DNA of 64,000 bases, taken from positions 5,890,001 to 5,954,000 of the forward strand of contig NC_079889.1 in the NCBI RefSeq assembly GCF_029227915.1. Reading direction: 5' to 3'. The notes under the pieces are model-generated. The model had not been told where the DNA came from. It saw only the letters and a list, made by a program, of their open reading frames with translations, and searched no databases. Positions 1-64,000 of the stretch are shown in pieces. The translations under genes and the position numbers were made by a program. Position 1 is the first letter of the stretch. Each line of letters begins with the position of its first letter. This DNA is from Hydractinia symbiolongicarpus. Its lineage: Eukaryota; Cnidaria; Hydrozoa; Anthoathecata; Hydractiniidae.

Positions 1-1622
1 AGAATTCAAAAGCCTTTGAAGGGTATCCATTCCTTCCAAGAATAGTCTTCAACTGAGATATTTCTACATGAAATTTATTAAGATCTGAACACAGATGGTA
101 ACAACGATAAAGTAAAGAAAAAATCAAGCCGTGTTTTTATTCCATGGGTATGAAACTAGAAAAGTTAGCATAAACTCCACTAAATGTTGGTTTCCTATAT
201 ACGTTGGTGACAAAAGAATCACCTTCACGCATGACGCAAACGTCCAAGAATGGCAAAACCTTATCACATTCTTCTTCGAACGTGAATTTAATATTCTGAT
301 GCCTAGAATTAATATATTCATAAAAATTTTGAACATGCTCACGTGATTCAAATAAAACAAAAATATCATCAACATATCGCCTATAATAGATCGGCTTAAA
401 TTCAGACGGACAATTTTTAAGCCAAATGTTTTCATAATGACACATAAAAATATTGGCCAGTGTAGGCCCTAAAGGAGACCCCATGGCCACACCGTCAATT
501 TGCTTATAATATACGCCGTTGAAAACAAAAATAGACTCGGTAGTCTCTAGAGTAAGAAGATGTTTCAAATCTTTCTTAGGAATACCATCTATACAATTAG
601 ATTCTATCTCATTGATAATAATATCAATCGTTTCATGTAATGGAATATTCGGAAAAAATTTGGAATATTTGGAATTAACATCAAAACTAGCCATATAACA
701 GTTAGGATTCTGCTGAACAATTTCAGACGCAAAACTGAAGGAGTCTTTCACGGTATAGTCATTGATAGTGAGACTTACAAGCTTAGGTACAAGAAACTTT
801 GCAAGCTTGTACGTGGGAGTACCAATAGCAGAAAGAATAGGACGAAACTTAGGTACGCCATTAACACAAGGTTTATGTACCTTGGCTAGACCATACAAAA
901 CACCAGGATTGGACCCACTGGGACAAAGTTTCTTGTACGTAGTTTCATCGATATAATTATTGTTTAATAAAGATCTATAGGAATTCCTCAATCTATTTTC
1001 TATATTAATTATATAATTAATGTCCTTACCAGGAGGTTCAATTTAGCAAATTTTGTATCATCATCAAGAAGGGACTCAACAGCTACAATATAACTATCTT
1101 TGTTCAACAATACTACTGTGTTTCCTTTATCAGCTTTTTGTATTACGATATCATCACGATTCATGGGGTCTTGCAATGCTTTAAACTCATTAGCAGGAAG
1201 GCTGGGCTTTTCTGGATTACTGTTGTACGAGTAATAAGATGAAAAGGCAGTATCTTTCAGTCTTGTTTTTATGTAGTTTTTGTCTTCGTTAGACAGGTCG
1301 TCTCTGTTGATATCTCTCATCAAAAGTTCGAAAGGTACGAGATAGCTTGCATATTCCAACTTCTTTGGGGGGATAGCGAAATTTAGTCCCTTACAAAGCA
1401 ACGATTTTTCTGAGTCAGACAATTTATAAGATGAAAAGTTAAATATAACTTTGTTCGCATCGTGTCCTACTTTTACATGTTAAGTTTCATTATTTCCCAA
1501 CTTATGTAACTTCTTCTGTTGTGTGTCGTAACAACGTTTAATTGATCTGTCGTTTGAAACAAGAAAAAGTGTCGTGATATGGAGAAAATCAATATAATGT
1601 CTCGAAAAAAATATAAGTTTAA
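1..1622 (-). pseudogene. Penelope-like element reverse transcriptase, decayed, 3' end beyond the left edge
   Basis: Minus-strand reading from about 1620 leftwards gives a Penelope-like (PLE) reverse transcriptase. The N-terminal part (1422-1009) holds the conserved block DIVIQKADKGNTVVLL. The catalytic part (991-137) holds YGLAKVHKP, FRPILSA, DGVAMGSPLGPTLAN and the YVDD box in YRRYVDDIFVLF. Homology continues upstream of 1422 to about 1610 and downstream of 137 to base 1, so the C-terminus, where PLEs carry their endonuclease, lies outside the window. Breaks seen: an in-frame TAA near 1482, a one-base loss near 1040 that splits the N-terminal and RT segments, and frame changes between about 124 and 150. 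The element cannot make a full protein. A GIY-YIG fragment in the opposite orientation begins about 35 bases upstream, so the two are head to head. Family assignment is firm; clade within PLEs is not determined. Confidence 0.88.
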
Positions 1623-1654
1623 CATCTAGAGATACTTAAACGAGATACTTAAAC

Positions 1655-2057
1655 GATCTCTTTCTAAGAGGAGGCTACGTAGCTGCTTTGCCTTTAAGGA
1701 CAGAATACCCGAATCGTTACGCTCCGGACTCGTTTACTGTTTTAAGTGTAGTGGCTGCAACGCCACTTATTATGGCAAAACAAAACGCCATTTTAAAGTC
1801 CGTATGTCTGAGCATTTAGGTATTTCTGCACTTACAGGTAAACGCGTTAAACTTGGTCCCCAGGCCAGTGCCGGGCCAGTGCGGTTCTCGAACATTTAAT
1901 GTTTTGTAATTACTCTCCAGCATCGTTTCACAACTTCTCAGTACTTGCGGAAGAGTCTAAAGATTTTAAACTTACTCTGATGGAGAGCTTATTAATTGAG
2001 CGTGACCGTCCCATTTTAAATAACACGGTAAAATCTATGCCTTTAGAACTATTATAA
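1655..2057 (+). pseudogene. GIY-YIG endonuclease domain of a Penelope-like element, 5'-truncated and frameshifted
   Basis: Plus-strand translation gives a Cys-rich lead followed by YCFKCSGCNATYYGKT and RMSEHLG, the usual PLE version of the GIY-YIG nuclease core, then a C-terminal segment ending ESLLIERDRPILNN before TAA at 2055-2057. The frame is broken near 1863-1884, where an 11-base stretch (gccagtgccgg) is tandemly duplicated. No RT precedes it on this strand; the only RT nearby is inverted (1-1622). This is therefore the tail of another, 5'-truncated copy, or one half of the inverted tandem arrangement that PLEs often leave. Nuclease activity is not expected from this copy. Confidence 0.8.
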
Positions 2058-3420
2058 TAGCTCTATTTTGTTCCTATTATATCCTATTATGTTTAGTATT
2101 TTATCTCTAACTTGTAAAATAAAATTTAGAAGCAGTGTGAACATGCCAACCTGGGCGTTGGCGAAAGCTTGCTGAAAGATATATTTCGATATGTCGTAGA
2201 TTTTGTCGTTCTTATTTTTTAATATCTTAAAAAACTGCTCTACCAACTATATTTAAGGTCAAAGCAAGAATTGAAAATTCAAATTAATCAAATCCAATAT
2301 TGAAAAATCCGAAATTCGATTTTAAACGACTGAAATTGAAAATTAGAATCAAAGTTGTGTCAATTAGTAAACAGATTTGGATATAGACATTTTCTGTGTC
2401 AAAATCCAAATAAATATCAACTGGGTATTGAATGGCCCTTTGGGTATATCTGAATCTCCATGGAGTGCCGGGGTGTATGAAAGAAATCACGCTGATTTAG
2501 TGGTTGAAAGAATAAAAATCTTTTAAAGTGGAAGAGGTTGTTGGGATGAGTGCTAAGAATGCATTACAAAACTACAATAATTTCGCTCCAATTTAACTTT
2601 TTACTGGTGCATTTGCCATTTGTTTTAAAAAACCTGAACTTAATGAAGCTGACTGCGACAATACGAACAACAAGAAAGCTTTGCGTGCATCCGAAACAAC
2701 CTTTATAAACGGTGAACAAATGTATTAAAAGGGGGAGGCTGACAACAAGTGGAGAGGCACGCTAAAGTAATTGGTCTTGGTCTTTCTTGTGCCGAGTTTA
2801 AGAGTGAGGCAGGGTCGGGCGGAGGTATAAGCGAGATAAGCGTGCGCTTACTTTCAAAAACGTAGAGAAAAAGTCCGCACGCGTTTCGTGTGTGTAGTTT
2901 TCCTTGTAATTTTTAGGAAGTCTGGTAAGGAAGTTGTGTTTTTGCTTATTGCGCTTATTCACTTTCCCAAACAAAGTAGATAGAAACTCCTCTGAGCAAG
3001 CGAAACGAAAAGCAACTTTGCTTTCTCGCTTATTTAAGAATAAGCAAGTAAGCATGTCAAAGTTGATATATTTGCTTTTTTGCATGGAGAGAATGCGGAG
3101 ATGAAAAACTACTTTGCTATCACGTATAAGCAAATAAGCAAAAAAAGGCAAGGTAGACAGAATTTCTCAACCGTAACAAAATGAATGTAAACAGTCCACG
3201 TTGTTCGTGTTTATAACCAATCAACCAAAGTTGGACGGCAGAGGTAGTGTGATACTTTTAGGTTTCTGGATGTCTTTTTTACTATTTCTTATAAATTTCA
3301 AGTACCCAGTGTGTAGTAGTATGTATAGTTTATTCCGTAAGATAAAATATCAGATTTTTTTTGGCTTGAGAAGATTGTTTTAAAAGGTTTCTCTCTGCAA
3401 AAATATCTATATATATATAT
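2058..3420. other. No recognisable gene
   Basis: Only short unsupported reading frames occur. A 117-codon minus-strand frame (2798-3151) is built from AAGCAA/AAGAAA-type low-complexity repeats and has no recognisable domain. Confidence 0.5.
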
Positions 3421-3436
3421 AGTGGATGAGATGTTC

Positions 3437-3558
3437 TGCCCAATCTTGGAACGCGCCCCGTCTTAAGACTGGCCAGGCCAATCTTCCGACAGTGACAAAT
3501 GGGTCGCCAGTCTTAAGATTGGACTGCCCAATCTATGGACGCACATGCCCAATTGTGG
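3437..3558. repeat. Foldback/MITE-like repeat, copy 1
   Basis: Contains TGCCCAATCTTGGAACGC, CGTCTTAAGACTGG and CCAGTCTTAAGATTGG, so the segment folds on itself around CTTAAG palindromes. A related segment lies at 4339-4434. Confidence 0.5.
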
Positions 3559-3633
3559 AAGATAAACAGAACAATAAAATTTTTAGATTATTGAAGATAT
3601 TATTTCGGTTTGTCTGTTCAGTATTCATATTAT

Positions 3634-3749
3634 TAAAATGATGTTGAGCATGTATTTATATAATTGCAGAGGATCGAAATTCATATTGGTTAATTTTTAT
3701 GAATTTCGATCCTCTGCAATTATATAAATACATGCTCAACATCATTTTA
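3634..3749. repeat. Perfect 52-bp inverted repeat with 12-base loop
   Basis: Arms 3634-3685 and 3698-3749 are exact reverse complements by eye; the loop is 3686-3697. The right arm runs straight into a hammerhead-like motif (3756-3787), so this is probably the end region of a Penelope-like element in an inverted arrangement. Confidence 0.85.
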
Positions 3750-3753
3750 CTTT

Positions 3754-3795
3754 GCCCGATGATGGGAGAAGGATCTCCCGAAACGTCGCCTACTA
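3754..3795 (+). ncRNA. Hammerhead-ribozyme-like motif (minimal PLE type)
   Basis: CCGATGA (3756-3762) is followed by a 5-bp stem II GGGAG/CTCCC (3764-3768 with 3775-3779, loop AAGGAT), then GAAAC (3780-3784) and GTC (3785-3787). This matches the hammerhead order CUGAUGA - stem II - GAAA - stem III - UH, with an almost loopless stem III as described for Penelope-like elements. The second core base is C instead of U, which in known hammerheads lowers activity. Stem I pairing is poor. Motif order is directly visible; self-cleavage is inference. Confidence 0.55.
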
Positions 3796-3949
3796 AACTA
3801 TCATGTTCAAGAAATAATAAACTTTCCACAGTAAAATTTTTAGAATTTACCTCTTTATAGGAACTTTAAATTGAAACTTTTCTTGGAAAATCAAAAGGCC
3901 AAAAATTTATATATACCATGTAGTTTATGTATAAAAAATTGAAACTACT

Positions 3950-4062
3950 CAACCATATTAGCATAGTCTATAAGGTTTTTCTTCTATAGACTATGATATT
4001 AGCTAGCTAGCTAAACATCTCATCCAATGAAATTAACAGCTAGCTAACTAATAATATGGTTG
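3950..4062. repeat. Short element with 11-bp terminal inverted repeats
   Basis: CAACCATATTA at 3950-3960 is the reverse complement of TAATATGGTTG at 4052-4062. Inside is a hairpin CATAGTCTATAAG / TTCTATAGACTATG and several GCTAGCTAGC runs. MITE-like; no coding capacity. Confidence 0.45.
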
Positions 4063-4338
4063 AATACGATTTTTCTGATTCATCATAAATATAAACATTT
4101 TATTTTTAAAATTTAGCCACTACTACACAAGCTGTATATAAATGCTAAATGTATAACACGTGCTCTACCAGCTACCTAGCTAGCTAGCTGCGATTTTCAC
4201 TCTACTGTGTCCAAAAAGTGGCCGGGTCATTTCAACAGTACCCAAAATGATGTTTTAATGTGCCTGAGGACTTGCTCGTGTGGTACATCCCTTTTTAGAA
4301 ATCTAAAAGGTGCCAAAGATGGGCTTAACATGGTCTTT

Positions 4339-4434
4339 TGCCCAATCTTGTGACGCCCTGCCCAGTCTTAAGACTGGCCGGCAAGACTGGGCAATTTTAT
4401 GCCCAAAGGTTGGGCAGCGTCCTAAGATTGGGCA
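4339..4434. repeat. Foldback/MITE-like repeat, copy 2
   Basis: TGCCCAATCTTGTGACGC at the left end is inverted at the right end as GCGTCCTAAGATTGGGCA. CCCAGTCTTAAGACTGG lies in the middle. Related to 3437-3558. Confidence 0.55.
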
Positions 4435-4891
4435 GAACAGAGATACTTCTTTATTATTCACTATAGTAGTTGAGAATGTGTGTACACTAAGTTTTTTCAC
4501 TAATCCTGTTCTGTATGAAACTTCTGGTGCTATATTTTTTCAACAAAATGAGTTTGTAGCTACTGCTTTGTCTTGTGTGTGTTATTTTTTATACTCAAAC
4601 CTCCCCACCACACAAATTAAATTTGTTATTTTATACCTAGCAAGATACACTAGTGGTTGGATTTTGAGAGAATATTGAGCCAGTATGATGAGTGGAAACA
4701 GAGCTGTATTAAGGATGGAAAACGTATCCATCAATTTTCAAGCCAAGTCATCGTAGTGGTGCCTTCTGCCAAGACTACTTGACATATGTTATATAGCTAT
4801 AACAATATGGATAGAAAGAATCCTACCAATCTTACTAATATTTTTTTTTTCATAACTGCCTTTTTATCTGATGTATTTTTTTGTTATGCAG

Positions 4892-5060
4892 TGTCAGTGG
4901 AGATGGTAACTCTCTTTACAGATCTATTTCTGTGTTGCTTATTCGTGACGAAACCCTGGCTTTTGAAAATTTTGATCAACCGCTTGACAATATTTTTGTG
5001 CAATGTTTATCGGATGGTTGTGATGTGATACAAAGACCAAGTCAAGAAAACTGGTCATAA
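4892..5060 (+). pseudogene. OTU-like cysteine protease exon with Cys replaced by Ser
   Basis: A splice-acceptor-like tract ending TTATGCAG (4884-4891) precedes a 55-codon reading with SGDGNSLYRSIS, close to the OTU protease motif DGNCLFRSIS but with Ser in place of the nucleophilic Cys. It ends at TAA 5058-5060, well short of a full OTU domain (over 100 residues), and the upstream exon was not found. OTU domains are known passengers of some animal Helitrons and other transposons, and this stretch is surrounded by mobile-element debris, so a transposon origin is likely. The match is a short motif only. Confidence 0.35.
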
Positions 5061-5165
5061 TTGAGTAAGCAAAATATGTTTCAAAATCCATTTGGTCATC
5101 ATTTATGTGCATTTTATCAATTTTTAATGTTGTTGAGGTATAATAATTTTTTACTAAATGTCTAA

Positions 5166-5239
5166 ACTCCTGTGATCAAATGGTATGATATTTATGATAG
5201 AATTTCGTAAAAGGTTCAGGTTCGATTCCTGACAGGAGT
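5166..5239 (+). tRNA. tRNA-like gene or tRNA pseudogene, anticodon uncertain
   Basis: A 74-base cloverleaf can be drawn. It has a 7-bp perfect acceptor stem ACTCCTG/CAGGAGT, a 4-bp D stem ATCA/TGAT with GG in the loop, and a perfect T arm TCAGG-TTCGATT-CCTGA containing the box B GGTTCGATTCC. The anticodon arm (5191-5211) is abnormal: it pairs over 7 bp instead of 5, and the 7-base loop TAGAATT lacks the usual U33. No CCA is encoded and no T-run follows immediately. It may be a decayed gene or a tRNA-derived element. Confidence 0.5.
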
Positions 5240-5469
5240 AAACTATATGTGATGCAGGCAGTACCTTTAAAATTGTGTCACTCTATATATTTTTTAGTTT
5301 TGTAGCATCCTATTAAAACCACCTATCAAAGCTTATGATATAAACAAATGGACAATTTATTCAACACAATTGTTGAGCCCAGGAGAGGTGTTGCTGGTGT
5401 TTCTGTGAAGGTATTTTGATTTAACTAGATTTAACTGCGATTGTTTGCGAGTGATATTCCGGTCCTTAG

Positions 5470-5763
5470 TAACATATGCCCAGTTAGATATGTGGGGGAT
5501 ATTTTGGAAGAACTATCAAGGTGCTCTACCAACAGATATCACCTCTTTACTTAAAACCACAAATAGGTACACATTTCCATCAATCCGTGAAGTTTTAGAA
5601 TTTTGGCTACAATTCCTGTAACCTCATGCACTTGTGAGAAAAGTATCTCTGGACTAAGGCGTTTAAAGACTCAGATGCGAAACATGATGTCGGAGGAAAG
5701 GTTAAGCAGCCTAGCTGTGAGGTGTTATTCCGTTATTCCGACCAACAAGACAAACTAAAGTAA
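5470..5763 (+). pseudogene. hAT-family transposase C-terminus, frameshifted
   Basis: One frame reads AQLDMWGIFWKNYQG... to FPSIREVLEFW. A shift near 5605 is needed to continue as ATIPVTSCTCEKSISGLRRL, then MRNMMSEERLSSLAV. This is the hAT dimerisation region, with the usual sequence 'LP.S...CERSFS.LRRLKT..R..M...RL..LA'. Only this C-terminal part is seen, and one frameshift separates its halves. It is a dead copy of an hAT element or of a hAT-derived gene. Confidence 0.7.
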
Positions 5764-5883
5764 CAGAGTGGTTAAGAATAATGCTTAACAAGATTTAATC
5801 CACAGAACACGTACAGAACTTATAAACTTTCCATCCGTACTCCTAAGGTGGATTTCCATAGAGCTGCTTTTTTCGCCGCTGAG

Positions 5884-5975
5884 ATTTAATGTCGCTGGTT
5901 TAGAGATTTTTGTGATCCAGCGACAAAAAAAGCCCTCTCGCAAAGTAGAATGAATTCAACTTTGTGAGGGAGCTT
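5884..5975. repeat. Two adjacent hairpins
   Basis: GTCGCTGG (5891-5898) pairs with CCAGCGAC (5917-5924). GCCCTCTCGCAAAGT (5932-5946) pairs almost perfectly with ACTTTGTGAGGGAGC (5959-5973). They lie between the hAT relic and the MADF relic and are probably a transposon terminus. Confidence 0.4.
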
Positions 5976-6010
5976 TACAGGGATAGCCAATCAGATTTCT
6001 TGAAAATGAA

Positions 6011-6704
6011 ATGATTACATCATCCTTCGTATCGCTTGCGGTATTTGAAAACAAAATGGTGTACCAACAGTTGCTGAAAGCAGACATAAACACAACAAAC
6101 TTCAGTGCTCTGCTGAATTATTGCTCTCAGAAGCAAACGAGTCAAATTGGAAAAGAAGCTGAAAGCGAGGAACAGCTGCTTGAACCAGCACCATTCCCGC
6201 AGAATAGTGAAGGTTAAGAACCAGAGGCATTTATTAACGAACTATCTCACCATCTCAGCCTATGGAAAACATCACATCAGCCAGATCACATTACGACCAA
6301 AATATTCGTCAAAATTGCTGGGAAATATTATCTCGAAAGGTTGGAAATAAACACTTATTGGTGCGAAAGAAATGTGTATATACATTGTATTTGTTGCACA
6401 GGCACCTAGAGGTAGCTAGCATTTTTGACTTGTTTTATTATAATTTTAGTGGACTTTCTAAAGAAAGAGTGGAAAAATATGAATGATGAAGTCAGGTGCT
6501 GCGGCACACACTTTGCCAAAGTGTAAATATTTTTCACAGCTACAATTTATTCATAACGAAGTCATGAACAAGGAGATGGAAGGCAACATATCTATGCCAA
6601 CTCCTACACCTACTGTTTCGTCACTCGCATCTGGTAAAGACAGTGAAGACTTTTCAGCACCGATTAGTAATGAAATTAATGATGAAAATGTAACATTATG
6701 AAAA
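6011..6704 (+). pseudogene. MADF-domain protein relic (Harbinger-associated type)
   Basis: Pieces of a MADF domain occur in order but in different frames. EAFINELSHHLSLWKTSH is at about 6224-6277. YDQNIRQNCWEILSRKVG is at about 6291-6345. After a probable intron (acceptor TATAATTTTAG near 6450) comes DFLKKEWKNMNDEV, and after another shift SGAAAHTLPKCKYFSQLQF (6491-6547). The last block recurs almost exactly in the MADF-BESS relic at 62.5 kb, so both come from one repeat family. An in-frame TAA at 6215-6217 and at least two frameshifts show it is not functional. MADF proteins bind DNA and accompany PIF/Harbinger transposases. Confidence 0.65.
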
Positions 6705-6999
6705 CACTCTAAGAAGAAAGGAACAGAAAAATTCTCTGACAATCTCTGAAAAATGAAGTACCCGTAAATTGAACGATAAAAAGACGGCAAAAAAAATGAG
6801 ACGATCAGAACGAACCAATACGAAAGATACATTTCAGAAGAAGAAGTTTGGAATAGTAATGAAAGTGACGTAGTCTTCATTTCTGTTTATCGGCACGAAG
6901 AACAAGCGGTGATTGATGAAAAGAATGTCGAGCTTGCAAGCTGGAATGCAGAGAAAGAGGCTTTCGAAGATCAAAGGCCAGAAAATTATTTCTACAAGA

Positions 7000-7290
7000 T
7001 GGGTCATCACGGTGAAAGAAATAGCTTCAGGATTATTCCAGCCGAGAGCAAGCCCTGTTGTCTGAAGAAAGCAACGAAATTCAAGTTGACGCACCAGCCT
7101 TCTTGAAATTAGCATTTCATCAAGGGTGTAAGAAAGATCGTGTTGTCTATGTGAAGCAGCAACAAAAAAATTGCGTTTACAAAAGACTACTCGATTGAGT
7201 TCATCTAAAAATCATACGAAAAGTTTTAAGTATACTTGAAGCAGAAACACTTGCATTGAAAGAATCGTTGAATAATACGATTACCTCGGA
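7000..7290 (+). pseudogene. Retroelement-like debris with a copia RNase H-like block
   Basis: Near 7228-7275 one frame reads LEAETLALKESLNNTI, which resembles the RNase H block 'LAAETLAL' of Ty1/copia polyproteins. Flanking frames are interrupted by stops. The match is short and could be chance. Confidence 0.25.
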
Positions 7291-7319
7291 TTCCCCTTAA
7301 CGGAATTTGTGTTTAATTA

Positions 7320-7449
7320 TCTAGATTATAATACACGTATACGTCTGTCCGTCTGTCACGCAAAATGGTACCGCAAGTAGCGAGATGTACGCAACGTGGT
7401 CTAAAAAGGAAGGGCGAACTCGTGGATTTTTCCACCGGTCATCGACTAG
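7320..7449 (+). mobile_element. 130-bp mini-Helitron (non-autonomous)
   Basis: Starts TC after a host A (7319) and ends CTAG (7446-7449) before a host T (7450), the canonical A^T Helitron insertion with 5'-TC and 3'-CTRR. A hairpin GTGGA-TTTT-TCCAC lies about 13 bases before the 3' end. The 5' subterminal block CGTCTGTCCGTCTGTCACGC recurs at about 21709 and 23800, and the 3' end recurs in the larger elements at 11.9, 14.5 and 18.5 kb. Confidence 0.7.
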
Positions 7450-7450
7450 T

Positions 7451-8780
7451 TTTGATCGTTGTTTGACACAATGTTCTTACTATTCAGCTATATGATTGGT
7501 AAAACGTTGTTTTAAACTCGAATGTGTTTAAGCGTATGGAATTTCACATCTAAAGAAATAATTGATGCGGTCTTATGTGGGTAAAAACTTTAGGAAAGCA
7601 GAACGGATCTTAATTATCGATACCCAAAGAAAAAAGAAGGCTTGGAAACGGCGAATAGAGTTACATTCTAACCTAGTTTAATGCATGCTCGAGGTGTATT
7701 CTCATTATTGTTAGAAAAGACTATTTCAGATCTTGTTGGGCAAATTACAGATATTTGGAAAAAAGAGAATTCATTAGCACCATGCAAAATATGTTTCTTT
7801 GACTAATAATCCTTGGCATAAAGCCATATTTTAACACACAAACACTCTCCTCCCCCCCCCCCCACCCCTCCTCCCTCCCTCCATTATAGTATATTTAGAA
7901 AGAAGGTATTATTTCGCACGTCGAAAAAAAAACAAGGAAACAATAATAGCAAAGAGCTTTTTAGGGTGTCATTATTTCGTTTTCCTTTTTGTTTTGCTAT
8001 AGCTTTCTTTGTTTTACCGTCCTTCTACGATTGCTCTGAGCAGTCACCTAGATTTAATTATTATTTAAAATTACTGCTAATTAAGATTCTAATTAAGTTG
8101 ACTGAGCGTCAACAATGGTCGCGTCATGTACTAACAACGACTTTCCCGCAACTTTCCCTCTCCGCAATACATCGCAACAATAGTAAACTAACGAAAACTT
8201 TTTAAAACTAAGTGAACAAGTTGAAAAGAAAAGAAAGAAAATTCTCGCGTTTTTGCCCATCCTAATTTAACTCCGACGTTGAGTGTTTGCTTAATTGGGA
8301 ATTGACTTTACTCGCTACAATTTAGTAATTATACATTTACGATCGTCTCATTTCTTTGCTTTTTTTCTTGTTAATGCTAGAAATTTTTAAGAATCATAGT
8401 ATTTGCGACTATCAAATAATTAATCTCTCAGGTAAATTGTTTATATCAAAGAAAAACATAAGAAGTGAAATATTCGATTTTCTAGGTGCTATTTATTTAT
8501 TTGAATAATATTATATTTTACATCTTTTAAATTTTACTGGCGCATAGGTCTTTAGCTTGTCATGTTGTGTGTATTATACTTATCAGCAAGAGATATTTAC
8601 ATCAGAAATATGTACAAACAAAAGTAGAAATCATATCGCTTTGATGACGATAATTAGGAGCACAATTAAATAAAATTTTCTTCTATGTATAAATAATTTA
8701 GTGTGAATTTTCGTTAAAATATATTTTCACGTTTGTTGAGGGTAATATTGTCCACCAAAAGTTCCTTCTGTATTATGTAT
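7451..8780. other. No recognisable gene; C-rich tract
   Basis: AT-rich, no supported coding region. A pyrimidine tract of C runs and CTCC repeats at about 7846-7882 is the only structured feature; its complement has G runs suitable for a quadruplex. Confidence 0.45.
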
Positions 8781-8786
8781 TTTATT
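8781..8786 (-). promoter_or_regulatory. Polyadenylation signal AATAAA for the Ras-like gene
   Basis: AATAAA on the minus strand, about 36 bases after the stop codon at 8822. Confidence 0.6.
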
Positions 8787-8821
8787 ATCGGAATTGTAAA
8801 ACAGCAGTTGGCAGAATTTTG

Positions 8822-9565
8822 CTATACAAAATATTTATTGACGCTTAGATTCCTTCGAGCGGAAAAGCCTTTCACTAACTTCTTTTTGCCGTTCAAAATT
8901 TTCTTTTTAAATAATTCGATATGTCCGATTTTTTTAACAACAGTTTCAAAAGCATCTTTTACATTTTCATCTTCTTTCGCCGACATCTCAATGTACGATG
9001 CACCAAATTTGACAGCACATCGAAGTCCCCTGTCAAATGTGACTTCTCTGCAAAGCGTGTCTCTTTTGTTTCCTACTAACACGCAGGGAAAATTATCTTC
9101 TTTGATTTCTCTGATTTCATGAAATTGTCTCTCAGCTTCTTTCAATGACTTAAGGTTATCAACAGCATACACAATGACGCATGCATCGCATTTAGAAATT
9201 GTCAATTTATTCATAACGGGAAAAGCGATGGAACCCGCGGTATCGTAAATACACAATGTAGCAAAAGGTTTGACTTTTCTTTGAAGTTCCACCTCGTACA
9301 ATTCGGATACTGTTGGCGTGTGCTCCAGTTGGAAAGATTTATTCATTAAGCGATCAATTATACACGATTTTCCAACCTTTCCATCGCCAAGAACAGCTAT
9401 ATGGTAATACGACTTTTCTGTCGCACTGCTTTCTTCGAGCGATAGATGCTGCATTCGCGAAAACATATTGTGTCTGGTATACAGCTCAGTATAAAATGAT
9501 CTTCTTTCTCTTTCCATTTTCTTTACAAATATTTTTTCCAACATGATAGAGAGGTTGTTGAACAA
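8822..9565 (-). CDS. Ras-superfamily small GTPase, RASD/Ras-dva-like, no CAAX box
   Basis: A 247-residue single-exon ORF with all guanine-nucleotide motifs: G1 GDGKVGKS (60-67), G2 Thr in HTPTV (82-86), G3 DTAG (108-111), G4 NKRD (166-169), G5 SAK (195-197). It should act as a GTP-dependent signalling switch. The stretch after G3, DTAGSIAFPVMNKLTI, resembles the RASD/Ras-dva branch (DTxG[SN]..FP.M..L.I). The residue after DTAG is Ser rather than the catalytic Gln of Ras, so intrinsic GTP hydrolysis may be weak. There is a 50-residue N-terminal extension with several in-frame Met codons (1, 8, 17, 34), so the start is uncertain. The C-terminus is polybasic (about 219-238) but ends NKYFV with no prenylation box, so membrane contact would have to be electrostatic. 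It could be an intronless gene or an old retrocopy; the frame is fully open. Confidence 0.85.
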   Translation of the reverse strand: MFNNLSIMLEKIFVKKMERERRSFYTELYTRHNMFSRMQHLSLEESSATEKSYYHIAVLGDGKVGKSCIIDRLMNKSFQLEHTPTVSELYEVELQRKVKPFATLCIYDTAGSIAFPVMNKLTISKCDACVIVYAVDNLKSLKEAERQFHEIREIKEDNFPCVLVGNKRDTLCREVTFDRGLRCAVKFGASYIEMSAKEDENVKDAFETVVKKIGHIELFKKKILNGKKKLVKGFSARRNLSVNKYFV

Positions 9566-11029
9566 TATCTACAATAATACGTCAAAAAAAAATTATTTTC
9601 ACGCAGCTGATCTTATAATGTTATGGTTAGTAGCAGTTTCTTTAAAAGTATATGTTAAATGATATTACATTTTCCGAACGAACTATTTAGCAGAGCTTTA
9701 ATACATTTAATAGCCACCAATCAAAACATCTTAAAAATATGCCCATATCCTCGGCTGTCTTTAAATACTTGTCATTTTCAACCTAACTTAATTTCCTCTA
9801 GTTATATAAATTAACCGTTGTTACGAAAGACGTTGCTGTGTGATATCCGTTCATGTTTCTTTTTACAATACAAAGGTTATGTCAAAAAGAAATATAGACC
9901 AGGCATTGATTTCTTCCTCTCGCTTTAAACAACAGAAAAAAAGAAATTGGAACTATGTCGGTGCTGTCTCTCGGCACTCTTTGTTTGTCTTAGTTACAAC
10001 CTTTGGAGTTGATTGAAAAAGTGAATAAACTTTTGGTGCGGAAGGTCAGGAGACAGCTAGTCACTTTTTAAGGAAACTAAATATAAACAAAGTAGGATTG
10101 CTTATCAATTTGCACAATGGTGGTCTTTAGTTTGTAAATAACGAGAAGGTGTAATTGTTAAGACGTGATTTAAAAAGTACACCGCTAAGACTTTTGTTTG
10201 GGAAAGTTGTTGTGGCGTGTACTTAGTGCAAAATATTATATCATTATCGTCAACATTCAAAATAAAATATAGATGCTTTTTTTCAATGTTTGTTACTGTT
10301 GTAAGTGTTTTTGTTGTTGTTTTTGTTGTTGTTTTTGTTTTTGTTTTTGTTGTTGTCGTAGTTGTTGTTGTTTTTGTCTTTGTTGTTGCTCTCTAAATGT
10401 TGCTATTCGTATACTTTTCATTATGTTCAGAGATTAATTGGACGCTGTTGACAAAAATTACATCTAATTATTTTTCGAAAGCAATTGATGGAAAAAGAAT
10501 TATTGCTCTGTTTGTTATTTGACTTTATATCGTTGGTCGTATTCTAGATTTAAGAATTTTGTCAGCCTGATTGGTTTTCTTTTTTACCTATTCGTCAAAG
10601 AAAATCAATGCAACTTCATTCACAGAAATGTTTTTGGGAAAACGAGAAGGTGGTTGAAACCAAGAAATACACACACAATCGATGCAAGGCTCATTAGAGT
10701 AATCAATTGCCACATGTTGAACTAATTTCTCAATTAGGAGATTACATAAGAGCAAATTGCCATAAAATTGATGAGTCTTAATCCAGGAATAATGAAACTG
10801 TGTCATACTAACTTTTTTAACAATATCAAATGTAATATGCGATAAAATACACACATTTTTTGACATCGTTTCGGGTAATCACACCCATTCTTAAGTCAAT
10901 TTTTTTACAATAACTTCTCAATTTTAATTTTCTAGTAGAAATCGATTACTTCCTCGTGCTAGGATACAAAATTCGTCAAGAGATGGAATATTCACGTTTT
11001 TTTATATGGTCTGTGACTGCACTATGTTG
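9566..11029. other. No recognisable gene; TTG/TTTG low-complexity tract
   Basis: AT-rich DNA. A GTTGTT/GTTTTT low-complexity tract occupies about 10293-10391. Reading frames here are short and unsupported. Confidence 0.5.
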
Positions 11030-11387
11030 AGATGACGTAAATTTTAGCGTTTAATAGAGACACGCTGATGTACTCGCCTACTCTAACCTAAAGATCCTAT
11101 AATGTTTTGCTGACAAGTAGCGTTGCAGCTGCCACATTTATAGTTATAAACTACGCCTGAAAACAACCTATTTCTGGATTGCATCTTAGTATCTGTTATA
11201 TATATACTACGCATTTATGTGCATCATATGTCCACATTGTGAATGTCCATCTCGTCTCACACTGTATGTCTTTATATTGTATAGCCTCATATTCGTTCTC
11301 GTGGTGTCCTATAGCCTCTATTCTAAGTTGTATATATTCGTGAAATAAAATAGGAAGTAAAAATCTATTTCATTCGTGAACATAACA
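11030..11387 (+). mobile_element. Probable 5' LTR of a Ty3/gypsy-like element
   Basis: The right end ...GAACATAACA (CA at 11386-11387) is directly followed by TGGTGTCGGAAGG, a plausible tRNA primer-binding site. AATAAA at 11343 would serve as the LTR polyadenylation signal. A decayed Gag follows within 50 bases. The left LTR boundary is approximate, and no 3' LTR was found. Confidence 0.5.
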
Positions 11388-11419
11388 TGGTGTCGGAAGG
11401 GGGGATCACACATTTGTTG

Positions 11420-11945
11420 ATTGGAATGAATAGATTAAGTCCACCTAGACATTTGTCTTTTGACGGAGATCTCAGGAAACAGTAGATTCGCTGAAAGCAA
11501 GAATTAGAATTCTTACTTGTTGACAATAGAAGAAGACGCGAAGAACAATAAAGTTACGTCTAGTATTTTCTTAACTTGTATCGGTCCAATAGGTCACGAA
11601 ATTTATAATACGCTCACTTTTACACGAAGGATTCTCTTGATTATGAGATAATTCTCAAAAAGTTTGATGGCCATTACTTACCACAAAAAAACTTTTTTAA
11701 GACATAAGTTTTCTACATTATAAACAAAATAACGAAGTTAAGTTGTTACTCAACCTAAAAAAATAGCAAACGATTGTGAATTTGGAACACTAGAAAACTC
11801 TTTGATTAGAGACATTGTCTTAGGCGTTAATGACGAAAGACTAAAAGAAATCTGGACTCACGCTTAAAAACTTGAACATAACGAGACCGCGCAATTGCTT
11901 TCAAGAGAGAAAGAGTACAGCAAAAAGTATAAAAATATATGTAAA
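11420..11945 (+). pseudogene. Ty3/gypsy-like Gag, heavily decayed
   Basis: Frame-hopping translation recovers Gag-like blocks: RLSPPRHLSFDGDL, then FLNLYRSN / IGPIGHEIYN, then DSLDYEIILKKFDGHYLPQKNFF, then LRDIVLGVNDERLKE (approximately) and LLSREKEYSKKYK. This is the order of a Gag precursor of a gypsy-like retrotransposon (capsid domain). Many stops and shifts are present. A Helitron inserted at 11946 cuts the gene, and the protease-like part resumes after 12652. Confidence 0.55.
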
Positions 11946-12652
11946 CTAGTGGATAAAGCCCGTGGAATAATCCACTTAGGCAAAAGGTCAATAAAAAAAA
12001 TGATGTATTGCTGATGTCAGCAGTGCAGTGCAAATGAAAAAATTCGCGAAATTTGTTTATTTTTTGTCTGTAATGTGTAGAGGTTGAAACGCTGGTCAAA
12101 ATAATGTACAGGATCATATGTTCTCGACGAACGCCTAAGGAGATATCAGACCCGTCAAAACCTTAAAATTTATTTTTAGAAATTTGTATACCTGTTGCCG
12201 TCATCGCATAGATCTTGAAATGCTGATCAAGAAAATGTATAGGATCATGTACTTTTGATAAACGGTTGCAGAGATATTAGGGTTTAAAGGTTTTTTGATG
12301 ACGTCATCAACCCGCCCATTCCGAAACGGATTTGGGGACCCAGGTTTAGGAAAATTACCCAAATTGGTCCTAGGTGGTCCCTAGTTACCCACCCGGTGAA
12401 AAATCATTGACGTCACCACCTCGTTTCCAAGTTATTTGGCTTCAAAGTTTTAAGTGCTCTGTAACGGCTTCATTAATTTAATATAGGATATTGACGTTAA
12501 AGTAGTGTTATCGATGTCGCGCCGTAACGTCATAAAATTTAACATTTAAAACATACTTTTTTCGGCGACTTAAAAGAAAATTTCGGCGACATTAAAGGAA
12601 AATGAGGATATCCACTATGACCGTCACACACACTTCGTATTATTATAAGAGA
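11946..12652 (-). mobile_element. Non-autonomous Helitron-type element A
   Basis: On the minus strand the element starts TC (12652-12651) after a host A and ends CTAG (11949-11946) before a host T, with no target duplication. The 3' hairpin GTGGA/TCCAC lies 13-30 bases from the end. The body shares long blocks with element B (14488-15215), for example TCCGAAACGGATTTGGGG and TAATGTGTAGAGGTTGAA. No Rep/helicase is encoded. It sits inside the gypsy-like element. Confidence 0.7.
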
Positions 12653-12779
12653 TACTGTAGAGGGTCACATAAAAGAAATGTGTGTCCGTTTATGGGAAGT
12701 TTAGTAGAAACTGTAACAAAAAAAATAATTTTGCGTTTTCAAAGACAAACGCCTTTTAAAATCTGTTAACAATTTAGAA

Positions 12780-13260
12780 GCTGATGAAATTTCTTATTGG
12801 TGTAGTCAAAAGATACAACAGAGATAAACATGTCGGAGGAGAAGGTATTTGTCATCGATGGAAGTAAGGAAACTTTTAAAGTGCAAACTTGTCATCTCAC
12901 AAAGAAATAATTAAGTACACAATCGATGCCGGTGCACAAGTCAATGTGTTTCCATATCAACAACTAACTAACTGCTTACATTGGTAAAGAAATTTTTATT
13001 AAAGCGCAGTACATAATCAATATAGATTATTCCGGTGAGATCGTATTTTTTTTTTTTTGTTGTTGCTGATACAGATTCGCCACCAATCCTTGAAATAAAA
13101 TCAAGTAAAAAACGTAACTTAATTAAACGACTGCTGAACGTAAACGCACACGCAATAACTTCCGAGTGTTTATAGTGACTGTTTTGATGAAATATAAAAC
13201 TTCCCAAAAACTTGTCATATTTATATCGATGAAGATTTTACTCCGGTCATTCATTCTGCT
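12780..13260 (+). pseudogene. gypsy-like protease / pol remnant
   Basis: The reading TIDAGAQVNVFPYQQLTNCLHW near 12920-12985 matches the retroviral-type aspartic protease site (usually DTGAQVN), with Ala in place of Thr. About 13220-13260 reads YIDEDFTPVIHSARKV, the conserved stretch just ahead of the gypsy reverse transcriptase. RT itself is not recognisable further on. It is the continuation of the 11.4-kb Gag after removal of Helitron A. Confidence 0.55.
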
Positions 13261-13534
13261 AGAAAAGTTTCAATAGTTTGTAAATTTATGTCTCCCAGAC
13301 GTTACGGCACGACGTCAATGCAATTGAACTACCGTTAATAGCATTTTTAAAATTAGCAAAGTTATTGCATTGCACTTTGATGTTTTGAAATAAATTTGAA
13401 TGAATCACCATCGATCAAGGCATTGTTTAATGTAATTGGTAACCAATTTAACTAAAAACGCTATCGATCGATTTGATCGACGAAAAATAATTTCTGAAAA
13501 ATAATGTTTGTGGGATCGTCGGGTCATTGCTTAC

Positions 13535-13605
13535 CGTCATCAAAATTAAAATGACGGATCTTCTTTATTGTTCTTCTGCTTAAGTAGATTTCTCCACGGA
13601 CCTTG
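13535..13605 (+). mobile_element. Helitron-type 3' end fragment
   Basis: The stretch around TTCTTCTGCTTAAGTAGATT and TTCTCCACGGACC matches the 3' ends at 18440-18512, but the terminal CTAG is lost. Decayed solo end. Confidence 0.45.
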
Positions 13606-14209
13606 AACAGTTCTAACTCGTCTGCTACGAGTATCTTAATCAATAGTTGCACTGAAGATCAGTTGTAGCGACACCAAAAAATATTACGATAAAACAGGAA
13701 AGACTTGAACCCATTTGTACTAAACGAAATAGTAACATTCCGAGATGAAGATGATAAAAGTTAGTTGCGATTAGAAAAATTGTCGAATTCTTCGAAAACA
13801 AAACGAACGAACATAAATTGTTCAAACAGACGAGAACACTGCCATTCTTTTAAATAGAAGACGCCTTATTCCATCGAAATCACAATTTTGTTATAAAGAG
13901 GGGGAAGATTACAAATTCGAGCATAAACGAGAATACACAGGCGATACATGAGCACACCAAAATGAAAAAAATGTAAAAAAAAAGACAACACAAAATTCGA
14001 GCGTTGAAGAACAACAGTCTAAAGGAAATTATCAAATGCGATTTGGACGATTAGTTCGGAAGCTAAAGTAATACGTTAAGGAATGCTAACGCTGTGATAT
14101 ATATGAACATCGTGTTGAAAGAAAATATCTTCGATGTACATTTAAACAGTCCGTCTAATTTAGTTCTAGCCTATAAATAAATACTTCCTAAAAAAGGCGT
14201 TTAACAACT
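13606..14209. other. Unassigned retroelement-like debris
   Basis: Lies between the gypsy-like and Penelope-like pieces. Open stretches are short and carry no motif I can name. Confidence 0.35.
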
Positions 14210-14487
14210 TCATCGATGAAGGTTCCAGGATATCCCATTGGCAGAAATTTTTTAGAGCAACGATGTAATAAAGTGTATATCAAGCCAAGCTTGTATGTTT
14301 CCGGAACTTATGGTTTCATCCCAAGGAATGTTGGTAAATAACGAGTTGACATCAAGCGAGCCATATAGTATGTGCTGTGTTGTTCAGTGGTATCTTTAGT
14401 AAAAGAAAGTCGTGCAAAGTCTGTTCATTGTGTGTAATAATCAATGTGTTGTCAAAATTGTTTATTGATTGATGCTTTAATGTATTA
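14210..14487 (-). pseudogene. Penelope-like reverse transcriptase fragment
   Basis: The minus strand reads YGSLDVNSLFTNIPWDETI, the PLE RT motif 'SFDV.SLFTNIPLDETI', in the segment 14352-14260, with decayed flanks on both sides. Its upstream side is cut at 14488 by a Helitron-type element inserted at A^T. Confidence 0.6.
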
Positions 14488-15215
14488 CTAGTCGATAAAG
14501 ACCCGTGGAAAAATCCACTTAGGCAATAGGACATTGAAAAAGTTGGTTTGCTGACGTCTGCATTGCAAATCCAAAAAAAAAATGGCGAAATTTAGTTTAT
14601 TCGTTGCCTGTAATGTGTAGAGGTTGAATCACGCTGATCAAAATAATATATAGGATCATATCTTTTCTACGAACGACAAAGGACATAAAAGGGTTTTAAA
14701 ATTGTGCTGGTCAGCAAAGGCCCGTGAACACACAAAAATTTTTTTTCAGAAATTCATGTACCTGTTGCCTCCCTCGTATAGATCTTGAAACGCTGATCAA
14801 GAAAATGTATAGGATCATGTACTTTTGACCAACGGTTACGGAAATATTGTGGTTTAAAGGTTTTTTGATGACGTCATAAACCCGTTCATTCCGAAACGGA
14901 TTTGGGGAGCCAGGTTTGGAAAATTACCCAAATTGGTCCCAGGTGGTCCCTAGTTACCCACGCGGTTAAAAAACATTGACGTCACCAACTCGTTTCCAAG
15001 TTATTTGGCCTCAAAATTTTAGGTGCACTGTAATGGCTTCACTAATCTTAATTAACTTTCCTTTGACGTCAATACTATTTTAGCGTTAAAGTTTGGTAAA
15101 TTACAGAACAATTTTATAGGCGATGTTTTATAGAATTTGTTAAAGAAAATTGTGAAGTATATAATCCACTTTGCAAAAGTCACAGACAGACAGAACTGGC
15201 GTATTATTATATAGA
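14488..15215 (-). mobile_element. Non-autonomous Helitron-type element B
   Basis: Minus strand: 5' TCTATATAATAATACG at 15215-15200, 3' CTAG at 14491-14488 before a host T (14487 is A on the plus strand). It shares its body and the GTGGAAAAATCCAC hairpin with element A. The host base expected after its 5' end is found at 18525, on the far side of the palindrome inserted at 15216, which fits a canonical A^T insertion of B followed by insertion of the palindrome. Confidence 0.7.
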
Positions 15216-18200
15216 CTAGACGATAAGGCCCGTGGAAAAATCCACCTAGGCCAAAGTCCTATGAAAAATAGGTTGCTTTAGATGTTTTTCTGACATCAGC
15301 AGTGCATATAAAAATAAATGTCCTTAAAATCTTACAATATCATATTAATCATATTAATATCAAATCGCATTAAATCCTCAAATCTTACGCAAAATAAAAA
15401 AAACAGCTTGCAAGGTGTAAAATCTAGTTGATAAAAAGTTACAACATCGACACTCACAACACCAAACTCACAAAACCGACAGTAAGAACACTGACAGTTA
15501 CAACACCTACAGTCACAACACCAACAGCCACAACACAAATAATAACAATGTCAGAAATAACACATCTCAAATATGTATATACATCCTAAAAGTGATTATG
15601 TTGAAAACCCTTAGTATTTTATTCTAAAATGTTAAAAAGGAGGCCTGCAAGAGTTAGCACAAATCAACAAAAATAAACTTTTTACACATTTTATATATTG
15701 TCTTTCCCTTTGAAGCTTATACAAAAATACGAAAAAGCCATAGTTTGTAAAACATCAAATTTAAATCTAGAAAAATCAGTCATTTCGGTTATATACCATC
15801 CTCTACCACAAAAATGTACACAAAATGTAAAAATCAACCAGTTAAGAACACAAAATTTTTCACTTTTGGTTCCGTACTGCCCTTTACCAGCAATTTTAAA
15901 CCTAAATGTCAAAAAATCAATGAGCAAAGAATAATCTTGAATCAACAAAGATCATTATGTATAAGCTTGAAATAATAATCAAAATAATGCATAGAATCAT
16001 GTACAACACCAACAAATAATAAAGTCAGAAATAACACATCTCTACTTTGTGAAAAACCTTTAATAATTCAATCAAAGTGTCAAAAAACATAAAATTTATA
16101 TCTGGAAAATCATTTCTTCGATTACATTCTATCCTGTTCCCAAAAAATATACACAAATTGTAAAAATGAACAGGTTAAGAATACAAAAATTTTTTCCTGA
16201 GTACGATGATCTGTAGTGACCTTTACCAACCATTTTAAACGTGAATGTCAAAAATGAATAAGGAGTAAATTTGAATCAATAAAGATATTATTTTTGGAAA
16301 ACAGAGTGTATATACGGTCTGTCCTCACAAAAGTTTACACAAAATGTAAAACAGATTTGTTTTTGAGGAGCACATTCAAATCAACAAAAATCAGTCCATT
16401 TTTAGCATGTCCTATATTGCCATTGCCCAAAAATCTTCCACAAAAAGGTTATGAAACACATCAAATCATAGAAAAATCAGGCATTTCATATAATATTAAA
16501 AACAAAAAAGTTTTCATTATCACCAAACACAGTTATTATTACAATTTTAAAATTCTTAACAAAAACGTTAACAAAAACGTGAATTTGTTCTTTCAGTATA
16601 TTGCATGTGGTCTTTTTCCCACAAAAGTTTACACAAAATTTTAAAAAGCAGCAGTTTGCAACATAAACAAAAACACAAGCAACCATACCATCCTCTCATA
16701 AATTAAAATAAAGTCATAACCCCACGTAAAATTGCCAATCAAATGTCTACAACCCCCTGTAAAAATAACCTGGAATTTTACATGTAGGCTGACAAAAGTT
16801 TAACAGGATGTCAGAAACAAAACAATAACTTAACACACATGCTTTAAATTCTGAAAAAAATTGCTTGGGTCCCCTTGCAAAGTTTACAGGAAATGTGAAA
16901 ATAATTATACTCCTAGAAAAATACATCCTACTATCCTGTCCAAAGTTTAAATCTTTGAAAGATTTTGCTCATGAAAGAAGAGAAGTTTAAGATAGGTAAA
17001 CTAAGTTAGATAGCTATACATATTAAAAAAAAGGAATAACAACATAATTCATAGGTTAGAGCTAGCCATGGGATGGGAGAGCAGGACTTGGAGAGGCTAA
17101 ATTAGCTAGCTAACAGTAGCTAAGACCCCCAGTTAAATATATCTAAACCGGGAACACTTTTTGTTTGTTTGTTGTATTTGTTGAATCAGAAGTATTTCTT
17201 ACAACCATTTTACACTTTTGTGGAGAAAAAGTGTATGCAATATCATCAGAATAACTGATTTTGTTGCAAACTGTTTTTCTTTTTCACATTTTGGATTGAA
17301 ATATTGTTATAAAGGGCATATATCAATAGACATATATATACCAAAATAATTAAATTCTGCAAACTTTGATTTTGTCGTTCACCTCTCATCTTTTATATTT
17401 TGATTAAACTTTTGAGGAAAACCATAGTAATTATTTAGAATTTGTATTTTGTGTTGCAAATTTAGTGCAAAAATTTAACTGTTGTGAGGGAGGACCATAT
17501 GCAATTATATATACTAAAAATAATAATTTGATATTCTACAAGTTGTATTTTTGTATGCATTTAAATGACTGCTTTTTCTGAGTTGAATTTGATGGGTTTC
17601 ATATCAATTTTGTGGAAGATTTTATGGCTGAAGACAATATAGAACATGCCAATTGAACTGATTTTTGTTCATATTTTGATTTGCTCCTCATAAACCTTTG
17701 TGTTCTACATTTATTGTAAACTTTTGTGAGGAAGGACCATATATATATATATACAATGTTTTCAAAATAATGATTTTTGTTGATTTGAAATTTACTCCTT
17801 GCTCATTGCTTTTTCGACATTTCAGGTTAAAATGTTTGGTAAAGTCAGTACGGATCATTAGACAAAAAATTGTTTTGTTAACCGGTTAATTTTTACATTT
17901 TGTGCATACTTTTGCGGGAGAGGATGGTATGCAACCGAATAAATGATTTTTCAAAGTTTAACTTTTTGTTTTTAGGTGTTTTGTGTTTGTTTAAGTTTCG
18001 CTTTTTGATATTGTTCAGGGTGTATTGTTGTATAAGCATTTAGGGAAAAGACAATGTTTAAAATGCGTAAAGAACTTATTTCATAGATCTGTGCTTACTG
18101 TTGCAAGCCTTTCTTTTCGACACTTCAGATTAAAATATTGAAGGTTTTCAACATAATCACATAATAAGATGTATACATATTTGAGATATGTGTTATTTCT

Positions 18201-18512
18201 GACATTATTATTATTGTTGTCGTAACTGTCTGGGTTGTGACTGTCAATGTTGTAACTTTCTACTAACTAGAGAAGTTTTGTTGGGAGGATTTCATGCGAT
18301 TTGACATTTGATTTTTTGTGTTAGATTTTAAGAACTTTTTTGTTAAATTATGACTTATATACTTTCTTTTTATGCATTTTCAGATTATATTTTTTAGTAA
18401 AAGGCATATTCAATATACTGAAATATTTGCTGATGTCATCAAAATTCAAATGACAGAACTTTTCCATTGTTTTTCTGCCTAAGTGGATTTTTCCACGGGC
18501 CTAATCGACTAG
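15216..18512. mobile_element. 3.3-kb imperfect palindrome with Helitron-type 3' ends on both sides
   Basis: The left end CTAGACGATAAGGCCC and the right end GGGCCTAATCGACTAG are inverted copies of the family 3' end, each with the GTGGA/TCCAC hairpin. Arms of about 1.4-1.7 kb match in reverse complement over their length: TGTCAGAAATAACACAT at 15549 answers ATGTGTTATTTCTGACA near 18188, and the CTCACAAAAGTTTACA blocks are answered likewise. The centre (about 16950-17150) is unique. The arms contain several degenerate repeats of an ACAAAAGTTTACACAAAATG block. Flanks are 12-bp direct repeats TTATTATATAGA (15204-15215 and 18513-18524). No coding capacity. Confidence 0.75.
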
Positions 18513-18524
18513 TTATTATATAGA

Positions 18525-20404
18525 TGTTTTTAAGTTTTTACGAGAAGTTTGAGCAAACTTTTGTGTTATGGTTCAATTAGGTAATCTATCAATATGTTTG
18601 TTGTTTTAAAAAACTAACTGAATAATGAGATCGTCGGTTTTCAATCCCGTCCTAGCACGGACAAACTTATAACTTCTCGTGGTAGTGGACCATTCCTTGG
18701 TTTAGGTGTTCTTATAAGTTAGTAAGATCAATTTTCTTTATTTTTCCTTAGCTAACCGTTGCTTAAATCAGCTATCGTGGATCAACTTCACTACCCGAGT
18801 AGAAAGCGGTATAAGAAACAAGACCGGTGCCCTTGTTTCTTAGGTCATTCCCTTACCCACAACATATCCTTTTTCGATATACGATACTCCCACCGGACAG
18901 TATGGACACTCAATCAAAAAACAAACGAGTTAAAACAGCTTATACAAAAGAGTTTCTGTGGCAAATAGAATAGTTTGATCGAACATCTATAAATGTCATA
19001 TTGTAAACATGTACCAAAGTTAATGACATGAACATCAATACTTCTGGAAAAAAGGATTTTTTTACCTTTATTGTTAAAAATAAGACTTTTCGATTGCGAT
19101 GAAGGCAAATGGCCTAATTTAGCATGTGTGACGTCAGTTCTGATCACAATGACGTTATCATGTTAATTTTTTTTAACTGTTTTATTAGGGCTTTCTACAA
19201 GTGTGCCAAGTTTTGGATTCATGGCCCGCGGGCATTTTAAGCGCCCCCCTGGTGCTACACTAGACCAAAAAGTGTTACAAGTCAAATTCGCATCCTCAAC
19301 AGCGGGGTCGTAACTCTGTGGTTAGAGCAATGGATTAAGAATCAAAGTCAGTAAAATAAAGGAGGGTTCTATTAGAATTCAAAGAAAAGAATCATTATCG
19401 AGTGACAACTTTTTTCCAAATATTTAGAGAGTTTAGGTGCGAAGTTTAAATTTGTACCGTTAGAATATCTATAATGTAAGTTTACACACTAAAGAAAATG
19501 TTCTGCGTCGTGGCGGGCGAGTTTTTCCATATATGGCGGCTGCAAAATGACGCATTCTCACCTTTAAATCGCATGCAAACTTGCCGTAGTTTCGCTTGTA
19601 TGAGCATTCTTTCATTATTACGTTATTCTCTCAAATTTACTCTAATCAGTAATTAGTGGATGATACTTTTTGAGCGAAATTGTGAATATAGATTTTTTTC
19701 TCTACAATTTATAAAAATTTATAAACTCTAAAATTCGTTTGCGTACTTTGCTAAGCATTCTGTGGCAATAAAACAACATATAACTAGAATTTTAATACCG
19801 TAGCCGTCTCCACAATTCAACCTTTTCTCAACAACCTGGACTTCAATTGAGGTGTTAAGTAAGGACTTTTAGACATAATGAACATAATCTCCGTAAAAAG
19901 TCTGGAACTGAGAATGTAGGAAGAAGGAGGTGAAAATGTTGAGATTGAAGAGAAGAATGTTGACGCAGAGATATTTAAACATATAAACTTGAAAACGTGA
20001 AAGAGCTAAAAAAAGGTGAAAAAACTTTCTCAATCAAAGACTAGAAATCGTTCGAGTAAAAAACAACAGTCAACTAAACTTCTTTTAAAGGGGCTACGAA
20101 ACGGCTGTTTGTTTTCGACTTTAATGACTTACACGAAAGTCGGGCTACTGGCGGTGCAAAAGTTTATGATCACTGAGGACAAAAACAACAACTTCAATCA
20201 TCTTAAATATCATTTTGGACATCTAAATATAACTGAAAATGACAAAAAAGTTTCTTACATATATTGGATATTAATGATTTATTCGATATAAGTACTTACG
20301 TTGCTTTTAAGGCTACTGTAAACGAAATGTACTTAAAAAAATCCAAAAACTATTTTTTTCACTTTTCCAGTTGTAAGTATGATTTTTAAAGGATAATGGT
20401 TATA
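18525..20404. other. No recognisable gene
   Basis: AT-rich DNA with short unsupported frames. The 19312-19345 stretch resembles a tRNA D arm (TAACTCTGTGGTTAGAGCA) without a usable T arm. Confidence 0.45.
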
Positions 20405-20481
20405 ACAAAAAAAAAACTACATTGCTTGAAAATGGGTGTGTGAAACACCCGGAACGTCGCAAATAATGTAGTTTTTTTTTG
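20405..20481 (+). ncRNA. Degenerate hammerhead-like motif inside a hairpin
   Basis: AAAAAACTACATTGC and GCAAATAATGTAGTTTT form the outer stem. Between them are TTGAAAA, stem II GGGTGT/ACACCC with a short loop, then GGAACGTC. The layout is the same as the motif at 3756-3787 (core - GGG stem - GAAACGTC), but the CUGAUGA box is not conserved, so this copy is unlikely to cleave. Probably the terminus of a lost Penelope-like insertion. Confidence 0.4.
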
Positions 20482-21708
20482 TTGTCAATTTACTAGCGCG
20501 ATGATTCTTCATCATTGTATTTGATAATGATTATACATTTAATTGATCTTGATTTTCGTTCATTAATCTTTCACACTTTCTGAAATGTAAGTTATTAAAA
20601 AATATATATATATCACTCTCTAGAGTATAATAACTCATTTGAAATGCATAACTAATGTTTTTCTTTTTTTCCATTCTCCCGGTCGGAATGTCACGTGACT
20701 AATAACACTAATAATAAAACTGATCACTGCAGTAGCTCACGGGAAAAAGAATTAATGTTTTTTCCTGCAAGTCATTATTGCGATGGCCACTTAGTCAAAA
20801 CACTTCTCTTCATTCCTCCGAAATTTTCTCTTCCGTTCGAAACACTTCTCTTCCAAAGATGGAAACACTTTTCTTCCATTAACTGAAAAAATTCCCAGAC
20901 CCAATTCTGGTCCGGAGTAATGATTGAACTGGATTTTGATAACTCACATTTTTGAATAAATGACCGACCACCCTCATCTCCAGGGTTTTTTGCGTTTTTG
21001 ATATATAAGGGAGACGGCGAAAATCCCTTGAGACGAGGGTGAAGAAATGATATTGTGGTATCCGTTTAAGGCATTCTTTTATCTTTTTTAATACACACGT
21101 TTTTTATAAGAATACCAGAATTTTAACCAGGTTGGTTATCATTCTTATTTCTTTATTGTTCTAAACAAAATACGTATGGTTTTAATCTAAAATCTCAGCC
21201 TGATATTCTTGAAAAGCACATTCATTATAAAGAAAAGCATGTAGTTTTGTTGGTGGACACTACCATGATTTTGAGGACTCCGGACAGCCATTTATTTTTC
21301 CATTTATCGAGTCCTGATAAATAAAATTACCTACTCTGCTACTGATCTCTGAACTGATTTTTGATATTATTTTGATCATGCACATGCACCGAAGGACCTG
21401 CTACAATATAAAGCTGTTGGTAAATTGAGCACTTGTTAGCAAAGTATACTTCTTGCGAAAAGTGAAAAAAATTTACAGCCCATGGGTGTAAAATTGCGGA
21501 CCAGATTTTTAAATTTAGTTTCAGAATTTAGTTTAAGAGAAGTTTACGACCACATGCAGAGAAGTGTTAAGTGCAGAAGAAAAGCGTCAAAATACGAAAG
21601 AAAGGTGTGAAACGCAGAAGAGAATTGTTTGGATCATAGACGAAAAGTGCTTTTAAATTGAAAGAAAAGTGAGCCATAGGGGCCATCGTACATAATGGCT
21701 ACCAAAAG
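20482..21708. other. No recognisable gene; scattered short repeats
   Basis: GAAACACTTCTCTTCC-type repeats occur at about 20800-20880, and their complement-like form at about 21540-21670. No coding signal. Confidence 0.4.
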
Positions 21709-21782
21709 TCCGTCTGTCACGCAAAATGGTAGCTTAGCTGCGACGGGCGAACCCGTGGATTTTTCCACTGGCTAACGACTAG
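21709..21782 (+). mobile_element. Truncated mini-Helitron
   Basis: Has CCGTCTGTCACGCAAAATGG, the GTGGATTTTTCCAC hairpin and terminal CTAG (21779-21782), as in 7320-7449, with the 5' TC end missing and a shortened middle. Confidence 0.55.
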
Positions 21783-22140
21783 CATTTAATAATATTATAA
21801 ACATATCATGCATAATAGCCGCAATAGTTGCTGTGTTGCGCACTTTTGAACTAGCTAGTTAGGTAGTTATATCCTTCGAAATTTTGCATAAAAACATAAA
21901 ATCTATTGTACATAAAGCCAGTCTAAGCAACAACAATGACTTTAAAGTCTTTTTTGACGCATTAATTACTTCTTAGAACTAGTAACATAATAATAATAAT
22001 GATAATAATAAAAACAAGATGCAGGCGCTGCATAAACTATCTCGCTATTAAAAATGCACAACTAAACATCGACAATGCGTCCCAATTCTACAATTTCTGC
22101 TAACAAAAAATACAGCCTATCATGTCGAAATAAAGTAGTT

Positions 22141-22558
22141 TTTAATTTTTGGGCTAATTATGGCCCAAAATGACATTTAGGTGACAAAAAATCCAAGTTT
22201 TGATGTCACCATCATGTTCAGCATACTTTCCTTGTTAACTGAGCCAAATTTTATCGAAAATTAAATAGTTTTAATTTTTAAGCTAATTTTTGCCTAAAAT
22301 GACATTTAGGTGATAAAAAATCAAAATTTTGATGTCACCATTATGTTCAGCATATTTTATTTGTTAACTGTGCCAAACTTGGTCGAAAATAAAGTGGTTT
22401 TAATTTTTGGACCAATTTTGGCCTAAAATGACATCTAGGTGACAAAAATCAAAATTATAATGTCACCATTATTTTCAGCATACTTTTTTTGTTAACTGTG
22501 CCAAATTTTGTCGAAAACAAATACCAATTTTGGTCTGAAACGTCATTTAGATGACTTC
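22141..22558. repeat. About 122-bp tandem repeat, 3.4 copies
   Basis: The unit begins with TTTTAATTTTTGG..., followed by AAAATGACATTTAGGTGA and TGTTAACTG.GCCAAA. Three units start near 22142, 22265 and 22388, followed by a partial one ending near 22558. Units differ by about 10-15%. Confidence 0.75.
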
Positions 22559-22869
22559 TAAGTACTTAGAGAGTTTAGGTACGAAGTTTAAATCTGTGAC
22601 GTTGCAATTGACCATTTGGGACATAGTTAGCCAGTTACGAGTTGGAAACCAATACTATCCTCGCAGGCGAGATGGTAATAACAATAACCGATTTATTTCA
22701 AGCATATCCATAAATTACATGGTTCTTCATTTTGAAATGCGTAAGTATATATATATATATGAAATAGCGTAAAGTAAAAAATCCTTCATCCAAAAGGAAC
22801 ACAAAGAACGAAAATCAAACATTAATTGCTCTAGTAGCGGAAGTAAATCTGGTAGAATAAAGACATTGG

Positions 22870-23155
22870 TATAAGGATTAGGATAACATCATAGGCGCGT
22901 AAATGAACGAACAGGAATTGGTAACACTTGTGGACCACTTTAACACATACACACACACACACACATGAATAAAATACTTAATAAATAAATATATGAATAC
23001 AATTAAACATTAGATACTTGAGTATACGAAAAAAAATCCAGAAGATTGACATGTTGATTAGAATAAGATCATAGGCGCGTAAATTGAAAGAACAGGAATT
23101 GGTAGCACTTGTGGAGCACTTATACACACAACAACAACAACAACATAAGTTTTAG
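22870..23155 (-). repeat. Two LINE 3'-UTR-like repeats with microsatellite tails
   Basis: Blocks with ATCATAGGCGCGTAAAT, ACAGGAATTGGTA and CACTTGTGGA occur at about 22880-22960 and 23060-23130. They end in (CA)n and (CAA)n respectively. The second adjoins the LINE coding remnant at 23205. Confidence 0.5.
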
Positions 23156-23204
23156 CTATGGGAGAACGTTATAACGTAAAAATTTATATCATTGGCTAGT
23201 TGAC

Positions 23205-23465
23205 AAAGCCTTAGCACGGCCTTGTCAACTAAGTACTTTTTAGTTTCGTTTTTGAATTCATTAAGTTCATTGCAATCTCTTATGGCCTTTGGTAAATCGT
23301 TAAAGACAGTCTTGTCGAAATGCTGCTATTACAGTCGATTATTGTTCCTGTGATGTTAGTGTTAGTTCGAAGGGCTCGATGATTGATCTTTCGTTTGACT
23401 TTCATGTTGTTGGGAACAATTTCATAACACAGCATTTTTTAATAAATACAACTCTTCGTGTTGTC
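23205..23465 (-). pseudogene. LINE reverse transcriptase C-terminal remnant
   Basis: The minus strand reads FNDLPKAIRDCNELNEFKNE then TKKYLVDKAV, the C-terminal tail typical of CR1/L2-like LINEs ('WNSLP..LR...SL..FK..LK.YL'). Upstream, in another frame, is VPNNMKVKRKINHRALRTN, so a frameshift is present. Only the tail is left. Confidence 0.5.
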
Positions 23466-23778
23466 TCTGTCCCATCAGCAAAACATTTGATTTACTAATA
23501 TTTTATATATTTTACAGACCAGGAACCTGTTGACGCTCCGCAACCCTTTATATAGTGATTTATTTTTATTATTTTTAATTTTTAAATTTTAGGTTAAAAT
23601 TATTTCTAATTACTATTCTCGCAAGATAGTAATTACAAACGCTCATAAGCACTACCTTGCGAATACTTTGCGAATCTCTTTAATAATAGCCGTATCCCGT
23701 CTGTCTGTTCGTGCATCTGTTTGTCTTTTTTTTAAGGAAACACGGTATGTGATAAATAAAGGACGGGTTAACGACGAG

Positions 23779-23887
23779 TCTATATTATAATACCAATATA
23801 AGTTCGCCTGTCACGCAAAATGATACCGCAAGTAGCGAGATAAACGCAATGCGGTCTAAAAAAGGACGGGCGAACCCGTGGATTTTA
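23779..23887 (+). mobile_element. Helitron-type 5' end fragment
   Basis: TCTATATTATAATACC followed by GTTCGCCTGTCACGCAAAA and CCGTGGATTTT, as in 7320-7449, but the 3' hairpin is incomplete and there is no CTAG. Confidence 0.5.
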
Positions 23888-24495
23888 CGTCACTAATACA
23901 TTGCAAATCTCATCAACAGCAAAAGTACTCTTGTTTACGAAGAGCAAAAATAGGTTGCAGACTTTTTAGAGAACTTCTTTCTCTAAAACTTCTCCAGGAA
24001 AAGGTAATGGAAGTTGGATGGATGATTAGCAGCAATGTATTAAATAGTACTCGATTTAATAAAAAGTAATGACTTCCTGATTGCGTCTGTGTCTTAGTTT
24101 TACAAAATTTAAAGGCTTTCGGAATTCTTTTCTCACATGTTGAAATTTTTGTATTGGTAAATATAAAATTAAAAACGTTGAATTTCTTAAATTTCTGCGT
24201 TTGAACTAACATACCAACCTTCTGGTTACATAACTAAACTTTTGACATCAACAGCTATAATGTAAAATATCAATATTAGCACTTGCCCTCAAGAAGCAGA
24301 ACATCTGTATTTTTCTATCACTTAGCTATTGCAACAGTGATGTCACTGCCCATTTTTAATTAACTTCATAACCATTTCGCTACTAAGTGTAACTGTTTTA
24401 TACATTGAGAAAGCAAAGTACTAAGTTTATGTCGTGCGAAGTTGTATAATACGGCTGTGTAAATAAAAAAAGTCTATTAATAGCTTTCACACAAG

Positions 24496-25032
24496 ATGCG
24501 AGGAAACGAAACCGAAGGTGAAGTGGAAGAAGAAGGAGCAACAACAACAAAGAGCATGGTAAAAATGAGGCTGATTTTCACTGTGGTTGTATTGTTTGTT
24601 AGTACCTGCTTTACAGAGGGTATGTTGCTACATTTTACTGTCCTGAAAATCGACTTTTCTCATATCGGTACTCTTAAACTCATTTTTTAGTTTGTCGAGA
24701 TAACTCAGCATATCTATGCAAACAAGCCGATTGTCGACAAGATGTATTTAAAAGAAAATGCTGTAAAACATGTCAAGGTAAGATCGGAAGAGAATACATT
24801 GTTTGTAACTGGCAAAAAAATGAGAATTAAAAGCTAATTCTGCACAAAGAACGAAATTTATAAGCACATTACACATTTCATTTTCTCACAATTATGAACA
24901 AACTAACAAACAAACTGGTTAAATGTCGCTAGTTCTCATAACGAAGTATTACTGTATAGCAAAGCTAAACATTGGCGTACAAAAAAGGCGTACGCAACCC
25001 TGTTGGCTCGATGTTGATATTTCTTTTAATAC

Positions 25033-25103
<71 letters not shown>

Positions 25104-27771
25104 TAACAATAACAATAACAATAACAATAACAATAACAATAACAATAACAATAACAATAACAATAACAATAACAATAACAATAACAATAACAATAACAAT
25201 AACAATAACAATAACAATAACAATAACAATAACAATAACAATAACAATAACAATAACAATAACAATAACAATAACAATAACAATAACAATAACAATAACA
25301 ATAACAATAACAATAACAATAACAATAACAATAACAATAACAATAACAATAACAATAACAATAACAATAACAATAACAATAACAATAACTGAAAATGTTT
25401 CTTCTTTAGGACCTAACCCACCAACATATGCTCCCCAGACTCCAATTTATACGAGAACCCCAAGTAAGTTTCTCCTTCAATAACGTAGCAAAATATTTTT
25501 TATGATTTCTTGAGGAGGGATATTTTTAATTATTTTCTTTTATCTTATTTATTATTTAATTTTGTAAAAATAATATTTTAGAAACTTGTGGTAAACCAAT
25601 CATTTCGCCGAATTATATTACTGGCGAAAGAAATGCAGTGATTGGATCATGGCCATGGCAAGTTATGTTGTTTTATAATAACAGACGCGTATGTGGAGGA
25701 ACCATCATTTCACCATATCACATTGTTACAGCTGCCCATTGCGTCCAGGGAACAAACGCAAACAAATATTTGGCCAGGTTAGTACAGAATAATAAGATTT
25801 TGTAGTTTATTCGCACTAAAAAAGTTTTTTTCTATACGGATGAGGATTCCAGTGGTTACGCTTAGAAAAAAAATGTCCACAATGGACTAAGAATGTGCAC
25901 TGACACAACAATGACAACACTAGCAATGACAATCTACTGATATCTATATAATCGCCAGTTAACAACGGAATCCGTCATACCTGCAGCCGCATTCACCGTG
26001 CCGGTGTATTGTGGAACGTAATGCTGTGCTGTGGACGCACGTAATATTCCCATGGATTTTTCACAGTTTAACAGCTATTTTTCTTTGATTTTAACTTCTG
26101 ATGTAATATAGATAGATAATGTTGTCTGTTAAACAAAATTTAATTTACCTTTTTCATCGCCAAGATTGCACCTTTTCTCGGTAACTGTTGCTCTACCTCT
26201 TGAAAAAATCGCTTTAACTTGAACTATAATCTCATTTTAGAGTAAATTCGACTTAAAGAAAACTTCGTTTAACTCGAACATTCGTTAAGTCGAAGTATTT
26301 TACTTGGTCCGTTGGGGGTTCGAGTTACCGGGAGTTATCTTTATATTAGTAGTTGTATTTTAAATCGTTAAATTGTTTTTTCGTCATAATCATTAATTTC
26401 TGCTAGGATGCACAAACTGGCGATTCCCATGATATGTAAGACGGGTTGCTGATGCTTAGATACAGCATGACAAGTGAACCAGTGGCGAACCCAGTTGTAT
26501 ATTATTCTCCGCTAGTTTTGTTAGGTTGGGTTTGATATGCGGACAAAATGCCAATTCTTACTACCCACTATAATAATCCGCTAATTTCTTATTAAAGTTC
26601 TCATTGTCGGACACTCGATTATACAAATTTGTCAATAGTTTTCATTGTTTTCTTTAATGCACAATTCGATGCTTTAAAAGGGTTAAGAACGTGCACGTAC
26701 AAGAAAAAAAATTCCATAATTGTTACGATTTTTCTTTAGGGTCGCAGCTGATGACAGTTCAAATACATTTGTCGTTGATCATGAAGTTAAGAATGTTGTT
26801 CCTCATTTCGACTTCAACAAATTCTCTCTGGATAAGGATATAGCTCTCCTTCAGTTGAAGACTCCTATCCAATATAACAGTTACGTGCAGCCTGTCTGCT
26901 TGCCGCTGAATTATGTCAAGATGGACGCTCATTGTGTTGTTGTTGGTAAGCCTGACTCGCTATGTCATCATTTAAAAGAGGTTGCTGAATAACTATCAAC
27001 AGGTCAAAGAAAAACATAGTGAGGCACAATACAAGAGAAAATTTTGACAATTTTTTTTTTCATTACGATTGACAAACCACTTTCTTTTGTATCAGAATAT
27101 AAACGTCACAGTTTGATAACATGAGCAAGTTTTTTTATTTATAACAAAGTTAATACAATTTTGACTATTTTGTATATTAAATTTCTTTCTCAGGTTGGAG
27201 GCACTCAAATTTGCAACAGTCAAAAATACAACTTGTTATCAACACAGTTTGCCATGACCGCAACAAACGTTTTTCGAAGTCAACGGTAAGCAAACTTTTC
27301 CATATGCATTAAAAACATTTTTTATTATTTACTTAGAATTGTTAACCTTATCTGTAACCATTTCCTCCACTCCGCTTAAAACCGTTTTTTTATAATAATC
27401 ACTTCTCTTGGTATAAGTAAAAGCCCAGGGGCGGTTATTTAAATTCAAGATTTGAGCCAAAAAGAGTGCTCGTTTGATAGTTGACAAGACAAGTATTTAA
27501 TATTAACTTAATAAGCTGGTCTTAAAAAATTATCATGACGAAAATTATTATGCTTTTTAAGGTGACAAAAAATATGTTGTGTGGAGGTAACCCGGAAGAG
27601 GGGGAGGCTACATGTCATGGAAATGCTGGTGGAGGGTTGGTATGTCGTGGGAAGGACAGTAGATGGCAATTACAAGGAATTGTCAGCTCACATTGCAACT
27701 CAAAGTTCATGTATACAACATTTACGAGAGTGTCGGAGTTTAGAAGTTGGTTAGAATCAAACAAGCAATGA
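24496..27771 (+). CDS. Secreted ShKT + trypsin-fold protein, catalytic Ser lost (serine protease homologue)
   Basis: Seven exons with GT-AG borders: 24496-24619, 24691-24777, 25410-25463, 25582-25777, 26740-26945, 27194-27285, 27562-27771. Phases are 1,1,1,2,1,0; about 322 residues. Exon 1 encodes a hydrophobic signal segment (RLIFTVVVLFVSTCF); the first ATG gives an acidic 20-residue leader, so Met at 24556 or 24565 may be the true start. Exon 2 is one ShKT domain with six cysteines. Exon 3 is a Pro-rich linker. Exons 4-7 are a trypsin domain with SWPWQV, His in TAAHC and Asp in DKDIALL. The site normally GDSGGP reads GNAGGG, so Ser is Ala and the preceding Asp is Asn. Catalysis is not expected; an adhesion or regulatory role in the extracellular space is inference. 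Intron 2 holds a large hexamer microsatellite. A few exon borders may be off by one base. Confidence 0.88.
25034..25389. repeat. (AAT)n then (AACAAT)n microsatellite in intron 2
   Basis: About 65 bases of AAT repeats pass into about 48 units of the hexamer AACAAT with almost no interruption. The long Ile-Thr and Leu frames it creates are not genes. Confidence 0.95.
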
Positions 27772-27911
27772 TAATTTCTGTAATTTATGTCAACTAGTCA
27801 TTGTGTTGGTAGAAATATCTCACTCAACTGGAGAAGTTAGTCGTGTTTTCACCCAAAGTTGCGCACCCGAGACTACTGAAACAAACAAAGAAGCAAATAA
27901 TTTTTTTCTGC

Positions 27912-27917
27912 AATAAA
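27912..27917 (+). promoter_or_regulatory. Polyadenylation signal AATAAA
   Basis: About 141 bases after the stop of the ShKT-trypsin gene. Confidence 0.55.
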
Positions 27918-27929
27918 TGTGAAGAAGTT

Positions 27930-29149
27930 TTTCTTCCTACAGTGGACTATATTTATCTTGAACACCTCTCAAATTAATATTTTGCTTTTTAACCCTTTTT
28001 TATTTCTTTATCTGAAATAAATCTTTGGGGTTTCATGGTAAAAAAGTACACTGTACTTGATTTTCTAATTTTGACCAAAATTCTCGATAAATAGTACCTG
28101 TAAAAATTAAAATGTTTAGGTAGATTATTTTTGCTTTTTAAAGGCGCATCTAAGTAACATTTAGGTTTGGGAGAAATAACAGAGGTGACTGATTATATCC
28201 CCAAGCTCAAGCATCAAGGTTTGGATTGTACACTTTCTGAACATATAGCTGGTTATTAATTTTACGACATCTGAATTTGTATACAAAATCAAAGGATGTA
28301 AAGAGCAGTTGATTGGATCTTGATCAAGCTGATGAATTGCGTCGGAGAAGTTGCGCTTCGAAAAAACACATCACGCAGATGTTCCTGAGTTTGAGTAAAG
28401 GCAAAAGTCAAATGTTTCGCAAGAAAGTGTCGTTGCAACAGAACTGATGGAAGCAATTCTCACTTTCGATAATGCTTTTTCTTGTGTCCGGAAAGCCGTT
28501 ATTTCTTCCTGATTAGTAAATAAAAAATTCGGTGCTGTACAAATTCGGTGCTGTGGTCAGAAGAGCAGTACTGGTGAGAGACAAAAAGCCCTGCGACTGT
28601 GGTTCGGAATACGACAGATGAATTAAACAACCAGTAAGCACGAAAAAGTGATATCTTCATAGGTCCACTGCCGTGGTAAAAATCAAAGAAAAAATATTTT
28701 TTCAGCAGACGCTTTTCCTACAGCAGGCACTTTTTACTCTCCGGGTGTGTGTGATCTACGTTGATTTGTAGTTTCATCATGAATGTCATCTAGGTTAAGT
28801 TGGTTAAGGGACAGATAACAAAGAAAAAAAGAGTTCGCATTGCATAAGGAGCAGTTTATCATATGCGAAGATTGTCCTATAATGTAAAAGTAGGAAGATA
28901 TATAACACTGGGTGACTTGCTTGTAAATTAAAAATGTGTTTTTGTGCAAATATCCCCTCTTCTTCCATAAATGCAACACATGAGTATGTACTGTAAATTT
29001 TTTTTTCCAACGTGCTTTCTCTCCTTGTCATCCCCGAAGGATCCCGAAGAGTTTTTTTTGGTTAAGGGCAGAGATAGGGAAATGTTCCTTCTGGCGCAGT
29101 CACGTGCGTGAACGCAGTGACGTCACAGCAAGTCCAATACCATCCGGTA
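27930..29149. other. No recognisable gene
   Basis: 28150-28620 has a codon-like texture in broken frames (for example VATELMEAILTFDNAFSCVRKAV near 28430), suggesting an old pseudogene, but no family is recognisable. Confidence 0.35.
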
Positions 29150-29359
29150 CCCTGCGGTACCATACAGTGCTTAACCATGAAATTCAAGGGGTAAAGTCCA
29201 TATCATATGGTATATAGTAGGGGTAATTCCCTAATGATCAATGACGTCATAAAATACAGCAAATGAGTCCAAAATTCTAGCGTAGAGGGGAATTCCCTAA
29301 AAATCAACGCATGCGCAGTAGCTGCTCGGCAATCTTCGGACCTTGTTGCACATATATAG
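29150..29359 (+). promoter_or_regulatory. Upstream region of the virus-like gene set with direct repeats
   Basis: GGTACCCTGCGGTACC forms a near-palindrome at about 29145-29161. GTAGGGGTAATTCCCTAA (about 29217) is repeated as GTAGAGGGGAATTCCCTAA (about 29282). CATATATAG lies just before the first ATG and could act as a TATA box, though it is unusually close. Confidence 0.35.
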
Positions 29360-29704
29360 ATGAGTCAACTTAAGACGCAAGACATGTGCAACAAAGCTGT
29401 TGAGGAGGAGCCCCGGGCGCTCATGAATGTACCAGATCAACTCAAGACGCAAGACATGTGCAACAAGGCCATAGTAAAGATGTCGGACATGCTATGTTGG
29501 GTTCCATACCACTTCAAGACGCAGGATATGTGTAACGAGGCTTTCCTAAAGGACCATGATATATTTTCGTTTATTCCGGATCATTTAAAGACGCAGGACA
29601 TGTGCAACAAGGCCGTTGAACATCATACCTGTTCTCTAAGGCTTGTGCCAAACAAGTTCAAAACACAGGCCATACCCTACAAAACGTGCCGTATATGTAG
29701 GTGA
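29360..29704 (+). CDS. Protein of 24-residue repeats (KTQDMCNKA), virus-like gene set ORF 1
   Basis: 114 residues made of four clear repeats and one degenerate repeat. Each begins [LF]KTQDMCN[KE]A and ends with a V/IP-type segment (NVPDQ, WVPYH, FIPDH, LVPNK); the period is about 24 residues. The last repeat is altered (KTQAIPYKT). No transmembrane segment or signal peptide. Each repeat has one Cys in the same position. The function is unknown to me; similar short helical repeats occur in proteins of large DNA viruses and in transposon-borne genes. The G+C content is clearly above that of the flanking DNA. The next ORF starts 62 bases downstream, after a hairpin. Confidence 0.65.
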   Translation: MSQLKTQDMCNKAVEEEPRALMNVPDQLKTQDMCNKAIVKMSDMLCWVPYHFKTQDMCNEAFLKDHDIFSFIPDHLKTQDMCNKAVEHHTCSLRLVPNKFKTQAIPYKTCRICR

Positions 29705-29717
29705 AGAAACCAAGGTT

Positions 29718-29740
29718 ATCTTACAACCTTGTTGTAAGAT
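29718..29740 (+). terminator. 10-bp stem, 3-base loop hairpin between ORF 1 and ORF 2
   Basis: ATCTTACAAC pairs with GTTGTAAGAT around CTT. It is followed by a TAAGATATTATAAT direct repeat. It may end or process an ORF 1 transcript; the role is inferred from position. Confidence 0.4.
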
Positions 29741-29766
29741 ATTATAATTGTAAGATATTATAATAA

Positions 29767-29967
29767 ATGTGCGTTAACTGTCAGCAATCAAAATTCGATA
29801 TCTTCGGAACTGCAGCATTGATGACCTTTATAGCTGGTATCAGCATCTCCCTACCCCTCATGGCCCTGGCAGTAGTACAAGAATCGGAGAGGGAGAAGGA
29901 GAATGAACGGAAGATTCAAGCCCTAGATGATCGTCTTGAAGACTATAGAGTAAATGGAGCATTGTAA
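29767..29967 (+). CDS. Small single-pass membrane protein, virus-like gene set ORF 2
   Basis: 66 residues: a short Cys-containing start (MCVNCQQ), a hydrophobic helix (about residues 13-38, including FIAGISISLPLMALAVV), then a highly charged tail (ESEREKENERK). It is probably a membrane-anchored small protein with a cytoplasmic coil. It overlaps the next ORF by 14 bases, unlike normal animal genes but usual for compact viruses. Not recognised as a family. Confidence 0.5.
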   Translation: MCVNCQQSKFDIFGTAALMTFIAGISISLPLMALAVVQESEREKENERKIQALDDRLEDYRVNGAL

Positions 29968-30160
29968 CGACTGTGAAGGGGTACTCGATGCATACGACAG
30001 GTGCACCTGCGGACGTAGGTTTGTGGTAAGCGGTAAAATGTTATACTGGTACTGCTACTATAAATATACCATATATAATGGGGGTGGCTGCGTATGTACA
30101 ATGACATGCAATTCTCTGCAGTCGTTCGAAATACACAATAAACAGGATGGTACAATTTGA
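29954..30160 (+). CDS. Cys-rich small protein, virus-like gene set ORF 3
   Basis: 68 residues with HCNDC and CTCG near the N-terminus and further cysteines in CYY, GGGCVCTMTC. The spacing could bind zinc (ribbon-like), but no named domain is evident. It overlaps ORF 2 and ORF 4 by 14 bases each. Confidence 0.5.
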   Translation: MEHCNDCEGVLDAYDRCTCGRRFVVSGKMLYWYCYYKYTIYNGGGCVCTMTCNSLQSFEIHNKQDGTI

Positions 30161-30722
30161 GAATGAGCTTGTCAAACCTAAATTATTCTACTTATTTGCT
30201 GCTACCTTTACGGACATCAACGATATCAACGTGGACTACCTGACAGTGTCGGATCCCGTTCCTGCTAACGGGGGTAAGGATCAACGGTACATTATAGGAT
30301 ACCATACGCAGGACCTTGTGGTAGCCCTCGGGGTAAAAACACCAAAAATCTGGTCCTCACATGGGGTCACCCGGTATAACGCCAATGCAGTACTGGCAAT
30401 GAGTCTTGATTTTGAAGAGTATCCTGATTGGGTTAAGAAGTATCGTCACATCTGGTCCAAAATCGAAGAGTTGATATCTGAGCAATTGACGACAGAGCCT
30501 GTGAAGAAGGACCGTTATGTGAACGCCAAGCTCAAATACTACAAGGATGCGATCACAACTAAATTCTACGATATGCCAGTACCCTATGATGAACCCTGCC
30601 AAGCCAGTGCCATACTGGCTATTTCATTGGTGTATGCAAGGTAAAAACTACTACCCTCAGGTACATATTACGGAATGTCGGTACAAGGACTTTAAAAAGA
30701 AATGGTTGCTGAGTGAGGATTA
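30147..30722 (+). CDS. Conserved-looking ORF 4 of the virus-like gene set, frameshifted near its 3' end
   Basis: The open frame runs 165 residues to 30644 (start MVQFENELVKPKLFYLFAAT). Near 30620-30640 a shift would join it to a second open stretch reading WCMQGKNYYPQVHITECRY, ending at TAA 30720-30722. The second stretch has the same composition, so the original protein was probably about 190 residues and this copy has a small indel. It is a soluble, mixed-charge protein with no recognised domain. It sits last in a plus-strand run of four tightly packed ORFs that converges on two minus-strand ORFs. Confidence 0.5.
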
Positions 30723-30789
30723 ATAACCATATGTTTTATGGACTTATAAAATATATATATAAATTAGGGGCTGTAAACAGGAGGTGTGT

Positions 30790-31451
30790 CTACATAGTGC
30801 TTGCATACTGTACAGATTGAAGTTTTTTTAAAATTTCATCTTTTCCCTCTTGCCTCCCCTCCTCTCGGCCTTTCGCAACTAGCTGGACACGCTCTTGTTC
30901 ATTAATGGCATTCACGATACGATTAAAACGCTGCCGCATCTGTTCCTTCAATAGCATATACTTTTCCTTCTCTCGAGAGATCAGGCTGTACTCATAGTCA
31001 CTGATTACACCATTCTCCACTGCCTTTGAGATGAGATCAACAATAGAGTTCAATTTCGCTTCTGCGAGTAGCGTTATACGTCCATGTTTCTTGGATTTGA
31101 CACGGAGCCTTTTCGATGCGTTCCAGAGACCGGCTTGGCTTATACCGGCTGCAATCGCGAGCCCCCCATGGCAATGGCCAAAGGAACTCCCATACCCGAG
31201 GCAATGGCCCCGATTCCAAGCCCCGACGTGATAATGCTTATGCCAAGCAAACCATGATCACAGAATCGTACCCACGTATTATGCATTTTGAATCTTTTCG
31301 CAAGTCTGTTCCGCTCCTTAATCTCATCCCGCAGGTACTTTTAAATATCCTCAATCTTTTTGAGTCTGTGAACCTGACTCTCATCCTGAATATCGGCGCC
31401 TTGCGCAGGTGCACTCGGCAAACTCGGATACAGTTTGCTGGTATCGCTCAT
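30790..31451 (-). pseudogene. Virus-like gene set ORF 5: N-terminal LYPSL/PSAP motifs, hydrophobic core, charged coil; two breaks
   Basis: The ORF starts at ATG 31451-31449, two bases after the stop of ORF 6. The N-terminus has LYPSL and PSAP side by side, then a charged helix, then a long Gly/Ala/Ile-rich hydrophobic segment (about 31270-31130), then a basic region and a coiled, Glu/Arg-rich tail ending at TAG 30790-30792. The original length was about 219 residues. Two lesions are visible: an in-frame TAA at 31343-31341, and a one-base loss in the C6/G6 run at 31162-31167. Similar proteins (N-terminal proline motifs, Gly-rich hydrophobic middle, 'AEAKLN.I.D.ISKA..DG.IS..E' tail) are common as repetitive genes in cnidarian genomes, by my recollection; their role is unknown. 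LYPxL and P[ST]AP are ESCRT-recruiting late motifs in budding viruses. Confidence 0.6.
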
Positions 31452-31453
31452 CT

Positions 31454-31997
31454 TTATTCTAATAACAAATGCATCGTGAGGCCGGTGAACGAGACGTTCT
31501 TTTCATGGTGATAGACGTCTGTTAGCATGAACTCTAGACGGTCCGTAGAGCCCTTCAGTGAAAGGTAAACAGGGGTATCAAAACTCCATTTTAACATATC
31601 CCCCCAGGTGTTTAGCTCCTTAGTAGGAAGCAAGGCTAGAATTTTAGACTTTTTACCATCCAGCAGGCAGTCGTCTTCATCCAGCTGTGGACAGACGAGT
31701 CTCAACCTATGGTACACATCGGTCCTATAATGGGCATCGTGGTCACCGCTCGTGTAGTACTTTTTTGCGGGGTCGTAGGGTAGGCCCAGGAGCTCCTGTA
31801 GGGGTCTGTTAATCACCATCGCATAGCTGAGACGGAGCCTACAGAGTCCATTTTTCAAAACAAAAAGCTTAATCTTGTCTGCCGCCTGGCTATTGACAAT
31901 AGTCGCGATATCCTCTATCCTGTACAAACCATTCATAATCTCGATCCGAGTCACCCTCTGATCAGGCCCCACCTTGCGAATGGTAAAGTCGTTGTTA

Positions 31998-31999
<2 letters not shown>
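31454..31999 (-). CDS. Virus-like gene set ORF 6, 5' end cut by an (ATT)n tract
   Basis: The minus-strand frame is open from the edge of the microsatellite (about 31999) to TAA 31456-31454, about 180 residues, with no ATG of its own in the surviving part. Blocks include FTIRKVGPDQRVTRIEIMNG, YYTSGDHDAHYRTDVYHRLR and VYLSLKGSTDRLEFMLTDVY. No transmembrane segment. The composition suggests a beta-rich soluble protein, possibly structural. It is transcribed towards and almost touches ORF 5, so they form a two-gene run opposite to ORFs 1-4. I do not recognise a named family. Confidence 0.55.
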
Positions 32000-34189
<2,190 letters not shown>

Positions 34190-34480
34190 AATAATATTAA
34201 TAACTAGCATGGGGGTATATTAATGACCCTCTTCCAATCTGATCTAGACTGTGTTATTGATCTCAACTCAACTTCCTTTGTATCAAGTCTGTCCTTATAA
34301 CCTCTTTTTCGGTCTGCCTTTGGGCTTTGCCCCAGGAACTATCAAGCCTCTACACCTTCTTACCCAATAATCATCATTGAAAATATACATCCCAGCAGAT
34401 CTAAGCGTGTTAATCGAATTAACTTGCTGCCATAAACTACGACATGGATGAACTTGATGTAAAAACAGTTGGGACATATA
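34190..34480 (-). pseudogene. LINE reverse transcriptase C-terminal remnant with 3' UTR
   Basis: The minus strand reads YWVRRCRGLIVPGAKPKGRP, the common LINE tail 'D..WV.RC..L.V.G..PRGRP', followed after a frame change by EVIRTDLIQRKLSL and SDWKRVINIPPC then a stop. Downstream, 34130-34190 contains AACGCCCG and CATGCTAGCATGGGTTGG, which fit a LINE 3' untranslated end. RT catalytic motifs are absent. Confidence 0.65.
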
Positions 34481-34489
34481 CTCACAATA

Positions 34490-37060
34490 ATTTTGTAACT
34501 TTTTAGGTTACTCCTTTTTATTTTATGTTATAAACAATATTAATTTATGGTTTAACTGTCAATGCTCTTGCTATACTTAAGAATCAAACAGATAAAAGTA
34601 GACAGCAATTTTTGTTTTTTTCTAAGAACCAGAGAATTGCCATCACAAAATAAACCCACAAATATTAACAACCACTTTCGAGCAATATCTGTTCACTTTC
34701 ATGAAGCATGTGTAACAATTTTTTACCAAATTCTGTTGTTATAGCTCTGTCCTACCGAGCAAAAAATAATAAAAAATATTAACAATAAAGATAGATGCCC
34801 ATTACACAGGAGAACTATAACATCAATCATGTATAGGGTCTATATCTTGGCAACAACAACAACATGCAATTTATCCAGCAAGCAACTCACCTGTACAGGG
34901 TATATATAGTATCCAACATTAAATGGATTGTGTAATGAACTTAAAGCAGAACCCAAATCAACCAATCTCTTCATTGTTTTTTATAAACCTTGGCCAGGTA
35001 TTCCCTAAAAAAAGTTATATTAAATTACCAACACAAATCAAGCACAATTTACAATTATATAGTATTATTTTAGAAAATTGAGATAAGCAATTGTGACGAG
35101 TCCAAGGATTTTACCAACAAACTATATAATGATAATTTTCACTTATCAAGATGTTACATTGCTAATAGCTAAACAGTAAAAAAGAAATTCAAATAAAAAA
35201 TAAAAATAAAAATAAAATTCACTATAGAAACAGAAAACCCCAAACATTGATGTATAATATTTACCAGATACTTTATACTAATATACAACGAAAATATATT
35301 TCATCGAGCTCTGTAATGACGAAGATAGAACATTTCTGATTTGTTTTTTGTTTCCTTCTTTTGTTATTTATTTATATTTTACCAATCATACTGTGTATGA
35401 TAAAATTCATTACAGCACCAGGGAAAAGTAACAGGTGTCTTTTTATGGTATTTTTTTCATATTTTTGTGTCCACCTGTTGTTTACTAATAGTGAAAATCG
35501 ACAAGCGAAAAGAAAAGAGCAACATGCTTAATTAATTTTGTAAAATTTGAAATACATGCCAACACGGAATTTTCTCCTCAACCTTTAGAACTTCTTTTTT
35601 TTTGTTCTTTTTTTTCAAATATTTTTTTTTGATTCCCTTCATTATCATTTTTGAAGCATATTTTATTTTTTATTTTTTTGTTTCTTAATGCGATTGAGCA
35701 GCCCTATATTTGCATAGTATTTTTTTTACTTTTGCAATTTTTACACTTTTTAAATAAGGAGTACTCTGGGCACAAGGTTGTGAAATACATGTAAATAATT
35801 CGTGGAAAATATACTTGAGATGAAGAACAAAATTTTGGATTTATATTTTCACAAATCGACACTTTGGAATATTCCTTGGTTAATATTTTCTGTATATATA
35901 TAAACAATTCGAACAATTCTGAAAGATTAATTTATTTAAAATAACAGTCTACAACAATATTTGTGATCAATTTCGTAGCGCAGTCTTTACGAATATCAAG
36001 ATACGCACAAAACCGGCGTAGCGTTAGGTCGCGGGGTCAGGTCGGACTTTAAAAGTCGTGACGTTACGGCAATCGGTTAAAAAATCGGTCGAAGATACGG
36101 TAAAATATTGACCTCAAGTTTTCGCCGGACATGTAACTCGGTTTACCGTAAAAATTTGTAAATCCCTAACTCCCCAACTCATAACTTCCTAACTTTTATA
36201 ACTCGAACACTTCCTAGACTCGATATTTACTAATAAAAAGATGTGTTAGCAGGTCAAATGATCACACAAAGTACACGTTGTTATCTTGTGTCACATATTC
36301 ATTTTATTACGCTCACTGTGATTATATGGAAATTAAAATTAAAAGTTAAAAATAGTTGTAATAGATTGATTTTTAATATTTTTCGATCGTGAAAATCACG
36401 ATAATATTATAAGTAACAAAAATTTATGAAGAAACATATAGCTGGAACTTTACAGTGCACTTCCAGTCATACAGTTTTCAAAGAAGTCTTTAATTTTTTT
36501 CACGACCGACCGACTCAGTTTGAAAACTAACTTTGCCCGTACAACGAATAATTTCAAGCATATGTTTCCATACGATTTTCGATGCAAGCGTTTTGTTTTT
36601 GGTCAGGAAAGTCTTAGTTAGGGAATTCAGTATCTTTTTTCTCACAAAAGTCAGGGAAATATATCACTTTTTTCTGTAAGTCAGGGGCAAAAATTCTCTG
36701 CACCTGCTATGAACCCCTGGTATATAAGGTTGAACTGGGAATCATGATTGCATATTTTCCTGCAGAGCAATGAACAAACCTCAATAAAACTTAGCCACTA
36801 TATAATAAGAATGAAACAGTCAATAGTCATCCAAATTTTTGTTGTAATTTGTGAAAATTATTTCTGGCTCTACGTTGTATTTGTGAACAAAATTTTATGT
36901 GAAAATGCATCATGTCGAAATTTCATCTTGTCAAATATTTTGCAGAAATGAACTTCAAGAATTTAATTTATATCACCTTTAATTTGAAGCATATTTTGTG
37001 GCAAAGACTTTCTCTTTCCGAAACTTTACCACATTTCTTAAAATTTTGTTCGGATTTTCT
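34490..37060. other. No recognisable gene
   Basis: AT-rich. 35990-36240 is relatively CpG-rich (for example ACCGGCGTAGCGTTAGGTCG) without an ORF. An acceptor-like TTTTCCTGCAG ends near 36766 but no convincing exon follows. Confidence 0.45.
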
Positions 37061-37066
37061 TTCCAG

Positions 37067-38075
37067 GAAATGCTGTACATGTGTACGTACATGATGTATC
37101 ACCTGTAGAAACGTCAAGAAGGAACAGTAATGTTGCGTATTTCAATATGAAAATTCAGGCGGAAGAAAAAAATTACCGCGGAATTTCCTATCGTATGGAT
37201 TTGATGGAGGCTTTCGATTCTGCAATGGAACATAAATCTCCAGTAAAAATAACCACCGTTGTAACCAGGCCGAATAAGTTCTCAAATGAACTCATGGATT
37301 TAGAAGTTACGAAAGATTCCAATGTAGAACCGACAGATGCGTCCTTTGAATCAAAGCCAATGATAGTACAATCTGTAGATGTCACAGTCAAGGAAATCAA
37401 AGGCGGAAACCATGTAAACCAGTTGGTTAATGTAAAGGGTTTTTTAACTGTCGAAAACAGACCGACAACACTCATTACAATCCTAATGAAAACTGCCATT
37501 ATAAATGATGAAAATGATAACATGTTTGTGGAACTATGGGGATCATTTGCAACAAATGTTACTACAAATGGCTCATATGTATTGCAGAATTTACGTTTGA
37601 AGGAATGGCCAACAGGACTCTTCAAATTATCAACGCAAGGTTTGTCTAAAGTTGTAACATCTGATGAAATATTTGCTCCTTGTAATGATGACGTGGCCAC
37701 ATTGATTTTCAAATTGCAGATTTCCCCCCGATGAGTATTGAGTCCATATCTCGAAAGTTGGCGTGTCCCAAGTGTCGGAAAACATCACAGGATAACCATT
37801 CAACCTTGTTCATATGTTAGCATTGTCAATTATCTACATTAAAAAAGAATGCTAAGATAAATTTTACTTTATCAGCAATGTTCTTGGTTGAAAACAAGCC
37901 TGAAACAATCACATTGTTTTGGAATAGTGTTGAAGATTTTTACACCAAAGTTGCAATGCCGATTCCAGGTGACCAGAATCAAGTTGTGTATGATATGCTG
38001 TCGAAAGTTGGGATTAAAATACTATTTGATCGCACTGTGTTGGTTTCAAGTAATGCATTGAATAGACAAGCATAA
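37067..38075 (+). pseudogene. RPA-like OB-fold ssDNA-binding protein, last exon, two lesions
   Basis: An acceptor TTTCTTTCCAG (ends 37066) leads into an open frame reading VYVHDVSPVETSRRNSNVAYFNMKIQ..., an OB-fold/RPA1-like layout of about 220 residues. The frame breaks at a C6 run (37724-37729; seven C would keep the frame). It continues as MSIESISRKLACPKCRKTSQ, then ...FIC, TAG, HCQLSTLKKNAKINFTLS and MFLVENKPETITLFWNSVED, ending at TAA 38073-38075. CPKC...C.HC is the zinc-binding module of RPA-like C-terminal domains. The TAG replaces a Glu codon, as shown by GAG in the four copies of this segment downstream. Upstream exons are not identified. RPA-like genes of this kind are often carried by Helitrons, but no Rep/helicase is in the window. 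The segment from 37811 is the left end of the tandem array. Confidence 0.65.
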
Positions 38076-38379
38076 ACAGATACTTTATACTTTTATATTT
38101 TGTTTACTTTATTCGATTTTTTGAGATGTAGTTTATAACTCTTGTGATTTTGCGGTATAGCAACAAATGTGTTCTTTAAAACAGGAGTTATTTTACTTCT
38201 GTTTTAAAGAACATATATACATATATATACACATAGTATATCTTTACTATATTGATTTTCATCTCACGATTTTCATGTTGTATCACTCTTGTGATTTTGC
38301 GGTATAGCAGTAAATGTGTTCTTCAACGGGAGTGAAGTTTAGAGTATGTATATCTTTACTATATTGATTTGCATCTCAT

Positions 38380-38676
38380 GTGTTTATAATAAAAAAAGTA
38401 TTTCACTTGATTAGTGAGTATATAATCATTTTTCCTGGCTATCTCCACCATTTTGAAGCACTCGCGCCAGAATTTTGGGGCAATACTTTTCAGACCCCCG
38501 AACTTTTTACCTTCGAAGGTGTGTTGTCTTATTCAGCTTCGGGTTTGAGCGCCAACATTGAAAATCTCGCGATAAACTTCCTATTCATTTCCCGATTTGT
38601 CTTTCTGAACAACAGAACGACATATGGCATTGCGCCAAAAACGAGACAAAATTTGTTCCCGAAGTTTATCGTGTAA
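38380..38676 (+). CDS. Hypothetical 98-residue ORF of the array unit
   Basis: Open also in U3 (47025-47321), U4 (51624-51920) and, slightly shorter, U5 (58952-59221); deleted in U2. It is hydrophobic at the start (VFHLISEYIIIFPGYL). No family is recognised. The first codon is ATG in the others' alignment, but no promoter or splice evidence was found. The open frame may simply be shared by descent. Confidence 0.2.
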   Translation: MFIIKKVFHLISEYIIIFPGYLHHFEALAPEFWGNTFQTPELFTFEGVLSYSASGLSANIENLAINFLFISRFVFLNNRTTYGIAPKTRQNLFPKFIV

Positions 38677-38806
38677 ACCACCATACTACAAATCAGAGCC
38701 TTCATAGCAATTTCTCTGCGTTGTTATGGCTTATCAACTTTCATAGCGTAGCGCGATGCGGCCAGGCTCGACACGTATGAAACTAGGAACGATGGGGAAA
38801 CTGAAA

Positions 38807-39076
38807 TGTCCCATTAAGTCGTTTTCTATGAGAATCTTGTACTTTACTATAGACTGTTGAGAAGTAAGTTTTCTTTTGTGCGCTACGCTGATATTGTTAG
38901 ACGATATGTTGCTTTGAAATTGACTTTGAATGCAATGCGCAACAAAAGACAGCGAATATTTTCTCAGAAGGTTTTGGTTCCAGGGACCGGTAGATTATTT
39001 CATCGATCCCGAACTTACTGTGTTCCAAAAACTAGTAAAGTACAAGATTCTCATAGAAGACGACTTAAGTGGGACA
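38807..39076. repeat. Inverted-repeat-bounded segment, found in both orientations within the array
   Basis: Left arm 38807-38849 and right arm 39033-39076 are near-perfect reverse complements (TGAGAATCTTGTACTTTACTA against TAGTAAAGTACAAGATTCTCA, plus flanks). The enclosed segment reads GAAGTAAGTTTTCTTTTGTG... in U1, U3, U4 and U5. In U2 (about 42969-43171) the same segment is reverse-complemented next to the right arm. Confidence 0.8.
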
Positions 39077-39278
39077 TTGATAGACTAAAAACGCAAAGAA
39101 ATGGTCCATGGATAGGCTAGGGACCGGGAAAATTTGTCCCATTTAGCGAAAGTCCTACTTATCTGAAACATTTGCACACAGATGGTTATAGACGCAAGTC
39201 TTCTTGTTTTTGTATAAAGCGTCGCTTGATGATAACAAAAAAGTGAAGATGTGGTGTTGTTTGTATCTCCAAGTTTAC

Positions 39279-39981
39279 CTTGCAAACACCGTTAATTATT
39301 TTCTGATGGAAGTCAGGTTTAGTACAGACGGCAGTACTGAAAGCAATATTTGTCAGGCTTATGAATTTTTTGCATGCTGCTTTAGCTTGTATGACTAACT
39401 TATCATGGTTTAGAAATAATAATCTAGCCAATCCATCCACAACCGCCTTCCAAGAACTTTTATAAAAACTTTTAGCCTTAGAAACTAATCTCCTGAGTGA
39501 ATTAAGGGAAAACAAGGGTGATATTTTATTACTTGCTTATTTATTAAAAAAGTCGACATTTTGCTTTCTAAATTTTCTCAGATACCAGCAAAAAGCCCGA
39601 GCAATGGATTAACAGTTCCATTGTAAGGAAAAACATTTTTACGACACTATTCTTAAAACCAACATTAAGATATGTTTAGAAAATGGTATTGCAGGGTAAT
39701 TTTTATTTAGCTAACTTATCAATTAAATAAAAACAACAAATGAGGAAATAAGCGCCCAGTGGGGATACACACTCAGCGTGTCAAACTTTGATATAAAGAA
39801 CATTTTGCAACAGTACTTATTTTAAATAAAATGCGATGTAGTAGGTAACGAGAAATTAGAGTTCGACATTTATTATTTTTCCTACCAATATTGCTATTTG
39901 TTAACTCAACTCCGAGACATAAAAAAACTGCCATTAACAAAACATAAAAAAACTTTTAAACATTTCCTTAGGCTTCATCAT
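39279..39981 (-). pseudogene. Secreted cationic protein 2, unit 1 copy, signal exon broken
   Basis: Exon B (39484-39279) is open and equivalent to the U2/U3 copies. In exon A the start ATGATGAAGCC is present at 39981, but a small indel changes the frame and gives TAA after about 14 codons. Unit 1 alone keeps a CAG acceptor (TTTCAG near 39160) for a third exon. See the unit 3 entry for the model. Confidence 0.35.
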
Positions 39982-40710
39982 AACGCTAGCTTTATGTTGT
40001 AGTTCGAGCCTACACAAACATGGATTATTAAAAATGTCGTTAAACGGTTTTTTATTTAAAAATGAGAAAACTTAATAGTGATGCCAAAAAAAACACCTAT
40101 ATTTTCAGTGTTAAATTACGAAGAGAATTTGAACATTAAAACGACATAACACAAAACTTATTTTCACAATGGAAGTTATCAAGAACGAGGGATAACCCAC
40201 TTTTAAAAAGTCTGTCTCAATATAGAACGATGCATTCTAACAGAATGGAATTACATTTAATATTTAAGCCGACTCCAGACGAAAATAGAAATGATTGGCC
40301 ATTATCACATCCCAGAAAACAAGAGACGCGCTATTCCCTCAGAAATATAGTTTTTTTGTGCTTCGCAAAACATGTAATATTATGTTCTGGCACATGCGCC
40401 ATTAAATGGTTTAAAATGAGTTTTTTTTATAAAAATGTCAAACAATGACATAATGAGCGAACTAAATTCTGTGCTCTGTATTAACATCAGTATGAAAAGA
40501 TCAGTATTTAGCTGTATCTGTTTGTTCGGTTATAGGAACATAACAATAACAAAAGCTAAAACCCTATTGGTAAAATATAATCAAAAGAAATGTTTGTGTT
40601 TATTTTCCTGGAAATGGGCTCCTGATGATTCGTCGTGGATAATAAAATCGTCGTCGTCGGCGGGAAGATCTTCTTCGTCGGCCATATTATCTACGTCGGC
40701 GAGAATATCT

Positions 40711-41292
40711 TCATCGGCGGGAAGATCTTCTTCGTCGGCGGCGTGAAAACCAGGCCGCGGGATCTTAAAGAGCATTAAATTAAATATTTATATAAAGATC
40801 TAAGTTCTAAACGTGCTACGGGAAAGACCAGTTTTACCTTGTTCCTCGCCATCTTTTTCTTCGACAGCGCTGTCGCTCTTTTCAATATCATTTCCTTCTT
40901 CGTCTTCTGCACAAAAAGTTAATAGGTAAAAGGTTTTTTTTCCATAAAGCACTAAGATGTTAGAGAAACTGAATATTAAAAGCAATACAAACCATCGTTT
41001 ATTTCTTCTGGGTCACTGTCTTCGACTTCATCATGGTCATTCCCTTCGGTGAAATCCTCTTTTTCTTCGTCTTCTGAAGGGTCTAATTCGGAAGTATCAT
41101 CAACAGCATCTTCTTGAACTTTTATTTTTTGCTCTACAAAATTAGCCTGTTTGTTAACCTTTAATCCTTATTGTGAAAGCTTTGTATTAACTATTTTATA
41201 GAAAATCAAGCTAAAACACAAAAAATCTGAAATCTACCTGCGCATAGAACGGCAACGAATCCGAAAAGCAGCACCAAGTGAATTAACTTCAT
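40711..41292 (-). CDS. Signal-acidic-propiece-Arg-tail precursor, unit 1 (antimicrobial-peptide-like), shortened tail
   Basis: Coding exons 41292-41238, 41133-40993, 40906-40838 and 40763-40711, all with GT-AG borders and phase 1. A 5' untranslated exon ends at the donor 41483/41482 (AAG/GTATGT), and the ATG follows an acceptor CCATTCTTAG. Exon 1 encodes a signal peptide (KLIHLVLLFGFVAVLCA). Exons 2-3 encode about 70 residues dominated by Asp/Glu. Exon 4 encodes DPAAWFS then an Arg-rich tail. This is the charge-balanced precursor layout of cationic host-defence peptides (for example Hydra arminins); no sequence match to a named family is claimed. In this copy a C-to-T change makes TGA at 40713-40711, removing the last eight residues present in the other units; predicted length 105. 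A TATA box lies at 41561-41554. A protamine-like or matrix role is an alternative, but the signal peptide argues for secretion. Confidence 0.65.
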
Positions 41293-41553
41293 CTAAGAAT
41301 GGAAACAAAGTGCGTTAAAATGGATAATTTATAATCATTCATCTTGTGATAGGAAGTGTGCGATGCAAAAAAATTGTCGCAAAATTCAACAGGAACACAA
41401 AGAAAAATAGTTTATTACTACGAAAAAAAACAACGAGATACTGTCATGCGCTCTTAATATAAATATACAGAGGGTTACATACCTTGTTTACTACTCTGAT
41501 ATTATCAGCGCAGTGTTCTGCTTTTTCACTGACGAATTCTAAATCCTTTACCC

Positions 41554-41561
41554 TTTATATA
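41554..41561 (-). promoter_or_regulatory. TATA box, unit 1 Arg-tail gene
   Basis: TATATAAAGG on the minus strand, about 70 bases upstream of the 5' exon donor. Confidence 0.6.
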
Positions 41562-41883
41562 CTGTCTTAGAGAAGTTTAGGGTAATTAAACAGAAAAATA
41601 TCGATTTAAAACTATAATGATTAATCCAGGGGGAGATAAACATGTTATTTTTCGTCAAATTGCTAAAATTAAAATGATAACAAACCTCCCTAACCACGTG
41701 TTTGTGGAAAACTAGTAAAGTATTTGTAAAACTATGCTTCGATTGAAAAGATGTAATTGTAGGCGTAGGCGTCATTTTGATAAACCGCAAATTATTTTAC
41801 ACTCGTTACAAAGTCCTGTGGGCTCATTTGGTTTCAAAACAGTAGAAAGGAAGTTTCTTATTTCTGCATATTTTAAGGTGAAT

Positions 41884-42072
41884 TTAAAAAAATGAGAGTG
41901 GAAAATAAGAATTTTGAAAGAACAAAGGCGGGAAATAGGAATTTGTAAAGACGGAGGGCAAAAAATAAGACTTTAAAGCTATTGTACGAGCTGTACTTCC
42001 CCACATTGTCTGGTCAGAAACAAGTTTTGTTGCGGATTGCACGAAATATAAAAACGATACACGAACTATCAT
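41884..42072 (-). CDS. Hypothetical 62-residue ORF conserved in all five units
   Basis: Open in U1-U5 (46010-46198, 50609-50797, 57910-58098, 61796-61984). It starts MIVRVSFLYFVQSATKLVSD and ends in Phe/Tyr/Pro-rich repeats (NSYFPPLF, NSYFPLSF). No promoter, no family. Conservation may reflect recent duplication only. Confidence 0.2.
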   Translation of the reverse strand: MIVRVSFLYFVQSATKLVSDQTMWGSTARTIALKSYFLPSVFTNSYFPPLFFQNSYFPLSFF

Positions 42073-42222
42073 GAAATAAGTAGAAGAATATATTGTTCTT
42101 GTTTATTTTAAACGCCAAGTTTGCATCGATTTAATTGCTTGCTTAGTTCAACCCGATAGAGTTTCACACCACCATCATTGGTTTTGGAAGTGCTTGTAAT
42201 ATTCTGTAGGCGCCATAGCTAG

Positions 42223-42594
42223 ATGCATTTTAATTTACACGGACGGAACACAGCACTGCTGTTTCTTTGTGTCAGCAAATGTGTTAGTAGTGTTAAGGTA
42301 GGTTTCCATACGACTGCATTTTCCGAGCTCATATGTGAGCATTGTCAATTATCTACATTAAAAAAGAATGCGAAGATAAATTTTACTTTATCAGCAATGT
42401 TCTTGGTTGAAAACAAGCCTGAAACAATCACATTGTTTTGGAATAGTGTTGAAGATTTTTACACCAAAGTTGCAATGCCGATTCCAGGTGACCAGAATCA
42501 AGTTGTGTATGATATGCTGTCGAAGGTTGGGCTTAAAATACTATTTGATCGCACTGTGTTGGTTTCAAGTAATGCATTGAATAGACAAGCATAA
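42223..42594 (+). CDS. Chimeric junction ORF 1 (U1/U2)
   Basis: 123 codons crossing the duplication breakpoint at 42329/42330. The first 36 residues come from the right end of one unit (MHFNLHGRNTALLFLC...), the rest from the RPA-like zinc and C-terminal segment of the next (CEHCQLSTLKKNAK...). Ends at the RPA stop. The frame is open in all four junctions. Expression is unknown. Confidence 0.4.
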   Translation: MHFNLHGRNTALLFLCVSKCVSSVKVGFHTTAFSELICEHCQLSTLKKNAKINFTLSAMFLVENKPETITLFWNSVEDFYTKVAMPIPGDQNQVVYDMLSKVGLKILFDRTVLVSSNALNRQA

Positions 42595-43416
42595 ACAGAT
42601 ACTTTATACTTTTATATTTTGTGTACCTTCTTCGATTTTTTGAGATGTAGTTTATAACTCTTGTGATTTTGCGGTATAGCAACAAATGTGTTCTTTAAAA
42701 CAGGAGTTATTTTACTTCTGTTTCAAAGAACATATATTGATAACTATATTAATTTTCATCTCACGATTTTCATGTTGTATCACTCTTGTGATTTTGCGGT
42801 ATAGCAACAAATGTGTTCTTTAAAACAGGAGTTATTTTACTTCTGTTTCAAAGAACATATATTGATAACTATATTGATTTTCATCTCACGATTTTCATGT
42901 TGTGATTTATAGCAGTAAATGTGTTCTTCAACGGGAGTGAAGTTTAGAGTATATCTTTAAATTAAAAATCTACGAAAGTTGATAGACCCAGAGGATCACA
43001 GTAAGTTCGGGGTCGATGAAATATGCTACCGGTCTTTGGAACCAAAAACTTCTGAGAAAATATTCGCTGTCTTTTGTTGCGCATTGCATTCAAAGTTAAT
43101 TTCAAAGCAACATATCGTCTAACAATATCAGCGTAGCGCACAAAAGAAAACTTACTTCTCAACAGTCTATAGTAAAGTACAAGATTCTCATAGAAGACGA
43201 CTTAAGTGGGACATTGACAGACTGAAAACGTAGAGAAATGGTACATGGATAAGCTAGGGACCGGGAAAATTTGTCCCATTTAGCGAAAGTCCTACTTATC
43301 CGAAACATTTGCACACAGATGGTTATAGACGCAAGTCTTCTTGTTTTGTATATAGCGTCGCTTGATGATAACAAAAAAGTGAAGATGTGGTGTTGTTTGT
43401 ATCTCCAAGTTTGTAC

Positions 43417-44111
43417 CTTGCAAACACCGTTAATTATTTTCTGATTGAAGTCAGGTTTAGTACAGACGGCAGTACTGAAAGCAATATTTGTCAGGCTTAT
43501 TAATTTTTTGCATGCTGCTTTAGCTTGTATGACTAACTTATTATAGTTTAGAAATAATAATCTAGCCAATCCATCCACAACCGCCTTCCAAGAACTTTTA
43601 TAAAAACTGTTAGCCTTAGAAACTAATCTCCTGAGTGAATTAAGGGAAAACAACGGAGATATTTTATTACTTGCTTATTTATTAAAAAAGTCGACATTTT
43701 GCTTTCTAAATTTTCTCAGATACCAGCAAAAAGCCCGAGCAATGGATTAACAGTTCCATTGTAAGGAAAAACATTTTTACGACACTATTCTTAAAACCAA
43801 CATTAAGATATGTTTAGAAAATGGTATTGCAGGGTAATTTTTATTTAGCTAACTTATCAATTAAATAAAAACAACAAATGAGGAAATAAGCGCCCAGTGG
43901 AGAAACACACTCAGCGTGTCAAACTTTGATATAAAGAACATTTTGCAACAGTACTTATTTTAAATAAAATGCGATGTAGTAGGTAACGAGAAATTGGAGT
44001 TCGACATTTATTATTTTTCCTACCAATATTGCTATTTGTTAACTCAACTCCGAGACATAAAAAAACTGCCACCAACAAACATAAATAAAACATTTTGTTA
44101 GGCTTCATCAT
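43417..44111 (-). CDS. Secreted cationic protein 2, unit 2 copy
   Basis: Exon A 44111-44024 encodes MMKPNKMFYLCLLVAVFLCL, a signal-peptide-like start, and ends at a GTAGGA donor in phase 1. Exon B 43622-43417 restores the frame with SKAKSFYKSSWKAVVDGLAR and includes AACKK, TAVCTK and NGVCK, ending at an AAG/GTACAA donor in phase 0. The 3' exon is uncertain because the TTTCAG acceptor seen in unit 1 is TTTCGG here. Alternatively the exon A frame simply continues unspliced to a stop at 43911, giving a 66-residue Lys/Arg-rich secreted peptide. Either way the product is small, secreted and basic. Not recognised as a family. Confidence 0.4.
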
Positions 44112-44812
44112 AACGCGTAGCTTTATGTTGTAGTTCGAGCCTACACAAACATGGATTATTAAAAATGTCGTTAAACGGTTTTTTATTTAAAAATGAGAAA
44201 ACTTAATAGTGATGCCAAAAAAAACACCTATGTTTTCAGTGTTAAATTACGAAGAGAATTTGAACATTAAAACGACATAACACAAAACTTCTTTTCAAAA
44301 TGGAAGTTATCAAGAACGAGGGATAACCCACTTTTAAAAGGTCTGTCTCAATATAGAACGATGCATTCTAACAGAATGGAATTACATTTAATATTTAAGC
44401 CGACTCCAGACGAAAATAAAAATGATTGGCCATTATCACATCCCAGAAAACAAGAGACGCGCTATTCCCTCAGAAATATAGTTTTTTTGTGCTTCGCAAA
44501 ACATGTAATATTATGTTCTGGCACATGCGCCATTAAATGGTTTGAGTTTTTTTTATAAAAATGTCAAACAATGACATAATGAGCGAACTAAATTCTGTGC
44601 TCTGTATTAACATCAGTATGAAAAGATCAGTATTTAGCTGTATCTGTTTGTTCGGTTATAGGAACATAACAATAACAAAAGCTAAAACCCTATTGGTAAA
44701 ATATAATCAAAAGAAATGTTTGTGTTTATTTTCCTGGAAATGGGCTCCTGATGATTCGTCGTGGATAATAAAATCGTCGTCGTCGGCGGGAAGATCTTCT
44801 TCGTCGGCCATA

Positions 44813-45418
44813 TTATCTACGTCGGCGAGAATATCTTCGTCGGCGGGAAGATCTTCTTCGTCGGCGGCGTGAAAACCAGGCCGCGGGATCTTAAAGAGCA
44901 TTAAATTAAATATTTATATAAAGATCTAAGTTCTAAACGTGCTACGGGAAAGACCAGTTTTACCTTGTTCCTCGCCATCTTTTTCTTCGACAGCGCTGTC
45001 GCTCTTTTCAATATCATTTCCTTCTTCGTCTTCTGCACAAAAAGTTAATAGGTAAAAGGTTTTTTTTCCATAAAGCACTAAGATGTTAGAGAAACTGAAT
45101 ATTAAAAGCAATACAAACCATCGTTTATTTCTTCTGGGTCACTGTCTTCGACTTCATCATGGTCATTCCCTTCGGTGAAATCCTCTTTTTCTTCGTCTTC
45201 TGAAGGGTCTAATTCGGAAGTATAAACAACAGCATCTTCTTGAACTTTTATTTTTTGCTCTACAAAATTAGCCTGTTTGTTAACCTTTAATCCTTACTGC
45301 GAAAGCTTTGTATTAACTATTTTATAGAAAATCAAGCTAAAACACAAAAAATCTGAAATCTACCTGCGCATAGAACGGCAACGAATCCGAAAAGCAGCAC
45401 CAAGTGAATTAACTTCAT
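44813..45418 (-). CDS. Signal-acidic-propiece-Arg-tail precursor, unit 2
   Basis: Exons 45418-45364, 45259-45119, 45032-44964, 44889-44813, all phase 1; 113 residues. It has the full tail: after DPAAWFS come six Arg, two Ser, four Arg, Tyr-Ser and four Arg before TAA 44815-44813. Exon 2 has Val-Tyr where other copies have Asp-Asp. 5' exon donor at 45610/45609; TATA at 45688-45681. This is the best candidate for the intact ancestral form. Confidence 0.68.
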
Positions 45419-45680
45419 CTAAGAATGGAAACAAAGTGTGTTAAAATGGATAATTTATAATCATTCATCTTGTGATAGGAAGTGTGCGATGCAAAAAAAA
45501 TTGTCGCAAAATTCAACAGGAACACAAAGAAAAATAGTTTATTACTACGAAAAAAAACAACGAGATACTGTCATGCGCTCTTAATATAAATATACAGAGG
45601 GTTACATACCTTGTTTACTACTCTGATATTATCAGCGCAGTGTTCTGCTGTTTCACTGACGAATTCTAAATCCTTTACCC

Positions 45681-45688
45681 TTTATATA
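45681..45688 (-). promoter_or_regulatory. TATA box, unit 2 Arg-tail gene
   Basis: TATATAAAGG, same position as in unit 1. Confidence 0.6.
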
Positions 45689-46348
45689 CTGTCTTACAGA
45701 AGTTCAGGGTAATTAAACAGAAAAATATCGATTTAAAACTATAATGATTAATCCAGGGGGAGATAAACATGTTATTTTTCGTCAAATCGCTAAATTAAAA
45801 TGATAACACACCTCCCTAACCACGTGTTTGTGGAAAACTAGTAAAGTATTTGTAAAACTATGCTTCGATTGAAAAGATGTAATTGTAGGCGTAGGCGTCA
45901 TTTTGATAAACCGCAAATTATTTTACACTCGTTACAAAGTCCTGTGGGCTCTTTTGGTTTCAAAACAGTAGAAAGGAAGTTTCTTATTTCTGCATATTTT
46001 AAGGTGAATTTAAAAAAATGAGAGTGGAAAATAAGAATTTTGAAAGAACAAAGGCGGGAAATAGGAATTTGTAGAGACGGAGCGCAAAAAATAAGACTTT
46101 AAAGCTATTGTACGAGCTGTACTTCCCCACATTGTCTGGTCAGAAACAAGTTTTGTTGCGGATTGCACGAAATATAAAAACGATACACGAACTATCATGA
46201 AGTAAGTAGAAGAATATCTTGTTCTTGTTTATTTTAAACGCCAAGTTTGCATCGATTTAATTGCTTGCTTAGTTCAACCCGATAGAGTTTCACACCACCA
46301 TCATTGGTTTTGGAAGTGTTTGTAATATTCTGTAGGCGCCATAGCTAG

Positions 46349-46720
46349 ATGCATTTTAATTTACACGGACGGAACACAGCACTGCTGTTTCTTTGTGTAA
46401 GCAAATCTGTTAGTAGTGTTAAGGTAGGTTTCCATACGACTGCATTTTCCGAGCTCATATGTGAGCATTGTCAATTATCTACATTAAAAAAGAATGCTAA
46501 GATAAATTTTACTTTATCAGCAATGTTCTTGGTTGAAAACAAGCCTGAAACAATCACATTGTTTTGGAATGGTGTTGAAGATTTTTACACCAAAGTTGCA
46601 ATGCCGATTCCAGGTGACCAGAATCAAGTTGTGTATGATATGCTGTCGAAAGTTGGGCTTAAAATACTATTTGATCGCACTGTGTTGGTTTCAAGTAATG
46701 CATTGAATAGACAAGCATAA
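46349..46720 (+). CDS. Chimeric junction ORF 2 (U2/U3)
   Basis: Same 123-codon chimera as at 42223-42594, crossing 46455/46456. Asn-Ser in the RPA part reads Asn-Gly here. Confidence 0.4.
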   Translation: MHFNLHGRNTALLFLCVSKSVSSVKVGFHTTAFSELICEHCQLSTLKKNAKINFTLSAMFLVENKPETITLFWNGVEDFYTKVAMPIPGDQNQVVYDMLSKVGLKILFDRTVLVSSNALNRQA

Positions 46721-48025
46721 ACAGATACTTTATACTTTTATATTTTGTTTACTTTATTCGATTTTTTGAGATGTAGTTTATAACTCTTGTGATTTTGCGG
46801 TATAGCAACAAATGTGTTCTTCAAAACAGGAGTTATTTTACTTCTGTTTTAAAGAACATATATACATATATATACACATAGTATATCTTTACTATATTGA
46901 TTTTCATCTCACGATTTTCATGTTGTATCACTCTTGTGATTTTGCGGTATAGCAGTAAATGTGTTCTTCAACGGGAGTGAAGTTTAGAGTATGTATATCT
47001 TTACTATATTGATTTGCATCTCATGTGTTTATAATAAAAAAAGTATTTCACTTGATTAGTGAGTATATAATCATTTTTCCTGGCTATCTCCACCATTTTG
47101 AAGCACTCGCGCCAGAATTTCGGGGCAATACTTTTCAGACCCCCGAACTTTTGACCTTCGAAGGTGTGTTGTCTTATTCAGCTTCGGGTTTGAGCGCCAA
47201 CATTGAAAATCTCGCGATAAACTTCGTATTCATTTCCCGATTTGTCTTTCTGAACAACAGAACGACATATGGCATTGCGCCAAAAACGAGACAAAATTTG
47301 TTCCCGAAGTTTATCGTGTAAACCACCATACTACAAATCAGAGCCTTCATAGACAATTTCTCTGCGTTGTTATGGCTTATCAACTTTTATAGCGTAGCGC
47401 GATGCGGCCAGGCTCGACACGTATGAAACTAGGAACGATGGGGAAACTGAAATGTCCCACTTAAGTCGTCTTCTATGAGAATCTTGTACTTTACTATAGA
47501 CTGTTGAGAAGTAAGTTTTCTTTTGTGCGCTACGCTGATATTGTTAGACGATATGTTGCTTTGAAATTGACTTTGAATGCAATGCGCAACAAAAGACAGC
47601 GAATATTTTCTCAGTTTTGGTTCCAGGGACCGGTAGCCTATTTCATCGACCCGGAACTTACTGTGTTCCTCTGGGTCTATTAACTTTCGTAGATATTTGG
47701 GTACGAAATCTGTCAAATCTCAAAACTACGGAGCATGCGCAGATTAGAAATCCTCCGAGTCCATAATGCGGCGTTTTTGTCGTTCTCAGTTCCTTATGTT
47801 ACGCCCGGCCCGTACCACGCTTTGATAGACTGAAAACGCAGAGAAATGGTCCATGGATAGGCTAGGGACCGGGAAAATTTGTCCCATTTAGCGAAAGTCC
47901 TACTTATCCGAAACATTTGCACACAGATGGTTATAGACGCAAGCCTTCTTGTTTTTGTATAAAGCGTCGCTTGATGATAACAAAAAAGTGAAGATGTGGT
48001 GTTGTTTGTATCTCCAAGTTTGTAC

Positions 48026-48714
48026 CTTGCAAACACCGTTAATTATTTTCTGATTGAAGTCAGGTTTAGTACAGACGGCAGTACTGAAAGCAATATTTGT
48101 CAGGCTTATTAATTTTTTGCATGCTGCTTTATCTTGTATGACTAACTTATCATAGTTTAGAAATAATAATCTAGCCAATCCATCCACAACCGCCTTCCAA
48201 GAACTTTTAAAACTTTTAGCCTTAGAAACTAATTTCCTGAGTGAATTAAGGGAAAACAAGGGAGATATTTTATTACTTGCTTATTTATTAAAAAAGTCGA
48301 CATTTTGCTTTCTAAATTTTCTCAGATACCAGCAAAAAGCCCGAAGGAATGGAATAACAGTTCCATTGTAAGGAAAAACATTTTACGACACTATTCTTAA
48401 AACCAACATTAAGATATGTTTAGAAAATGGTATTGCAGGGTAATTTTTATTTAGCTAACTTATCAATTAAATAAAAACAACAAATGAGGAAATAAGCGCC
48501 CAGTGGGGATATACACTCAGTGTGTCAAACTTTGATGTAAAGAACATTTTGCAACAGTACTTATTTTAAATAAAATGCGAGGTAGTAGGTAACGAGAAAT
48601 TAGAGTTCGACATTTATTATTTTTCCTACCAATATTGCTATTTGTTAACTCAACTCCGAAAACTGCCACCAACAAACATAAAAAGACTTTAAACCTTTTC
48701 TTAGGCTTCATCAT
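48026..48714 (-). CDS. Secreted cationic protein 2, unit 3 copy
   Basis: Exon A 48714-48630 (28 codons + 1) encodes a Lys-rich start and hydrophobic core (FLCLLVAVFG) and ends at a GTAGGA donor. Exon B 48228-48026 follows after an AG acceptor (GAAATTAG) and keeps the frame: SKAKSFKSSWKAVVDGLARL... with three cysteines and many Lys/Arg. Its donor is AAG/GTACAA. The terminal exon is not certain: the candidate acceptor is TTTCGG in U2-U4 and TTTCAG only in U1; the next AG gives a stop after three residues. The two-exon phase agreement in U2 and U3 supports a real gene, but no family is recognised. Neighbour of the Arg-tail gene and transcribed in the same direction. Confidence 0.42.
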
Positions 48715-49414
48715 AACGCGTAGCTTTATGTTGTAGTTCGAGCCTACACAAACATGGATTATTAAAAATGTCGTTAAACGGTTTTTTATTTAAAAATGAG
48801 AAAACTTAATAGTGATGCCAAAAAAACACCTATATTTTCAGTGTTAAATTACGAAGAGAATTTGAACATTAAAACGACATAACACAAAACTTATTTTCAC
48901 AATGGAAGTTATGAAGAACGAGGGATAACCCACTTTTAAAAAGTCTGTCTCAATATAGAACGATGCATTCTAACAGAATGGAATTACATTTAATATTTAA
49001 GCCGACTCCACACGAAAATAGAAATGATTGGCCATTATCACATCCCGGAAAACAAGAGACGCGCTATTCCCTCAGAAATATAGTTTTTTTGTGCTTCGCA
49101 AAACATGTAATATTATGTTCTGGCACATGCGCCATTAAATGGTTTAAAATGAGTTTTTTTTATAAAAATGTCAAACAATGACATAATGAGCGAACTAAAT
49201 TCTGTGCTCTGTATTAACTTCAGTATGAAAAGATCAGTATTTAGCTGTATCTGTTTGCTCGGTTATAGGAACATAAAAATAACAAAAGCTAAAACCCTAT
49301 TGGTAAAATATAATCAAAAGAATGTGTTTATTTTCCTGGAAATGGGCTCCTGATGATTCGTCGTGGATAATAAAATCATCGTCGTCGGCGGGAAGATCTT
49401 CTTCGTCGGCCATA

Positions 49415-50017
49415 TTATCTACGTCGGCGAGAATATCTTCGTCGGCGGGAAGATCTTCTTCGTCGGCGGCGTGAAAACCAGGCCGCGGGATCTTAAAGAG
49501 CATTAAATTAAATATTTATATAAAGATCTAAGTTCTAAACGTGCTACGGGAAAGACCAGTTTTACCTTGTTCCTCGCCATCTTTTTCTTCGACAGCGCTG
49601 TCGCTCTTTTTAATATCATTTCCTTCTTCGTCTTCTGCACAAAAAGTAAATAGGTAAAAGGTTTTTTTTCCATAAAGCACTAAGATGTTAGAGAAACTGA
49701 ATATTAAAAGCAATACAAACCATCGTTTATTTCTTCTGGGTCACTGTCTTCGACTTCATGGTCATTCCTTTCGGTGAAATCCTCTTTTTCTTCGTCTTCT
49801 GAATGGTCTAATTCGGAAGTATCATCAACAGCATCTTCTTGAACTTTTATTTTTTGCTCTACAAAATTAGCCTGTTTGTTAACCTATAATCCTTATTGCG
49901 AAAGCTTTGTATTAACTACTTTAAAGAAAATCAAGCTAAAACACAAAAAATCTGAAATCTACCTGCGCATAGAACGGCAACGAATCCAAAAAGCAGCACC
50001 AAGTGAATTAACTTCAT
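49415..50017 (-). CDS. Signal-acidic-propiece-Arg-tail precursor, unit 3, degenerate TATA
   Basis: Exons 50017-49963, 49858-49721, 49634-49566, 49491-49415; phases all 1; 112 residues, one codon shorter in the acidic exon 2 (a 3-base in-frame deletion). Full Arg tail as in unit 2. The promoter differs: the TATA position reads TATGTAAAGG (50279-50286), so expression may be weaker. 5' exon donor at 50208/50207. Confidence 0.66.
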
Positions 50018-50278
50018 CTAAGAATGGAAACAAAGTGCGTTAAAATGGATAATTTATAATCATTCATCTTGTGATAGGAAGTGTGCGATGCAAAAAAATT
50101 GTCGCAAAATTCAACAGGAACGCAAAGAAAAATAGTTTATTAATACGAAAAAAAACAACGAGATACTGTCATGCGCTCTTAATATAAATATACAGAGGGT
50201 TACATACCTTGTTTACTACTCTGATATTATCAGCGCAGTGTTCTGCTGTTTCACTGACGAATTCTAAATCCTTTATCC

Positions 50279-50286
50279 TTTACATA
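50279..50286 (-). promoter_or_regulatory. Mutated TATA box, unit 3 Arg-tail gene
   Basis: TATGTAAAGG where the other four units have TATATAAAGG. Confidence 0.45.
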
Positions 50287-50947
50287 CTGTCTTAGAGAAG
50301 TTTAGGGTAATTAAACAGAAAAATATCGATTTAAAACTATAATGATTAATCCAGGGGGAGATAAACATGTTATTTTTCGTCAAATTGCTAAAATTAAAAT
50401 GATAACACACCTCCCTAACCCCGTGTTTGTGCAAAACTAGTAAAGTATTTGTAAAACTATGCTTCGATTGAAAAGATGTAATTGTAGGCGTAGGCGTCAT
50501 TTTGATAAACCGCAAATTATTTTACACTCGTTACAAAGTCCTGTGGGCTCTTTTGGTTTCAAAACAGTAGAAAGGAAGTTTCTTATTTCTGCATATTTTA
50601 AGGTGAATTTAAAAAAATGAGAGTGGAAAATAAGAATTTTGAAAGAACAAAGGCGGGAAATAGGAATTTGTAGAGACGGAGGGCAAGAAATAAGACTTTA
50701 AAGCTATTGTACGAGCTGTACTTCCCCACATTGTCTGGTCAGAAACAAGTTTTGTTGCGGATTGCACGAAATATAAAAACGATACACGAACTATCATGAA
50801 ATAAGTAGAAGAATATCTTGTTCTTGTTTATTTTAAACGCCAAGTTTGCATCGATTTAATTGCTTGCTTAGTTCAACCCGATAGAGTTTCACACCACCAT
50901 CATTGGTTTTGGAAGTGTTTGTAATATTCTGTAGGCGCCATAGCTAG

Positions 50948-51319
50948 ATGCATTTTAATTTACACGGACGGAACACAGCACTGCTGTTTCTTTGTGTAAG
51001 CAAATCTGTTAGTAGTGTTAAGTTAGGTTTCCATACGACTGCATTTTCCGAGCTCATATGTGAGCATTGTCAATTATCTACATTAAAAAAGAATGCGAAG
51101 ATAAATTTTACTTTATCAGCAATGTTCTTGGTTGAAAACAAGCCTGAAACAATCACATTGTTTTGGAATAGTGTTGAAGATTTTTACACCAAAGTTGCAA
51201 TGCCGATTCCAGGTGACCAGAATCAAGTTGTGTATGATATGCTGTCGAAAGTTGGGCTTAAAATACTATTTGATCGCACTGTGTTGGTTTCAAGTAATGC
51301 ATTGAATAGACAAGCATAA
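50948..51319 (+). CDS. Chimeric junction ORF 3 (U3/U4)
   Basis: Same chimera crossing 51054/51055; one residue differs (VKLGFH instead of VKVGFH). Confidence 0.4.
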   Translation: MHFNLHGRNTALLFLCVSKSVSSVKLGFHTTAFSELICEHCQLSTLKKNAKINFTLSAMFLVENKPETITLFWNSVEDFYTKVAMPIPGDQNQVVYDMLSKVGLKILFDRTVLVSSNALNRQA

Positions 51320-52624
51320 ACAGATACTTTATACTTTTATATTTTGTTTACTTTATTCGATTTTTTGAGATGTAGTTTATAACTCTTGTGATTTTGCGGT
51401 ATAGCAACAAATGTGTTCTTCAAAACAGGAGTTATTTTACTTCTGTTTTAAAGAACATATATACATATATATACACATAGTATATCTTTACTATATTGAT
51501 TTTCATCTCACGATTTTCATGTTGTATCACTCTTGTGATTTTGCGGTATAGCAGTAAATGTGTTCTTCAACGGGAGTGAAGTTTAGAGTATGTATATCTT
51601 TACTATATTGATTTGCATCTCATGTGTTTATAATAAAAAAAGTATTTCACTTGATTAGTGAGTATATAATCATTTTTCCTGGCTATCTCCACCATTTTGA
51701 AGCACTCGCGCCAGAATTTCGGGGCAATACTTTTCAGACCCCCGAACTTTTGACCTTCGAAGGTGTGTTGTCTTATTCAGCTTCGGGTTTGAGCGCCAAC
51801 ATTGAAAATCTCGCGATAAACTTCGTATTCATTTCCCGATTTGTCTTTCTGAACAACAGAACGACATATGGCATTGCGCCAAAAACGAGACAAAATTTGT
51901 TCCCGAAGTTTATCGTGTAAACCACCATACTACAAATCAGAGCCTTCATAGACAATTTCTCTGCGTTGTTATGGCTTATCAACTTTTATAGCGTAGCGCG
52001 ATGCGGCCAGGCTCGACACGTATGAAACTAGGAACGATGGGGAAACTGAAATGTCCCACTTAAGTCGTCTTCTATGAGAATCTTGTACTTTACTATAGAC
52101 TGTTGAGAAGTAAGTTTTCTTTTGTGCGCTACGCTGATATTGTTAGACGATATGTTGCTTTGAAATTGACTTTGAATGCAATGCGCAACAAAAGACAGCG
52201 AATATTTTCTCAGTTTTGGTTCCAGGGACCGGTAGCCTATTTCATCGACCCGGAACTTACTGTGTTCCTCTGGGTCTATTAACTTTCGTAGATATTTGGG
52301 TACGAAATCTGTCAAATCTCAAAACTACGGAGCATGCGCAGATTAGAAATCCTCCGAGTCCATAATGCGGCGTTTTTGTCGTTCTCAGTTCCTTATGTTA
52401 CGCCCGGCCCGTACCACGCTTTGATAGACTGAAAACGCAGAGAAATGGTCCATGGATAGGCTAGGGACCGGGAAAATTTGTCCCATTTAGCGAAAGTCCT
52501 ACTTATCCGAAACATTTGCACACAGATGGTTATAGACGCAAGCCTTCTTGTTTTTGTATAAAGCGTCGCTTGATGATAACAAAAAAGTGAAGATGTGGTG
52601 TTGTTTGTATCTCCAAGTTTGTAC

Positions 52625-53323
52625 CTTGCAAACACCGTTAATTATTTTCTGATTGAAGTCAGGTTTAGTACAGACGGCAGTACTGAAAGCAATATTTGTC
52701 AGGCTTATTAATTTTTTGCATGCTGCTTTATCTTGTATGACTAACTTATCATAGTTTAGAAATAATAATCTAGCCAATCCATCCACAACCGCCTTCCAAG
52801 AACTTTTAAAACTTTTAGCCTTAGAAACTAATTTCCTGAGTGAATTAAGGGAAAACAAGGGAGATATTTTATTACTTGCTTATTTATTAAAAAAGTCGAC
52901 ATTTTGCTTTCTAAATTTTCTCAGATACCAGCAAAAACCCCGAGCAATGGAATAACAGTTCCATTGTAAGGAAAAACATTTTACGACACTATTCTTAAAA
53001 CCAACATTAAGATATGTTTAGAAAATGATATTGCAGGGTAATTTTTATTTAGCTAACTTATCAATTAAATAAAAACAACAAATGAGGAAATAAGCGCCCA
53101 GTGGGGATACACACTCAGTGTGTCAAACTTTGATATAAAGAACATTTTGCAACAGTACTTATTTTAAATAAAATGCGATGTAGTAGGTAACGAGAAATTA
53201 GAGTTCGACATTTATTATTTTTCCTACCAATATTGCTATTTGTTAACTCAACTCCGAGACATAAAAAAACTGCCACCAACAAAACATAAAAAAACTTTAA
53301 AACAATTTCTTAGGCTTCATCAT
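52625..53323 (-). pseudogene. Secreted cationic protein 2, unit 4 copy, signal exon broken
   Basis: Exon B (52827-52625) is identical by eye to unit 3, but exon A starting at 53323 meets TAA after eight codons. Shows that gene 2 is lost independently of the Arg-tail gene. Confidence 0.35.
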
Positions 53324-53977
53324 AACGCTTAGCTTTGTTGTAGTTCGAGCCTACACAAACATGGATTATTCAAATTGTCGTGAAACGGTGATGCCAAAAA
53401 ATCACCTATGTTTTCAGTGTTAAATTACGAAGAGAATTTGAACATTAAAACGACATAACACCAAAACTTATCTTCACAATGGAAGTTATCAAGAACGAGG
53501 GATAACCCACTTTTAAAAAGTCTGTCTCAATATAGAACGATGCATTCTAACAGAATGGAATTACATTTAATATTTAAGCCGACTCCAGACGAAAATAGAA
53601 ATGATTGGCCATTATCACATCCCGGAAAACAAGAGACGCGCTATTCCCTCAGAAATATAGTTTTTTTGTGCTTCGCAAAACATGTAATATTATGTTCTGG
53701 CATATGCGCCATTAAATGGTTTAAAATGTCAAACAATGACATAATGAGCGAACTAAATTCTGTGCTCTGTATTAACATCAGTATGAAAAGATCAGTATTT
53801 AGCTGTATCTGTTTGTTCGGTTATAGGAACATAACAATAACAAAAGCTAAAACCCTATTGGTAAAATATAATCAAAAGAAATGTTTGTGTTTATTTTCCT
53901 GGAAATGGGCTCCTGATGATTCGTCGTGGATAATAAAATCGTCGTCGTCGGCGGGAAGATCTTCTTCGTCGGCCATA

Positions 53978-54601
53978 TTATCTACGTCGGCGAGAATATC
54001 TTCGTCGGCGGGAAGATCTTCGTCGGCGAGAAGATCTTCTTCGTCGGCGGCGTGAAAACCAGGCCGCGGGATCTTAAAGAGCATTAAATTAAATATTTAT
54101 ATAAAGATCTAAGTTCTAAACGTGCTACGGGAAAGACCAGTTTTACCTTGTTCCTCGCCATCTTTTTCTTCGACAGCGCTGTCGCTCTTTTCAATATCAT
54201 TTCCTTCTTCGTCTTCTGCACAAAAAGTAAATAGGTAAAAGGTTTTTTTTCCATAAAGCACTAAGATGTTAGAGAAACTGAATATTAAAAGCAATACAAA
54301 CCATCGTTTATTTCTTCTGGGTCACTGTCTTCGACTTCATCATGGTCATTCCCTTCGGTGAAATCCTCTTTTTCTTCGTCTTCTGAAGGGTCAAATTCGG
54401 AAGTATCATCAACAGCATCTTCTTGAACTTTTATTTTTTGCTCTACAAAATTAGCCTGTTTGTTAACCTTTAATCCTTAATGCGAAAGCTTTGTATTAGC
54501 TATTTTATAGAAAATCAAGCTAAAACACAAAAAATCTGAAATCTACCTGCGCATAGAACGGCAACGAATCCGAAAAGCAGCACCAAGTGAATTAACTTCA
54601 T
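53978..54601 (-). CDS. Signal-acidic-propiece-Arg-tail precursor, unit 4, extended tail
   Basis: Exons 54601-54547, 54442-54302, 54215-54147, 54072-53978; all phase 1; 119 residues. Exon 4 has an extra 18 bases in frame, adding one Arg4-Ser2 block to the cationic tail. Intron 1 carries a 2718-bp insertion (54767-57484), so the 5' exon (donor 57510/57509, GTACGT) and TATA box (57588-57581) lie about 3 kb upstream. Both splice sites are intact, so the gene may still be expressed. Confidence 0.63.
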
Positions 54602-54766
54602 CTAAGAATGGAAACAAAGTGCGTTAAAATGGATAATTTATAATCATTCATCTTGTGATAGGAAGTGTGCGATGCAAAAAAATTGTCACAAAATTCAACA
54701 GGAACACAAAGAAAAATAGTTTATTACTACAAAAAAAAACAACGAGATATTGTCATGCGCTCTTAA

Positions 54767-57484
54767 TTGCGCCCCGCCGAAGGGGCGCACATTTAGTGGA
54801 CCGCGGGTATATAGTGTTTGTTTTATGTATGGGAGAAGTTTTTTTCTTACTCTCAACTTCGCGGGGGAACTTCGGCTCGAACATCCAACCTAGGTTTGAT
54901 ATAACACAACCTGTGTGTTTGGTACCATCGAGACAAAAATAACACTGATCGAGCAAAACTTATCTTGTCTCGGTTTCTTTGTTGTCTCTGAAGATTTGAC
55001 TGCCATAAAAAATATTAATCGAGATTCTTTTGTTATGTTAATTTAAAGCTTTGTAGTATTGTCTCGTTTAATATGCTTAAATGTCACTGCAGCCCACGTG
55101 AATTTATCTTCAAGAAAAGGTTGGTTTTTCTTTGTCCAAGTTGTTTCGAAACTTGTTAACAGTAAGTAGAAGGATTACTTATATTTTATATGAAATTAAA
55201 CTCGGAACGGTTTATGGCGTTGATCCAAAGGCCGCAATTTATAAATGCATCACAATTTAAAGTCAATCAAGAACAGAAAATTCCGTGTATGGCCATGACT
55301 AAAACTGCTTGCATTTTGTTGGTCTTCCCTTCCCGATGGTCTGGCTTGTCGTAATAGCTTTAATGATGTAGCTAGGGAGCTAAATACTTATTTTTAAATT
55401 CTTGCATTTTATAAGTTAATAGTCGTAAAACTACTCTCACTTGTACTACAGCTATCAAGCTAGAACTGCACAAAATAGTGCTTTCATTAGAGTCCCTTTT
55501 TTCAGAAGCAACAAAAAACTTTTATCCTGCCCTGTGTAATTTTATCAACAAGGGTGCTGATAAGCCACATACACCGTAAAAAGTATAGGCGTTTTGGGTG
55601 AGTAAAATAACTTCTAAAGGAACCTTTGTGAGGCTGCTATCATGTATTCTTGCGGTCAGAATGTTCTCCTTCGTTGCTATCCGATGGAGAACAAAGTGGA
55701 CTTTTCACGGTCAAACCTTCAAAGTAGCAACCTTACTTAAACAGAATTTACAAGTAAAACGTCGTTAAAATGTCGCAAAATGGCAAAAATTAAGCAGTAT
55801 CTAAAACATATTAAAGATTTGACTAAAAAAAAAATTCCTTGAAAAATCCAGTATTGTATTTATGAAGATTTCACCACAAAAACATTAATTACGGCATTTG
55901 TACCCCATTTCATAATGGCTGCCCGTGATTGGTTGACACGAATCCGACCGCAAGAATATATATAAAAAGATATTTGTTGAATCATGAAAAAATATTGTTG
56001 TTCATTGCACGGAACAGTCAAGTTGAACTGATAAATTAACCAATAACATAACATAGTTAGCCCTTGCAGTACAACTAGACGCTACCCGCAGTATGTTACA
56101 GGTTTCTTTGTTTTCTTCCCTTTTTTATGTTTTTTCTTGAAATTATAAATGATGTTGTTGATTTATCAAATCTGACAAATTTATTAATTGAGTGTCTACC
56201 CTTTTTTGTATCAACTTGTTCAATTCAATTCGAAAACAATGACCAATCAATTTCCTCGATAATAAACAATCAAATTTGTAAAATTCAATAAATCGATTTC
56301 AACAAAATAAGTCCTGTATTGTCCACAGGTTTTAAAATCTTGTATCGCCTGCTTAATATTATACTTGTTTAACAATGATATCAAAGCCAGCTTGACTAAA
56401 TTTATATATATATTTTTATTTATATAGTATACCTTTTGTGTATCACATGGCATTGATTTGTATCTTTTTAATAAATTCTAACTTTAAATCAGATAAGTAG
56501 ACAATAATTAAACAACCTAGTATTAATTCAGTTCTGGTAAAATTTTATTCTTCTTTCTCAATTTTAAATATACTTTCTTTTTCAGATCATTTGTTATGAA
56601 ACCATGCACCATCAGCATTTTCGAAAAATCTTTAACGAGAGAAATTTTTAAGGATTTTATTGGTAACTTAACAGAGTAATAATTCATTGAAATTGAAATT
56701 GTTCAGAAGTTATTATATATATTCGAATCGTGAAGTTCATACATAGCAATCCTGCATCCTGGAATTTTCGAGATCAGTTATAAAAAAATCCAGTTAAAGT
56801 TTTAACTATTGTTTTAGAATATATACTATATATATGTAAAAAAAAAATTATTTTTTATTTATCAAGTTGTATTTTACGTTAATTACAATAATAATTGAGA
56901 ATTAGGATACTTATGATGTGTTTATATACCCCATTGTTCTCCGTTTTAAAGTCTACTTCAAATTTCAGAATCTTTTAGGCTAATGACGGAAATCTTCAAG
57001 TCGCAGGGCTTCTTATTTAAAAATTTTCCCCTGGGGAATAAGCTTATTCACAAGCCTCTATGCAATTCCGTACTGCATTTCTATCATATTCGTCATATTT
57101 GGCGGAAAATGTTTCAGCAGAATAGCTTTCAGACACAATTTGTTATTACAGCACAAGAATTTTTGGAGATTTGATAAGTCAAAAATGTATGCGTAAGTCT
57201 TTTGAACGAATTTTAACCAAAAATCAAAAGCAATGATTACGTGAAATTACACAACAAGAAGGCTAGAGGCGTTTAAAGTGTACATATATTTAATCAAGAT
57301 CTAACTTTATAGATACAGCCTTAGCCAAATGTGAAAATAACGAAAATAATAAGTTCTAACACTGCAGTTTTTATAGATTTCAAACGTCCACCATTTTCCA
57401 TTTTAATTTTAAATCCCGTTCTAAATTTGAATGTTTGAAATCGTTATTAGTAATTTGGGGCGCATTAGTGGTAACTATGGCTAG
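54767..57484. mobile_element. 2718-bp insertion in unit 4 intron 1, Helitron-like termini
   Basis: Compared with the other units (CTCTTAATATAAATATAC) the insertion lies between A (54766) and T (57485) with no target duplication and ends CTAG, as Helitrons do. However, the 5' end is TT instead of TC and no clear 3' hairpin is seen. The left end has GCGCCCC-GCCGAA-GGGGCGC (hairpin) followed by ACATTTAGTGG. The right end has a similar direct block GGGGCGCATTAGTGG. No ORF of note inside. Confidence 0.55.
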
Positions 57485-57580
57485 TATAAATATACAGAGG
57501 ATTACGTACCTTGTTTACTACTCTGATATTATCAGCGCAGTGTTCTGCTTTTTCACTGACGAATTCTAAATCCTTTACCC

Positions 57581-57588
57581 TTTATATA
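57581..57588 (-). promoter_or_regulatory. TATA box, unit 4 Arg-tail gene
   Basis: TATATAAAGG, separated from the coding exons by the intronic insertion. Confidence 0.55.
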
Positions 57589-58248
57589 CTGTCTTAGAGA
57601 AGTTTAGGGTAATTAAACAGAAAAATATCGATTAAAACTATAATGATTAATCCAGGGGGAGATACACATGTTATTTTTCGTCAAATTGCTAAAATTAAAA
57701 TGATAATACACCTCCCTAACCACGTGTTTGTGGAAAACTAGTAAAGTATTTGTAAAATTATGCTTCGATTGAAAAGATGTAATTGTAGGCGTAGGCGTCA
57801 TTTTGATAAACCGCCAATTATTTTACACTCGTTACAAAGTCCTGTGGGCTCTTTTGGTTTCAAAACAGTAGAAAGGAAGTTTCTTATTTCTGCATATTTT
57901 AAGGTGAATTTAAAAAAATGAGAGTGGAAAATAAGAATTTTGAAAGAACAAAGGCGGGAAATAGGAATTTGTAAAGACGGAGGGCAAAAAATAAGACTTT
58001 AAAGCTATTGTACGAGCTGTACTTCCCCACATTGTCTGGTCAGAAGCAAGTTTTGTTGCGGATTGCACGAAATATAAAAACGATATACGAACTATCATGA
58101 AATAAGTAGAAGAATATCTTGTTCTTGTTTATTTTAAACGCCAAGTTTGCATCGATTTAATTGCTTGCTTAGTTCAACCCGATAGAGTTTCACACTACCA
58201 TCATTGGTTTTGGAAGTGTTTGTAATACTCTGTAGGCGCCATAGCTAG

Positions 58249-58620
58249 ATGCATTTTAATTTACACGGACGGAACACAGCGCTGCTGTTTCTTTGTGTAA
58301 GCAAATCTGTTAGTAGTGTTAAGGTAGGTTTCCATACGACTGCATTTTCCGAGCTCATATGTGAGCATTGTCAATTATCTACATTAAAAAAGAATGCGAA
58401 GATAAATTTTACTTTATCAGCAATGTTCTTGGTTGAAAACAAGCCTGAAACAATCACATTGTTTTGGAATAGTGTTGAAGATTTTTACACCAAAGTTGCA
58501 ATGCCGATTCCAGGTGACCAGAATCAAGTTGTGTATGATATGCTGTCGAAAGTTGGGCTTAAAATACTATTTGATCGCACTGTGTTGGTTTCAAGTAATG
58601 CATTGAATAGACAAGCATAA
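58249..58620 (+). CDS. Chimeric junction ORF 4 (U4/U5)
   Basis: Same 123-codon chimera crossing 58355/58356. Confidence 0.4.
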   Translation: MHFNLHGRNTALLFLCVSKSVSSVKVGFHTTAFSELICEHCQLSTLKKNAKINFTLSAMFLVENKPETITLFWNSVEDFYTKVAMPIPGDQNQVVYDMLSKVGLKILFDRTVLVSSNALNRQA

Positions 58621-60599
58621 ACAGATACTTTATACTTTTATATTTTGTTTACTTTATTCGATTTTTTGAGATGTAGTTTATAACTCTTGTGATTTTGCGG
58701 TATAGCAACAAATGTGTTCTTCAAAACAGGAGTTATTTTACTTCTGTTTTAAAGAACATATATACATATATATACACATAGTATATCTTTACTATATTGA
58801 TTTTCATCTCACGATTTTCATGTTGTATCACTCTTGTGATTTTGCGGTATAGCAGTAAATGTGTTCTTCAACGGGAGTGAAGTTTAGAGTATGTATATCT
58901 TTACTATATTGATTTGCATCTCATGAGTTTATAATAAAAAAAGTATTTCACTTGATTAGTGAGTATATAATCATTTTTCCTGGCTATCTCCACCATTTTG
59001 AAGCACTCGCGCCAGAATTTCGGGGCAATACTTTTCAGACCCCCGAACTTTTGACCTTCGAAGGTGTGTTGTCTTTTTCAGCTTCGGGTTTGAGCGCCAA
59101 CATTGAAAATCTCGCGATAAACTTCGTATTCATTTCCCGATTTGTCTTTCTGAACAACACAACGACATATGGCATTGCGCCAAAAACGAGACAAAATTTG
59201 TTCCCGAAGTTTATCGTGTAAACCACCATACTACAAATCAAAGCCTTCATAGACAATTTCTTTGCGTTGTTATGGCTTATCAACTTTTATAGCGTAGCGC
59301 GATGCGGCCAGGCTCGACACGTATGAAACTAGGAACGATGGGGAAACTGAAATGTCCCACTTAAGTCGTCTTCTATGAGAATCTTGTACTTTACTATAGA
59401 CTGTTGAGAAGTAAGTTTTCTTTTGTGCGCTACGCTGATATTGTTAGACGATATGTTGCTTTGAAATTGACTTTGAATGCAATGCGCAACAAAAGACAGC
59501 GAATATTTTCTCAGAAGGTTTTGGTTCCAGGGACTGGTAGACTATTTCATCGACCCCGAACTTACTGTGTTCCTCTAACATTAAGATATGTTTAGAAAAT
59601 GATATTGCAGGGTAATTTTTATTTAGCTAACTTATCAATTAAATAAAAACAACAAATGAGGAAATAAGCGCCCAGTGGGGATACAAACTCAGCGTGTCAA
59701 ACTTTGATATAAAGAACATTTTGCAACAGTACTTATTTTAAATAAAATGCGATGTAGTAGGTAACGAGAAATTAGAGTTCGATATTTATTATTTTTCCTA
59801 CCAATATTGCTATTTGTTAACTCAACTCCGAGACATAAAAAAACTGCCACCAACAAAACATAAAAAAACTTTAAAACATTTCCTTAGGCTTTATCATAAC
59901 GCGTAGCTTTATGTTGTAGTTCGAGCCTACACAAACATGGATTATTAAAAATGTCGTTAAACGGTTTTTTATTTAAAAATGAGAAAACTTAATAGTGATG
60001 CCAAAAAAAACACCTATGTTTTCAGTGTTAAATTACGAAGAGAATTTGAACATTAAAACGACATAACACAAAACTTATTTTCACAATGGAAGTTATCAAG
60101 AACGAGGGATAACCCACTTTTAAAAAGTCTGTCTCAATATAGAACGATGCATTCTAACAGAATGGAATTACATTTAATATTTAGGCCGACTCCAGACGAA
60201 AATAGAAATGATTGGCCATTATCACATCCCAGAAAACAAGAGACGCGCTGTTCAATCAGAAATATAGTTTTTTTGTGCTTCGCAAAAACATGTAATATTA
60301 TGTTCTGGCACATGCGCCATTAAATGGTTTAAAATGAGTTTTTTTTATAAAAATGTCAAACAATGACATAATGAGCGAACTAAATTCTGTGCTCTGTATT
60401 AACTTCAGTTTGAAAAGATCAGTATTTAGCTGTATCTGTTTGTTCGGTTGTAGGAACATAACAATAACAAAAGCTAAAACCCTATTGGTAAAATATAATC
60501 AAAAGAATGTGTTCATTTTCCTGGAAATGAGCTCCTGATGATTCGTCGTGGATAATAAAGTCGTCGTCGTCGGCGGGAAGATCTTCTTCGTCGGCCATA

Positions 60600-61205
60600 T
60601 TATCTACGTCGGCGAGAATATCTTTGTCGGCGGGAAGATCTTCTTCGTCGGCGGCGTGAAAACCAGGCCGCGGGATCTTAAAGAGCATTAAATTAAATAT
60701 TTATATAAAGATCCAAGTTCTAAACGTGCTACGGGAAAGACCAGTTTTACCTTGTTCCTCGCCATATTTTTCTTCGACAGCGCTGTCGCTCTTTTCAATA
60801 TCATTATCTTCTTCGTCTTCTGCACAAAAAGTAAATAGGTAAAAGGTTTTTTTTCCATAAAGCACTAAGATGTTAGAGAAACTGAATATTAAAAGCAATA
60901 CAAACCATCGTTTATTTCTTCTGGGTCACTGTCTTCGACTTCATCATGGTCATTCCCTTCGGTGAAATCCTCTTTTTCTTCGTCTTCTGAAGGGTCTAAT
61001 TCGGAAGTATCATCAACAGCATCTTCTTGAACTGTTATTTTTTGCTCTACAAAATTAGCCTGTTTGTTAACCTTTAATCCTTACTGCGAAAGCTTTGTAT
61101 TAACTATTTTATAGAAAATCAAGCTAAAACACAAAAAATCTGAAATCTACCTGCGCATAGAACGGCAACGAATCCGAAAAGCAGCACCAAGTGAATTAAC
61201 TTCAT
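60600..61205 (-). CDS. Signal-acidic-propiece-Arg-tail precursor, unit 5
   Basis: Exons 61205-61151, 61046-60906, 60819-60751, 60676-60600; all phase 1; 113 residues. The second Arg block has one Arg-to-Gln change (CGA to CAA). 5' exon donor 61396/61395; TATA 61474-61467. In this unit gene 2 exon B is deleted (junction near 59577), yet the Arg-tail gene is complete. Confidence 0.66.
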
Positions 61206-61466
61206 CTAAGAATGGAAACAAAGTGCGTTAAAATGGATAATTTATAATCATTCATCTTGTGATAGGAAGTGTCCGATGCAAAAAAATTGTCCTAAAATTC
61301 AACAGGAACACAAAGAAAAATAGTTTATTACTACGAAAAAAAACAACGAGATACTGTCATGCGCTCTTAATATAAATATACAGAGGGTTACATACCTTGT
61401 TTACTACTCTGATATTATCAGCGCAGTGTTCTGCTTTTTCACTGACGAATTCTAAATCCTTTACCC

Positions 61467-61474
61467 TTTATATA
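61467..61474 (-). promoter_or_regulatory. TATA box, unit 5 Arg-tail gene
   Basis: TATATAAAGG in the same context as units 1 and 2. Confidence 0.6.
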
Positions 61475-62470
61475 CTGTCTTAGAGAAGTTTAGGGTAATC
61501 AAACAGAAAAATATCGATTTAAAACTATAATGATTAATCCAGGAAGAGATAAACATGTTATTTTCGTCAAATTGCTAAAATTAAAATGATAACACACCTC
61601 CCTAACCACGTGTTTGTGGAAAACTAGTAAAGTATTTGTAAAACTATGCTTCGATTGAAAAGATGTAATTGTAGGCGTAGGCGTCATTTTGATAAACCGC
61701 AAATTATTTTACACTCGTTACAAAGTCCTGTGGGCTCTTTTGGTTTCAAAACAGTAGAAAGGAAGTTTCTTATTTCTGCATATGTTAAGGTGAATTTAAA
61801 AAAATGAGAGTGGAAAATAAGAATTTTGAAAGAACAAAGGCGGGAAATAGGAATTTGTAAAGACGGAGGGCAAAAAATAAGACTTTAAAGCTATTGTACG
61901 AGCTGTACTTCCCCACATTGTCTGGTCAGAAACAAGTTTTGTTGCGGATTGCACGAAATATAAAAACGATACACGAACTATCATGAAATAAGTAGAAGAA
62001 TATCTTGTTCTTGTTCATTTTAAACGCCAAGTTTGCATCGATTTAATTGCTTGCTTAGTTCAACCCGATAGAGTTTCACACTACCATCATTGGTTTTGGA
62101 AGTGTTTGTAATACTCTGTAGGCGCCATAGCTAGATGCATTTTAATTTACACGGACGGAACACAGCACTGCTGCTTCTTTGTGTCAGCAAATCTGTTAGT
62201 AGTGTTAAGGTAGGTTTCCATACGACTGCATTTTCCGAGCTTTTCCCACAAGCATGCGCAATGAAGTAGAATGACCGTTGACCCGACGTAAAAAGATGCT
62301 TCCGAGCTTCTCCCAAAAAGTTAAACTCATTCAACTTTTTCAGCGCGTATTTTTTCCCTCAAGCTTGTCGGCCAGTGAAATTCAAGAAAAATTTAAACCT
62401 TGCGTAATCCTTCCAGTGACCTAAATTTTGGTGCAATTCCTTTTCATAACAAGTTTAAGAAAATATCAAG

Positions 62471-62992
62471 ATGACAGAGAGACGTACTTTTGAAAGCTCA
62501 CAAGAAAAACTTAATAATCTTGGTCGTATGGCTGAATTGACACGATCTGGTGCAGCAGCACATACATTGCCGAAATGTAAATATTTCTCACAGTTGCAGT
62601 TCGTACAAGACAAAGTCATGAATAAAGAGACATGGCATGACATGATGAGCCCTAGTTAAAGCCTTTCGGAAAATCATAAAGAAAAAAACTTGGATAGTAC
62701 TAGTAGCACTATTGAACCTATTCCAAAGAAGCCACGACAAAGTCAGAGTAATAAAAGATCCCGCGTACAAGCTGCAACTGAAATGGACGTTCAATTTTTA
62801 AAAACATTGGAGGACATAAATTCAACGACTAGGGCTGCCCTACTTCCAAACGATGCAGAAGACGACGAAGATATGCTTTTTGCCAAAAGTATTGCGCCAA
62901 CGTTAAGAAAATTAGCAGCTCGAAAGAAAAAAATTGCTAAGCTTAAAATTCAAACAGCACTGTTTGAGCTTGAGTTTGATGAAACTGCATGA
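62471..62992 (+). pseudogene. MADF-BESS protein (Harbinger accessory), one nonsense codon
   Basis: ATG 62471 opens a frame with SGAAAHTLPKCKYFSQLQFV (C-terminal half of a MADF domain) that meets TAA at 62657-62659. The same frame continues SLSENHKEKN... and ends with DDEDMLFAKSIAPTLRKLA then RKKKIAKLKIQTALFELEF, a BESS motif, before TGA 62990-62992. Only that one stop interrupts it. The N-terminal half of MADF is missing, so the start may be chimeric or an upstream exon is unseen. MADF-BESS proteins accompany PIF/Harbinger transposases and help the transposase bind DNA; the transposase remnant on the opposite strand at 63381-64000 fits that pairing. Confidence 0.7.
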
Positions 62993-63380
62993 TTTTAAGA
63001 ACATCTTTTTTTAACATATATTTTATATTTTCAACATTTTTACTTGTATATATATTACACACTTTTTAGATGGTAGAAGTTACATTATTGTAAATATTTT
63101 TATAAAGGAGAGGTTACCTTCTTGTGTTATTGTTGGTTCTTTAATTGGCTTTTCTCTCCTTATTTCAGACATGTCTAAAAATGTCGAACGAAGATGTCGA
63201 TTTTTTAGGAATCACTAAACCAAAAAGTGTGTATCTAGTTGCATATTTCAAAAAAAAAACTTTACTTATATATATAGTTATATATTTCCATATTTTTTTC
63301 TTGTATATAGTTATATATAGTTGCAAATAATTTTGTTGGTTTTCACTTTACTTGTTTTTTTTTTTTTTTTTTTTTTGCAG
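62993..63380. other. Spacer between the MADF-BESS relic and the Harbinger transposase
   Basis: Contains an acceptor-like CTTATTTCAG (63160-63169) followed by a short open stretch, TATATA tracts and a poly-T run at about 63353-63376. No gene recognised. Confidence 0.4.
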
Positions 63381-64000
63381 TCATACTTCCAAGTCAAACG
63401 GACCTATCGTTCTGGATACATAGTCCTACTGCCAACTTACAGCTCCTTCTTGTGTGTTAAAATAATCTTTATAATCTTCGCGCACATCCTTTGCATTTTT
63501 CGTATAGTTGTTTGATCGCGTAGTACCAATGGGTAAAAAGCCAGTATATCTATTGGTTTCATTCCTTCAGTCTCCAAGCTGTGAGTCCGTGTCATTTTCA
63601 GTATCCACAAATCCTGGTGGACAGTACCTGTACTCACCATGGTTTTCTTGACTTTTCAAAGTTGTGTAGAGCAACTACCGCTTTTGTTATTAAATTTACA
63701 GTTTTAACCTGTGCAATAATGAGACGTCTAAAAATGCGAAACCTTTCTGCTGATATGCCAAAACAATTTTCAATTATTCTTCTGGCCCTTGATAAATGGT
63801 AGTTAAATATTTTCTTTTTAATGCAAGAATCGTTTTAGCATAAAAGCATATGGTTTTAGCATATGTGATTTTAATTGAAAGGCATCATCAGCCCGAAAAA
63901 TATATGGTAATAGCTTATTTCCTGCATCTTTTATTTTAGCTGGGGGTGGTCTATTAATTGAGTTTGTTTCTATAGCCTGGTCAAGTTTGCTGTTTTTATA
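63381..64000 (-). pseudogene. PIF/Harbinger DDE transposase, C-terminal part, continues beyond right edge
   Basis: Minus-strand blocks in order: PYIFRADDAFQLKSHMLKPY (about 63915-63850), HLSRARRIIENCFGISAERF (about 63800-63740), VVALHNF (about 63680), then YCPPGFVDTENDTDSQLGD, RSNNYTKNAKDVREDYKDYF, NTQEGAVSWQ and IGPFDLEV before TGA 63383-63381. These are the conserved C-terminal blocks of PIF/Harbinger transposases (ADDAF, SRARR..EN.FG, VALHNF). Lesions: frame changes near 63810 and 63640, a stop replacing Trp after QLGD, and a TAG after SWQ. The catalytic N-terminal part lies outside the window. Not active. Confidence 0.85.

Follow-up and report, generated by a model that had tools for sequence, protein, structure and literature searches.

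Here, we found a five-unit tandem array on the minus strand of a 64,000-nucleotide window (the whole stretch of DNA analysed) from Hydractinia symbiolongicarpus, with start codons at 41292, 45418, 50017, 54601 and 61205. Exon structure, reading frame and constraint against divergent paralogs show the units to be copies of a genuine gene, recently duplicated in tandem, and its product appears to be a small secreted precursor with oppositely charged halves. Our best explanation, to which we assign a probability of roughly 0.5, is that such a precursor would release its polycation as a host-defence peptide.

Structure of the array and its products

Five minus-strand units with a common exon structure bear out the five-gene tandem family proposed in an earlier note on this DNA. 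Coding exons:

40711..41292, minus strand: unit 1, exons 41238-41292, 40993-41133, 40838-40906 and 40711-40763; 105 aa, tail ends at TGA
44813..45418, minus strand: unit 2, exons 45364-45418, 45119-45259, 44964-45032 and 44813-44889; 113 aa
49415..50017, minus strand: unit 3, exons 49963-50017, 49721-49858, 49566-49634 and 49415-49491; 112 aa
53978..54601, minus strand: unit 4, exons 54547-54601, 54302-54442, 54147-54215 and 53978-54072; 119 aa, tail 18 nt longer
60600..61205, minus strand: unit 5, exons 61151-61205, 60906-61046, 60751-60819 and 60600-60676; 113 aa
37810..38109, plus strand: non-family sequence inside the repeated segment, first of five copies (others at 42329, 46455, 51054 and 58355; repeat families D3-D5)

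The array start given earlier, 37811, is the start of this first non-family copy, which lies in the repeated segment and outside the gene. In the 20 repeat families shown, ungapped copies across the array are mostly 91-100% identical, with 65-89% identity where copies carry insertions or deletions, e.g. in unit 4.

In each unit, a TATA-like box precedes a non-coding first exon, and four coding exons follow; the first three of these measure 55, 141 (unit 3: 138) and 69 nt. The four-exon coding model, with its GT-AG sites (15/15 coding introns, three per unit) and its phase 1 at every junction, holds as first described, whereas the box and the upstream non-coding exon of each copy had been missed:

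41483..41560, minus strand: unit 1 TATA-like box (from 41560) and non-coding exon 41483-41530; start of the exon modelled on the L013 spliced match
45610..45687, minus strand: unit 2 TATA-like box (from 45687) and non-coding exon 45610-45657
50208..50285, minus strand: unit 3 TATA-like box ATGTAAAG (from 50285) and non-coding exon 50208-50255
57510..57587, minus strand: unit 4 TATA-like box (from 57587) and non-coding exon 57510-57557; ATG exon 2908 nt downstream
61396..61473, minus strand: unit 5 TATA-like box (from 61473) and non-coding exon 61396-61443

The unit 4 leader is distant because its first intron holds about 2.7 kb of extra sequence. The unit 3 leader joined to its ATG exon matches a fragment elsewhere in the genome (C8) at 76/76 positions, as expected of a spliced 5' end, and this match was the only one of 30 rows to cross the junction by more than a few bases. 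It is thus strongly indicated, at the level of sequence, that a copy close to unit 3 was transcribed and its 5' end spliced.

All five proteins begin with a hydrophobic N-terminus that is signal-like by hydropathy and contains their sole cysteine. An acidic region of 69-70 aa follows, 33-35 of them Asp or Glu, in agreement with the roughly 70 residues described before, and then a tail with 8, 14, 14, 18 and 13 Arg in units 1-5. The earlier count of 8 for the truncated unit 1 is correct, while the range for the others is 13-18 and not 12-18. Nor are units 2-5 'full-length', as they had been labelled: their tails end at a common TAA, unit 1 stops earlier at a TGA with the same TAA further on, and beyond the TAA another 28 codons in the same frame are still rich in Arg (with one additional stop in unit 3). 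All five tails are therefore cut by stops, and that of the paralog P14 reaches 56 aa.

Relatives elsewhere in the genome and in databases

Are these genes part of a larger family? Outside the window we modelled nine more loci and one further tail exon, which encodes 396 aa with 172 Arg, so that 15 family loci are observed in the genome with the window included; six helix-type loci come besides. The long-tailed paralogs are RRRSxx hexapeptide polymers of very different lengths, and five of eight end in Gly. Another candidate, L064 (C1:23602637), did not read like the family and was set aside. Because divergent paralogs keep the exons, the phases and the frame, and because exons 1-3 of the five units show a dN (0.23-0.26 against P14/P15a) well under dS (0.78-0.80), the gene structure is more than chance.

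In protein searches of the kind suggested earlier, three NCBI proteins from two genes, together with look-alikes from Nematostella and eukprot, were among the matches listed, and the unit 4 protein as query found no database protein. Both genes are from H. symbiolongicarpus. P0001, named 'acidic leucine-rich nuclear phosphoprotein 32 family member B-like', is family member P9a and has a longer tail than the window copies, whereas P0002/P0003 (LOC130629115) is member P15a and has a cut tail. The ANP32B-like name fits only the acidity of the P0001 sequence: ANP32 proteins carry leucine-rich repeats ahead of their acidic tail, and P0001 gave no ANP32 or leucine-rich domain match in Pfam (E 0.01). 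Nine family and look-alike proteins scanned against Pfam gave sub-cut-off matches only, with none above the curated cut-offs, and P13 had one match among solved structures (E 0.0039), covering its acidic part. P0005, which is short and related to the acidic exon of P9a, was left out of the comparison.

In the Nematostella predicted protein P0006 and in the first half of the eukprot record P0004 (perhaps Aurelia, judging by the style of its name), an acidic region is followed by (D/N)P...GRRRR and an Arg/aromatic tail. Each scored above 500/500 segment shuffles against the family profile, a result to be read with the fact that both were picked as best database matches, and homology to the array family, in divergent form, is suggested. 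The second half of P0004 fails this test (499/500 shuffles reach its score) and was discarded.

Reading frame of exon 4

In the window copies, a second, acidic frame of exon 4 is open too, past the Arg-frame stop. The product might then be acidic throughout, with the Arg frame a by-product, and the P5 repeats do vary silently in the acidic frame (synonymous:nonsynonymous 53:1, against 5:53 in the Arg frame). However, all three paralog pairs favour the Arg frame, with 9:2, 11:4 and 11:6 in exon 4 compared to 1:8, 1:14 and 3:14 in the acidic one; for the first of these, U2/P14, the two other frames give 1:8 and 0:9. The tails of P15b (135:29 versus 30:119) and L063 (183:45 versus 40:219) show the same, and the NCBI models use the Arg frame: P0002 is identical to our P15a model, as is P0001 from residue 56 on to our P9a model. 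Since divergent paralogs change mostly silently in the Arg frame, this frame is favoured, and we rejected an acidic exon 4 as extremely unlikely although the P5 repeats alone disagree.

Constraint on the window copies

The picture within the array is different. Nine of ten changed codons are nonsynonymous, compared to 78% expected without selection, and exons 1-3 vary at 11/262 columns, introns 1-3 at 8/264. The substitutions look neutral, in so far as so few changes allow a strong test. With the stops in 5/5 tails, this does not support the view of the copies as intact amplified antimicrobial peptide genes. The window copies, having lost the distal tail, would represent a version with short poly-Arg, or else genes on which constraint has relaxed. 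It is conceivable, if somewhat doubtful, that the family is functional elsewhere in the genome while the window array, made of recent copies with truncated tails, is decaying, which would be compatible with the other readings. The stops, the codon changes, the similar variability of exons and introns and the empty unit 4 search all point this way. Splice sites, exon 1-3 frames and TATA-like boxes are nevertheless kept in all five copies, the copy close to unit 3 appears to have been transcribed and spliced, and the changes are few.

Nature of the tail

A classical amphipathic-helix peptide is not supported for the window tails by a shuffle test, in which the helix moment of the Arg tails is lower than in most shuffles of themselves; for the whole P13 tail, 5.7% of shuffles reach its value, which is not clear. 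AlphaFold predicts a tail helix for P0001 alone at a mean pLDDT of 58.6 overall. The six helix-type loci combine an Arg run with a cationic amphipathic stretch and Cys, and 0-3/2000 shuffles reach the moment of the chosen stretch; their sequences hint weakly at kinship with the array family.

The window copies show a strong charge imbalance (pro part -27 to -32, tail +8 to +18); charge comes near balance in P14 (-25/+25) and P15b (-51/+48) and is again far from it in P1a (-15/+51) and P1b. The correlation of acidic and tail charge, -0.62 across four paralogs, rests on too few points to use.

We consider it possible, but rather unlikely, that the family encodes a secreted polyelectrolyte, in which acidic and Arg blocks condense in granules and later form a coacervate, a glue or a part of mucus or matrix, the tail being a structural polycation and not a released antimicrobial. 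Both blocks are of low complexity, the tails are not amphipathic, and the hexapeptide polymers differ greatly in length; a tail of 396 residues would fit a structural polycation no less than an antimicrobial peptide. The C-terminal Gly of several paralogs and the amphipathic, Cys-bearing stretch of the six loci fit peptides better, and tandem paralogs fit defence genes.

The regular RRRSxx repeats and the acidic spacer could also speak for a multi-copy precursor of regulatory peptides, cut by convertases at each RRR into many short peptides. This is improbable: trimming would leave three residues per repeat unit, the repeats have no internal Gly amidation sites, and the window tails contain almost no RRRSxx units. 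A protamine-like nuclear sperm protein is more improbable still. The window tails resemble fish protamines in composition, but the hydrophobic N-terminus and the acidic region are conserved, and a nuclear Arg-rich sperm protein would lack such a signal-like N-terminus. For the sister species H. echinata, the accessible text of PMC5011920 describes sperm extracts with histones and without protamines, which also argues against this reading.

Comparison with known systems

The arminin precursor of Hydra has an anionic part. The window proteins show the same layout, with a signal peptide (by hydropathy only), an anionic part and a cationic C-terminal part, so that the resemblance to Hydra antimicrobial peptides in the earlier note was well founded. 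Arminins, in the sections of PMC10945409 and PMC11767717 available to us, are secreted precursors with a cationic C-terminal part and tandem paralogs, and Hydra antimicrobial peptides generally are bipartite in charge and arranged as tandem paralogs (PMC10945409). The array family is like them in secretion, opposite charge, cationic C-terminus and tandem arrangement. It differs in its tail, which consists of an Arg run or of RRRSxx repeats, while arminins are described as alpha-helical in the text at hand. Arminins are reported from Hydra only, with none found in Hydractinia or Clytia (PMC10945409); thus, the Hydractinia genes fall outside the arminins as published. No Hydra protein was among the matches listed in our protein searches, which need shared words.

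Periculins, according to the portions of PMC10945409 and PMC11767717 consulted, likewise have an anionic N-terminal and a cationic C-terminal region and form large tandem families, as the window proteins do. Periculin-1 is described with eight Cys in its cationic part, whereas the window proteins have one, in the N-terminal hydrophobic stretch, which sets them apart from periculins. In alpha-defensin propeptides an anionic prosegment is thought to keep the cationic peptide inactive, as stated in an excerpt of PMC3308943; the array family does not have the defensin Cys pattern, and the comparison is one of working only. Among the listings and passages that our searches of open-licence papers brought up, none described the family, nor do the Podocoryna antimicrobial peptide predictions, in the part of PMC13119343 seen, name one. 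It may already figure among sequences from H. symbiolongicarpus transcriptome work.

Proposed mechanism and significance

Under our best explanation, that of a secreted host-defence precursor, the hydrophobic N-terminus would direct the protein to secretory granules, where the Asp/Glu region could mask the Arg tail during storage. Behind the DP-hydrophobic-[S/G] boundary, a proprotein convertase would cut within the basic run; those long-tailed paralogs that end in Gly might become amidated, and the freed polycation would bind anionic microbial surfaces. The antimicrobial action of the Arg tails is what we infer here. The family is strengthened as a candidate because of its long-tailed paralogs, the charge balance in some of them, the C-terminal Gly and the six cationic amphipathic loci.

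Several observations count against the best explanation. Some tails far exceed the length of a classical antimicrobial peptide, the Arg tails are not amphipathic, and charge is unbalanced in P1a/P1b and the window copies; the tie of the helix-type loci is weak, the P5 repeats give the Arg frame no advantage, and the array changes look neutral.

More tentatively, and with the odds against it, we speculate that these genes belong to a cnidarian-wide class of secreted precursors, an acidic region joined to an Arg-hexapeptide polymer whose length varies widely, from 10 to some 390 residues. The class would predate the Anthozoa/Medusozoa split and would have spread by gene and repeat duplication. 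In a second set, arising in Hydractinia, the Arg run would lead into an amphipathic helix with Cys, one design thus yielding both polycations and helical antimicrobial peptides.

In summary, the array genes appear to be short-tailed members of a little-described family and may be host-defence peptides. Published work, in the part of PMC10945409 at our disposal, detects in Hydractinia no homologue of any known antimicrobial family from Hydra, and the array family is a concrete candidate for what this model of colony life uses in defence. Because its tails differ so much in length within a single genome, it would be possible to test directly how the acidic region is matched to polycation length, and whether the Arg repeats serve as antimicrobials or as secreted polyelectrolytes.

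The tandem array and its gene model

The window (C15:5890001-5954000 of a 480.9-Mb assembly in 76 contigs) carries five tandem units with genes on the minus strand. Every unit shows a TATA-like box, followed by a non-coding exon, an intron and four coding exons. The intron after the non-coding exon measures 190-191 nt, with the exception of unit 4 (2908 nt), which contains:

54768-57480: extra DNA of about 2.7 kb within this intron, missing from the other four units

Coding exon 1 has 55 nt, exon 2 has 141 nt (138 nt in unit 3) and exon 3 has 69 nt; the junctions are therefore in phase 1. All 15 coding introns of units 1-5 have GT and AG ends. The five-gene, four-exon array with uniform phase 1 described in the earlier note is borne out. 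The proteins of units 1-5 (105, 113, 112, 119 and 113 aa) start with MKLIHLVLLFGFVAVLCA, which is hydrophobic and signal-like as judged by hydropathy only. Then come 69-70 acidic residues, in agreement with the claimed acidic propiece of about 70, the motif DPAAWFS and runs of Arg. We regard the gene model and the family as solid.

Other features of the window:

37042-38075, + strand: open frames, 3' part copied from 42329, 46455, 51054 and 58355
137-1042, - strand: reverse-transcriptase frame (PF00078)
8822-9568, - strand: Ras-family small GTPase, single open frame (PF00071)
25560-25805 and 26720-26992, + strand: trypsin-like protease exons (PF00089)
29360-29704, + strand: DUF4116 repeat frame (PF13475)
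62660-62992, + strand: BESS motif frame (PF02944)
25030-25392 and 31987-32334: long simple-repeat tracts, several frames open simultaneously

Since the 3' part of the 37042-38075 frames recurs with each tandem unit, the duplication appears to have its edge within a different gene. An apparent resemblance of these frames to a replication-protein-A type gene found no Pfam support.

Paralogs and signs of transcription

Genome searches, whose locus counts are lower bounds, identified related loci outside the window.

Paralogs elsewhere in the genome (net charge of acidic part/tail)
P14, C14: modelled (-25/+25)
P15a and P15b, C15: modelled (P15b -51/+48)
P5, C5: modelled (-37/+54)
P9a, P9c and P9d, C15: modelled, P9c and P9d in tandem (-40/+32, -46/+55 and -42/+55)
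P1a and P1b, C1: modelled, single coding exon, two silent codon differences between them (both -15/+51)
P13, C13: modelled
L063, C8:8208200-8209800: last exon only, HDPLFFG followed by an Arg-repeat tail; 396 aa counted from HDP, 172 Arg

The acidic part of the window units carries a net charge of -27 to -32 and the tail +8 to +18. A C-terminal Gly, a possible amidation signal, is present in five of the eight long-tailed paralogs (P14, P15b, P5, P9a, P9c, P9d, P1a, P1b), and the tail of P15a is cut short (RRSFSSSTQ). Across exons 1-3, the units differ from P14 and P15a with dN of 0.23-0.26 and dS of 0.78-0.80.

Two NCBI proteins of the hydrozoan Hydractinia symbiolongicarpus agree with our models: P0002 (LOC130629115, isoform X1) is identical to P15a, and P0001 is identical to P9a from residue 56 onward. 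Isoform X2 (P0003) has two residues fewer at the start of exon 3, which would fit a second acceptor 6 nt further on. At locus L013 (C8:11693866-11693941), 76 of 76 nt agree with a direct fusion of the unit 3 leader exon and ATG exon; none of the other matches, out of 30 in the spliced-query search, extends more than a few bases across a junction. The match starts 30 nt downstream of the TATA-like box, at the expected transcript start, with the reservation that leader-exon starts in all units were set from this match, so that TATA spacing and exon start are not independent. L013 has the appearance of an mRNA 5' end that was captured, so transcription and splicing of a close copy have evidently taken place in the germ line. 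By eye, the stretch downstream of it resembles a retroelement of the non-LTR type, with a 2A-like motif.

Reading frame of exon 4

Besides the Arg frame, exon 4 has an open acidic frame, which continues beyond the stop of the former: shifted by one, CGA-CGA-AGA-AGA becomes Asp-Glu-Glu-type codons. We compared unit 2 (U2) with two paralogs.

Synonymous:nonsynonymous codon differences, first 19 codons of exon 4 (U2/P14; U2/P9a; P14/P9a)
Arg frame: 9:2; 11:4; 11:6
Acidic frame: 1:8; 1:14; 3:14
Third frame: 0:9; 1:13; 1:13

Because the differences are mostly synonymous in the Arg frame, we chose it and rejected the acidic reading. Tail repeats of P15b (135:29, 13 units) and L063 (183:45, 15 units) concur; the 13 near-identical units of P5 disagree (5:53 in the Arg frame versus 53:1 in the next). 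Such pairwise counts share common ancestry and are not independent events.

State of the window copies

The earlier note counted four full-length copies, which is not what we find. Units 2-5 are cut at a shared TAA, and unit 1 stops earlier, with the same TAA further on. Beyond this codon, 28 Arg-rich codons continue in frame, with one additional stop in unit 3. Of the 10 codons that changed within array exons 1-3, 9 did so nonsynonymously, where 78% would be expected in the absence of selection (P = 0.32 for at least that many, a 3-nt deletion set aside), and variable columns number 11 of 262 in exons 1-3 and 8 of 264 in introns 1-3. The five may be short forms of the gene or decaying ones.

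Relatives and a second set of loci

Are related proteins present in other cnidarians? Among 7986 scored candidates, a profile search returned at least six proteins (P0001-P0006), including the short P0005, 97% identical to part of P0001; P0006, a predicted protein of Nematostella (E 6.5e-7); and P0004 (E 1e-9), perhaps from Aurelia by its name style, which resembles two genes run together. All of 500 shuffles preserving per-segment composition scored below P0006 and below the first half of P0004, a result that overstates the case as both were tested for being best matches; the second half of P0004 failed this test (500 shuffles). The unit 4 protein matched nothing at E <= 0.001 among 535 scored candidates, which suggests that this database lacks the window copies.

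A second set of six loci comprises P13 and L033, L034, L035, L036 and L039, the latter five read in their last exon alone (locus list: L031, L033, L034, L035, L036, L039). Here, an acidic part is followed by a run of Arg (DPGWGRRRRRR in five of the six loci), a cationic stretch of 33-36 residues, and Cys; all six end in Gly. The helical moment of the hand-chosen stretch was matched by 0-3 of 2000 shuffles at each locus, and the best 18 residues of the whole P13 tail by 5.7% of shuffles. Against the main-family profile, P1a and P9c clearly exceeded 500 of 500 shuffles, P13 won narrowly (42.0, with the top shuffle at 40.7), and no excess was seen for the L033 exon (130 of 500 shuffles matched its score). 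Kinship with the window family is thus weak.

Possible function

According to PMC10945409, Hydra antimicrobial peptide (AMP) precursors have a signal peptide, a biased charge distribution and clustered paralogs in common; the anionic prosegment of alpha-defensins is, according to PMC3308943, thought to hold the peptide inactive. On paper, the window family would work like both. The AMP-like family of the earlier note stands as to layout; its antimicrobial role is putative, and the tails of the window copies are cut by stops. Membership in the arminins or periculins is not established: the genus is wrong, no homologue was found and there is no Cys array. For P0001 by itself, AlphaFold predicted an acidic part that is mostly of low confidence and a tail forming a long helix (mean pLDDT 58.6), and we give the helix little weight, as it comes from a single Arg-rich sequence.

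The main rival to defence is a secreted polyelectrolyte, on account of the RRRSxx repeats and the 396-aa tail of L063. The signal-like N-terminus speaks against a role as protamine, as does the absence of protamines from H. echinata sperm (PMC5011920). The second-set loci, which are themselves candidate helical AMPs, hint at a defence role and are not proof of descent. We consider defence the likeliest single explanation for the family, with a probability of about one half.
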